A stretch of 64,000 bases of DNA from Owenia fusiformis (taxonomy: Eukaryota; Annelida; Polychaeta; Sabellida; Oweniidae), in assembly GCA_903813345.2 (NCBI GenBank), contig CAIIXF020000006.1, positions 31,168,024 to 31,232,023 of the forward strand. The letters are read 5' to 3'. Position 1 is the first letter of the stretch, and each line of letters opens with the position of its first letter. Position numbers and translations under genes: made by a program. Of this stretch, positions 1 to 64,000 are shown piece by piece. The notes under the pieces are model-generated. The model did no database searches. It was given only the letters and a program-made list of their open reading frames with translations, and was not told the origin of the DNA.

Positions 1-636
1 TGAGGGTTGACAGGGCTGTTATAGAATTACTTCGTTGTGGGGCTATTTCAACCAGATTGGCTTATTTTCTTGATTCACAGTGTCCGCCATGTTAGTTTTT
101 GAAAATCGAAACCTCCAACAGGTGAGGATTTATATGACTAGGTCTTACTGACCCCAGAAATATGAGTTATCGGCACTGGTCGAAATAACCCCATGGTCAG
201 AATAACCCCATGACGAAGTGAACACAGCGCATACAACGCGACGAACCTATGTGTCTACTATGCTACTTGGAACTCTCGGAGCGAATACTCCATGCGTTTC
301 AGCCAAACTTTTAAATGGTGCATTGAAGAAACGCGACTTTCCTTTGGGAAACATTTGGATCTTGCCTATAAAAACGTACCTGGTTCGGAAACAACACAGG
401 ACCTGCAGAAAGAATGGAGACACGGAAATAACTTGGCTTCCTTCGTTTCAAAACTCTCTTTACACACGCCACAATTATAAACGCCTCCTTCAGAACCTTT
501 CTCTGGCGGTTTTTCTGTCGATTCGGCTTCCATATCTAATGATTTCTAAACTTGTAAAAGGGCAATCTACTTTTTATCCTGGTAACTTTGATAACTTTCC
601 CGCACGACAACCGACTTGACCTACTTTGATTTGGGT
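1..636. other. non-coding; short inverted repeat
   Basis: ACTTCGTTGTGGGGCTATTT (28-47) is mirrored by GAAATAACCCCATGG and AATAACCCCATGACGAAGT (183-219), a small decayed palindromic element. A 133-codon frame at 218-619 has no recognised motif and no splice context. Confidence 0.5.
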
Positions 637-720
637 GTTACTAAATACCACCTAGGTGTCCCACACCTAGGTGCCCCTTTTCAGGTGTCCCTTTTCAGGT
701 GGCGGCGTGAGGCTTGGAAT
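637..720. repeat. CACCTAGGTG box cluster, left copy
   Basis: ACTAAATACCACCTAGGTGT, then CCCACACCTAGGTGCCCC, then GGTGTCCCTTTTCAGGTG. The inverse copy lies at 8080-8165. Confidence 0.7.
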
Positions 721-1227
721 ATAGGGAAATATTGGTCGATTAGACCCTGATATAAGTCAAATAATAGTACTAGAGTATGAATGGAGTTGTACTTTTCTTG
801 ATGAGGTAAGAATAAAAGTAGTTTTGTGACATTTTAAAGAGAAAAAACTAAGATATTTTTTCTAGATTTTTTTCTGACCATGTTGCTTTCGGAAAATAAA
901 AATCTCTCAACTTTCTATCAGCATTTCCAACACTGGTCTTTGTTATTACAAAACCAAAAGTTGTTGTATGTGTTCATCGTTGTATCATTTATATGAGATG
1001 GTTACAACAATTCTAAAGATTCAACTCTCTTGTCAAAGATGACCCAGGAACCCCAGGACCCTATCCTACAGATTTTCTTTATCAACCAGATATCAGTTCC
1101 TGGTCAGTTAGACTATATATCCTCTAGTCTGATATTAGATATAGTCACTAAGCAGTCAGTGTACAATGTACATGTCAGAGAATAAGTCTAGTACTAAGGA
1201 AAAGTGTATGTATATGTAGACTGAGCA

Positions 1228-1352
1228 ATAAAAAGTACATGACTTTGAACCCATGCACAGTAAAATTCAATAATTCTAGGATAGAAAATAGTATTCTATC
1301 CTAGAATTATTGAATTTTACTGTGCATGGGTTCAAAGTCATGTACTTTTTAT
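1228..1352. repeat. near-perfect 59-bp-arm hairpin
   Basis: Arms 1228-1286 and 1294-1352 are inverse copies (ATAAAAAGTACATGACTTTG start) with a 7-base loop AATAGTA. No mismatch was seen by eye. Confidence 0.9.
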
Positions 1353-1391
1353 ACAATACATAGAAAATAATGTATTGTGCATCTTCAGCAT

Positions 1392-1496
1392 TCAGCTGAG
1401 AAGATATCTAATGATCTCTCTAGACTCGGCATGATGCCTTGTTCTGTAGGCATCTGGATGAGGAATGGGAGCAGCTATTCTGCCATCAACTGAATA
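1392..1496 (-). CDS. possible terminal coding exon, unidentified gene
   Basis: On the minus strand a pyrimidine-rich tract ending CCCAAAG precedes an open frame of 34 codons that closes with TGA at 1394-1392. The peptide begins YSVDGRIAAPIPHPDAYRT and ends EIIRYLLS. Its proline and charge pattern and varied codon use look like a conserved C-terminus rather than intergenic DNA. I do not recognise the family, and no partner exon could be joined with confidence. It could be part of the same gene as the open stretches at 1781-1969 and 4511-4650. Confidence 0.45.
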   Translation of the reverse strand, partial: YSVDGRIAAPIPHPDAYRTRHHAESREIIRYLLS

Positions 1497-1780
1497 CTTT
1501 GGGGGAAAAAAACAGAAGCTGCTGTCAAGTCAGTTCAACGTAATATACGTATGTCACCTGCGATCCCAACATCTCAGTTTTACATACAGACATGGGCTTT
1601 CAACTAAATAATTATGAGAGTGCTTTAAAGCTCAAATATTGTTATATATCATTTTGCTACCAAGATACGACCACTTCCAAGTCAAGATTGTCCATTCATG
1701 AGTGCCTCGATAAGATCTACATGTACATTCTCTAAGTCATCATTTTTTTAAATAATTCAGTATTCGTGTATCCTAATCAT

Positions 1781-1984
1781 TCAATGTTCACTTTCAGCAT
1801 TACAACTTGCCATCAAAGCGCTGTACAAAATCCGATCAAAATGATGCTGAAATAGTAAAAGTCTGTGTGAAAGTGTAAGCTTGCCTGCACCCAAGCTTTC
1901 CCCAAGACTAGAATCATCATCAGGTTTGATATTAATGTTCAAATAATTATTGTCACTAGTTCCAGGCATAACCTAAAAGAAATT
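1781..1984 (-). CDS. possible exon, unidentified gene
   Basis: A minus-strand pyrimidine-rich acceptor (ttcttttag) is followed by a 63-codon open frame starting VMPGTSDNNYLNINIKPDDD and continuing with SLGESLGAGKLTLSHRLLLF. The acceptor and the acidic-to-hydrophobic pattern are suggestive. No clear donor is seen before the frame closes, and the family is unknown. Confidence 0.25.
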
Positions 1985-2457
1985 ATCAGTATCTATGTAA
2001 ATTGTTCATATACTGGATTTCATTTGCTTGAACAAATTTACTCAATATTTCATTAAGTTTATAGTCAAATTGTTTTTTTGCTCTTGTAAATGCTGATATA
2101 TGCCTCATGGTGTCATTGTGTATTACATGTAGCTTAGCTTTTTTCATGTATATTTTGTAACAATAATAATATAATATGTATAATGATAATTTGTGAGTAT
2201 GCACTTAAAAGTATCATTACTATACTTGTCAAAGTATAACCCAGTGGTCGAAACCCTTTCAAACAGATATGTTGATTTTTCTGTTATTTCAGCCAGAAGA
2301 GCAATTCCATGTTTTGGACACCACAACACAAAACATGAAAGATGAACAGTGGTTTGTGCTGACTCATTTAACCAGACAACAATAGTCTCAAAAATAACTA
2401 GAGGTAGGATATTATATATATTGTGATGTCACCAAGCATTAAGCATAGCAAGTTAAC

Positions 2458-3440
2458 AAAATTAAAAAAATCATTTTTCAACTTAATTTCTTTTTTTCCC
2501 TGGAAAAGAAAGGTATTATAAAAAGAATTTCAAAAACAATATTCAATTGTGAAGGTGTATCTTAAAGAAAATCAATTTTAGGGATCGGTCCTATTGAACT
2601 CAATTTAAATGTTCAAAACAGAAAAAACGGCTCTTACCCAAAATCATTTACTAGCTTTATTTTTGACATTTTAATGTTCTTTCTTTGTAATATACAACAT
2701 GGCGCACTCTTTTGAAAAAAATCACTAAATTATTTCTTGATTTCAACATTTTATGGTTGTTTGCGTATGATGGTTTGGTGAGCCTCTATAGCCTATAGAA
2801 TGCTAATGCAGTTGGAGTGAAATATAACAAAAATAAAAAATTCATTTTTCAACTGGTAAAGAGAGGTATTATAAAAAGAATTCAAAAACAATATTTAATT
2901 TGGAAGATGTAACTTAGAGAAAATCAATTTTAGGGATCAAACCTACTGAACTCAATGTAAAATGTTCAAAACTGAAAAAAACAGCTCTGACCTAAAATCA
3001 TTCACTTGCTTTATTTTTGACATTTTAATGTTCTTTCCTTGTAATATACAACATGGCGCACTCTTTTGAAAAAAATCACTAAATTATTTCTTGATTTCAA
3101 CATTTTAAGGTTATTTGCGTTTGATGTTTTGGTGAGCCTCTGGAGACTATAGAATGCTATGCAGGTGAGTGAAATATAACAAAAATAAAAGATTCATTTT
3201 TCAACTTTGATTTTCCTTTTCCTAGTAAAGAAAAGTATCATAAAAAGAATTTCAAAAACAATATTCAATTTAGAATATGTAACTTAGAGAAAATCAATTT
3301 TAGGGATCGGTCCTACTGAACTCAATATAAAATGATCAAAACTGAAAAAACGGCTCTAACCTAAAATCATTCGCTGGCTTTATTTTTGACATTCTAATAT
3401 TCTTTCCTTGTAATATACAACAACTTTTTTCAACTTTGAT
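2458..3440. repeat. three tandem copies of a ~360-bp unit
   Basis: Units begin at about 2458, 2828 and 3188 and share ATCATTTTTCAACTT, GAGAAAATCAATTTTAGGGA, CATGGCGCACTCTTTTGAAA and GGTGAGCCTCT. The third copy stops near AATATACAACAACTTTTTTC. Not recognised as a known family. Confidence 0.8.
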
Positions 3441-4510
3441 TTTCCTTTTTCCTGGTAAAGAATCCAATCAAAGCAAAATCTATTTCATCTTGACAAAAAG
3501 AGATTAAAATTTTCAAAGACCTTATGATTATACAATGCATTCTTACATTATAGCATTTATAAACAATGCTTTGACTTAATTGTTTGCATTAACATGTTGC
3601 ATATTACCCTTTTATCAAACAATAATCTGCTACAACTAGCCAAATATGGACTAAGGATTACAAAATATATTCTTTAATGATAGCTTCTCAAAACAATGCC
3701 TTGACTTGTTTACAAATGCTGTTGTATAATGCCGCTGTTATCAAACTCCAATCTTCTTCAACTAGAGAAAGAGATTAACTATTTCAAAGAACTATACATT
3801 TTACAATATCAATATATACCATTGGGCATATGAATTTTTAGATGACTACAATAATTAAAACTTTAACTTAAATCTTCTTAAATAAGTTTTTTCAATATAA
3901 GTCATACATAAGATTTCTAATAGGGGATTATTTTCAAATGACAGTAAAAAATGAACTCCCTTAGTAATCATTGCTTAGGGAGATGAAGGGGTATCCCATG
4001 TAAAAAAACTTGATGATGTTTGGAATTACACATAATTTGTGTCTTAATAGTATAACACTGTAATTGCAGGATAGAGAGTTATGAGAAGGTCGCAGGTAAA
4101 CTGTTCTCCACTTTAATGCTGCTGTAACATCTTGCTCCATCTGGCCTTGGCACAGGGTGTATGAGATATATACAACCAACTATGACTACCACCAGCAATA
4201 CCCTGTTGCCATCTCTCATAGTCCTTATTCCAGGTGTGGACGGTCCGACATAGAAACAGTTGTACCTTGATCTGCAGATAAAACTTATAGTGAGAATCTA
4301 GCTGCATCTGATCAACCATAACCACTCAGTGTTGGATTGTTAATATATGAAGTGAACTAGTTTATCAATAATGAGTTAAAGTCTGGATTACATCAGAGAT
4401 TATTATGAATGTACTATGTCATGGATTGTATTCTGCATTGTGGATTACATGTAATATACATGTAGTTCAAACTACATCCTGAGTTATATAGTGCATTATG
4501 GATCATATAC

Positions 4511-4650
4511 TTCAAGCTGACTGTATCAGCAATTATGACTGACTCTGTCTGGCTACCTCCTCCTCCAACATATAGATTAGGGAGAATAGCATTAGTCCCT
4601 TTAATGAACTGTAGAGCTAAGCTTGAAGTTTGCATAATTTCAAACTTGCA
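4511..4650 (-). CDS. possible internal exon, unidentified gene
   Basis: Minus-strand open frame between a candidate acceptor (gcag, 4654-4651) and a candidate donor (gtatat, 4510-4505). The peptide includes SLALQFIKGTNAILPNLYVG followed by a GGGG run and QTESVIIADTVSL. Composition is protein-like, but no family is recognised and the reading frame runs on past the donor, so it could be chance. A further open stretch at about 4113-4325 (SHYKFYLQIK, CRTVHTWNKDYERW) on the same strand may be another exon. Confidence 0.25.
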
Positions 4651-4740
4651 CTGCTATGGTATCTATAGTTATAAAAAGAGGATCTACTGCTATTGATGCA
4701 TCATGTTGTTGCTTTGTGAAATAATTGACTTGTAGTTTTG

Positions 4741-5271
4741 TTATGTCACCACCAAAAAGTGGTGACATATTCCATTTTTTGACAGCGGTTGGTGGTTAGC
4801 GGTTGGCAATCAGCATCTGTAACAAATTCTTACAACTTCCAATAACTTAACAAATACTGTTTAGACCAACTTCAATTTTTTTCAAAATCATCTAAAAGTT
4901 TTCAGAAGTTCAAATCTGACTTTACATTTATATTTGACCTTGACTGACCCTCTCAAGTCAAAAAAGGTCAAAAAGGTATTTTTTCAACTTGCTTCAAATT
5001 GACCAATATCTTTTTTCAAAATCATCTACAAGTTCTCAAATATTCAAATCTGACTATAGATTTGACCTTCAATGACATTCTTAAAGTAAAAAAGATTTGA
5101 CCTTTAATGACCTTCTCAGGGTCAAAAAGGTCTTTTTTCATCTTGCTTCAAATTGACCAATTTATTTTTTCAAAATCATCTACAAGTTCTCAGAAATTCA
5201 AATCTGACTTAAGATTGAACTCATAATACTGTGAGCACCTAGGTGGTGACATCTTGTTATTTATGCCTTGT
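4741..5271. repeat. ATGTCACC element with tandem core, copy 1
   Basis: Begins TTATGTCACCACC, a hairpin with GTGGTGACATA, then GCGGTTGGTGGTTAGCGGTT, CTGTAACAAATTCTTACAAC, a core of about three 130-bp units (CAAAATCATCTACAAGTTCT, TGACCTTCAATGAC type), and ends GGTGGTGACATCTTGTTATT, ATGCCTTGTT. The insertion splits the flanking repeat between GTAGTTTTGTT and GGCATCTT, with no clear target duplication beyond a shared TT. Confidence 0.8.
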
Positions 5272-6500
5272 TGGCATCTTGTCAGGGGTAGGGGAAAATT
5301 CAATTTTTATATAATTGTCATTGAAATCATGCTTAGAATCTTTCAACCTTTAATATCTAATATTATGTGTACATGAGACCATGTTGTTTAAATATTCAAT
5401 GTCTTATGTCATTATTTTGTGAAATAATTGACGTGTAGTTTTCTTGGCATCTCTAGGGGAAAATGTAGTTTTAATATCGTCATTGAAATCATGCTTAGAC
5501 TGGTTTAATCTTTAACATCTTATATAGTATGTACATGAAACCATCTTGTTTAAATTCAATGTCTTATGGCATTATCTTGTGAAATAATAGTTTTCTTGGC
5601 ATCTTGTTCGGGGTAGGGGAAAACACAAAATTTCAATATTGTCATTGATATCATGCTAAAACTGGTTTAATCTTTAACAAGTGTATCAGATGAGAAAATG
5701 AAAATTATGTAAATGCATTATTTAAAGACTTCCCTATTCATGTAATTCTCTTGTAAGTTGTTCTCTATGTTAAATGTAAATGCATACATTGAGGATGCAT
5801 ATATATCAAATTGTTCTATATGTCCTATATATCTATTTGTATGTTTATATATTTATTGAAATAATTGACTTGTAGATTTGTTGGCATCTCATTAGGGGTA
5901 GGGGAAAACGCAAATTCAGTAATATCAATGTTAATCATGCTTAGCCTGGTTTAATCTTAACATCTAATTATTATGTACATGAAACTACATGTACCGGATT
6001 TTCTCGCATATAAGCCCTGGGCGTATAACTGAAAGAAGGGGTAATTTCGTCTGTTATTTTACCTCTTATTTTTCGCCCATGGGCGTATAAGTGTACTGCT
6101 TTCAATTTTTGGCCCAGTGGGCTTAAAGGTGAGAAAAAAGAGAGACTACCATACCTACTGTTGTAGTCCTACCGCATGTTTTGTAAGAATTATAAAGGAA
6201 ATGTCATCTACTTGGACTTAATGTTGAAACAAAGTAACAACAGAACGATCCACCACTGCCACTTACGGTACAGCGTTGAACTTAATGTTGAAACAAAGTA
6301 ACAACAGAACGATCTGCCAGTGACAAAATACTCTTGAATTTATTGAAAAAATCAATAAATAGTCATTTTTTTATAGGCCCATGGGCGTATAAGCGTACTA
6401 CATTCGATTTTTGGCCCATGGGCTTAAATTTAGGGGGGCGTATATGCGAGAAAATCCGGTATGTTGTTTAAATATTCAATGTTTTATTTCATTATTTTTT
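5265..6500. repeat. diverged ~150-bp tandem units, interrupted by a MITE
   Basis: Blocks GGCATCTTGTCAGGGGTAGG, GTCATTGAAATCATGCTTAG, GTACATGAAACCATCTTGTT and AATAATTGACTTGTAG recur near 5265, 5440, 5590 and 5865; the tail of the last unit resumes at 6462 after the inserted MITE. A partial unit also precedes copy 1 of the ATGTCACC element at about 4715. Confidence 0.75.
5992..6461. mobile_element. MITE, CCGGATTTTCTCGCATATA ends, TA-flanked
   Basis: Terminal inverted repeat TACCGGATTTTCTCGCATAT on both sides, TA at the borders, and subterminal GGGCGTATAA boxes mirrored internally. It interrupts one unit of the surrounding 5265-6500 repeat, which gives its exact limits. Confidence 0.82.
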
Positions 6501-6599
6501 TATCATTTAAAAGTACAAGTGGAATGTAGAAAACAAGTTTTCCTAATAAAGTTCATTTATACACACAAAAAGATTTTGAGTCAATATTGTTTTTAGGAA

Positions 6600-8080
6600 G
6601 GAGTAATGGTTTCGGCCAACATACCACTGCATGCCACTTAAAATGTTTGTGAATCCTTCCCTGTGAATTTCATCTTATAGTGCATTTGATCAGTTTTTAA
6701 CATACAGGGTGTCCTAAAATATATGCACTCTGTTTATGTTGTTCTGTTATGTTTTCCAATATTTATAATATTTTGTCCATTCTCCATACTTAATACATGA
6801 TGAACAATAGACTAGATGCGAGTAGAAATACTTTGATTTACGTCATTAAATATTCAGAATTCAGTCAAAGTGATGTCTGAAATCTACATGTTAAAGGACA
6901 TCTAGAAATATGGTTTTGAAAATTGCTTATCAACTTTGAGGATTTAATCTATGAGAAAAATGTGATTTCTAGTTCGGGGAGATTCCCCATAGGCCCCATG
7001 TTATAAAACCACAAAAGTCTCACAACCTCTGATTTTTCAATTTCAATCTAACAGATGTTTTTTATATTTGAAGTGAGTAAAAGATGTGGCATTGTCCAAT
7101 ATTGTGAACTCTATAATATAGGCCTAGTATCTAATATAATATAATAGCAAAGACTTTATTTGGATAAATGTACTATGCTGTGTAAGGTGAGGCAATTGCC
7201 TCATCCCTGGCCTCACCTACGATGTAGATGTTACAAGCAACACTTATGTTGACATAATTCAAACAGGGTAGCCCCATTGGTCTGAATCCCAGTCGACCGA
7301 ATCATTCCTGAATCCCAATCATGCAAATTGTCCGAATCCCATTAGTCCGAATCATCTGAGGCCAAATTCCATTGGTCCAAATCTGAATCCAGTGGGATTT
7401 GGACGATTGCAGATTGGACAAATGGTGTGTAGTCATTCTAACAAAATATATGGATTTTGAACTATGATTATTATAGTCATCATTCAGGCCTCATTATTCT
7501 AATGTCATGTGGATAATTGGTATCCATTGGCAAAGTGCAATTTGTGTTATGGGTCTTGGCTGAGACGATCATAAAAGTTGTAAACCTTGTGTTACTGTGT
7601 TAAAATGAACAATCGCAACACCAATGTGCTATTTCTATACAGAATTAGAGTGTAATATACACAGTGACTGACATAATCGAATAGGAAATGACTCTTATAG
7701 TCTATGTGACTACACATTTATAAATCATAAGTTGATATATTATGACCGTCGATTAACCTCATTATGCGACATAATTTCGCAAGAAATACTAGTTCGTGAC
7801 TTTTGTGGATAATATTTCGGTATTTTGAGCAAATCTATTAAGCATATCGTCGTTAAACATTATGTATTTCGACCATACACGACCACTCGTAAACCCAAGT
7901 GGCGGCCATATTATTTTTTCTCGTCGAAGCCCTCTTCTTTGACACTTTTTTCATGCTATACAATGTCAGACTCGTATTAATTTATCAACCAACGAAATAT
8001 TTACAAAGCCATTTAAGTTACTGTAAAGTTTCAAAGAGTTTCCTTCACTAAAACATCGTTAATCAGTAGTCTAAAAATCC
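6600..8080. other. gene-free stretch with repeat fragments
   Basis: A single CAGGGTGTCCTAAAATA end at 6706 looks like a solo or eroded TA-MITE end. 7268-7430 holds repeated GGTCCGAATCCCA-like words. 7740-7935 is richer in CpG and includes, on the minus strand, ATGGCCGCCACTTGGG at about 7916, a possible but unproven 5' end of a minus-strand gene. Confidence 0.4.
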
Positions 8081-8165
8081 AGGTGCCCTAGGGGACACCT
8101 AGGTGTCCCCAGGTGGGGGCACCTAGGTGCGGGACACCTAGGTGGTATTTAGTATTACCCTTTGA
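8080..8165. repeat. CACCTAGGTG box cluster, right inverted copy
   Basis: Contains GGGGACACCTAGGTGTCCCC, GGCACCTAGGTGCGGGACAC and CACCTAGGTGGTATTTAGTA, the complement of the left cluster at 637-720. Confidence 0.7.
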
Positions 8166-10100
8166 TTTTCTGTAAGAACCACTGACTGCAGCCAGCACGT
8201 TCATTGCGAGGACTACAAAAACGGTAAAGATATATGGCGGTATTGCTCATTGGGTTAGAGATTATGTTTGCTAGTTTTGAGAAACTAGTTAAGGACTACA
8301 AGATCCTTGTAACTGATCAGGCAAAAATGCCTATAAAACGTATTTACTTATAAACTTATTGTTGATTGTTGTAACTAGGCATGTAAGGTACACTTAAACA
8401 TATGTGAAATATTTAATGATCTCTAAAGCTTCTTACTGACCCTGTCTAAGAGCTCAAAGATAATACCAGACAGAGATTTCTATTTAGTTATTGTCCTTTT
8501 ACAGTGTATGGTCTTCATTCTTAAAATCAATTTCTGAATTCTAACCGAGCAAACCAGAGTTTAGAACTAGACTCTGTGCTCAGAGTATTAATATCCTGAA
8601 ATTCCCAGGGAAAAGATGATACTATTAAGATATTATTTTTTAAAGTTGCTTTTCAATTTTCATTCCAGTATGTTTTGCAGTAAACATGCTGTGTAGTGTA
8701 TGGCATATTCACTGACCAATGCCAACATGATACTGAAGTATGCGATTGTCAATTACATCGATTGAACTAACGGGTAAAAGTTTATAAATTATAACATTGA
8801 TTACTGAATCAACAGTACAGTGTGTTGAATATAACAACTAATGCAGAAGTATCACTCAGCAATCACACGTAATAAATTTACTCAATAAATCCAGGATTCA
8901 TATATTCGTACTCGAATCACTAACTCTATTGGTAATCCAGCATAGTTTTACATTTTAACTCGATTTTCGCATCCAATCAAATTAAGGCGTTCTGTTTCAC
9001 GTTTTCACCTGTCATACTCACCTGCCGTATATGGCATATTCTTCGGGTGAGTATGACATATTCCGCAGGTAAGAATCGGGTATTCACTGAAATCAATGTA
9101 TCTACTACTGTATTTACAGCGGAATATTCCATACTCACCTGCGGAATATGCCATATGCCGCAGGTCAGTATGGCATATTCACCCATATCACAAATATCAC
9201 ACAACCATGAATATTTGCCATATTCCGCGTAACACAGTACAAGTCAGTTACATTTTATTACTCGTCAACTGATTCTCTCGACTGTCAATTTTGTTGACTG
9301 ATCATGTAATAATTTTGTTACAAACATGATGATCTGCATTTCTGTGTGAATACATTAATTCAAAGATTGGTCAATTTATGTAAGCATAATCATCCAATTA
9401 TCAAAACTGTTCACTAAATGTAACAATTTATTTGTGTATTTTAACAATGCCCGGTGATAGTAATAATTATCCGGGGAAATTATCCTGTAGCTTTGCAATG
9501 TTTCATCAGGGAAATTGATCAATTATTTATGTTTAAAAGAGACATTAAATTAATTTATGTCTCAAGTATTTTCAGATCTAAATATATTGAAAATTCGTAA
9601 CTCAAACAAATTGTTTGTTTACAGGGATACGGCACATTTATCTATTAGCTTATCCAGCTCCCTCTCCAACCCAACAAGTAATTACTTCATACACTGTGTG
9701 ATACAGTACCCAGAATGCCTGAATGTGGCATTAAATTGTGCCTGCAGATACATGAACACTATGAACAAGAAGAATCGCTGTCTTCAAAGAGACAGTACAC
9801 GTCTTCAGTGAATTACATGCACATTTTATTAGTTTCAAAGAACAATTGTTTCCAGTTCAATGTTTGTCTTTAAGAACAACTTTATCTGAGGTTTTATAGC
9901 TGAAGTATAACATAGCTGAAGTGCAATATATCCAGTGAGGTCTCTCCAGTGGGTAACTACAATATGGTTGCTTCAGATCTTTAGTACAGCAAGTTGTAGG
10001 TGACATGATAGCACCGTATATATGAACTGCATTTTGATTTTGGCAAGCCCGGTTTTGTTATCTTCAGATTTAGAAGAAGAAGAGTACAATCTGACATGGT
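8166..10100. other. gene-free stretch upstream of Pur
   Basis: Only a cluster of GCGGAATATGCCATA and CATACTCACCTGCGG words in both orientations at 9010-9240. The 84-codon frame at 9557-9811 has no recognised motif. Confidence 0.45.
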
Positions 10101-10229
10101 CTTGCCCAAATCAATCTGCCGCTGACTGTGTCTCCTAAGAGTGTTTTCTTATGATAATTTTAATAATGACGTGAATATTCATGAGAGCTCAGAACGAGGC
10201 TGAAAGATTGGATTGCGAAGGGTAGCACC
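10100..10229 (+). promoter_or_regulatory. Pur 5' UTR / promoter-proximal region
   Basis: Immediately upstream of the Pur ATG; ends GGGTAGCACC before ATG, a good initiation context. No TATA box at a clear distance. Transcription start is unknown. Confidence 0.4.
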
Positions 10230-13200
10230 ATGTCGGACCGAGAAAGTGATGGGGAACAGCAGCATATCGCTGGAAGAGGTAATGTATGCACACTTTCGTA
10301 TTACTCATCAACAAATTGAATCATATTTGCACAATATTGCGAAGTTATATTTCAAACACCGGTCTACTATGTTATAAACAATGCTTTTGAAAATGTCCCT
10401 ATTACCGAAATGTTTGCAAAGGTCACTGGATTCTCGCCTGGAATGTTGACAAAACACCGATATTTGCATTGATTTACAACATATGTATGTGGGAAATAAA
10501 CAAAAATCGACAAGTTCGTATTTATTTGCATCGAGTTATGCATCGTCCATGCACTGTCACTTGGCAAATTCAATGATTTTGAATATGATATGGTTTGCTA
10601 AATGTAGTTCAAAAATACAAAATGGCCGTTCAACTTCAAGAAGTAGTATCAAAATATCAAACTATCTTTGCTTTAGCTGCAAATAGTTCTTGTTCAATGA
10701 CCCAAGTTTCTATATTCATTGTTCTTAGAGGAACATGATGAAGTTCAAGCCAGTGGCAAAGATAGTAATGAGTTGATATCCTTTTGGCTCATTCGCTAAG
10801 TGCCTAAGGGTAGAGCTTCTTATCATGCCAGGTCCAGGACTAGATTATAGTCCTGAGAACGTCTCAATCTTTTACCTGTACGATTACAACATGGGAGAAT
10901 TTTCTACGCTTCTTACACTTAAGATGTCTACTTCAATAGTTTCCTGGGTATTTTAGCATTCTTTTCATGTAGTTGGGTCCACAATTATCTGGGTTTATCT
11001 GCAGAATGAACGGGAAAACTTTTCTTTTTCATCAAGAGAGATTCCCTCACTTTTCTCGATGGCGGTTAGATTTAAAAGTGGATTCCCCATTTGACTGGCC
11101 CGGAAGTACCAATAAATGGAGGAATTCGACAGTTGAAATAAGTTAAATATTACATCAAAAACGAAAATTTGAGCAACACCATGTGAGCCCAGTACCCATG
11201 GTACTATTTATTTTAGGAGCTTTGGGTAGTATAAGCTTGGCTGTCTCTGTCGTCAGGGTTGTGACTGACCTTTGGCTGGTTTAAGATCTTTGATGGTACC
11301 AACACTCCCATTCCAGAGACTGAAGCTTTGGGACATTTCATTTGGTGATTGAAGAATGATGGAAACTTCTTTGTTTTATTGGTGGGTCCATTTGTCACGT
11401 CTTTGTATCCAGAGCCACCTGGAGCACGATTCTGAAACTGCTCCAATTTCTCTCATTGCTCATCTAAGTTGGCTAGAATGTACCCACATGTCTTTGAACA
11501 ATGAGCGCAGAGACAAAGCTGGGAAGCCCCTGCACCCTACTTCTACAGGGTATAGTCTTGCTTGCCATCCTTTGCTCTGGGCTTCATGGATAAGGTCTTG
11601 GTATTTTTGTACTTGAGTTGGTGGGATATGTCTATTTTTTCCTCCCATGGTACTGTAAGTTCTATCACTAGTATGGTCTTAGAACTTTCTGAGAGAAGTA
11701 GCATGTCGGGACGTAGTGTTGTTGCTACTATGTTCTGAGGAAAGACTAATTTCTTATCCAGGTCGACATGCAATTTCCAATCAGAGGCCTTAGAGAGTGA
11801 TGAGAGAGGAATTGATGGGTCTGTATTCTTAGTCCTTGGAGTTGGTTGTTTTCCCTCCAGTTGAAATGCTGTGAATATGGGCTTTGTGGGGACCAGTTGC
11901 TTGTTGTGTGTTCTAGCTCTGTCAACCCATTCAGCAATTTTCTGTAGGACTTTGTCGTGTCGCCATCTGTACCGGCCTTCACTCAGTGCTGTCTTGCAGC
12001 TGCTCAGGATGTGGGTTAGGGTACATCTGGGTCTTTTGCATAGAAAGCATGTGTTGTCATCTTCAAGGCCCCACGTGCTTAGGTTCGTTGGAGTTGGTAA
12101 AAGGTCAGTAAAGGCGCGCAATATAAACATGATAAAGCTGAGACTAGTTTAATTCAAACCATTTTGTTCACTTCATTTGAATCATAAAGATTGGTCTTCT
12201 TTCCAAATGAAAAATTCAAAAACTCGCAAGAAATGATTGACATAGTGGTTGGACTGTTTATTTTTGAATTTATAGTTTGTTATAATTTTCGATCCTGGGG
12301 GAGCCAATCCTCCTTGAGCCAAAACCATAAGTTGAAGGTCAAAATTAAGGTCAGCATTTTCTTCTATGTAGCGGATGTACATTCACTTGACAAAAAGTGC
12401 AATAAATTATAAGAAAAGCTTGAGGGCCCCTACCAATGAGTCCCCCTTTCCAACACTGGAAGATAGCTCTATTTAATAAAGCCACTCAAACCCAATTTAC
12501 TCTTTTTGGCTCTTACGAATTTCAGAAAGTCAGACAGATTTTTTTTCACACTAAATGTATGTGGAAGTTGACTCTCAAATTAACAGGACAATGCACTGCT
12601 TACTCATTTTATACATTTCCGTTCCAAATATCTGACGAAGAAATTAGTTATAATTACTAAAAAACATTCATCCACTTAATAGTTGTAGAAAGGAGTTGAT
12701 TTAAGACCATTTTTCTGAAGAAGAAAAGTATTCATTTTGGGTTGGTCAGTGTAATAATGAATGTTACATGTATAGATCGAAAGAGATCCAAAATTCAGTA
12801 AATGGTATGTGATTATAAGTTTCGTAAATATTCTTTCAGATTCGGATGGGGAGGCAGGAAGTAGTTCTCACCCAGAGGAACAGGAAGGAGCTGAGGGTGG
12901 AGCAGGTAGGTCATACTCAACCCCCTATCCTCATCTGTCAAAGAGGCAATCAATATTATTGATGCCTTTTCAAATATATCTGGGTTAAAATTAAATAAAC
13001 AGAAATCAGAAGCAATATGGTTAGGCAATAAAAAATTTTGTGTTGAAAAACCAGTAAACATCAAATGGAATATTTTCCCAAATAATAGGATTAAAATATT
13101 AGGTGAACATTTTGCACAACCAATAAGGTGGTTGAATTAGATGAGAATATTGACTGTAAATTCAAAAAATGTGAAGAAATAATGAAAAGATGGGCAGGTA

Positions 13201-16200
13201 GATGTTTAACCATGTTTGGTAAAATTACTCTCGTAAAATCACTAATGCTCTCACAATTTGGATACATTATGCAAAGTTTTATTTTGTCAGATAAGATTAT
13301 TAAACGGATAAATAGTTTGTTTTTTAAATATATCTGGTCAGGTAACAAAGGTGTATATAAAGAAGAAGATGTAAAAGGTGTAGTAGAATGTATTAAAAGA
13401 AATATATTGATACAGGGCAATGCAAAGGGAGGTCTAAATATGATAGATGTGAAACATTTTCAAGATGCTTTTGCAATTAAATGGATTAAACTTCTACTTG
13501 ATAGAAACAAAGCAAACTGGAAAAAACTCCCAACCTATCTTATTGACAAAAGTTGTAAAGATTTTTCTATTTTACTGTCTAATGTTGAATTTAATCAGGT
13601 AAAAGGACTAGAAAGAATTAAGTCCTCATTTTGGACAGATGTGTTGAAAACATGGATTATGTATAATTCAGTTAAAAGTAGTCCATATATATCAAATAAC
13701 AAAGACTTGTTGTACAAGAACAATCCTTTATATTTTGATAACTGGCATCAAAAAGGTGTATATAAAATAAATGATGTATGTAATGTAAACAATGAACTAT
13801 TAAGCTATGATCAAATTGGGCAAAAAGTAGGTTTTAATGGCCAGACTTTTCTTCAATACAATTTACTTAAAGGAGTTTTTAACAAGTTAGACAGAATCAA
13901 GGTTGAGGCATTAAAAAACAGTGAAAGCAAAATATATTTTAATTGTATTCCTGTACAGAAAATCAATGTGCAATCAATAAGAAAAGGGTTTGTAAAAAAC
14001 AGTTTAACAGAATCCAAATCAGAAGAGTATTGGTCTGAGCAGTTTGCTCAAACGGATTTCTCAGATTTTTACAAGATTTTGTTTAAATGTAACATTAGCA
14101 ATAATGTTAAAGAATTTATATTTAAATGTTTTAATGGAGCCATATGGACAGAAAAAAAATTACAAAAAATTCAGAAGTCAAATGGAATTTGTAAAATATG
14201 CAATGTTGAAGCAGAAAGTCATAAACACTTATTTGTCAATTGTACGAATGCAAAGGAATATGTAAATACTCAAAATTTAAAGTTTTCTGAACAAGAAATT
14301 TTATTTTATAGCAATGAAGGAGATTTTGAGAGCAAATGCCATAGAAACCAGCTAGTGTTAAAAACACAAGTTTGAAATGTGGAAAATTAGAAATAGTAAA
14401 ATCTATAACCAATAAGTTCTGTATTCCTGTATAAGTACCAATGTAACCATTGTATATTATGTAAAAATTGTATAAATGTTGTTTCAATGTTAATAAATTA
14501 ATTAAAAAAAAAAAAAAAAAAAAAATTCTATTCTAGATGTCAGAGTGCCTAATTTGGGTAAAGTGCTCTAGAAGGCTGCATGCTTTTCCAAGTAACATTG
14601 AGAATTAAATTCAAAATTAAAATTAAATTAAAAGCTTCTTATTCTCAGATGAAGTAAACCAGCTCATGCGATGGCCAAACAAGAAAATGCTAGTGTCACT
14701 GGTCAGTATCAAGCAAAGGTAACGGCCGTCACATTCGTATCAAAGATGGCAGGCAGGAAGTGTTGATTTCGATATTTTTAGTTTTCATAGAATTAAACTA
14801 CTTTATAGTTGACGTAATGCTTTGATATTAGAACCAAATCAGACTCATATGGCATGGGAACTATGGGATATGATAATTTGTTCATATATCATGCGTGGAC
14901 GCCACAGTTCAACGATATCTAGTGTTATAGTCATGTTAGTTTTCGATACACAGTAACAGAAATCTTAGCTCTCCATTATGAACTCTCATAATGTTACCGC
15001 AACACTGCATATCAGTTATCATCTGTAGAACCAAACCCCAATTATCATTGTTTGACTGTGGCGCCCGCCCAAGATATATGAACAAATGATCATACTCCAG
15101 AGTTTCCATGTCATATACGTCGAATTTATTTCAAATATCAAAGCATTACATCAACAATAAAGTAGTTTAATTCGATGAAAACTAAAAATATCGAAATCGA
15201 CACTTGCCATCCGCCATCTTTGATGCGAAGGTGACGGCCATTACCTTCGCTTGATGTTGACCAGTGAGTGTTATTATTATGAGAAATCATTCATGTCTTT
15301 AAGTGAAGGTGACCATTGAGAATTATAGCAATTACTTTAAGGCAATCATTTATTAAATACCAAACAAAATAATTTTTTCCACTTCTTGTGTACATGATTT
15401 AGCGTTCAATGTATGTGAAAAAGAAGCATGTAATTTACTAAATATGTATACTGATTAGCAGTTTATTTTTGGGCCAGCATTCAGTTTATTCAGAAATTAA
15501 AAAATATTATAGGAAATAATCATTTTAGCCAGTCAAATGAATGATCTGTACAAGGCATGTTCTACAATAGTATAGATCAACTGGTATGTAGCATAACTCT
15601 TGGAATATTGAATTAGGAACATAATTAGATGGGATATTCACCCTTGGAAAGAGTTTGCACTTTTCCTTTCTGTGAAAGTTAATACTATTCGTATTCAATG
15701 ATATTTTGACATTGAATTGACCTAGATTTTAACATAGCATTGACTTTTAGAATTCAGCTTAACTTAGTGAAGATTTGGAAAATTTCTCTGATACTTTATT
15801 TAGCTTAAGCAATACATTTAGCTTGAAGCAATTATTGCCAAAATAGCCAAAAGAAAAGTTTTTGACCTTGACCTTTGAATTTCCTTTGAGTCAATCATTG
15901 CATCCAAACTATGTCATGGATGATTATGCAAATGGATGTACCTACTTTAATGCAAAATCATGACCCCTACCTCACAAATCAGTTACAATTTCTGATCAAG
16001 ATAAGCTATCGTATCTATAGCTATAGCATGCTATTTTTAATAAAACACTAAGAATATTTCACAATTTAATTTTGAACCCATATCACCCTATGCAGACAGA
16101 GCGTGTGGGAAATATTGGGTGCGGCGCAAATGAGCGGAGGGTGCGGAGCTAACGGTCATTTTTGAATTTAGAATTGGGGTATTTCTGAAACTAAGCCGTT

Positions 16201-19200
16201 TTGGGACTTCAAATATACCAAGATATGTGTATTTGACACCAAATATCAATAAAATTGTGAAAATAGTAGCGCAATTCATTTTATAGCGACGCAGTATGCC
16301 TTAAACATTTCCCAGACCTATATATTTTGAGACTATCCTTTTAATACTGCGTCCCCAGCATTCATAAAAAATGGTGTTCAAGATACACTACCCATGCAAA
16401 TTATTTTTGCATCTTGGAAGGCAGGCAGTATCTGTGTGATTTTATAAAAATTCGGAAATATTCTTCAGATATGAGCCCCCTCTAAATATTGGGTGCGGAG
16501 CTACGTTTATGGAGCTGCTCCGCACCCAATATTTAGAGGGGGCTCATATCTGAAAAACATTTCCGAATTTTTATAAAATCACACTGATACTGCCTAGCTT
16601 CCAAGATGCAAAAATAATTTGTATAGATAGTGTACCTTGAACACCATTTTTTATGAATGCTGGGGACTCAGTATTAAAGGGTGACGCATATCGTTTAGCA
16701 AATCGAACGCTCGTTTCTGGTGTTGCTCACCGTTTAGTATAAAAGGCCCGATCCCGGAATAATACTCATGGGTTCACAGGTTCGAGTCGTTGTGTCAACA
16801 CCTCTAACTGTTATATAGCATAAGTATATTATAGATCGTCACACATTTATAAAAGGGTGATTTTTATTTTGACAAATCAATTCCACATTTATGGGTGAAG
16901 TTTCAGGATCTTCTATTTGTGTATAATAAGGAAAAATTGGCATCTAAATTTCCCCATAACGTAATAGCACACAGCTTGGCATATGAAATATCCTACAAAT
17001 GAAACAAAGCAAGACAAACCGGTTTCTAATACAAGAATTTATATTGGCTGTTGTACATGTATTATGTGAACGCAATCACTCTTTGGATAACGTTTTCAAA
17101 ATCATTATAAACGGATTACTTTATCTCAAAGGCAATTTCAATAAACTGGATTTTACAGAACTCCCCTTATTTCTTAAAAATGGACTGATCCAGTTGATTC
17201 GCCTGGAGCCGCCATATTGTTTTTATACGGGATGCTAATCGGAACCCTTTAAAAGGATAATTTCAAAATATATAGGTCTGGGAAAGGTTTAAGGCACACT
17301 GCGTCGCTATAGAATGAATTGCGCTACTATTTTCACAATTGTATTGATATTTGGTGTCAAATACACATATCTTGGTATATTTGAAGTCCCAAAACGGCTT
17401 AGTTCCAGAAATATCCCAAATTTAAATTCAAAAATGACCGTTAGCTCCGCACCCTCCGCTCATTTGCTCCCCACCCAATATTTCCCACAGGCTCTGTCTG
17501 CATAGGGTGCATATGTTTCGTTATATCAAAGAAAATTACTAACTCCATGCAATGGATATATGAGTATATCATTTGCGGGTAACTTTCACTTCTGTTTGAA
17601 GTCCAATAACGCTAGGAGTAAAAGCTATTGAAAATGGCGCAGGGGTATCATACTCCAAAATGTACCATTTTTTATTATGTCACCACCAAAAGTGGTGACA
17701 TATTGTTATTATGTCACCACCAAAAGTGGTGACATATTGTTATGGTCTCCGTTTTTTTGCGACGGCGTCCGGCGGTTGGTGGTTGGCGTCCGGCGGTTGG
17801 TGTCCGGCGGTTGGCGTCCGGCGTCTGTAACAATTTCTTACAACTTCCTATAACTTAACAAATACTGTTTAGACTGACTTCAATTTTTTTCTAAATCATC
17901 TACATGTTCTCAGAAGTTCAAATCTGACTTTAGATTTGACATTTGACCTTCAATGACCTTCTCAAGGTCAAAAAGGTCTTTTTTTTCAACTTGCTTCACA
18001 TTGACTAAATTTTTTTTCAAAATCATCTACATGTTCTCAGAAATTCAAATCTGACTTTAGATTTGACATTTGACCTTCAAATCTGACTTTAGATTTGACA
18101 TTTGACCTTCAATGACCTTCTCAAGGTCAAAAAGGTCTGTTTTCAACTTGCTTCAAATTGACTAAATTTTTTTTCAAAATTATCTACGTGTTCTCAGAAA
18201 TTCAAATCTGACTTAAGATTTGACTTAAGATTTGACATTTGACCTTCAATGACCTTCTCAAGGTCAAAAAAGGTCAAAAAGGTCTGTTTTCAACTTGCTT
18301 CAAATTGACTAAAAAGATTTTTCAAAATCATCTACGTGTTCTCAGAAATTCAAATATGACTAGATTTGACTTAAGATTTGACATTTGACCTTCAATGACC
18401 TTCTCAAAGTCAAAAAAGGTCAAAAAGGTCTTTTTTCATCTTGCTTCAAATTGACTAAATTTTTTTTTCAAAATCATCTACATGTTCTCAGAAATTCAAA
18501 TATGACTTTAGATTTGACATTTGACCTTCAATGACCTTCTCAAGGTCAAAAAAGGTCTTTTTTCAACTTGCTTCAAATTGACTAATTTTTTTTTCAAAAT
18601 CATCTACATGTTCTCAGAAATTCAAATCTGACTTTAGATTTGACATTTGACCTTTAATGACCTTCTCAAGGTCAAAAAAGGTCTGTTTTCAACTTGCTTC
18701 AAATTGACTAATTTTTTTTTCAAAATCATCTACATGTTCTCAGAAATTCAAATCTGACTTTAGATTTGACATTTGACCTTTAATGACCTTCTCAAGGTCA
18801 AAAAAGGTCTGTTTTCAACTTGCTTCAAATTGACCAAATTTTTTTTTAAAATCATCTACATCTTTTCAGAAGTTCAAATTTGACTTTACAAGTTCTCAGA
18901 AGTTCAAATCTGACTTTAGATTTGACCTTTGACCTTCAATGATCTACATGTTCTCAGAAGTTCTTCTTAAGGTCAAAAGGTATTTTCCAACTTGCTTTAA
19001 ATTGACCAAATTGTTTTAGGTGGTGACATTTTGTCATGTTAATGCCTTGTTTAAAACTTTTTAATGGCACGATATAGTCAAGTGACACAATAATATTTAA
19101 ATAAGTTTTCAGCATAACTCTGAATGTGTTGGGTCTTTTTAATTTTTTTTATAAAAAAAGATATATATATCGTGCCATTAAAAAGTTTAAAAGGAAATGG

Positions 19201-22200
19201 TACATTTTGAAGTTTGATACTCTGGCGCCATTTTCATTAGCTTTTCCTCCTAGCATTATGGGACTTCAAACAGAAGTGAAAGCTACCTGCAAATGATATG
19301 TCCATTGCATGGAGAAAATAATTTTCTTTGGTTTAACGAAACAAATGAGTTAAAAATAAATTGTGTGGTTTTCTTTGTGTTTTTCATGCTCCGTCACAGC
19401 AGACAAATCTTTCGATACCAGCCTGTGTATAGGTCTATTGAAATTGAAATATTTGAAGTTGAATTATTTTAATCTCCAGCTAAAGCCTAAATGATTAAAT
19501 GTACACTTTGGTAGGTTATGAATTATAATGTAAGCAAAATTTGAAACGAAAATGTTTCTGTATTAGTGCTGTTATTATCCCATCGAACAAAGTTCGAAAA
19601 GCAGTCCATCCGTTCATGTGTCTGGGCAATAACTCAAATACTGGTTTACGGATTTCATTCAAATTTTAGAGGCTTATGCCTTATGGGTGTATAGGACTTC
19701 AGCTCGAGAAGGAATTTTCAATATGGCCACTGAATTCAACATGGTGGCCATTTTCGGAAAAAATATAATCTTTGATAACTCAATACTAGTGGATGGATTT
19801 GGATCAAATTTTACATGCTGTTGCCTGGGTACAAAAGAGCCTTGTTCAAGAAGACATTTTCAAGATGGCCACCATTTTAAAATATGGTGGCCATTTTTCG
19901 TAAAAAAAACATTGGATGGATATGGTTCAAATTTTACAGGCTGATGCCTAGGGACATAGGAGCTCTGCTCAAGAAGGGATTTTCAAGATGGCAGCTAAAT
20001 TTCAAAATGGCCACCATTTTTTCTTAAATGAACATAACTTTTGATAACTCAAATACCAGTGGATGGATTTGGTTCCAATTTTATATGCTGATGTTGAGGG
20101 AAAAAGGAGATCTGCTTCATAAGAAATTTCAAAGGCATCAGCTAAATTTCAAAATGGCTGCCATTTTTCATAAAAAAGGTAATCTATCTTTGATAACTCA
20201 AATACCATTGGACGGATTTACTTCAAATTTTATATACTGATACCTAGAGATAAAGGAGCTCTGCTTGAGAAGAAATTTTGAAGGTGGCTGCTATTTATCG
20301 AAATCTCCGCCATTTTTCATTAAATATGTAATCCTTGATGACTCAAGTACCAGTTGACGGATTTGGATTAAATTGTATATGCTGATGCATTGGGACATAG
20401 GAGCTCTGCTAAAGAAGAAATCTAAAGATGACAGCTGAATTTCAAAATGGCAACCATGTTTCATAAAAACATAATCTTTGATAATTCAAATACCAGTGGA
20501 TGGATTTGGCTCAAATTTTATATGGCCGCTAATTATCAAAACATGTTTTTTTCGTTGGGATTTGCTGCTCTGTGGAGTTGCTGTTTTTCTAGTTTTTTTC
20601 TTAAAGAAAGGCAATTATTTAGATTATGTCTGACCTTCATTTTTTCCTTTCTTTTTCCTGGGAGAGTACTGCCATTTAATTGTTGTCATCTGAGAATTTC
20701 ATCATATCCAATTTTCGCCTTGAATTTTTTATCAAGTGGCTGCAATTGAAATTCTCATAAAATTAGAAAATTTGGTCAAATTATGCCTATTTTTCATGAT
20801 TTTCTTACTTTTAAATGGTTGCAAATATTGTGTATTGTAGGTGCAATGGATTCTTATGTTGGTATTATTGAACTCTCAAGTGGTTGCAGTGCCTCCTTGT
20901 AGATCACTGATATTATATTTCAAACATTCATGTAAATGTTGCTGTGTATTGTAGGTGCAAATGGATTCTTATGTTGGTGCAAGCCTATTATTATTGAACT
21001 CTCAAGTGGTTGCAGTGCCCACTTGTAGATCACTGATATTATATTTCAAACATTCATGTAAATGTTGCTGTGTATTGTAGGTGCAAATGGATTCTTATGT
21101 TGGTGCAAGCCTAATATTATTGAACTCTCAAGTGGTTGCAGTGCCTCCTTGTAGATCACTGATATTATATTTCAAACATTCATGTAAATGTTGCTGTGTA
21201 TTGTAGGTGCAAATGGATTCTTATGTTGGTGCAAGCCTAATATTATTAAACTCTCAAGTGGTTGCAGTGCCCACTTGTAGATCACTGATATTATATTTCA
21301 AACATTCATGTAAATGTTGCTGTGTATTGTAGGTGCAAATGGATTCTTATGTTGGTGCAAGCCTAATATTATTGAACTCTCAAGTGGTTGCAGTGCCTCC
21401 TTGTAGATCACTGATATTATATTTCAAACATTCATGTAAATGTTGCTGTGTATTGTAGGTGCAATGGATTCTTATATTGGTGCAAGCCTATTATTATTGA
21501 ACTCTCAAGTGGTTGCAGTGTCCACTTGTAGATCACTGATATTATATTTCAAACATTCATGTAAATGTTGCTGTGCATTGTAGGTGCAAATGGATTCTTA
21601 TCAGTGCGTGAAATAAGGATTTTTTTAACCTAGACATTTTGGCAGGCCAGCCAGATTTTAACCAGCCATATCATTTTTTCTCAGGCCAATTTTTTGCAGC
21701 CTGTTTCTTACTTCTCTGGCCAAAAATTTCATTTTCCATATTTCTCCACAACCACTCTAAAATGAGATTTAGTTTAGTACAATATTAACAAAGTAAAACT
21801 AATTCCATTGCATGTCATGTATCATTCACTATACTGTACTTGATGACTTAACCAACAGCCTGGGTGTGTTGATTCCCCCCTAGATTCACCTTACAAAAAC
21901 ATGAGGAACATGTACATATTGATCAAACTAAATTGTACTGATTTTGGTCAGTTTAGAATTGCTCTCAGAAGCTTCAAGGTATTCAAAAACACATACTATG
22001 TTCACAGACTCCACTAACTTACCTTCTTCTAAGGCCACTGTATCGTGGCCTTCCAGTACAGATATATTCCTGCATGAACAACTGGTCATGTCGTAATCAT
22101 AAAATTTGAAATCATATGTCCGCCATTTTTCCACATCACAATTTGAATTGCGAGTTTTGGTCTTATTACCTCACCAAAAATCCCAAAACACACATAAAGT

Positions 22201-25200
22201 GATCAGTGTATTAGTTCACATCTTCTGGATCGCTAACTTAGAATTTACAGCCGGTTACTAATGTCAGAGACGTTAACGACATTTCGTCCAGTTTTCGAAC
22301 ATCGCCATTTTTCTTGGAGCCATTTTGTTTTAATTTTAGACGAAATCCTGATGAAATCATGTCATATCTCATCAAGGAGCCGAGCTGGGTCCAGTTTGAT
22401 GAATGATTTATTTATCTGGCGATTTTTAGAATATTCAATAAATTTATGACGCCCCAGCCAGCTTTTTTAAAATAGAGTTCACAGTATTCAGATGAAATCC
22501 CCTCTAGCCAAGTATTGGCTAGAGACTCGAGTAACCACTAACAGACTAAAATTCAAGGTATATATTAGAGGTGTCACGGTCCAAATAAATTTCGGTACGG
22601 TACGGAACGGTACAAATGGTCTCGGGACACGATACTTTCGAGACAGGACGGGACAGAACATTAAAAATGATACAATGTCTGATGATGACAGTTTCACTTT
22701 CAGTTTCACTTTTCAAAATCATATTCAGAAATACGTCAATTAAAATCGAATATAAAGCATCTGCCGTGAATGTGATCGGCATTTCACATAGTCTGCATGG
22801 TGAACTATCACCAATTCGTTTACCTTGTGATATCGGAGTCCCAAAATACTTCCAAACTGCCGACTTTTTGGACTTAGATGCCGGCTCGATTTTTCAATTT
22901 CTTTTCTACATCCGGCATACTGATAATGCACTTGATTTGCGAACGACGATGAAGAAATGAGTCATCCATAGCCAATCAAAATCACCGTAATTTCAACAAA
23001 CAACAACAGCCAATCAAAAGTCACGTTATATCTTGGGCTTCAGTATGAAAACAAAAATATTTGAAATTTTTTTAAATCTTCAACAAAAGTCATGGAATAA
23101 GCCGAAATCGCGGGGAATTCGGAGGATTTCCGGACTGAAATGTGGGTTCTATTCATGGGCAATCTAACGAATGCCACAAATGTCTGGCAGGCCAAAATGT
23201 CTGGGTGTTTTTATCAAAACAAGCCATCTATAATTTTGTCAGGCCAATGGCCGATGTCGGATGTCTATTTTGCGCACTGCTTATGTTGGTGCAAGCCTAT
23301 TATTATTGAACTCTCAAGTGGTTGCAGTGCCCACTTGTAGATCACTGATATTATATTTCAAACATTCATGTAAATGTTGCTGTGCATTGTAGGTGCAAAT
23401 GGATTCTTATGTTGGTGCAAGCCTAATATTATTGAACTCTCAAGTGGTTGCAGTGCCCACTTGTAGATCACTGATATTATATTTCAAACATTCATGTAAA
23501 TGTTGCTGTGCATTGTAGGTGCAAATGGATTCTTATGTTGGTGCAAGCCTATTATTGAACTCTCAAGTGGTTGCAGTGCCCACTTGTAGATCACTGATAT
23601 TATATTTCAAACATTCATGTAAATGTTGCTGTGTATTGTAGGTGCAATGGATTCTTATGTTGGTGCAAGCCTAATATTATTAAACTCTCAAGTGGTTGCA
23701 GTGCCCACTTGTAGATCACTGATATTATATTTCAAACATTCATGTAGATGTTGCTGTGCATTGTAGGTGCAAATGGATTCTTATGTTGGTGCAAGCCTAA
23801 TATTATTGAACTCTCAAGTGGTTGCAGTGCCCACTTGTAGATCACTGATATTATATTTCAAACATTCATGTAGATGTTGCTGTGTATTGTAGGTGCAAAT
23901 GGATTCTTATGTTGGTGCAAGCCTATTATTGAACTCTCAAGTGGTTGCAGTGCCCACTTGTAGATCACTGATATTATATTTCAAACATTCATGTAAATGT
24001 TGCTGTGTATTGTAGGTGCAATGGATTCTTATGTTGGTGCAAGCCTATTATTATTGAACTCTCAAGTGGTTGCCGTGCCCACTTGTAGATCACTGATATT
24101 ATATTTCAAACATTCATGTAGATGTTGCTGTGCATTGTAGGTGCAATGGATTCTTATATTGGTGCAAGCCTATTATTATTAAACTCTCAAGTGGTTGCAG
24201 TGCCCACTAGTAGATCACTGATATTATATTTCAAACATTCATGTAAATGTTGCTGTGTATTGTAGGTGCAATGGATTCTTATGTTGGTGCAAGCCTATTA
24301 TTATTGAACTCTCAAGTGGTTGCAGTGCCCACTTGTAGATCACTGATATTATATTTCAAACATTCATGTAAATGTTGCTGTGCATTGTAGGTGCAAATGG
24401 ATTCTTATGTTGGTGCAAGCCTATTATTGAACTCTCAAGTGGTTGCAGTGCCCACTTGTAGATCACTGATATTATATTTCAAACATTCATGTAAATGTTG
24501 CTGTGTATTGTAGGTGCAATGGATTCTTATGTTGGTGCAAGCCTAACATTATTGAACTCTCAAGTGGTTGCAGTGTCCACTTGTAGATCACTGATATTAT
24601 ATTTCAAACATTCATGTAAATGTTGCTGTGTATTGTAGGTGCAAATGGATTCTTATGTTGGTGCAAGTCTATTATTATTGAACTCTCAAGTGGTTGCAGT
24701 GTCCACTTGTAGATCACTGATATTATATTTCAAACATTCATGTAAATGTTGCTGTGTATTGTAGGGTCAATGGAGCAAGAGATGGCTACTAGGACTCTTC
24801 AGATCCAGTCTAAGAGATTCTACCTGGATGTCAAACAAAACAGAAGAGGACGCTTCATCAAAATTGCTGAGGTCAGTAAAAAAGATAACCATCTGAACTT
24901 TGCTTTGAAGATTAAGAAAACCCTTGTAGTTTCTAATGAAAGCCCATAAAGGAATAGAATACTCCCACACCAATAATGCAGAAGGCGCAAGCCTTTATAA
25001 CAATCAATATATAGCCGTGGCCATCAGTCTATTGATAAGTAGACTTCTGAATATGAAAATAGATCATTACTTTTATATTGATTATGAAGCTGAGATATCT
25101 TACAGGTAGAAGGATTATTAAAGTATGATCTCATATTATTGAATGCTTATATGTGAGAATGACAGTTGAATACAACAGAGGTTACACTTACCATGTAGAA

Positions 25201-26017
25201 TAAATAAGTTGTTTTATTTTTAGTAGTATGTGGTCGAAAAAAAGAAAATTATGTACAATGTAAATTCACTTGAAGATAGTTGTTTAACCCAGAGGCCTAA
25301 AATTACTTTACGTTGAAATATATTTTTTATATTAAGATGACCAAGACATAATTTTGCTTCATAATCAAACATAGAAAGTTGTGTTTTTACTTACAGTTAG
25401 AAAACATTTTGATCCCCATGTTAAGGAATTGGACAATATTGGATTAAGAGACAGTAATTTAAGGTGCATGTTCCTTCACTCTCTCTTTAGGTCTTGTCAT
25501 TGAACAATGTGTACTTGTGTGTGTGTACAGTGCAAAATTCCCTGAAAATGGAGAAATATCCTTGATTATGTGCTGACAGGCGACATGGCATACGTTTCTT
25601 CTCAGTAGATTCCTATTATTTTCAGGTGGGAAGTGGTGGCAAGAAAAGTCGTCTCCTGTTAGCTATGTCTACAGCAGCTGAGTTTCGCGACCATTTAACC
25701 GACTTTAGCGAACATTACGCATCTCTTGGTAAATACCAGTTTGTCAGCATATTTAAAACTAATAAGACTGTTAATATAGACAAGTAAATTACATGATGAT
25801 GTCACATTTGTATTTGTTAAATGTATTCTTGCAATAAGTGAATCTTTGAAAGTACAGTATTTTCACCTATATACTGGAATTTTTTATGTTGTTTATAGGG
25901 CCTCCTAATCCAGAGAATGTGCCAGAAGATGGGAAACTAAAGAGTGAAGTTATGGTCAAGGACAATAGGCGCTACTATCTGGACCTTAAGGAAAACCAAC
26001 GAGGTCGCTTTTTGAGG
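10230..26017 (+). CDS. PURA: Pur-alpha-like protein, exons 1-5 (3' end not found)
   Basis: Five exons join in phase: 10230-10278, 12840-12905, 24765-24871, 25626-25728 and 25899-26017, giving 148 residues. All introns are GT-AG. The start ATG has a good context (CACCATG). Residues 1-46 are an acidic, Gly/Ser/Glu-rich leader. Residues 47-108 form a complete PUR repeat, with [18 protein letters not shown] and AAEFRDHL visible. A second PUR repeat starts near 125 ([17 protein letters not shown]) and is cut at the exon 5 donor (gtgagt). Pur proteins bind single-stranded purine-rich DNA and RNA and act in transcription and mRNA transport; they normally carry three PUR repeats. The rest of repeat II and repeat III should lie downstream, but I found no matching exon in 26018-43500; the assembly gap at 31913 is the likely place for at least part. 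Intron 2 is about 11.9 kb and holds a decoy splice-site array. Identification is firm; the gene model is incomplete. Confidence 0.9.
11213..12140 (-). mobile_element. retroelement C-terminal relic in Pur intron 1
   Basis: The minus-strand frame 12130-11543 reads [20 protein letters not shown], a CFLC...H...C knuckle, [20 protein letters not shown] and [20 protein letters not shown], then shifts frame to [17 protein letters not shown] (11648-11460) and decays further to 11213. This order is typical of the end of a non-LTR retroelement polyprotein common in invertebrates. At least two frameshifts make it a pseudogene. Confidence 0.8.
12906..14524 (+). mobile_element. LINE, 5'-truncated, reverse-transcriptase C-terminus and poly-A tail
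   Basis: A first frame (about 12925-13140) reads [19 protein letters not shown], the LINE motif after the RT palm. After a frameshift, 13128-14375 gives 415 codons with [20 protein letters not shown] and a C-terminal CKIC-x-H-x-C zinc knuckle. A run of more than 20 A ends the copy at 14524. The truncated 5' end lies right at the donor of Pur exon 2. It is broken and not autonomous. Confidence 0.85.
14697..15266. mobile_element. palindromic element, CACTGGTCA ends, 5-bp TSD
   Basis: Nearly full-length inverted arms start CACTGGTCAGTATCAAGC and CACTGGTCAACATCAAGC, flanked by AGTGT on both sides (14692-14696 and 15267-15271). No protein frame is present. Confidence 0.8.
16084..17509. mobile_element. 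palindromic element, CACCCTATG ends, 5-bp TSD
   Basis: Long inverted arms (about 16084-16345 and 17255-17509) begin CACCCTATGCAGACAGAGC and are flanked by CATAT on both sides (16079-16083 and 17510-17514). The middle holds a second hairpin (16340-16682, with tip near GGTGCGGAGC) and a tRNA-promoter-like segment. The arms give mirror-image short frames that are not genes. Confidence 0.8.
16681..16800 (+). mobile_element. possible tRNA-derived SINE head
   Basis: GGTTCGAGTC at about 16778 matches the RNA polymerase III B box, preceded about 70 bp upstream by a weak A-box-like TTTAGCAAATCGAACGCTCG. It cannot fold as a convincing tRNA by eye. It lies within the 16084 element. Confidence 0.35.
17511..19352. 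mobile_element. palindromic element split by nested insertions
   Basis: Left arm 17511-17672 and right arm 19196-19352 are inverted (TTTCGTTATATCAAAGAAAA against its complement, CTCCATGCAATGGA, TTTGAAGTCC). Between them lie the ATGTCACC element and a smaller palindrome at 19054-19196 with ends AAACTTTTTAATGGCACGAT. It directly abuts the right flank of the 16084 element. Confidence 0.7.
17673..19051. repeat. ATGTCACC element with expanded tandem core, copy 2
   Basis: Same ends as copy 1, with the first 38 bp doubled (17673 and 17711), a GGCGTCCGGCGGTTGG array at 17760-17825, and eight or more core units of 125-135 bp with TTTGACATTTGACCTTCAAT and TGACCTTCTCAAGGTCAAAA. It ends GGTGGTGACATTTTGTCATG, AATGCCTTGTT. 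Inserted in the palindrome 17511-19352. Confidence 0.82.
19590..20530 (+). repeat. ~140-bp diverged tandem units in Pur intron 2
   Basis: About seven units with TTTGATAACTCAAATACCAG, TGGATGGATTTGG, TCAAATTTTATATGCTGATG, GGAGCTCTGCT and AATGGCCACCATTTTT. Short open frames across them are period effects. Family not recognised. Confidence 0.75.
20841..24764 (+). repeat. 126-bp tandem array of reiterated 3' splice sites (Pur intron 2)
   Basis: About 18 copies of a unit of 114-126 bp, split into two blocks by the element at 21602-23279. Every unit ends TGTTGCTGTGTATTGTAG (or the GCATTG variant) and the next starts GTGCAAATGGATTC. Acceptor-like AGs end at 20840, 20954, 21080, 21206, 21332, 21458, 21583, 23392, 23518, 23641, 23766, 23892, 24015, 24140, 24265, 24390, 24513 and 24638. 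The last, at 24764, is the real acceptor of Pur exon 3, which starts GGTCAATGGAGC, close to the unit start GTGCAATGGATTC. Units differ by few substitutions, so the array is young or homogenised. Confidence 0.95.
21602..23279. mobile_element. DNA transposon inserted in the Pur array
   Basis: The insertion splits one array unit, so its limits are clear: CTTAT (21597-21601), then CAGTGCGTGAAATA, and at the other end TATTTTGCGCACTG followed by CTTAT (23280-23284). This gives imperfect terminal inverted repeats and a 5-bp target duplication. Subterminal inverted motifs rich in GGCAGGCCA and AGACATTTTGG flank the core. No transposase frame is seen, so it is non-autonomous. CAG/CTG ends with a 5-bp duplication would fit a hAT5-type element (inference). 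A stretch at 22570-22640 with GGTGTCACGGTCC and repeated GGTACGG looks like the end of another, nested element. Confidence 0.8.
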
Positions 26018-27877
26018 GTGAGTTGATTTAAATTTAATATGCTGATGCCTAAGGGACAAATAATTATGCTCCAGATATTTTTTGTTTTTTTTAACATATT
26101 ATTTATTTCCTACATAAACAAAAAATACACAAAATATCTACTACCAATCGCCATAGGCATTCTAGGTAGTTTAGTGGTCAAAACTTTAGTGACTAATGCG
26201 GAGTTATGCCTCATGACCATAGGACCTCTACTGAAGAAGCAATTTATGATATGAATTCATATCAAATCATGGGTGTAGATTTTGCCAAAAGGAATTTTAC
26301 TTAATTCTAATGCATGTTAATATGTTCAAAATGATGAATAATTTGATAATGTTTTACTTGATGGTAGGATATGCTACTCCTGGAGTTGCTGTTTTTCTAC
26401 TTTCGATTATGATGCCATATTCTTATAGATACCATTTTTTTGTTTTTTCATTGTATTACCTATTTTTTCCAAATATTTAATAGCTCTTTGTATCATGATA
26501 CCACACTTCAAATAACCAACAGATAGTGACCTCTTTTCAACTACATAAAGTTAATTTCTCACAAAAGTGAATCAAACATTGAATCCAGGACAATTTGTTT
26601 TCGAAAGCAATATAGAGAAAAATGTCTATATTTTTTCAAATGAAACTGTTACCATTCAAAAGATGATCTTTAGATCATTAGAAACATGTGTTCAGTTCAG
26701 TTCGCCATATCGATACCAATCCTTTATTATGAAATGACAATATTTAGCAGTTATGTCCCTATCATTGAATATATGCCTAAGGTCTGTCACCAATATAGCC
26801 CGAGCTTGCTTGTTGTATTACATACTTTTATATCATGGCTACGTTATATCAATGACGCCACGTGTCTGTGTGCGAGTGAAATTAGGAAGAAATGAAACAT
26901 GACGTACCAATGACGTCATAAGATTGTCATGGTAAAAAGTTTGGCGGCTATACAGGAATATATAGCCGACCTTCAGCTCCATTGACTTCAATACAAATGC
27001 ATCGCTGGGTATGTAATACTATAAATTATTGAATGATTTGAAGTGCAATACAGGACATATTCTGCTCGAGAAATTCTGTATTGTGTGATCTTAGGCCAAT
27101 GCATTTTATTTAGGAGATAATCCCTAAGAAATATTTTGTATTCTTTGTATTGCTACTTTGTATTGCTACTGTCCCCTCCGCACCAATATTTTCTGTATTG
27201 CTATGGAAATGGTCAAAGGAGACAATCTCAGTTGCAATACAGGTTGGTTCAGCACAAGAACTGACCAATCAGAGGGCTTCATTTTACAGATCATGTGATA
27301 AATTATCTTATCAGTCAGTTCAAAGTAACCTAAGATTTAAAATCTATGAAATACAATATAAATTCTTCTCATGGTAATGAATGATATATCAATTTTAAGA
27401 TTTAAGACAGAGAATGAGAATTAACTCAAAAGATACTAAAATTGGTTTGTAAACAGGGTGGGGGTCGGTCCATCTTTAACAATGTGGATTGTCGTAGAAT
27501 TCATATGCCACACAGCTGGTGCCAATGGGGAAATGTCAATATCATTTTTTTTTGTTAGTGGCTTAACCTGTTACTGTGATTTAAAAAAAACCAGACTATT
27601 TTGTTGCTAAATAAGAAAATATTGAAGGTAGATTTTATTGATGGAATAATCTAATAATCTGCATGGAAAACATGTGATATCACCCATGGGGAAAGGACAA
27701 TGCATTATAATTTATAATTTAAGAAATTATTAAAAAATGTATGTCTTAAAGTCTGTAAATTTTTCATACATCATAATACGTTAATATATATGTTAATATG
27801 CCAGGTGGGTGTGTAATCTGTAAATATAGAGCAATGCTCTATGTGAAATGTCATATGAGTGTTATGGTACTGCGTGA
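24872..27877. other. Pur exon 3-5 introns and the Pur/tubulin interval
   Basis: Apart from the two Pur exons at 25626 and 25899, no coding or structured repeat was recognised. 26380 shares GGAGTTGCTGTTTTTCTAC with 20575 and a shorter form with 38400. TGACGTCA at about 26911 is a CRE-like word of unknown meaning. Confidence 0.4.
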
Positions 27878-29627
<1,750 letters not shown>

Positions 29628-29648
29628 CTAAAAGAAAAAGAAGTGAAT

Positions 29649-29885
29649 TCAACCTTCAATATTTGGGATTCTTTTAAGCAGAAGTGTTTCATCGCATTGC
29701 TCTTTGATCCATGAAATGCATTCTTTTAGTACAGGGAAAGTATTTCTTGTGAATTCTCCTGCCTTGTTGCCTTGGATTTGGACACTCCCAGTTGATACAA
29801 ATATTGTTATTTTGAACAAGCGCTCTTCATCATTGTTTGTTTTAACATCTAGCGATATATTGTCATATTTTTCTACAAGTTAATT
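29649..29885 (-). mobile_element. retroelement ORF fragment
   Basis: Minus-strand open frame with FKITIFVSTGSVQIQGNKAG, then FPVLKECISWI, ending at a stop near 29649. The pattern (fast beta-strand, TG-x-QG, hydrophobic helix) resembles the N-terminal or ORF1 part of non-LTR elements in invertebrate genomes. It directly abuts the alpha-tubulin exon 2 acceptor side and is opposite in strand to the next LINE. Confidence 0.5.
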
Positions 29886-30894
29886 CAAAATGTACAAACA
29901 TACTAGCTAAATCTGAATTGGGAAGGTATCCCTTATTTATTAATATCTGTATTGGGATCATAAAATATTGGGTACACGCTAGGAAAGCTCCCAAAACTTC
30001 ACTGATTTCGAAAGTAACAACTCTAGATATTGCCAACAATACCTCGAATTATTATACTGTTGTAAAGGCTATCTGTGAATTCTGTGGAATATCAACTTTT
30101 ATAGAAGATAAAGATATTTTTGATCAAACAGATGCAAGCATATTAATCAAAACCTTGAAAAACAAATTATTTAATAAATATCAAGAACTTTTCTTTCAAA
30201 AAATCAATGTAGCTGAAAATATACCATCTAAAACCAGAGTGTATAGAACAGTAAAGAAAATGTATAAACAAGAGAAATACCTTAATATTAATAATGATTC
30301 CTACAGAAAGGCTATAACAAGGACTAGGATCTCATGTCATAACTTTCCTATAGAAATGGGAAGGAGATTCAAAATTGCAAAAGAAAAGCGATATTGCTAT
30401 TTATGTGACTCCAAAGAAATTGGTGATGAGTACCATGTACTTTTCGAATGCAACTATGAAAAACTTATAAATATACGTAAAGACTTTATTTCTGGTATAA
30501 GACAGATTAAAGAACAATTTATACAATTTAATAACAAACAGCTATTTAGTTATCTACTTATGAGCCATGATAATGAACTAATGAATCCATGGGGTGAATT
30601 CCTAAACAAAATGAACCTTACTGTTGACACTCATAAAATACTGAGAAATAAAAATGATTTACTGAAATGGTTCCAAAAGAAAGGTGATGCCAAGTAAGCA
30701 AGCAATATGATTATCTCATTTATATACTGCTCATAAATATTATTATACCCTTTGTGTCTTTGTATGCATGTTTTTTGTAAACAACCATATATTATACCTT
30801 TATTTTATGTATGCATTGTTCCTTTATTGTAAATTACCAATACTCCAGAAGGAGATACGGAACAATAAAGTACTATCTTATCTTATCTTATCTT
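29885..30894 (+). mobile_element. LINE 3' end with (TATCT)n tail
   Basis: The frame 29918-30697 starts with a GRYPL...IKYW motif and ends with CYLCDSKEIGDEYHVLFECN, a zinc-knuckle signature of CR1/L2-like reverse transcriptases. The 3' UTR closes with ACAATAAAGTACTATC and a short TATCT microsatellite at about 30875-30894. 5'-truncated and non-autonomous. Confidence 0.75.
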
Positions 30895-31428
30895 TAATTG
30901 GATTCTCCACATCATGCAATATTTCAAGTGCAATCACAATTGTTATTTTTTGAAGAAACTTTTAAAATAACACTTGTGTTTCAACGAACAAGTTAATATG
31001 TTCATGTGATTTTGATAAATAAAAGTAAATCTTTAGAACAGTCCAATAACAATTATAACATGTTTGGAGTTTGATGGTATTAAACCAAGTGAAAGATGTT
31101 CTAGAGTCTTTCAATTAAATATAAAACAAATTATTTTGAAATTTGTTTTATATGTCACCACAGTGACATCTGTAACAAAGCATACATTTTATGATCAAGA
31201 ACCATGAAACCTAGCTGTTTTGACAGAAATAGAAAAAAAAAAAAAGTTTGCCAAGACCAAGGAGAGAGCTATATGTGGTATGCAAAATACCAGTGTTGCC
31301 AAATTTTGGATTGGTAAAGGCTATAGGGTCCTTACTATTACATTACTGCATATGGTATAGTTACATAGGGTACAAAGTTGAAGGTATTGATTGATTTATG
31401 GCACTTATTCATGGTTCATGGTTTTAAC

Positions 31429-31905
31429 AGCTAAGGCCATAAGAAGTAGATTCTTTGTTGTGTCCCCTTGCTTGCACAAGTTTGAGTAAATCAGAAAAAC
31501 AAACACATCCAAATAGCAATCCCAATGGTCTGAAAGTACCATCGCATTTTGTTTCATCTGAATCAGAAATGGCGGACAATTTGATGTGCGTCAACATTGA
31601 CAGTGTTATTGTTGATTACTTTGGCATACATTGTGTTTTTTTTATTTTGATTACCTTTGAAATATAACGTTTCATAGCCATATTTAAATATATTGCATAT
31701 GATGTACAGATATGTGCTTGTAATCACTGCAAATTGGTATTTCATCCCTTTTTATGCCCATAAAATGTATAAATTTCTTAAGCAAACACGTTTGTGATTT
31801 TTCTTGAGTTTGTGTTTGTTTTCCTTGTACCCTTGCATGATTTGGATTTTGCCAGGACACAAAACAAAGAATTTACTTCTTATGGCCTAAGCAGCTTTAA
31901 ACCTT
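31429..31905. mobile_element. palindromic element left of the gap
   Basis: Ends AGCTAAGGCCATAAGAAGTA and the inverse of CTTAGGCCATAAGAAGTAAA, with mirrored ATTCTTTGTTGTGTCC. No gene inside. Confidence 0.6.
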
Positions 31906-31912
31906 ATCCTTA

Positions 31913-32412
31913 NNNNNNNNNNNNNNNNNNNNNNNNNNNNNNNNNNNNNNNNNNNNNNNNNNNNNNNNNNNNNNNNNNNNNNNNNNNNNNNNNNNNNNNN
32001 NNNNNNNNNNNNNNNNNNNNNNNNNNNNNNNNNNNNNNNNNNNNNNNNNNNNNNNNNNNNNNNNNNNNNNNNNNNNNNNNNNNNNNNNNNNNNNNNNNNN
32101 NNNNNNNNNNNNNNNNNNNNNNNNNNNNNNNNNNNNNNNNNNNNNNNNNNNNNNNNNNNNNNNNNNNNNNNNNNNNNNNNNNNNNNNNNNNNNNNNNNNN
32201 NNNNNNNNNNNNNNNNNNNNNNNNNNNNNNNNNNNNNNNNNNNNNNNNNNNNNNNNNNNNNNNNNNNNNNNNNNNNNNNNNNNNNNNNNNNNNNNNNNNN
32301 NNNNNNNNNNNNNNNNNNNNNNNNNNNNNNNNNNNNNNNNNNNNNNNNNNNNNNNNNNNNNNNNNNNNNNNNNNNNNNNNNNNNNNNNNNNNNNNNNNNN
32401 NNNNNNNNNNNN
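31913..32412. other. assembly gap (500 N)
   Basis: Exactly 500 N. The round number suggests a scaffold gap of nominal rather than measured length. Any open frame reported across it is an artefact. Missing Pur exons or the alpha-tubulin first exon could be hidden here. Confidence 1.
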
Positions 32413-32639
32413 TCACAAATATTGAATATTGAACATGTATGAGGTTCATTACCTTTTTACAAGTTTGCATAGTAGTTTTATTTGTAATTTTCTTCAATAT
32501 TCAGTTTACAGTCAACTGACACCCATACGGGTGTTTATAATTACATGAGTATTTAATATGTTGTATTCATCAAAATGACATTTAAAATATAGAGGGCTAG
32601 GAGAAAAGAAATAGAAAAAATTATAGGAAGATAAGCACG

Positions 32640-32960
32640 ATATAGCTAAATGTTATGTAGTACAATTTAATTCCTGTCCAAATAATACTTTTTTCAAATC
32701 TGATTTGAATTTTTCTTTAGAATTTAATTAGATGTCTAAAAATGTCAGGTAAATCATTCCATGTTGTCTGTCCTGTGTGTTTAATGCTCCTTTGTCCAAG
32801 TGTGTATTTAAATTGATTAGTTCTGAGATGGAATATATTGTGTCTCTTGTCAATGTGTTTGAGCACTTATTTGAAGTAGGTGCAGAATAATGTTTCAGAA
32901 AATTCTTTTTGGCGTTTGAGACAATTAAATACAAAAATACATTAACATTTAGTTTATATC
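32640..32960 (-). mobile_element. LINE 3' fragment
   Basis: On the minus strand one frame reads RHNIFHLRTNQFKYTLGQRS and then IKHTGQTTWNDLPDIFR, matching the common LINE C-terminal pattern ending in a WNxLP motif. Stops and frameshifts on both sides show a decayed copy next to the assembly gap. Confidence 0.6.
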
Positions 32961-35900
32961 TTTTAATTCAAGTTCATGTATCTTTATTTTCTTAAATTGA
33001 GGAGACGAATCGTCTGTTCTAGCAATGTTTGTGATTGTCAACACAAATAGTTACCAAATACGTTGTTGGGCCTGGTGATACGCAAAGAATTTCAAGTTAA
33101 AGTGTTTATGATATATCCGGTGTAGCAAAAATGAGATACTTTTTGACAAGTATTCTCTCGGCAACCGATTAACAAAATTTACTGAAATTCATTCAAAGTA
33201 GCCCAAGAGTATCGTTAGCAAGGTTTAAAAATATGAAAAAGATCAGATAAATGTTATGTGAGTACTATATAAGAAATTCAAGATGGTATGTCAAAATATC
33301 CCATACAGGAACAATGCAATGAGAACTTCATAACGTACCGAAAATTGGAAGCAAATTGACAAGGAATATCTGAGTAATGGTTTTGTCAAATTATTTGAAA
33401 ACTTAACTTGGCGCACTTTAGGGTATTTTCTGCCAGTGCTATGAATATGTAAGAGATTGGTTTCATATTATGTGTGTATTTTTAAAATTAAAGACAGTAT
33501 GTCAAAATAACCAATATCAATGAACAAGTCACTTTTTAATTCATTTCCAAGTAAAAATACTTTTCCTTATCTATTCTTAAAATATCACCTCGAATGAATT
33601 TTGAGAATGAAAGGATTTTGTATATTTGGAAACAATGAAACAAGCTATTTTGACTGATTGGCAGATGCTATCACCTGATAGCTGGTAAAAACACTATAGA
33701 TCGCAGAGCTCCGGTAGGGGAATTTTTAACATGCTATTTTGAATTTCTTATTTCTCAGAGAATATTTATTTGATCTTTTTTATACTTTTACAACTTATTA
33801 ATGATACTCTTAGGCTATATTGTACAAATTTTCAGTATATGAAAACGATGAGTCTGATCCTTGAATTATTTTTTATTCAATTCAATGAAAGAATTAAATT
33901 CATTAAATAAACAGAAACGTGGATGTGTAGCCTGAATATTGTCAAAATCGGTCTCAAGTGTAAAAATAATATTCCATATCTCTGAGCAACAGTGTATGTT
34001 AAGTATACAGGTTTGTCTGACATAGATACTGACATCTCCCTTGGAGCCTTAGTTCAGAGTTCTAACCTGGAATTTTTGGTGAGTTAAAAACTTTTACATT
34101 AGTTCCTCGTTTGTTTGTTGGTGTGAGTTGCATATGCGGTATGTCATCGTTTAGTAGCTCATACGCATATATGATGTGAGGTAGTGCTACGTTAGGCATT
34201 TTAACTTCGCTTTAACAAAAGTTAGAGATTGTTATGAAAAGCTGTCGGTCAGAAAAATAACATTTTACAACTTAATCTTCAGGGGTACATGAAGACTGCT
34301 TATATTATACCTGGGGCAAAACTCTGTAAACTACGTAGATAATCAAAAACACATTTTTCAACTCATAAGATTTCAAGTGAAAAATGTTCATTGTAATTTT
34401 CTCAGATAATTCATTATTAACGGCTGCGGGCCCTTGGGTGTGTGTTGTGTATACATGCTTAGACAGTTGCATTCTGATACTCATAGCATATTTCAATTTC
34501 ACCTGAAACATCTCAGGGCTGAGGAGAAATGAGATGTCATGGTTTATCATGATGGGACAGTTGCACCATTCAACATTTCTTCAAGGTCCCTTTATTGCTC
34601 CTGGCCATAAGAGTGTGTCTATTGATGGTTATCACTGACATTGGGTTCGACTGGCGTTTTGCCACACACCCTTAGCTGACTGTCGAATTTGAATTGTTAA
34701 TGGCGGGCCAAATAGATGGACACCTGATCATCCCTGAATGTTTAAAGGTAGCGCCTAGTGGGTGCGTTTATCTTTCATTCAAATATCAAATATTCAGTTC
34801 TTTAGTAATAATTTCTTTCGGTTATAGGCCAAGCAAATGGGCTCATAAAAGGCCCAAACATCCCAAAAATTGCAACAGTTTTTAAATTAGTCTTATATTA
34901 TGTATTAATATCAGTTGAAAAACATATCAAAAATATAGAAAAATGTATGCAGTGGACAAATATGAAATTTCACTTCCTAGGTACCCCTACAACCCTACCC
35001 CAAAATTGTGTATTGGTAGGAAACAATTTTTTCTTCCCAAATGGAATACTTTAGTCAAGTATTCAAGCTTTATTATGATAGATCACATATTCACAAATAA
35101 TTAAAATATTATTTTAATCAATTTTGAGACCAGTAATTGGTCATTTGACCCCAAAGTATAACAAAATAGGCCACAAAACAGGCATGTTATCACATATCTA
35201 TTTAGATATTTTAGGATCAGTTTGTCAGAAAAGCATGAAAAGAATCATGGTGTTACATATTCATATGAACTTCATATTTGGTGAGTGTCAGAATTCTAAG
35301 GTGTATACTTAGGAAGAAAAAAAATTATTTCATTTTCATAGTTTTGCCCCGCCCACTTTAGGGGAGACTATAGTTTTGATGATTAACTCCCACAATGCAT
35401 CACATTTGTATTAGAGTTGACATCTAAATCATTTATATAGGCTTGTCATCATCTAAAATACAAGTTTTGTGAAGGTTTATACCTTATTAGTATGAAAAAT
35501 AGGAATTATTAGTTGCACCAGGTGAAATGTTAAGGTGACCTCACTTTAATTTGATGAATAATTACATATCACTACTCTGATATTAGAGTATTTGATAACT
35601 GCTCTATACTAGGCTTATCTAAATAATGTAAGTTGTAGTTTTTGTGGAATTTAATATTGTTTAAATTATTAATTACAATCCGCAATTACAAAATTTGCAT
35701 ATATTTAAATTCATCAGATAAATAAATCATTACATAAGAGTACATTACTATGGAACTATCAATTGGATGTATAATGCTGTAGAAACGAATTTATGGTTAT
35801 TAAACGGAATTTAAACTGACAGAGAAATCTCAGATATCTGTGGAGTCTTTCATTAATATAATTTCAGTGCATAGGAATGATGATAATTCTGTCTGTCATG

Positions 35901-36286
35901 TTGGAAAACATTGAGTGTACATGTGCTGCATTCAGAATCGGATGCAGATATTGTGATTGTGAAAACTGCAATCCAAAGTGTTCCAACCTCAAATACAGTA
36001 CTCATACAGATCTCCTTGTGCTTCTCATTTATCATGCACAAAACACAAACTTCAACATTTTCTTCAAACCTGAACCAAAAGCAGCAACCCAAGAAACAGA
36101 ATGTTGGAATATAAATGAAATAAGATTGTCTTTGGGAAAGGTGGTCTGTGACAATATTTTGTTTCTTTTCTGGGGTGTGACATCGCATTCAGGTTATATA
36201 TGGCATAGACAAGAGGCTATCATTGAGGAAGATAAAAAAGAGTGAGTTCTTGAGAAAACAAGCGGTTGTTTTTAAATTACCAAAAG
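32961..36286. other. gene-free stretch right of the gap
   Basis: AT-rich, no splice-framed exon. A Cys-rich 122-codon frame at 35877-36245 (CRYCDCENCNPKC) follows an acceptor-like ATTTCAG at 35867 but has no recognised fold or partner exon. Confidence 0.4.
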
Positions 36287-36718
36287 CACTGGTGATCCGC
36301 TCGATTACGCTTGTCGTTTCGGTAACAAAATGTCTAAACGTCGAAAGTACGATATTTCTTTTTTCCTTTTTTTTCACGCGTTGTAGGCAGAATCCCCACG
36401 ATGTTTTTTTCTCACAGAATTGTTGATTTAATTCCTTACTTAAGTTAAATAAACGGTTTGGGTTAAAAGTGCAGATCTTAATTGTTTATCGAAATACCGT
36501 TTATGTAACTTAAGTGAGGAATTAAATCGAAGATTCTGTTGCCTTCTGAACTATTTGTTCGCAAATATGTACATTTTTAAACATATAATACTGATACATG
36601 TTTGTGATAACAATGTTGTGGGAATTCTGCCTACAATGTGTGAAATAACGAAAAAAGAAAAATCAAACCTTCGATGTTCCGACATTTTGTTACAACGTAA
36701 ACAAGTAGAAAACCAGTG
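36287..36718. mobile_element. palindromic element, CACTGGT ends
   Basis: Inverted arms start CACTGGTGATCC and CACTGGTTTTCT and meet near 36475 (mirrored GATTTAATTCCT and AAATAAACGGT). Flanks AAAAG and AAATG are a possible decayed 5-bp duplication. Confidence 0.65.
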
Positions 36719-37021
36719 AAATGCAAGCAACTCTGTCATTGCAGAGGAACATGCTCTTTTGTCAATTTATGGTGGAAAAATGGTGAAACCCTAAATTATC
36801 TTAGGCTTCTAAAATTATATTAAAAAGACCAATTGCCTAAATGCAGCTCCCCTTTCTCAGAGATCATCCATTGTGTGTGTAAGGCAGATTGTATTTCTAT
36901 GAGATGTTCTTGTAGAAAAATGAAATAACTGTTCTTTGACATGGAAGGTATGCAAAGACATTTGTGCAAATACCTCCATTACTGATCATGAGAATAATGA
37001 TGACTAAATAATGAACACTGT

Positions 37022-37275
37022 CAGATCTGGTCCCCTCCCACCCCCTTGGGCGGGCCCAGAAAAAAAATTGGGCCCAAAAAGGCCTTAAGGCCCCGAAAAG
37101 TGGGCCTTTTTGTCATAAATAGGCCTTTTAAAGCCTTATTTTTTAATTGAAGAAAATGGGTCTCAATATTTCAAAACTTCAGGGTTTTAGGGGCCCAAAA
37201 TTTTTTCCGCGGAAGTTTTTTTCTCAGACCTGACATTTGCCCCCCCCTTGTTGGTTCCCATATCCGCCCCTGATG
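37022..37275. repeat. GGGCCCAAAA-rich patch
   Basis: Repeated GGGCCCAAAA, AGGCCTTAAGGCC and CCCCCTTGG words make a local GC peak in AT-rich DNA, ending near CCGCCCCTGATGAAGG. Probably a decayed transposon, family unknown. Confidence 0.4.
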
Positions 37276-37647
37276 AAGGCTGGTGATAGACACGGTTGTA
37301 ACTGATTGTTGTTACAACATAATAGTATTCAGCTTATTCAATCAGCATTCTTTTTTGCTCTCTATAAGTAAGACACATATATGAAGGTTAAGATTACAAA
37401 ATTAAGGCAGCATTTTTGATAATGAACAAAACATAATAGAACCAGGCCCTGTATAAAGCCCAGGGATTTACTTTGCGTTACACTAGTTAACTCAGGAGGA
37501 TTTATTAATGTAGAAACCTTTTCCTCATTTCTTATTGAATTTCATCTTGAAATCGAACATTCTTCAGTTGAACTTCTTCATTTCATTTCTCAATATCACT
37601 GTGTGGTTAAGAACACCTTAGTCGAAAGTAACAATTTTTCCTTAATA

Positions 37648-38187
37648 CAGGGCGAGCCAAAAAGGTAACCCAAACAAATCTTAATAATCCAGTCCAATCA
37701 TCCTGCATGGATTTAGTGTCATATTTGGCAGAATTGAGTCTTGGTCAATGTATTATCAATCTACCCAGTCTCACGCAGTGGTCTATCTCTAGTGGTCACG
37801 ATTTTATGGCCATTTTTTGTTTATACCATGCGATGAAATATGGGTGTCATGCCTGGAGGCCAACTTGATAGTATCGTGCGTTATGACTCTCATCTTCATT
37901 CTTATCTCTTGCTTTAATGTTTCAAGTGTTGTTAGTATCCAAAAAAGGTCCACAGATAAAAAAAAAACTGGTGGTATTGATGTCCAGTCAGTTAGGCACA
38001 TTTCGATATTTTGAGCACATTTTGTAAATGGCCATAAAATCGTGACTATTAAGGATAGACCAATGACACTTAGTAGAATGAAAGAACATTGAACAAGGTA
38101 ATTGTGCCAAATATGATGTCAAACCCATGCTGAATGACTGGGTTATTAACAAACATTTGGTTGGGTTACCTTTTTTGGCTCATATTA
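37648..38187. mobile_element. palindromic MITE, CAGGGCGAGCC end, TA-flanked
   Basis: Left end TACAGGGCGAGCCAAAAAGG; the right arm ends CCTTTTTTGGCTCATATTA, a decayed inverse. The arms mirror about AAATGGCCATAAAATCGTGA near 37815 and 38025. Confidence 0.65.
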
Positions 38188-39070
38188 ATAAACTGATGTC
38201 AGGGACAGGGATATTTAACATTTTGTTGCCTTTTCAAGGACATTTTTTGACCACTGATTGTAACAAATCGTTCTCTGTTTTACCAGAAAAGGTATATTAT
38301 ATATCAAATTGAATTTAAAAGGAAAAAACATTTGATAATTTAACAGTCAGAGAGTTATCAACTAAAAGTAGGGCTTCCCCTATATTTCACCTGGCATTTG
38401 CTGTTTTTCTACTTTTTTTACATAATCCTTTCCTGAAAACCTCAAAAAACTGTTTTCAGGACAAAATAAGCCTTTACAAATAATTAAGTTGTGCTATTGA
38501 GTTCAAATATGACATATCTTGGAAGTAATTAAACAAAAGTAAGGTCACCCCAAAAGTGGGTGTGGTAAAATATTGAAATTTCAAATATTTTTTTCACGCT
38601 CAATATTCACTTAATGACCCTGATACTTATCAAAGAGAATGTTCAGGTGTACAATACCCTCCTTGATATTTTTCATGCAATTCTGATGAATTGATACAGA
38701 AATAAATACATTGTTATATTAAATTCGGGCTATTTGATGGCCTATTTTCACATATTTGGCGCTAGAAATGCCAATTATTGCACTCAAATAGTTGGTTAAC
38801 AATTTTCAGTTGCTCTTGTGTCAGTAAACTATCATAATATTACTCGTTTAGTTGACAAGAGTATTCCATTTTGAAATAAAAAAATATTTACAATCCCATA
38901 CTCAAATTTGGAGGGGGGTACCTGGAATGTGACATTTCATATTTGTCCACTGCATATATTTTTCTATATTTTTTATATGTTTCTCAACTGGTATCAATAT
39001 ACAATATATGCCTAATTTAAAAACTGTTGCAATTTTTGGGATGTTAAACTTCCATTTGCCTAGCCTATTA

Positions 39071-40942
39071 GTGCCAGCTAGCACATACTATTTTACACCT
39101 GATGCTACATACACAACGTTTGTACTAACCCACTTTTAATATCGCTTAATAGTTTATACCACTGAATAGAATACGTGTTTAAGCAGACAATTGAAGATTG
39201 ATAAATATTACAGTTCTATTGATAGCCCATGCATTAATCATGTGCTTTCAACAGATAGCCCATGCATTATTCTACAAAGATATTGTGTTGTAATGGTTGC
39301 GATGTTATAGATTTCTTTTCTTAAAGCATATTTCATAGAAATGCAGGACTTCCTCCATATTTGATTTGTATGACATAATGTAAAGAAACTTGGTTTCCTC
39401 AGTCACGTTAGAAAGGTCCTTATTTAATGTTTGGAATTTTAATAATAAACAGTGCGTTCACTTCTCTGCATCCTTTTTTAAAAGTTATTTTCAGTAGTGA
39501 GATTGCACATGAACGTGACACGTACTAAAATGAGTTAAATGATCAGGTAAATCTATTCTTGCAAATCTACAGTTGATAAAACAATAATTTGGTTTGCTTG
39601 TGTTTGACAAATCATGTTTATTCTCTCGATGTTTTGGATAGATATGGTGAACGTGCTATCACTTCTTCAACAAGCTTTCAATAACACCTCATTCAAACAA
39701 AATATAAGTTTACAATGTTAATATGGTAAACCAATCGATTTAATACCATTTGTATTCTTTTGAAAAAATAGTGTTATCGTAAACAATAACGTTAAAAAGC
39801 CATGTACTTTTATAAGTGAACTTCAGAGATCACGCCAAGCTATTAAGTGGCACTTGTAAGTAACTCGATCGTATGAAAAAGGATTGATTGGTTATTTTTA
39901 ACTCTCACAAACTTACTTTGGAACTGCACAGGTACGAGATATGTTCTTGAACGCCTCAAATTTTAGAATGAACTTTAAACATTGTTTGTCTTATGAATAT
40001 AGGTAAATTAAGATTAGGTAAGATTTACTCAGATTTCTTTTAGTAGTTCCATTGCCATTCAGTATAATGATTACAATACACAAATACCAGTGAGAACATT
40101 TAGCACGCATGTTTAATCATTCATTTAAAGTCTAATGGGTTAATGTGATATCCTATTTGGAACTGTAATATGCCACTAACTCACACATTTGTTAGGCAAG
40201 CCTAGGAAGCTCTAGGACGGTTGTTTGTATTACAATAATGTGTTGTCAGCTGTTACCAGGTACCTCTTCCGGAACACTATTAAATGGCTTGGACTGGTCA
40301 ATTTCTGTGGTAATGACGGATTGTATGACCGAAGATAGGTACACAGAAGTGTTCTTATGTACATCGTTTGTGCAAATATTTGCCAGATTACAAGTTAAGG
40401 ATCTTTAACTGGCTTTTAAAAATACACAAAAATGAATAGACACAAAGACACCCTTCTTTGCATTCGTTCGACTTTAAAGATTCGTCTTCTAATTCTTCGG
40501 TAGTTTATGACTAGACTCTGCGCGCAGGGTAACACAAAGACTAAAGTATACCTACCGTTTCAGTTTTATCAGACATTTCAATGACAGAGTGGCATTCACT
40601 ACCACCATGAGTCAGCAAGATCTTAGACAATATTTCAAATGTTTTACATCAGAAGTAGGATTTGATAAACTTTGCAAACAGAAGTAAGATCCATGTAGAG
40701 CATCTTTAATAAAGTATATTAGACCTAATTATCAAATCAAATTTACACTCACTTAATTTCACAAAATATTTCGCAACCCACTCATTTTTCTAAAGTAAGG
40801 TTACCACTTTCAATATCTCCGGGTAAACTTACTCTACAGTAAGATAAACAATCACCAAAACTTATGAATCTTTCAGCACCAATTTTAATTTCGACCTTTT
40901 AAAAGAGCTCCAAATTGATCATTTCCCTGGCATCACAACTAT
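39071..40942. other. gene-free stretch
   Basis: No open frame over 60 codons, no splice-supported exon and no clear repeat recognised by eye. Confidence 0.45.
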
Positions 40943-42734
40943 CACGCCTAACCATCGCGTAGGTAGGCGTCACCGTACAGCGTCAAAAAATAGTGGAGTA
41001 CAGTTTTCTGTACGGTGACGAAAATTAACTGATTTGAAGCAAAAACTATGACATGGGTTTAAAAGAAATTTGATGAAAACTAATACGATTTCATGTGAAA
41101 TAAAAACAGCATTCTCCTTAGGAATGGTTTTAACTTTGTAATTATGATAAATGTTTTACGAGCACTGTTCGGATTTTTTCTGAGTGAATCGGCCCACATA
41201 ATCGACCAGAGTGAAAAAAGGTGGTTTTTCACATTTTGTTTGGTTATCATTTTCCCTGCCGTCTGAGAGTATGGATTATTTTTATGAGAATATGTATTTG
41301 TCGACTTCACATTTTAGAACGGGCGAAGATTCAACAAACAACCATTCATTATGTATATTTAAAAAATATCAAATTTGTACGGTGACGCATCAGCTGTACG
41401 TTGACGATTCATTATAATTTGTGAGAAGTAATATAAAGAATTCATTATTTATTACTTCAAATCACATAAGTTTTGGTGTGGAAGTTCAAATGTTGATCCA
41501 ATCAAGTATCCCTCGTATACATGTTGTCAAAATGATCAGTGAAAGTTACTGCAGTCACTTTTGCATTTAAGATGGCGGACAGGAAGTGTCGATCTCGATA
41601 TTTTTAGCTTTCATTGAATTCTCTATAGTTGGCGTTATGCTTTGATGAACTAAATCAAACTAGGCTTATATGAAATGGAAACTCAGGAGTATGATCATTT
41701 GTTCATATATAGTGCATGGGCGCTACAATTCAACGATATCTTCCATCGCTTAATGGAAGGTTACTGGAAATGTGTGATACGGTAGGGGTCATGAAACCAA
41801 AAACTCAGTATATTTGTTGCTATGTTATTATTGTTTTAAAACAAGGGATGTCACAAGTAAATCTCATCTTGCACGTGTGACTTTTAGGATGAAAGATGCA
41901 ATATCTTGCATGGGGTAAAGATGGCCATGTAGGCTATCTTTGTTAGTCATATGAGAAAAGCCTGGTCTGTATTTCAAATGATATCAAAGCATTGCGTCAA
42001 CTTTCAAATAGTTAATTCCATGAAAACTAAAAATATCGAAATTAATACTTACTGTCCACCATCTTAAATGCTAAGGTGACGGCTGTAACCTTCGCTTGAT
42101 ACTTACCAATGATAATGTAGATCTGACGCTTCTTTACCTCTTGTTCGAATAGTAAGCTTAGAGTTGAATGTGTTTCAGTATTTAATCCTTGTTATCAGAC
42201 ATAAGAATTGATCTTTTCAATGTTAAGTTAATACTGAGGTCATATATTACACTTCATGAAATCTAAGGAATCGTCACCGTACAGCAGAAGCGTCACCGTA
42301 CAGATCTGATCTTTTTTAAATAAATACACTGAATGATTATTTGCCGAATATTCATCTGTTCTAAAATGTGTAGATAACAAATACATATTCTCAAAAAATA
42401 GTCCATACTCTCAGACGACAGGGAAAATAATAACCAAACGAAAAGTGAAAAAACATTTTTCTCTCGAGTCGATTGTGTGGGCCGATCCAGTCAGAAAAAA
42501 TCCGAGCAGTGCTCGAAAAACTTTTATCATAATTAGAAAGTTAAAACCATTCCTAAGAGAATGCTGTTTTTATTACACTCGAAATCGTATTTATTTTCAT
42601 CAAATTAATTTTTTTAAAACCCCCATTATTGTTTTTGCTTCAACTCAGGTAATTTTCGTCACCGTACAGAAAACTGTACTACTGTATTTTTTGACGCTGT
42701 ACGGTGACGCCTGCTTACGCGATGGTTAGGCGTG
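40943..42734. mobile_element. palindromic element, CACGCCTAACC ends
   Basis: Inverted arms of about 480 bp carry CACGCCTAACCATCGCG at both ends and repeated CGTCACCGTACAG boxes. The flanks are AACTAT on both sides (40937-40942 and 42735-42740). A diverged copy of the 14697-type element is nested at about 41531-42112. Confidence 0.8.
41531..42112. mobile_element. nested diverged copy of the 14697-type palindromic element
   Basis: Shares with 14697-15266 the blocks AGATGGCGGACAGGAAGTGT, GTTCATATATAGTGCATGGG, and a right end reading AACCTTCGCTTGATACTTACC. The left end lacks the CAAGC segment. It sits in the centre of the 40943 palindrome. Confidence 0.65.
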
Positions 42735-43604
42735 AACTATGAGCTCTTTCTCATGACCTGGAATTTGCGGTCAGATTTGAAATCCGACTTTTTGACCTTT
42801 TATATGTCGACATGGGCAAATTTTCAAAATTGTTATTTGGAGTTTAGTATAAGTTAAATCGATCATCGAGAGGGGCCAAAATGTTAAAGTCCCCATGTAA
42901 AGTTTAAACCACTTTGGATTATATTGTAGTCTTACCCAATGTTATCTAAGTGTGATATGTGAAACTTTTTTTCAATTTCAAAAAGTGTTTTTTTGTTCAA
43001 AAAAATAGTGAATTTATTTAAAACTAACTTTTAGAGGTCACACATATCTTTTAATAAGCCACAATTTATACCAATGCATATAGCATTCATCCTCGTATGT
43101 TTTTTGCCGAAAAACTAAGAAAATCGGTTCATAAATAAGGGAGAAATGAATTCATCAGTGCATGAAAATGGTTCAAAGAAAAAAGCATTTCAAAATTCCA
43201 GTTCTCATAGAAACCAATGATACAATAATATCTAAAATATAATTTATTCTCTTTTTAATCCTTGTTAGACAATCAACATTGGTTCATTATTGAAGTTTAG
43301 CATATTTAGAAAAGATTGACATAGAAAAAGATTTTGCCACTTGAGTGAGTCATAATGACATCACTAATGTTGCACAATATTTTTGATATGTTAAAACATT
43401 GAAGTGGCATTTTATTATTGAAATAGTCTGTCCTGAAAATGCTTTCATTTTTCATACAAAAAAATTACTATTGCTATGGTTGCTATAATAATTGCTAGAC
43501 AATTTTTCTCTGCTCTTCTGAAATGTTTCTCTGTACGTTTAGATCAAGCAGTCCAGATACGACCAAGTAGAACTGCAGGAACTGTACAGCCACTGTGATC
43601 CAAC

Positions 43605-46600
43605 ATGTCTATGCCTAAACCTATAGAAAACCCGGAGGTGAAATTCACAAAGGTATGTGAAGAAATAACATCAACTAATTCCTAGGATATGAGGCAACAT
43701 GTTAGGATCAGCAATCTTGAATTGGTGAAATACGGAAAGCCATTAGAATCAAAACTGAAACAGTATAGGAAACAGTTATGATTCCCTAGGTCTTCATCCT
43801 AGGTTCAACCGACATATGATGTATAATATAGTAAATATCACTACCTTATCATTTTCAGATCTTCATCAACAACGAATGGGTTGATTCTGAGAGTGGGAAG
43901 ACATTTGCAACCATCAACCCATGTACTGGAGAGAAGATCGCAGATGTACAAGAAGGTGACAAGGTAACACGCTAAATAACTCAATAAAGATCAACTACTA
44001 TTTTCGTTTAGAAACTTGCATTTCAATCTGCCATAGGAGTAGCCGGGGTTCAATTTGAAATACATTAAAACGTTTCAACTTGCAAAAATCTTATACTCAT
44101 ACTCAAAGAATTAAATGATTTGAATAGGTCGATGCCAACAAGGCCGTTGCGGCAGCCAAGAAGGCTTTTGAACTTGGATCAGAATGGCGGACGATGGATG
44201 CATCTAAAAGGGGAAGACTGCTGAATAAACTTGCTGACCTCTTAGAAGAGGACTTGGCGTATGCTGCGGTAAGTGAGAGATTGTTAACCATAGCAAATAC
44301 AGGGTGGTCCAAAAAATTGGAACATTTGATAATTGAACTCGAAATCGTTATTATTTCTCTAAAATGCACCAAAGTTTTACTGAGTATTGTTCAATCATTT
44401 ATTGATCTGATGTACAGTTTATAGGTGCAAACAACAAAGAATTAATGCATTAAACTAGAGAATGTTTGATATGACCCCTTTCTCCTGAATTACAAGTTGA
44501 AGCCTAGGACTCAGTTTTGAAATGATTCATTCACTCAATAATAATTTTGGGTATTCCTAAGTTGACAATAACACAATAGTTTTCCAGTAAACCATAGATG
44601 TTGATACTTCATGTCAGCTCAATATACAATATGTATAGCAATCAACATGTCCATTAAAGCTTTGAAGTAAAGAATACTTGAAAAAGTAATTGCGAAATTG
44701 ACAAGTGTATATTTAAGAAAAGGGGGTCATATCAAACATTGACTAGTTTAATGCATTAACTTTGTGGTTTGCACCTATAAACTTTACATCAGAGAGATAA
44801 GTGACTGAACTATGCTCAGTAAAAGTTTGGTGCATTTTAGAGGACAAATAAAGATTTTGTGTTCAATTAACAAATGTTACAATTTTTGGACCACCCTGTA
44901 TATGTTAGATTTGAACATTATCAATTTCGCTGAGTTCGAGTCCTTTTATAGCGTAACGTCATGTGATCTGATATTATTGTACTTAATTAAATGCATTTCG
45001 TATCAAAACTTAATCGAATATTGGCGACTGGAATAGATTTTGGGGGATTTTTCCTCATAAAGAAATTCATATTTTACAGAGTTTGGAAACCCTTGACAAT
45101 GGTAAACCGTTTACCATGTCTTACCATGTGGATTGCACGGGTGCTGTAAAGGAATTGAGATACATGGCAGGCTGGTCTGACAAGATTGTAGGACAAACCA
45201 TCCCAGTCGGTAAGAGCCTATTTCTCTTTTGAATAAAATAATAAAAATGGTAACCATGTCAATTCAATTTTCAATTCAATTCAATTTGTTTATTTCATAA
45301 ACACACATACAATATAGTATACAATGAGTGGGTGACACAAGGGTTTGTGTATATTCCCAAGATGGAGTAAATTAAATACAAAGTATGTTGAAATGGCGGG
45401 GATCTGCCATTGCATGCCCTCAATAAAAAAAATACAAATTGTGCCATCAAATTGCCCCTAAAAAATTAAAGTTGTTGTCCATAAAAGCAGAAAAATAATA
45501 CAAATGTATTCTTGTTGAAAGCTTTAGTTTTCCTCAAATACTTATATACAATTTGGGTATTTTTAGAAAATAGACATGATGAAGTACTTGTTAGATCTGA
45601 TTTTGCTATTTTTGTGATACAAAATGAAAAGATTACCACTTTGTTTTGTTTGTTTTTTATATGAAATTAATAGTTCTGGAAACTCGTGTCTCCTTATAAC
45701 AATACCTTTTAATAGCACATCTCTACCTTTAGATGGTGATTTCTTCTGCTATACAAGACATGAGCCTATTGGGGTCGTCGGGGCTATCATACCAGTAAGA
45801 TACATGTATATCAACATTACTGAAAATACAGTTAAACATGAGAGATGTACAATTTGAAACCAATGGATAACAATTGACAATTAGAGTCAGGCGGGGGTCG
45901 AACATATGACCCAATTTGAATACACTTGCTTATTAATTTCAACAGATTTTGTATTTTTGTTTTGAAAAACACAGAAAGAAATTTTCTCAATGAGCTATTT
46001 CAAGGGCAAATAACCCGAACCTATATATCCATTCGATTTAACGGTTTTTTCGATGACATTTTGATAATCGGTATACATTCATTTCCAGTGGAATTTCCCT
46101 CTCTACATCTTGACACAAAAGCTAGGACCTATCTTGGCTGCAGGCTGTACAGTAGTAGTAAAGCCAGCAGAACAGACTCCATTAACGGCGCTTTACTTGG
46201 CGTCCCTCATTAAAAAGGTAAATAACATACAGGGTAACTCAAAAATGTAACCCTCTCAATTTGGAATAACCCATATGTCATGAAATCACCATACATATTT
46301 GCTTGCGTTAAAAGATTGTTTAACATTGGTTCACTTACATTCCCATCAGACTTTGAGATTTGTAGAAAGCTCTACTATTGGTCTAAGCCTACACTTGAGC
46401 TTATAACAGAATAATAGTTCAACGTACTTCTGCTTTGTGTTTCACCATTAGGCTGGGTTCCCTCCAGGGGTAGTGAACATCGTGCCTGGATATGGTCCTT
46501 CTGCTGGTGCAACTCTCTCTGAACACTTGGACGTTGACAAAATATCCTTCACCGGTTCAACAGAAGTAGGACAACTGGTTATGCAAGCTGCTGGTAGAAC

Positions 46601-49059
46601 TAATTTGAAAGGAGTAGCATTAGAATGTGGTGGGAAAAGCCCTAACATTGTATTTGCTGATTGTGACAGTGAGTATGTGAGCGAACTTGAAATCAAACTT
46701 ACTACGATTATGATAGTAGGTGATTTGTCCAACTTACCTGCCAACAATTGATATGTATACATTTTAAATATTACTATCAAAGCATTCAAGCTCATTGAAT
46801 TCAATCCGTGTATTGCTCTCTTCATCCCAATTTATATAGTATGATTTTGATTATAGTGGACTACGCAGTTGAAATGAGTCACAATGCCCAGTTCTTCAAT
46901 ATGGGACAGGTGTGCTGTGCTGGTTCAAGAACTTTTGTACAGGAGGACATTTATGATTCGTTTGTGGAGAAGAGCGTTGCCAGAGCAAAGAAGCGCACGA
47001 TTGGCAACCCATTCGACCCTACAACAGAGTCTGGTCCCCAGGTAACAAAATCGTGTACTTTATCATTTCTGTTTTGTGTGTGACTTATATTTTTGAAGAT
47101 TGAAAATATTTAATGAAACGCAACATGTTGTCGATCATGAGAGTGCTAGGAAACTCCAGTCTAGTACACTACTTAGGTGATCGGTTGTGAATTGGTCATT
47201 GACCATTCATGTTTTCATAGTAGATATGACACCAAAGAGTGATGCAGGACGCATTTGTTTTCGGGGTTGGTTACTAACGTCATCTGCTAATATGGAAAGA
47301 AAGTCAGACTATTTTTTGGAAATATATTGTATCTGAATTTAAACTACATCTTTATTTTTCAGATTGATGACATTCAGTATGAAAAGATCTTAGAGTTGAT
47401 TGAGAGTGGAAAGAAGGAGGGTGCTAAGCTAGAATGTGGAGGGGGCAAGAAAGGAGATAAGGGCTATTTTATAGAGTCCACTGTCTTCTCAAATGTCACA
47501 GATGACATGAGGATTGCCAAAGAAGAGGTAGGCTTTAGCAAACTTCATAGAAGACGCGTACACTGAGATTCATTCACTGATTCATATAATTAGCGGTGCA
47601 ATCCATCACCCAAAGCGATCATTTTACATGTTTTTGTTTAGATTTTTGGACCAGTTCAACAGATAATCAAGTTCAAGGATATTAAAGAAGTTATACCTCG
47701 TGCGAACAAAACGACATATGGATTGGCATCAGGCGTGTTCACCAAGGATATTGATAAAGCTTTAATGATTGCAAACGCCATGCAAGCTGGCACCGTTTGG
47801 TAAGTTTCCAATTTTAAGTGGGAGCTAAAATCTTAAAATGACAACTTCCGCACTTGAAATTGATTTACTACTGAGGATGCTCCTCTGACGTCAAATGGTC
47901 ATATTGATTTATGCAATAAAAAGATCCCCAGTTCCTGGTCCGACCGACCCTTGTAATAATGCATGTGTCAAAAATATGAATATTGTAGAAATGCTATTGA
48001 GTGAAAAGGTGCAAATTATTTTCCTATATTTCCGAGGGGAGATTTTCCGAAAATGCGGCAGTCACTTTTTGTTTTATTATACTACTTCTTCATTAGTACT
48101 TTTCATCTTCCCTGGAAGCAGTAACTTAGGGTTTTCTAGGGAATGAGTTCATTCTGCTTATATATTTTAGGGTGAATACATTCCTTGCTGGTGGTGGAGC
48201 ACATGCTCCGTTTGGAGGTTACAAGATGTCCGGTGTAGGAAGAGAACAGTACGTTAAACATTTGATTATACCACCCATTATCCATTCAGAACAAAACTAG
48301 ATATAATCTAAATGTACATAAATTGGAGACTTACTACTATACTAAAATACATGTTCAACTCGGATCAGTATGCCCGTTTAACGTAACGGATTCTTAACTT
48401 ATTTGCCATTTTAATCTAAGCTCGATGTTGCATTGCATTTGTCTTTTTTCGTCTATTTCAGAGGAAGTTATGGAGTAGATGAATATCTTGAAATCAAAAC
48501 CGTAAGCTATTTCTTTTATTCAACTGGAAAAAACAAACAAAGGTGCATTTTGTATGGACATGCCTAAACATTCGACCATTATTCACCTGTTAGTCAGTCA
48601 ACTGTGCAGTTGAAGCTCAATGATAATGTTGATGAATTCTATGATTATAGATTACAATGATCTTTTCAATAACATCAACAAGGATATACCAGATAGATGG
48701 TATTTTTACAAACAATATTCAAGTTTTACCTTATTTTTGCATGAAAAGACAACTATCTCCAATTTTCCTATGACATAATCAATATAGCCAATATACTATA
48801 TGATAGCTTATTTGATGTAGCAACTGGTTTGGATACATGGTGTGAATGGTGCCACACGTTTAGAAAGTATTTCATAAGTATATCTTATCAATTTGAATTC
48901 ATTATTTTGTTCTCCCTGTATTCGTCACCATCTTGTGTTTACTATAATTTTACTTTTGATGAAATTATTATTTCATATTCATAATAGAACTAGCCTAAAT
49001 AAATTAAATTTAAACATTATTTTCAGGTGGTTGTCAAGATTCCACAAAAGAACTCGTAA
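43605..49059 (+). CDS. ALDH1A: ALDH1A-type cytosolic aldehyde dehydrogenase
   Basis: Thirteen coding exons join without phase error to 496 residues: 43605-43652, 43859-43963, 44128-44268, 45080-45209, 45733-45794, 46089-46217, 46452-46668, 46857-47041, 47363-47527, 47642-47799, 48171-48248, 48462-48501 and 49027-49059. Key residues seen: WNFPL with oxyanion Asn164, NAD-site Lys187 and GSTEVG (240-245), general-base Glu263 in LECGGKSPN, catalytic Cys297 in [14 protein letters not shown] (394-398), PFGGYKMSG, and the C-terminal QKNS shared by ALDH1A and ALDH2. The family oxidises aldehydes with NAD; ALDH1A members make retinoic acid from retinal. No mitochondrial presequence precedes [10 protein letters not shown], and exon 9 ([25 protein letters not shown]) is closer to ALDH1A than ALDH2, so I call it cytosolic ALDH1A-like. 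The substrate-channel loop at 450-459 differs from vertebrate forms. A stretch just upstream (43543-43604) may be 5' UTR behind an acceptor. Confidence 0.95.
44300..44898. mobile_element. palindromic MITE in ALDH1A intron 3, TA TSD
   Basis: TA, then CAGGGTGGTCCAAAAAATTG, and at the other end the inverse CCACCCTG followed by TA. The arms stay complementary almost to the centre (TTTGATATGACCCC near 44468 against GGGGTCATATCAAA near 44724). Ends and TA duplication fit Tc1/mariner-type non-autonomous elements. Confidence 0.8.
45262..45420 (-). mobile_element. possible LINE/SINE tail in ALDH1A intron 4
   Basis: TTCAATTCAATTCAATTTGT followed by TTATTTCATAAACACAC reads, on the minus strand, as an end with an (ATTGA)n tail of the kind seen at 30875. 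No coding part recognised. Confidence 0.35.
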
Positions 49060-49455
49060 GACCTGATCAAACACAATTGAACAACGACCGGATGATGTTA
49101 CACTCTCTTCACATTTTAATCTCATGTTATGGTTGGAGATGTCTTACAGCTAAATATCAACAATTGTAGAATGATATCTAGAACATACATCTAGAAAATT
49201 CAAAAGACAATAGTTTTACCATGAAATATCATCTCTTCCTTTGCAGAACACGTTCTTTATCTTCCGCAGCGCAACAAATCATCTTATATTGGCTTGGACC
49301 TTGTATTTGGGTTATCCACAGTAATAAACAGATTCTGAATCACGTTGTCAACGTTAACTTTATGTTTACTATAGTTATATTGTGATATCTTCAAACATTA
49401 AAAGTTTTGCATTAACTATTTTATATGATGATTGAATAAAGAAATATTTTGAAAT
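49060..49455 (+). promoter_or_regulatory. ALDH1A 3' UTR with polyadenylation signals
   Basis: After the TAA at 49057-49059 the terminal exon runs on without a coding signal. AATAAA occurs at 49323-49328 and again at 49435-49440; the second is followed by AT-rich sequence and is the better candidate for the main cleavage signal. The 3' end itself is inferred. Confidence 0.55.
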
Positions 49456-49704
49456 ATTAACTATGTTGTATTAGAGATGAGACGGACGAAAACTATATGT
49501 TTACAGAAAAACAGCACTCAGAGACGTTTTTCAGTATGTGCAGAATTAAATGTTAAGCCTTGCATCAAGTCTCTGTATCCCTCCCATCCCATCTTCCATT
49601 TATATTTGACCTCCAGCCTGTTGAGGTGAGGTATACGAGTATATTGGGGGTTCATGTACTAGTAGCTATAGCAAGAAAGACCAACATCGAGTGCAACCTG
49701 TATA

Positions 49705-50291
49705 CAGGGTGTCAAATAAGTCCCGTCCCCCTGCTACATCTAAAATCTTAACAGAAGGTACCTAGTGTGATATACCATTGGAAAGATCATCCAAAGTTAT
49801 GTTAACTCACCAACTCTCAAGTATTTTGAATGAAATTTTTATGATGTCTTTTAAAATTAACGTGCCCTCCTTTAAGTAGCTTTTTTGCGTCAAAATGACA
49901 AGGATATGACCTCAGAAATACATCAAAAAGTTAATCTTTTTCACATTCCACTTGTTACAAAAAGGGTTTCACCACTCTCCTTGCACCTCTATTTTCTACA
50001 CATCTAACCCTATCCAGAAATAGGTTAAATTCATCGCCATAAACATATTTAGTCATATTTTGGTCCCGTGACCTTTCTTATACACGATTTTTAAAATCGT
50101 GCCAAATACGCCAAATTGTCATATTTCTAGGCATATGGTAACCTCAATTGATACAATGTAAAATTTCTGAGACGTGTCAAATATATGCCAATCAACGTGA
50201 CTTTGGAAGATCTTTCCAATGATATATCACACTTGGTACCAAATATCTTGGTTTTGGCTGTAGAGGGGGACGGGACTTATTTGACACCCTG
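49705..50291. mobile_element. MITE, CAGGGTGTC ends, TA TSD
   Basis: TA plus CAGGGTGTCAAATAAGTCCC on the left; GGGACTTATTTGACACCCTG plus TA on the right. Inverted arms share AGATCATCCAAAGT or relatives. No gene inside. Confidence 0.8.
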
Positions 50292-51825
50292 TAGATGTAA
50301 CATAGAAATATTATCATAGTTAATGCCATTTGTACGGTTCCTTCCATTTGAAATTAGTGAAGGTAAGGTTGATCATTACATGGAGTCGTGTCATGAAACT
50401 TACCAGAACTTTAATTCATACACGATTACCACCAAAAAAAGTTGGAATATTAAACGTTTATGACCAACAGTGTTTAAAATATGGTTGCTACTGTACAAAA
50501 TTGTATAGCATTGTTGATAAGGATATATGTCACGATATAGGTTTTATTCAATTAAGTGCAAGGCAAAGATAACTACAATGTATCTTACAAAAGTCTAAGT
50601 CCAAAAGTAGCACAAAATAAATAACCCAAAAATCGCTAACCAAGATCGTGACACTGATGTTGATAAGGTATCTGACACACTTTCAAAGGTCAAGTAAAAC
50701 ACTATTCGTATCTTTGTCAATTACTTTACAATGTTAAAGAAAACGCCCCATTTTTCAATTCTATGTTAAATCTTGACCAGTTTCGATTTTGACATCATGC
50801 TTGATATCACGCGAATTACCACCAGTGATGTTTGCGTTTAAAGATATGCCTGATTTGCACCATATTGGTCCCTGGTCCTTATACCTGAGTATAACTGACT
50901 TTGATTCAGTTGCAAAAGCAACAAAACTTGTGACAGTTTCAATGACTTGCTGTATTTTGTTCACTCTTTGGATAATTTGTCCCGGGAATTTGGTAAGGAA
51001 TTACAGCTAGCCCCCTCGCATACAGATTTCGAGGTTCCAATATCACGCAAGAACGTTTCTTGTGTTAATGGAAATTACAGAGTTGCGGTTGGGTGTATAA
51101 GCTTACTTAAAACATTTTTTATCAACATCAACACTGTATTATTTAAGGAATATAGACCGAGTTTAAATGATTTATGGGGTAATATATAACCGAAGATTTT
51201 ATTCTGTTCATTATTAAAAGACCGAAATCGCGTAGCGATTGAGGTCTTTGGCAATGGCCAGAATAAAATTTGAGGTCATATACTGTAGCGACATAAATCA
51301 TAAAATCTAGGTCTTTGTTACATCTAATATGATAAACAGCAAAGAATCACGACTATTTGCATTTAAGAATTTTAGCGGTCATACATACTCCAATATAGAC
51401 CAGTAAATCAATTGCTCTAGCTATTGTGACGTTACGTATCATATTAGGATTTTCTATTTAAGAACTTATTAGTCTATATTTGGGAGAATTTAAACATTTT
51501 TCACCCATTTTTGCAGATGGATCTTTTTGGTAGATATTGTATTTGAGATTGTAAGGAATAGATTGGTGAGTCTAGTTCAATATCCTAGATGCGAGCAGAA
51601 ATAATCTTGATTTACGTCATTAAAAATTCAAAATTCAGTCAAACTGTTGTCATATTCGGAATCTACATGTAAAATTCCATCTAGAAATGTGGTTTTGAAA
51701 AGATTTTATCAACTTTGAAAATCTAATTTTCTTTGAAAATGTGACTTCTAAGTCGGGGAGATTCCCCATAGACCCCATGTTGTAAAGTCACAAAAAGTGA
51801 AATATCTTGTGTTGGGCATATGATA
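50292..51825. other. gene-free stretch downstream of ALDH1A
   Basis: Overlapping frames at 50789-51010 and 50947-51189 are compositionally protein-like but end in stops without splice sites; possibly a decayed transposon protein. AGACCGAAATCGCGTAGCGA at about 51220 is a GC-rich palindromic word. 51580-51780 resembles 6810-7010 (AGTCGGGGAGATTCCCCATA), a dispersed repeat. Confidence 0.4.
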
Positions 51826-52016
51826 TATAGGTTATTTACTGGGAAGGATTGAATATGGGTTTTATTCCGAGGGACAATATGATATTGACCGAAGGGTAAT
51901 ATGATATTGACCGAGGGAGCGCAGCGACCGAGTGTCAATATGATATTTCCCAAGGTCAATATCATATTTTCCGAGGAATGAAACCCATATTCAATCCCGA
52001 CCAGAAATAACCTATT
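51826..52016. mobile_element. short palindromic element, TAGGTTATTT ends
   Basis: TAGGTTATTTACTGGGAAGG against the inverse of CCAGAAATAACCTA, with GAATATGGGTTTTATTCC mirrored and ACAATATGATATTGACC boxes inside. Likely TA-flanked MITE. Confidence 0.6.
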
Positions 52017-52112
52017 TATTCCATAATACATTCCACTAAAATGTTACATTTTGAAAATGCTTTTATCAATTAGGTAAGGTTAAAAATAACAGGAAAACCA
52101 AAAATAGGTTAG

Positions 52113-52235
52113 TACGTTCCAATACGATTTTTTCCCGGGGACAATACGATTTTTTCATGTGATACGCTCCAATACGATTTTTTCCCGGGGACAATACGAT
52201 TTTTTCATGTAATACGATTCAATACGATTTTTATT
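52113..52235 (+). repeat. 50-bp direct repeat, about 2.4 copies
   Basis: Unit TACGTTCCAATACGATTTTT plus TCCCGGGGACAATACGATTT and TTTCATGTGA, repeated at 52163 and partly at 52213. Non-coding. Confidence 0.85.
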
Positions 52236-52640
52236 CCTTCATAATTCCCTTGGAAAACAGTAGTATTAGATCTATGGAATAATTTCTTTTATTATGCACC
52301 TCATTAAAATACTCAAATCTGATTGGTTAAGAGCTGCAGGGTCTATTGCCATACGTGGCAGCAAGATCTCGTTCTATCCAGTATTGAAGCAACGAGATCT
52401 CCAACCATCCCGTATACCAGAATACCTATCCTCGAAAAAATAATTTCGACGAGTCCAATTGTCGATGACGTCATTTTCTTAGAATCTCTTCCATGTTGAA
52501 TTTGAGACGAATGCGAGGGAGAAATGATTTGCGTGATATGAGAGAAGGGGATTTCTATTCAATTTGCTTGTAATTTTGTCACCCCTAGATCTGATTCTGC
52601 CTTTAATATCTGGTCTGTTGATTAATGGCATAGCTTGTTA

Positions 52641-54712
52641 CACGCCTTACCATCGACAAGGTACAGTCACGTGACAGTGACAAAATATACCGTAGTACAC
52701 TTTTGATGTACTATGTCACTATTAACTGATTTTAAGCAAAGACTATGATGTAGGTTTGATGCAGGTTTTCAAAAATAAATTTGAGGAATACATAAAGCAT
52801 TTCATGTTTGATTTCGCGTGTATTCGATTTCAAAGACATTTATTTTTCTAATTACGTTAAAAGATCTTCGAGCAGTGCTCGATTTTTTTCGTTGTAACAT
52901 GGACGTATATCATCAGTCTACCCATACAATTGTTTGGTTGGAAAAATGTTGTTTTTTACACATTTCCTTTGATAATTTTCTCCATTGACGTCTCAGAGTG
53001 TCGAATATTTTTATGAGAATGTGTTTCTCTAAACTACACAGTTTAAGACGGGTGAAGATTTAATAAATATTCATGCATTTGGTATAATTTAAAAAATCAG
53101 AAATGTACGTTGTCAACTCACAGTGTATGTTGTCCCTGTAATTGAAATTCAACGAACATGCTACTGTATCCCTAGTACAGATAAACAGGTAAAAGTGATT
53201 TTTTCGTTGAATGCTATTTTATTTTATGAAAGTGTTAATATGGTGATTAATATGTGACCATGGCGTGTTATTTTCCGACCTCTTTGACCACTTGGCGTCG
53301 GTACGTTACGTTATGTTTAGTTGCATGGAGAGATCTATACTAGCTAATCCAAGATGACTTTCAAAATTTATGCTACAGGGTGTCCCGAAAGTATGGGCCC
53401 CCTAGGCAGACATATACCAATGTCTCCATAGTATGTGTCATATATCATTTTAAAGCTCATCCAAAGTTACATTAATTTGCCGAGTATCATGGTTCAACTC
53501 ACAAATGGAAACAAGTTACAGGAATTTCAAAAGTTAGTGTTTGGCCAAAATTAAAGTCAGTTTTACACCAAAGCAATAGTCGGTGTGTCTCCTTAGCCGC
53601 CATGTTAACAGCAGCAATACTTTCCATATATGACCTTAAACAGGCTTCTAATAGGGATATGGCGTTTTGTTATCCTCATAAAACCCTTTTAAGGCATAAG
53701 AAGAGTTTCCTTGGAGTATCTACCCTAAACGTCATCTTTTTAGAACTCAATATCCATCCTATATTCGAGAATAGCATCTATATTTTCTGTCACATTCAGG
53801 TCAGGGCTGTTTCCAGGATACTGAAATCTTTTTGGCAAAACTCTAATTTTTAAAATGCCTGTTACTTTTTACCATTTGAACCATCATATGTAACTTTGGA
53901 TAAGCTTAAAAATGATATATGACACATACAACTATGGAGAAATTGGTATATGTCTGCCTAGGGGGGGGGGCAAACTTTGGGACACTCTGTATATCTGGAA
54001 AGTGCAGAAGTTCAAAAGCCAGGTTATGGAACACAAAAAAAGAATTAGTAACATTGAAATTTAATCATATCAATGACAATTTTATGGATTAACGGACAAA
54101 ATATTAGAGTAAATATATCTGATATGCCTATCATGATTATCACTTTATTATCAAATATGTTCCTTCTATTACACGTACATTATAGCATTTCATTCACTGT
54201 AAAATTAACTGTGAATTGAGATCTGTAAGGCCAATGTGACAACATACATTCGAGTTGACAACATACATTATCTATTTTTCGTAGTAGCATCCAAAGTAAA
54301 AGGCGGTTTTGCATTAACTCTGGATGTATATTTGTATACTTATCTTAAGTTGTGTTAGTCGTAGTTTGGCTGTTATTTGCATAGCAAAACAAAAATTAGA
54401 GAGAATTTTGCGAAATTCAGTCAGGATTTAGAGATCCCTGACGTACTGGGTAGATCTATAACAAGATGTTGAAGTTGCTGAGGATCATTTGAAGTAGATA
54501 TGCACATTTGCAACTTAATTACAAATCGAATGCAACAACTACCTGATGATGAACTGACACAATATTGATCAAATCAATGCTAGTTCCTGCCTCGCTTCTT
54601 CATTCTAGAAAATGGCGATCTAAAATGGCGGAAATGACATAGTACATCAAAAGTGTACTACGGTATATTTTGTCACTGTCACGTGACTGTACCTTGTCGA
54701 TGGTCAGGCGTG
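52641..54712. mobile_element. palindromic element, CACGCCTTACC ends, 5-bp TSD
   Basis: Ends CACGCCTTACCATCGACAAG and its inverted counterpart are flanked by TGTTA on both sides (52636-52640 and 54713-54717). The subterminal sequence GGTACAGTCACGTGACAGTG is mirrored. Terminal bases resemble those of 40943-42734, so the two are probably related families. A TA-flanked element is nested at 53376-53989. Confidence 0.78.
53376..53989. mobile_element. MITE, CAGGGTGTCC ends, TA TSD, nested
   Basis: TA plus CAGGGTGTCCCGAAAGTATG on the left; the right end reads CAAACTTTGGGACACTCTG plus TA, preceded by TATGTCTGCCTAGGGGG. It lies within the 52641-54712 element, so it arrived later. Confidence 0.78.
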
Positions 54713-54717
54713 TGTTA

Positions 54718-55740
54718 TAGACATCAAGATAATTAAGGAATATGCTAAATATATAAGCACTAGTGCCAAAGGGAAAGGACTAAAAGTTGTAATGGAACTT
54801 ATCAAACTCTAAGTGTCTGATACCCCCTTGGCCGCCACCATTCAAGAACCAATATCACAATCCAGGACCAGTCTAAGACCAAGGCCGGGGCATTTCATTC
54901 ATACTGAAGTCATTACATAGATTAAAACATCACAACGACGTGTTGTATTCGTAAACTAGCCGGTGAAAATTATTACAAACGAAGGTGGTAAATCTGTCAT
55001 CTAAGCTGGGGTTTTCCCTCCTCTTTGTTGGCCTCTGTTGGCATTGACTATCCTTAAAGCCCGGGCCTGTAGCAGACATTAAAATCGTACCGAACGAAAA
55101 AAAGACAAATGCCCGGATGTTATGTGATACTAAAATACACCTAGATATAATGCCTAACAAAAAAAAACTTAGCCACTTGCACTTCGTTCTAATACTATTT
55201 GATGTGTGATTTTGGGATAAAATATTATTATATACATTCAATTATTTCAGTGTTTTCCTGAAATTTATATGGAAATAGGAAAATGTTTGTGTTGAAATTT
55301 CAGATGATAAAATAGGGTTGGCATTTTTCAGATTGCTTATAACTCCTTACCTCCGTTTCTTGTTTCCTTAAGGGTCTTAAATAAATTTTCAAAAAATAAA
55401 TTTGCATTTCTATATAAATTTATATATATCATCAAAAACCAAAATACCTTTTAATGCAATAAAACACATATAAATTCCCGAGGACTCCAATTGAGGTGTG
55501 TTTTAGTATCGCCCCCGGATGTTGTTGTAATTCGATAATGAAAAATTCTTGATTTTCACATATTTTGATTTATTACAAATGATTAATAAACATTTGAAGG
55601 TGGAGAACAGCATAAGATCGATGAAGTTTATACAGCGATTCCATTGGGATATACCATATGCGATACAACCATCAATCTGGTAGGTTGAACTCCAATCAAA
55701 AATATTGTTCGTCAATTTTCAAATTTTCTTCCATTTTTGC
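54718..55740. other. gene-free stretch
   Basis: No recognised gene. A minus-strand frame at 54930-55241 has no family signature. Confidence 0.4.
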
Positions 55741-55746
55741 CATAGG

Positions 55747-57281
55747 CAGGCGCGTATCGTGGTCATTTTGCAAGGGTACGCCCCTGTATGTGGATGAATA
55801 ATGTGTGAAGATGAATGCGATTTTTGGCGTATGATTTTTCGTGCAGACAGCTACCATAGGTCTTATATTTGGCCAAACACCCTCAATGAGAGTTTGTTTT
55901 CTCTCTACAGAAGTAATACACTCCCTTAATGAATTTGCATCGATAATGTTGTCATAGCTGGGGCCATTTCTGCAATAGACGTGGTATTAATTAATTGATT
56001 AGTAACCCGTGAATTACAGGCCCCCAAAAATAAAAACACTTCACCAGACGAAAATAGAGAAAGTCGTCTGCACAAGGCCGTGCGAATTTGGAAATGCTCT
56101 ATCAATGGCTTAAGGTCTCATGGAAGTTAACAGGAAATGACAAAACAAAAAATGACAAAGCCATGCTGGATTTTGAAAATTTTTTGAACCAAGATAACAG
56201 AGTTCTGTTTGGACCTCCAGTCAGTTTAACTAGTTCCAAATATCATTTACATGACCAGGAACACAATTGAAATGGTCAGAATGACCATAAACATGATAAA
56301 ATAACCTTTTAAGCCCTCTGAAAATGTGACTGAAAAATAGCTAAAAGTAGGTGCTCAGGAAAGGTCAATGAACAGAATCATTTGATTTTTTCAGAATATG
56401 TGTCCAATATATTGCTCTAAATGACACAATCTTTGAAATTTTAAAAAATCGTCTGAAACAATAATGGCTGTAGTAAAAAGGAAAATAGATCGATTTTCAA
56501 TTCAGTTTTTTTCAATTTTTTCTTTTTCTAAGAATGATATCAAATTTTTTTGAATTGTATCATTTAGAGCAATATATTGGGCACATTTTCTGAAAAAGTC
56601 AAAATATTCTGTTCAGTGACCTTTCCTGAGCACCTACTCTTAGCTATTTTTTAGTCACATTTTCAGAGGGCTGAAAAGGTTATTCTATCATGTTTATGGT
56701 CATTCTGACCATTTCAACTGTGTTCCTGGTCATGTAAATGATATGTGGAACTAGTTAAACTGACTGGAGGTCCAAACAGAACTCTGTTATCTTGGTTCAA
56801 AAAATTTTCAAAATCCAGCATGGCTTTGTCATTTTTTGTTTTGTCACTTCCTGTTAACTTCCATGAGACCTTAATCAATGTAGTTAAAACTAAATCCACT
56901 TATCGTACGGTTTAAATGATTAAATTACTTATTACATTCAATAATGTCAAGTGATACTCAGGTTTTTATACGTACTGAATTTGCTGATTTTGAGCGTGTA
57001 CTCTGCCGGGATTCGCCATCATCCCCATACGGCCTTGAAGAAGCGTACAAGAATGACGCAACTCTTTGAATCAAAAATTTGAATCTTTGAATCACGAAAA
57101 CAGTGAATGACAATGAGGGAATCGAGAACTTATTAGTGTTAATACACTTGTACAACAAAGGTTTACACATCATCAAAGAAAATAACAGTAAAATACTGAA
57201 TTTCATGTTTTTTTCAAAATATTTTTTCAAATTCAAACAGTACGCCTGGGCGTATTTTGCGTACATGACGACACGCGCCTG
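55747..57281. mobile_element. DNA transposon, CAGGCGCGT ends, ATAGG TSD
   Basis: Ends CAGGCGCGTATCGTGGTCAT and the inverse of CAGGCGCGTGTCGTCATG are flanked by ATAGG (55742-55746 and 57282-57286). No transposase frame. The 5-bp duplication and CAG/CTG ends recall the element at 21602. A second palindrome is nested at about 56100-56880. Confidence 0.72.
56100..56880. mobile_element. nested palindromic element
   Basis: Two inverted arms of about 270 bp or more, each containing GGCTTAAGGTCTCATGGAAG or its close relative, CAAGATAACAGAGTTCTG, and AATATATTGCTCTAAATGA. The same 54-codon peptide is read from both arms in opposite directions, which shows the arm symmetry and not a gene. Confidence 0.75.
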
Positions 57282-57363
57282 ATAGGCCCAGGTTAAGTAC
57301 TGAAGTAATCCATACATATAATTCATATGCATGGATTACTACAGTACGTAACCTGGGCCTATG
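57282..57363. repeat. hairpin ATAGGCCCAGGTTA
   Basis: ATAGGCCCAGGTTAAGTACTG pairs with CAGTACGTAACCTGGGCCTAT around a short loop (ATAATTCATATGCAT). It directly abuts the element at 55747 and may be the remainder of the target element. Confidence 0.7.
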
Positions 57364-58636
57364 ATATTACCCAAGCCTTTCTAGGCTAGTCAAGTTATTT
57401 ACTCCTGTAGCCAAAATTTACCAAGTAGGGGGTCTATTTTTACCTTGGACGCGGGTTCATTTTTATAACGATACGGGGGAGGAGGGTTGAGAAGGGCTGG
57501 AGGAGGTTTGCACAACAGAAATAGTTTCAAGGAACCAATCAAATATAGTATGTGTATTCTCAAATAGCTAGTATAAATGTGCGATTGATTGCTAGCGCAA
57601 AAATAGTCATCTTTCTGGGATTGGGGTTTGTTGATCTTGCAGAAATGGGGTTGTTCCTGGCTAGGGATTTGTTTTATAACGAAAGGGGTCAAGGGAGATG
57701 GTTGCACGAACCCCATGAACTCCTCTCGCTTTGCCCATGTAGATCTGAGCCAGACATTTTCCAATGGAAAAACTGGGTGATGTACTATTGACAAGACACA
57801 CTGCTTGTTAATGTACAATATGCAATGATATATAATAAATATTATTATATTTATGTGTTTGTTCCTGGTATTACAATTTGTATTTCTAGTATGTTTCCAA
57901 ATAAATAAGAAATGAATAACGAAATGAAGCAAAAACAAAATTCCTTATGCAAACTGTGTGTGATTACGTAGAATATCGAATACCCTTGAGAAGTTTCGAT
58001 TGCTTATTCAATTGATTCCATTTAGTATAACAAAACAACAGGAATCTTGAAATATCTCACATTAATTGTATGTACTGTTATCCATCATATTGGTGACTGG
58101 TGTCCAATTCAACTCCAAGTAAGATACATCAGTTTTATGAAGTAATCTTCGGAGAAATGCATCTTCGTTCTACAAAAGATTAAATCATGTCACACTCGTG
58201 ATACATCACATCACCTGACATTATTGGGCAAAAATTAAAAGAGAGTTGACAAAATTTTGAGCACATTTCTACATCAAAATAACCAACAAAACACCACATT
58301 TGTGTGTAAGTTATTCACTATTTATTACAAGTAAGTGTTTAGGTTTGCATTGAACACAATATTTGTGTTTGATGGCTAAGGGTTTTTTCCATTAGAGCTT
58401 GTCTGGCCCAGTTCTGCATTTGAAGCATTCTCAGGCATGGGGTGTTTTAAAATACGAAATTCCAACTAATATGAAGTAATAAAATGTAAATTATTGGCCA
58501 TTTTTATCTAATATTGATAATTACATGAACCAGTTTTTAAACGATGGCACAAAATAGGTGCAAACAACACAGTATTAAGAACAAAACATTTGTTTTGACA
58601 TTTTGCTTTCAAATATTTTATGATGTTATCTTTCAG
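57364..58636. other. gene-free stretch before RUNDC1
   Basis: A 179-codon minus-strand frame (57938-57399) is low-complexity and comes from a directly repeated 60-bp motif (TTTATAACGATACGGGGG and TTTATAACGAAAGGGGTC). Promoter and first non-coding exon of RUNDC1 may lie here but were not located. Confidence 0.4.
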
Positions 58637-58692
58637 AAATCATTTAATTCTGCCCTTATAAAAGTGAGTTTCATAACATTGATGATTGCAAT

Positions 58693-61600
58693 ATGATGGA
58701 AGAAGTGAATATGAGTAATATTGGCACTGATGAGAGCTGTGACAATTTGGATTATGACAGTTTTGATGATCAGAAGTTTGAACCTCCAGCGGAACGTTGG
58801 GCTCCTCTTGGTGCTAGTGCAAGCCCAGGACCAAGTGGAAATGAAGAATACAACAGGTAGCAATCTCATGCATATTAATATCATGACAGTTTGAAATGAA
58901 ATTGAAAATGTTAAAGCTCTTAAAAGCTAGTCAGAAAATAAAACTATAACCACACACAAGACTTTCATGTCATAAACAGTCGTCCACATTTTACCAATCG
59001 AATATACTCTAACTTTACACACTGTGTTCCACCAGTACATGTAGTTGCTGATAACTTTTGTAATGATTTGAATATAAAGCTTATGTATCTGATTTTATAT
59101 ATTTTTACCAGGTGTGCAGTTTAAACAATTTGTTACAAAACTATATGGAAATCTTACTATCTTACATCTTTTCGAAAATCATGAGTAAAACTTAGTTTAC
59201 TATGTGTTTGTAATTTGAATTTTAAAATATATTTAGCTCAACCATATTTCATATTCTACAAAGATTTGTCAATAAATGAAGATGTTTATATACATTGCGT
59301 AGGACAATGTTGTGCACAACAGCGCACATAGCGGAAGACTGTCCATGGCTTGTGAAAGTCCTGTGTTATCAGTGCATACAATTGGCCCAGTGTCAGTGAC
59401 CCAACCTAATATTAAGATTATGTAATCAGGAAGTTCAATAAGTTTATGCAAAAATACTGTGAAATTTAGGCTAAGTGATACAATGTATAATGTCAGCCTC
59501 TATGAAATTTTCACATTAAAATAATTGTCTATCCATCTGCCAACAATTTTTGAACAGATGAAAACTGCAAATTGTCTAAACCAACAAATGTTTATATCCA
59601 TTTCAATGGGGGTCTTATGCAGCTTATGCTGGTAATTACACCATTAGTCCTGAAGGCCATTGCTCAAAAATATTTGTTACTAGAGAGTTGTAAAAGTAAC
59701 GAGTAAGTAAATGAGATCATTAATATCCATTCCAAAACAAAAATAAAAGGTAACGTCCCCCTTGATCATTAACCCCCACCATTAAAAGCTTTTTCAGCAA
59801 TCAGTGATGTTAATCATCTTTATTTCTAGTGATTCTGTTCTCTTTATCTCTAGTAATCCTATTGTTCTTTTTATCTCTAGTGATCCTATTGTTCTCTTTA
59901 TTTCTAGTGATCTTATTGTTCTCTTTATCTCTAGCAATCCTATTGTTCTCTTTATTTCTAGTGATCCTATTGTTCTCTTTATCACTAGTAATCCTATTGT
60001 TCTCTTTATTTCTAGTATTCCTATTCTTCTCTTTATTTCTAGTGATCCTATTGTTCTCTTTATTTCTAGTGATTCTGTTCTCTTTATTTCTAGTGATTCT
60101 TTTGTTCTTTTTATCTCTAGTGATCCTATTGTTCTCTTTATCTCTAGTGATCCTATTGTTCTCTTTATTTCTAGTGATCCTTTTGTTCTTTTTATCTCTA
60201 GTAATCCTATTGTTCTCTTTATCTCTAGTGATCCTATTGTTCTCTTTATCTCTAGTAATCCTATTTTTCTTTATTTCTAGTATTCCTATTCTTCTCTTTA
60301 TTTCTAGTGATCTTATTGTTCTCTTTGTCTCTAGTTATCCTATTGTTCTCTTTATTTCTAGTATTCCTATTCTTCTCTTTATTTCTAGTGATCCCTTTGT
60401 TCTCTTTATCTCTAGTGATCCCATTGTTCTCTTTATTTCTAGTGATTCTGTTCTCTATTTCTAGTGATCTTATTGTTCTTTTTATCTCTAGTAATCCTAT
60501 TCTTCCTTTTATCTCTAGTGATCTCATTGTTCTCTTTATTTCTAGTGATTCTGTTCTCTTTATATCTCTAGTGATCCCATTTTTCTCTTTATTTCTAGTG
60601 ATCCCACTCATACAGATCAACTACAAAAACTTGAAGAGGAACAAGAGCAGCTAAACTCCTCCCTACTAGCCCTAACTACCCACTTTGCACAGGTCCAGTT
60701 CCGCCTGAAGCAGATCATCACAGCTCCCTCAGACGATAAAGAGGTATATTTAGACTTTTTGGGTGAAAGGCTATATTAATAGTTTCACTGTCCAAAATGA
60801 TGCTGTTTTCTTTACAGTTGTTCAGAAGTTAGGTCCAATTTATATCTAGGTCAAAATAAAAAATGTTGCAATTAATTGGTAAGAAAAAATACTCGTGGTT
60901 AGAGATGTGATCTAAAATAACTTCACTTCCCATACCATACCTAGTGATTTGGTATAGAGTTAGCCCAGAATAATGTTTATAATCCTTGCCTTCTGCCATA
61001 AGAAGGTCTTGACCCATCTTTTATATATCTGAGTGTCTAAAAAAAGGTCAAGTTTTGTGCTGTATTTTCAGAGTCTCCTTAAGGAATTGGAAGAGTTTGC
61101 ATTTAAAGGCATTCCAGATGTACGGGGGTCACATATCCAAGATGCCCTCAACTTAGAAGAATTAGTAAGACCTTTCTTTTGGTACTATACATATTTAAAG
61201 GGGGTGGCCCAAATACAGATCTGCTCAAAAGTTTGACACTTTGTGTGGGAATCACAAATTCAGACAAGTGCATTTCTGAACATGTTTAGATCATTTTACA
61301 CAAGAAAATTTCCCCAATTCACAAGTGCCACAAAAGTTTATAACTGTTTCATGCATCCACCAGGCTATCTACATCTACATGAAATTTAATAAAATGTTAA
61401 GGAAATAACTCTGAATGAAACTCAGATACATTATGATTGATTGTCTTGTTGTTTCTATCTTGTGTTTGTATTCATCAGTTCACATTCTTGTGAATTTCCT
61501 TGTAGAGTGACAAAGAGCACGAAAAAAAGATAACGGAACAACGCAAGAAACAACAAGAACTAATTGCCCAACTCAAATCACAGCTTCAAGATCTTGAGAG

Positions 61601-63068
61601 CTTTGCATATGAGGTAAGGTTAACATGTTCTATGTTTGTATCAATTCTTTTTAAATAAGTGTCTGTAAAAACTGACAATGAAAGACAAAATGCAGTTCAT
61701 CTTTTACAGAATTATGTTCACATCAACAGCATAATCCTTCCTCTATTTCTTCATCGACCCATTTCTTATTACTGATTCACGCCCGGTGACCGTGAATATG
61801 GGACGGAGGGGGGGAGCAGGCAATTTCTGCTAGAAAATTCAACAAATCTGGTAAAATTATTTTTTCAAGACAGAGTTTAAGATTGAATTGCATATTGAAT
61901 AAGGGCACGGTATGATAAAATATGTTAGGTATTCTAGGATTATTTTTCAACCGATACTCTTTTAAGATATAAGATCTATTAAAAAAGGAGCAACACAACC
62001 AACGTGCAAAAGTCAAAGTTTTTGCTATAAATCAAGCAACAATGGACTACACGACCTGTAATAAATACTTGTAAGTGATGTTATCATAACTAAATTAATG
62101 TCTTTGCTGAATTTATAAAATAAGTTTCCATACGTAAAATATAAAAATAATCGAAAATAATTAAAATGGGACGGAGGGGGGGAGGGGACGGAGGGGGGAG
62201 TAATAATTCTATAAAGTGAAACAACTTCACACGAATTCTTGTATTTGAAAAATGAACTCATTAACTTAGTAAGAAACTGGATGATATACCCCTGGAGACT
62301 GAAAAATGGGGACATTTGGAGTAAAAGGACTTAAAGTCGCGAAACATCTCTAATCATGTCTTATATACATATTGCTCCCCCCCTCCGTCCCCTCCCCCCC
62401 TCCGTCCCAAATTCATTATTTTCGATTATTTTTTATTTCACATATGGAAACTTATTTTATAAATTCAGCAATGACATTAATTTAGTTATGATAACATCAC
62501 TTACAAGTATTTATTACAGGTCGTCCAGACCATTGTTGCTTGATTTATAGCAAAAACGTTGATTTGTGCCTGTTGATGGCCTTGCGCCTTTTTTAATAGA
62601 TCTCATACCTTAGATGCGTATCGTTTCAGAAAAAATCCCAGAAAACCTAACATATTCTACCATACCGTGCGCCTATCCATTTAGCAATTCAATAGTAAAC
62701 TTTTTCTTGAAAAAATAAATCTTCCAGATTTGTTGAATTTCCTAGCAGAAATTGCCTGCTCCCCCCCTCCGTCCCATATTCACGATCACAGGACGTGTGA
62801 TTGGCCTTTGAAATAATAACAAGTTGGAGAATTTTATAGAATTTTAGGTGTGACCTTGAATTGCACAAGTAAAAACAATGTTATGTGATAAAACAGTTTG
62901 ATTGATTCCTTTTAGACAGGAGATGGAGAGCTTCCAACAAGTGTACAGATGGAGAAGCATCAGGCAATGATTGAACAATTCAAAAATAAGTTAGATCTCA
63001 ATATAGAGGATTTTGACCAGAAAAGTACAGAGGAGCTGAAACAAGCAGTGGACCAAGCCATCAAACAA
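58693..63068 (+). CDS. RUNDC1: RUNDC1, N-terminal half (runs off the window)
   Basis: Five exons join in phase: 58693-58856, 60599-60743, 61072-61164, 61506-61613 and 62916-63068, giving 221 residues. The start is the first ATG after an in-frame TAA at 58645-58647, within an exon whose acceptor is at about 58636. Segments line up in order with vertebrate RUNDC1: ERWAPLGA, LLALTTHFAQVQFRLKQI, LEEFAFKGIP, ELIAQLKSQLQDLESFAYE, and STEELKQAVDQAIKQ. Residues from about 60 onward are Glu/Gln/Lys-rich and predicted coiled coil. The RUN domain that names the family lies in the C-terminal half, beyond the right edge. The last donor is placed at GTAAAG (63069); GTTTTA at 63078 is a weaker alternative. 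Exon 2 begins AG|TGATCCC directly after a 27-bp minisatellite made of the same acceptor. RUN proteins are usually linked to small-GTPase or membrane-traffic roles; the function of this member is poorly defined. Confidence 0.92.
59816..60598 (+). repeat. 27-bp minisatellite of reiterated 3' splice sites (RUNDC1 intron 1)
   Basis: About 28 copies of a unit reading TTTATTTCTAGTGATCCT plus ATTGTTCTC. The final TTTATTTCTAG is the real acceptor of RUNDC1 exon 2, which starts TGATCCCACTC, so each unit is a pyrimidine tract, an AG and the first exon bases. The 27-bp period is a multiple of three, so all frames stay open on one strand and long spurious peptides with a nine-residue period (FISSDPIVL) appear; they are not genes. 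Confidence 0.95.
61778..62797. mobile_element. palindromic element in RUNDC1 intron 4, CACG ends, 5-bp TSD
   Basis: Arms of about 400 bp begin CACGCCCGGTGACCGTGAAT and CACGTCCTGTGATCGTGAAT, with TGATT flanks (61773-61777 and 62798-62802). Each arm carries runs of GGGACGGAGGGGGGG type near the end and again near the centre (about 62168-62201 and complement at 62375-62410). Mirror-image short frames in the arms are not genes. Confidence 0.8.
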
Positions 63069-63237
63069 GTAAAGCAGGTTTTATTATACCTATATTAGGT
63101 GTGTCTTTCTTGTTCTTTCAAATTTCATCTGCACATTTCTTAGCAAACTTCTTCATTGATCAAGAGTCTGAAAAGTCTGAAACTGCCAGCAACACACCAA
63201 GGCAGCCATGTCCAGCTTAACTACACAGCCAATATAA

Positions 63238-64000
63238 TTATGTCACCACCAAAAGTGGTGACATATTGTTATGGTCTCCGTTTTTTTGCGACGGCGGTTG
63301 GTGGTTGGCGTCCGGCGGTTGGCGTCCGGCGGTTGGCGTCTGTAACAATTTCTTACAACTTCCTATAACTTAACAAATACTGTTTAGACTGACTTCAATT
63401 TTTTTCTAAATCATCTACATGTTCTCAGAAGTTCAAATCTGACTTTAGATTTGACATTTGACCTTCAATGACCTTCTCAAGGTCAAAAAGGTCTTTTTTC
63501 AACTTGCTTCACATTGACTAAATTTTTTTTCAAAATCATCTACATGTTCTCAGAAATTCAAATCTGACTTTAGATTTGACATTTGACCTTCGAATCTGAC
63601 TGTAGATTTGACATTTGACCTTCAATGACCTTCTCAAGGTCAAAAAAGGTCAAAAAGGTCTGTTTTCAACTTGCTTCAAATTGACTAAATTTTTTTTTCA
63701 AAATCATCTACGTGTTCTCAGAAATTCAAATCTGACTTAAGATTTGACATTTGACCTTCAATGACCTTCTCAAGGTCAAAAAAGGTCAAAAAGGTCTGTT
63801 TTCAACTTGCTTCAAATTGACTAAAAAATCTTTTCAAAATCATCTACGTGTTCTCAGAAATTCAAATCTGACTTTAGATTTGACTTAAGATTTGACATTT
63901 GACCTTCAATGACCTTCTCAAAGTCAAAAAAGGTCAAAAAGGTCTTTTTTCAACTTGCTTCAAATTGACTAAAATTTTTTTTCAAAATCATCATGTTCTC
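63238..64000. repeat. ATGTCACC element, copy 3 (cut by the window edge)
   Basis: Very close to copy 2 over its first part (TTATGTCACCACCAAAAGTG, CGTTTTTTTGCGACGGCG, core units). It lies in the RUNDC1 intron after exon 5 and continues past 64000. Confidence 0.82.

What the first reader, a model, noticed from the sequence alone, without database searches (positions are those of the whole stretch)
20841..60598. Two unrelated introns in one window share the same architecture: junction-derived arrays ending at the true acceptor
The two arrays differ in sequence and unit length but share one design: the unit spans the 3' splice site plus the first exon bases, and the array extends only upstream into the intron. 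Two cases in 64 kb suggest a recurrent mechanism in this genome, for example replication slippage or re-copying biased to splice junctions, with selection tolerating the intron side only.
Basis: inference. Interest (0 to 1): 0.85.

Follow-up and report, generated by a model that had tools for sequence, protein, structure and literature searches.

The report
Tandem-copied splice junctions ("mirages")
In this animal genome short stretches around intron-exon borders have been copied several times in a row, leaving look-alike splice sites beside the one that the gene's reading frame needs; this was known from a few lancelet genes, and here it turns up at both kinds of border in several housekeeping genes.

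Summary
Both arrays are real and end at true acceptors (24764|24765, PUR-alpha gene; 60598|60599, RUNDC1-like gene); joined exon frames support both. Array 1 (18 units, about 125 bp) fits only half: its unit is the 3' end of a dispersed MITE-like element plus the last 45 bp of the intron, and the supposed exon bases are element bases. "Extends only upstream" follows from where the right edge lies. Recurrence held up: in 40 gene-body loci (CCT, myosin, proteasome) 15 arrays straddle 318 junctions, 7 acceptors and 8 donors; 11 of the 15 carry 25-97 exon bases. So it is not acceptor-specific. Junction bias is unsettled: 15 against 6.2 expected if repeat units fall at random, but two other controls show no excess, and 0 of 11 aldehyde dehydrogenase exons had one. 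The phenomenon has a name: "mirages", reported from amphioxus Adh3, globin, troponin C and PGBD5 genes. Twelve large contigs speak against amphioxus (its chromosome number recalled). New member of a known kind; the frequency, and decoy sites that score like the true one, are the interesting part.

The parts
10230..10278 (+). PUR-alpha-like gene, exon 1 (from ATG)
   Evidence: joined frame
12840..12905 (+). PUR-alpha-like gene, exon 2
   Evidence: joined frame
20719..20826 (+). inner part of a MITE-like copy upstream of array 1 (limits read by eye)
   Evidence: aligned with 18 of the 20 fetched genomic copies
20841..21601 (+). array 1, left part: units = 3' end of the element (about 80 bp) + last 45 bp of the intron
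   Evidence: TRF
21602..23279 (.). inserted element inside one unit of array 1 (ends CAGTGCG/CGCACTG, direct repeat CTTAT at 21597-21601 and 23280-23284), probably a DNA transposon
   Evidence: sequence
23280..24764 (+). array 1, right part; last unit ends at the true acceptor AG at 24763-24764
   Evidence: TRF
24765..24871 (+). PUR-alpha-like gene, exon 3 ([25 protein letters not shown]...)
   Evidence: PF04845 E 4.9e-15; frame
25626..25728 (+). PUR-alpha-like gene, exon 4
   Evidence: PF04845 E 1.5e-9; frame
25899..26017 (+). PUR-alpha-like gene, exon 5
   Evidence: frame
58693..58856 (+). RUNDC1-like gene, first coding exon seen
   Evidence: joined frame; gene name recalled, no family hit
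59817..60604 (+). array 2: 29 units of about 27 bp carrying pyrimidine tract + CTAG + exon-like first bases
   Evidence: TRF; units
60599..60743 (+). RUNDC1-like exon downstream of array 2 (SDPTHTDQLQKLEEEQEQ...), true acceptor AG at 60597-60598
   Evidence: frame
61072..61163 (+). RUNDC1-like next exon
   Evidence: frame

Best explanation
Both arrays are 'mirage'-like minisatellites: local tandem duplications whose unit reaches a splice junction, grown by slippage or unequal exchange. In array 2 the unit spans the junction itself. In array 1 a short MITE-like element lies 45 bp upstream of exon 3; a duplication joined the intron's last bases (TTGTAG) to an inner element position with similar letters (GGTGCAAATGGA against the exon start GGGTCAATGGA with the G of AG, read from the sequence), and the element-end + intron-tail piece was then amplified. 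The extra copies lie in the intron. Only the last copy is attached to the rest of the exon and its downstream donor, so pairing of the two sites across the exon (exon definition) would pick it, although decoys score about as well. Shown: anatomy, element origin of the array-1 bases, frames, occurrence at donors and acceptors elsewhere. Inferred: the growth mechanism, the mode of site choice, the order of events.
For: Array 1: 68 bp of the unit match a dispersed repeat (535 first-look candidates, 40 scored). Of 20 fetched copies 18 were aligned: 17 of 18 end in GAGATCACTG, 8 of 18 show a clear matching start (4 CAGTGATCTCC, 4 CAGTGTTCTCC) and 12 of 18 hold GTGCAAATGGATT. The 17 whole units average 95-97% identity to each other, save the left-edge one at 89%; in 17 of 18 decoys the last 46 bases match the true tail at 44 or more. 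Array 2: no match outside the array; each unit averages 75-90% identity to the others, with recurring variants. Recurrence: pieces of exon copied beside the exon, e.g. 5 copies in L043 and L036, 22 in L053, 25 in L037 (sequences). Decoys: 20 of 20 found at the seven sampled acceptors keep AG and 18 score at least as high as the true site; at donors 24 of 24 (L037:2900), 21 of 22 (L053), 3 of 3 (L059), 1 of 1 (L031) score at least as high (found by likeness to the true site, so kept sites are favoured). Precedent: amphioxus mirages are reported not to disturb splicing (PMC3087553).
Against: No transcript data: use of the last copy rests on frame and homology. In both window arrays the true site scores highest (11.8 against at most 11.3; 9.4 against at most 8.7), so strength may also matter there. 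Some donor arrays have decayed decoys: L037:936 2 found, 1 with GT, none as strong; L034:8727 and L036:2610 none at that threshold; L067's second copy has lost the GT. A second set of 11 aldehyde dehydrogenase exons showed none. No related genome was on hand to show the pre-array state. The exon bases of array 2 could have been taken from the array rather than given to it.
Confidence: 0.78

Rival explanations
1. No junction bias at all: the genome is full of minisatellites, some fall on junctions by chance, and selection removes those that break exons. The two window cases are chance hits noticed after the fact.
For: Arrays cover 24,750 of 224,636 sampled bases, and edges touched are not in excess of an array-shift null (11 against 15.7 acceptors, 12 against 15.8 donors; stricter sets also below the null). 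Local copies at 37 of 319 junctions against 57 of 330 intron positions. Exon bases in the 15 arrays range from 3 to 97, not clustered at the junction. 0 of 11 in the second set.
Against: When each array is reduced to one unit and re-placed, 15 are seen against 6.2 expected (P 0.0005), 12 against 4.4 with at least 10 bases on each side, 10 against 4.4 with at least 2.5 copies (P 0.006). The two controls without excess count every copy of intronic arrays, and the local-copy control also counts tandem myosin exons (L054, L055).
Confidence: 0.4
2. A junction-directed process makes the arrays, for example DNA copying or repair guided by nascent RNA.
For: Two- to threefold excess in the unit-placement test; both window arrays stop within about 10 bp of the junction.
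Against: The 15 sampled arrays reach 3 to 97 bases into the exon with no pile-up at the junction; array 1's other breakpoint is in a MITE-like element; the units keep intron sequence, which speaks against a spliced template.
Confidence: 0.1
3. The arrays are kept by selection as splicing signals, adding pyrimidine tracts, branch sites or back-up acceptors.
For: Array 2 units are pyrimidine-rich; the true site ranks first in both window arrays.
Against: Donor arrays are as common as acceptor arrays; array 2 units vary in length (22-27) and in frame to the exon.
Confidence: 0.07
4. Assembly artefact (false tandem expansion).
For: Arrays of near-identical units are error-prone; not testable here without reads.
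Against: Units carry private variants, and a 1.7-kb element with its own direct repeat sits inside one unit of array 1.
Confidence: 0.03

Closest known systems
Amphioxus 'mirages' (Adh3, globins BflGb6 and BflGb9, troponin C, PGBD5): PMC3087553, section 16 and passages read; PMC3902484, passages read
   Same: minisatellite-like tandem copies of an intron-exon boundary, at 5' or 3' ends of exons; units of 10-160 bp in the globin paper's account; many copies keep AG/GT
   Different: a different animal if chromosome number is a guide; more units (18, 29, up to about 20 in samples) than the 6 and 3 given for BflGb6; one array has a transposable-element end in its unit; several housekeeping families hit at once; no RNA or polymorphism data here
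Human interferon-induced gene 6-16 (IFI6/G1P3) minisatellite with multiple splice donor sites (Cuin and Porter 1995; only the title seen, in the reference list of PMC2572611)
   Same: a minisatellite whose units act as splice sites
   Different: donor side, one gene; anything further would be recall
[quoted passage not shown]
   Same: a tandem duplication crossing an acceptor, splicing signals inherited from the parent junction
   Different: a tandem duplication that made a new intron; here many copies, and new introns were not looked for
Earthworm metallothionein genes (PMC12783039, passages read)
   Same: annelid intron minisatellites, and exon-4 duplicates not represented in the transcript
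   Different: the passages place the repeats in intron 1 and do not describe them as spanning a junction

Membership tests
mirages (amphioxus type) | tandem array of several units | tested here: met
   array 1: 18 units, array 2: 29 units
mirages (amphioxus type) | unit spans the intron-exon boundary and holds exon bases: array 2 | tested here: met
   6-9 of the first 12 exon bases in each of 29 units; elsewhere in the genome 3-97 exon bases in 15 arrays
mirages (amphioxus type) | unit spans the intron-exon boundary and holds exon bases: array 1 | tested here: not met
   bases after the AG are element letters; array 1 works like a mirage but is an element-end/intron-tail array
mirages (amphioxus type) | occurs at both exon ends in the genome | tested here: met
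   7 acceptor and 8 donor arrays at 318 junctions
mirages (amphioxus type) | inner units alike, edge units diverged | tested here: inconclusive
   array 1 left-edge unit 0.889 against 0.949-0.970 for the other 16 whole units, right edge not diverged; array 2 shows no such pattern
mirages (amphioxus type) | normal splicing of the mRNA | not testable with these tools
   no transcript data
mirages (amphioxus type) | length polymorphism, somatic instability | not testable with these tools
   one assembly, no reads
MITE as source of array 1 | dispersed short copies with inverted ends | tested here: met
   39 scored matches outside the window array; 17 of 18 aligned copies end in GAGATCACTG, 8 of 18 show a matching start; copies without a matching start may be truncated or diverged
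MITE as source of array 1 | target-site duplications, a transposase source | not tested
   not measured
RUNDC1 | RUN domain in the same gene | tested here: inconclusive
   no PF02759 match near the window, but the gene may run on beyond the window and weak exon matches can be missed; the name rests on recall

The most novel reading that the evidence does not exclude
Splice junctions are preferred sites of tandem amplification in this genome. In a highly variable species the introns of the two homologous chromosomes may differ so much that pairing and unequal exchange succeed mainly at exon ends, so repeat units that contain a piece of exon expand most. Some four to five in a hundred junctions would then carry arrays, many with near-equal decoy sites: a standing natural experiment on how the spliceosome picks one site, and a supply of raw material for new introns.
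Probability: 0.25. Interest if true: 0.75.

Novelty: new member of a known kind. Interest (0 to 1): 0.55.

Why it matters
Mirages were reported from a few amphioxus genes. If about one junction in twenty carries one in an unrelated animal, they are a general feature of some animal genomes, they will mislead gene prediction, and they give many in-vivo tests of site choice: 29 acceptor-like sites, or 22 to 24 near-equal donors, in a row, with (if frame and homology are right) only the one nearest the rest of the exon used.

Tried and rejected
Rejected: that array 1 copies exon bases (element letters). Rejected: that the arrays are acceptor-specific. Tried without gain: naming the RUNDC1-like gene by domain; naming the species: 12 large contigs (477.5 of 498.3 Mb, summed from contig lengths) fit Owenia fusiformis, which has 12 chromosomes (PMC9539403, passage), but this is not shown, and PMC11371463 (passage) did not help; that amphioxus species have more chromosomes is recalled. 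Two controls gave no junction excess; one search is also swollen by tandem myosin exons (L054, L055).

Rows left out: searches list 60 + 92 + 29 = 181 exon matches; I listed 161 in the script and 160 lay in fetched loci; the rest were isolated, single-exon-like or outside the regions chosen. In one search the match L037:7299-7776 (stops inside) was dropped, leaving 318 junctions; without L054 and L055, 282. One search printed 27 exons with partial copies; besides the 13 named in the report these are 10 in L055 and 2 in L054 (tandem myosin exons), the dropped L037 match, and L053:9416 (one copy of exon positions 35-150 just upstream, not explained). Exon ends are approximate (HMM ends refined by splice consensus); nine ends were set by hand after reading the sequences; without that the count (L054 and L055 dropped) was 16 against 5.9. 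Five of the 15 arrays have about two copies as TRF cut them (L031, L034:6868, L036:2607, L053:740, L067). Two copies (L028, L029) of the 20 were left out of the alignment. In one search two positions (L064, the L037:2723 donor) were one or two bases off; they were put right and their scores rerun.
Full report
What was checked. The window is animal DNA by its genes (498 Mb genome; window = G000:C6:31168024-31232023). TRF finds the two arrays at the stated places. Array 1 runs from 20841 to 24764 in the intron before exon 3 of a PUR-alpha gene; array 2 runs from 59817 to 60604 across the end of an intron of a RUNDC1-like gene (name recalled; no domain hit). Both downstream acceptors are supported by reading frame: the joined exons give uninterrupted proteins, and two PUR-alpha exons match PF04845.

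Array 1. Nineteen AG|G sites (18 decoys and the true junction) are spaced by 114-126 bp except where a 1,678-bp element with ends CAGTGCG/CGCACTG and the direct repeat CTTAT splits one unit. A genome search with three units showed that 68 bp of the unit are a dispersed repeat (535 first-look candidates, 40 scored). Twenty copies were fetched and 18 aligned: 17 of 18 end in GAGATCACTG, 8 show a matching start (CAGTGATCTCC or CAGTGTTCTCC), and 12 hold GTGCAAATGGATT. The array unit is the end of this element (about 80 bp) followed by the last 45 bp of the intron. The likeness of the element and the exon start (GGT, CAA, TGGA in the same order) may have helped the first duplication; that is inference.

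Array 2. Twenty-nine units of 22-27 bp, cut at CTAG, share 6 to 9 of the first 12 exon bases; units 23 and 29 share nine. No copy outside the array was found in the genome (that search skips simple repeats, so this is weak). Some variant units recur, as expected of minisatellite turnover.

Is it recurrent? I searched the genome for CCT, myosin-head and proteasome exons and fetched 40 gene-body loci, 224,636 bases, 160 of the 181 exon matches. Each exon was compared with its own locus. Pieces of exon starts recur upstream in L036 (5), L037 (2), L043 (5), L049 (2), L064 (5) and L066 (4); pieces of exon ends recur downstream in L031 (1), L033 (1, weak), L034 (1), L037 (12 and 25), L053 (22) and L059 (2). 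The other 14 of the 27 printed rows are told in Tried and rejected. The sequences were read. Counting arrays with at least three bases on both sides of a junction gives 15: 7 acceptors and 8 donors, of 318 junctions. A second set of 11 aldehyde dehydrogenase exons in 10 loci had none; at this rate that is not surprising, but it does not confirm the rate.

Is it biased to junctions? Three tests disagree. (a) Shifting whole arrays within loci: no excess. (b) Local copies of 50-bp segments: acceptors 20 of 159, donors 17 of 160, exon middles 17 of 160, introns 57 of 330; fewer at junctions than in introns (Fisher P 0.045). (c) Reducing each array to one unit, because a true junction is counted once however many decoys it has: 15 against 6.2, P 0.0005; 12 against 4.4 with ten bases each side; 10 against 4.4 with at least 2.5 copies, P 0.006. 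I think (c) is the fairer model, but it treats arrays as independent and ignores unmatched exons. The arrays reach 3 to 97 bases into the exon, so breakpoints do not pile up at the junction.

How the gene copes. At the seven sampled acceptors 20 of 20 decoys found keep AG, and 18 score at least as high as the true site; at four donors (L031, L037:2900, L053, L059) 49 of 50 do. These decoys were found by likeness to the true site, which favours kept sites. At the other donors decoys are decayed or were not found (L034, L036, L037:936, L067). In both window arrays the true site ranks first by a small margin. Strength alone therefore hardly explains the choice in the sampled arrays; position does: the site needed by the reading frame is the one next to the rest of the exon and its other splice site. 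That is what exon definition predicts (established concept, recalled). It is inferred here, not shown.

What is known. The same thing is described in amphioxus as 'mirages' (PMC3087553, passages and section 16; PMC3902484, passages): tandem copies of intron-exon boundaries in Adh3, two globin genes, troponin C and PGBD5, at either exon end, reported not to disturb splicing. The listings of searches, of which I opened only a few papers, showed no title or abstract reporting such arrays outside amphioxus, apart from related ideas (6-16 minisatellite with donor sites; potato tandem duplication; earthworm metallothionein intron minisatellites; human tandem repeats that modify gene structure, PMC2812944, listing only). 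Most subscription papers are not in that library.

Verdict. Whether junctions attract the arrays is open and can be settled by one annotated scan.

Noticed in passing
L053 (G000:C4:31700300-31710200): A proteasome-type exon end plus donor is copied about 22 times over some 7 kb of the following intron, with other repeats between the blocks.
   Followed up: partly
L053, oriented coordinates 9294-9605: Positions 35-150 of the exon match at 9416-9605 recur once at 9294-9409, 92% alike; not explained.
   Followed up: no
L055 (G000:C9:37986301-37995000): A run of tandem myosin-head exons (HMM positions about 25-83), probably alternative exons rather than a mirage.
   Followed up: no
L066 oriented 2090-3889, L057 1013-2134, L068 3156-3321: Further arrays whose units look like splice sites with exon-like sequence, away from the matched exons; not checked against a gene model and not counted.
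   Followed up: no
window 17763-18888 and 63292-63992: Two regions holding GGTTGGCGTCCGGC repeats followed by a TTCAAATCTGACTTTAGATTTGACATTTGACC-type array; similar arrays appear in L039 and L053.
   Followed up: no
window 13107-14372 and 11543-12148: Reading frames with zf-RVT domains (PF13966), retrotransposon remnants in the PUR-alpha introns.
   Followed up: no
window 31913-32412: A run of 500 N.
   Followed up: no
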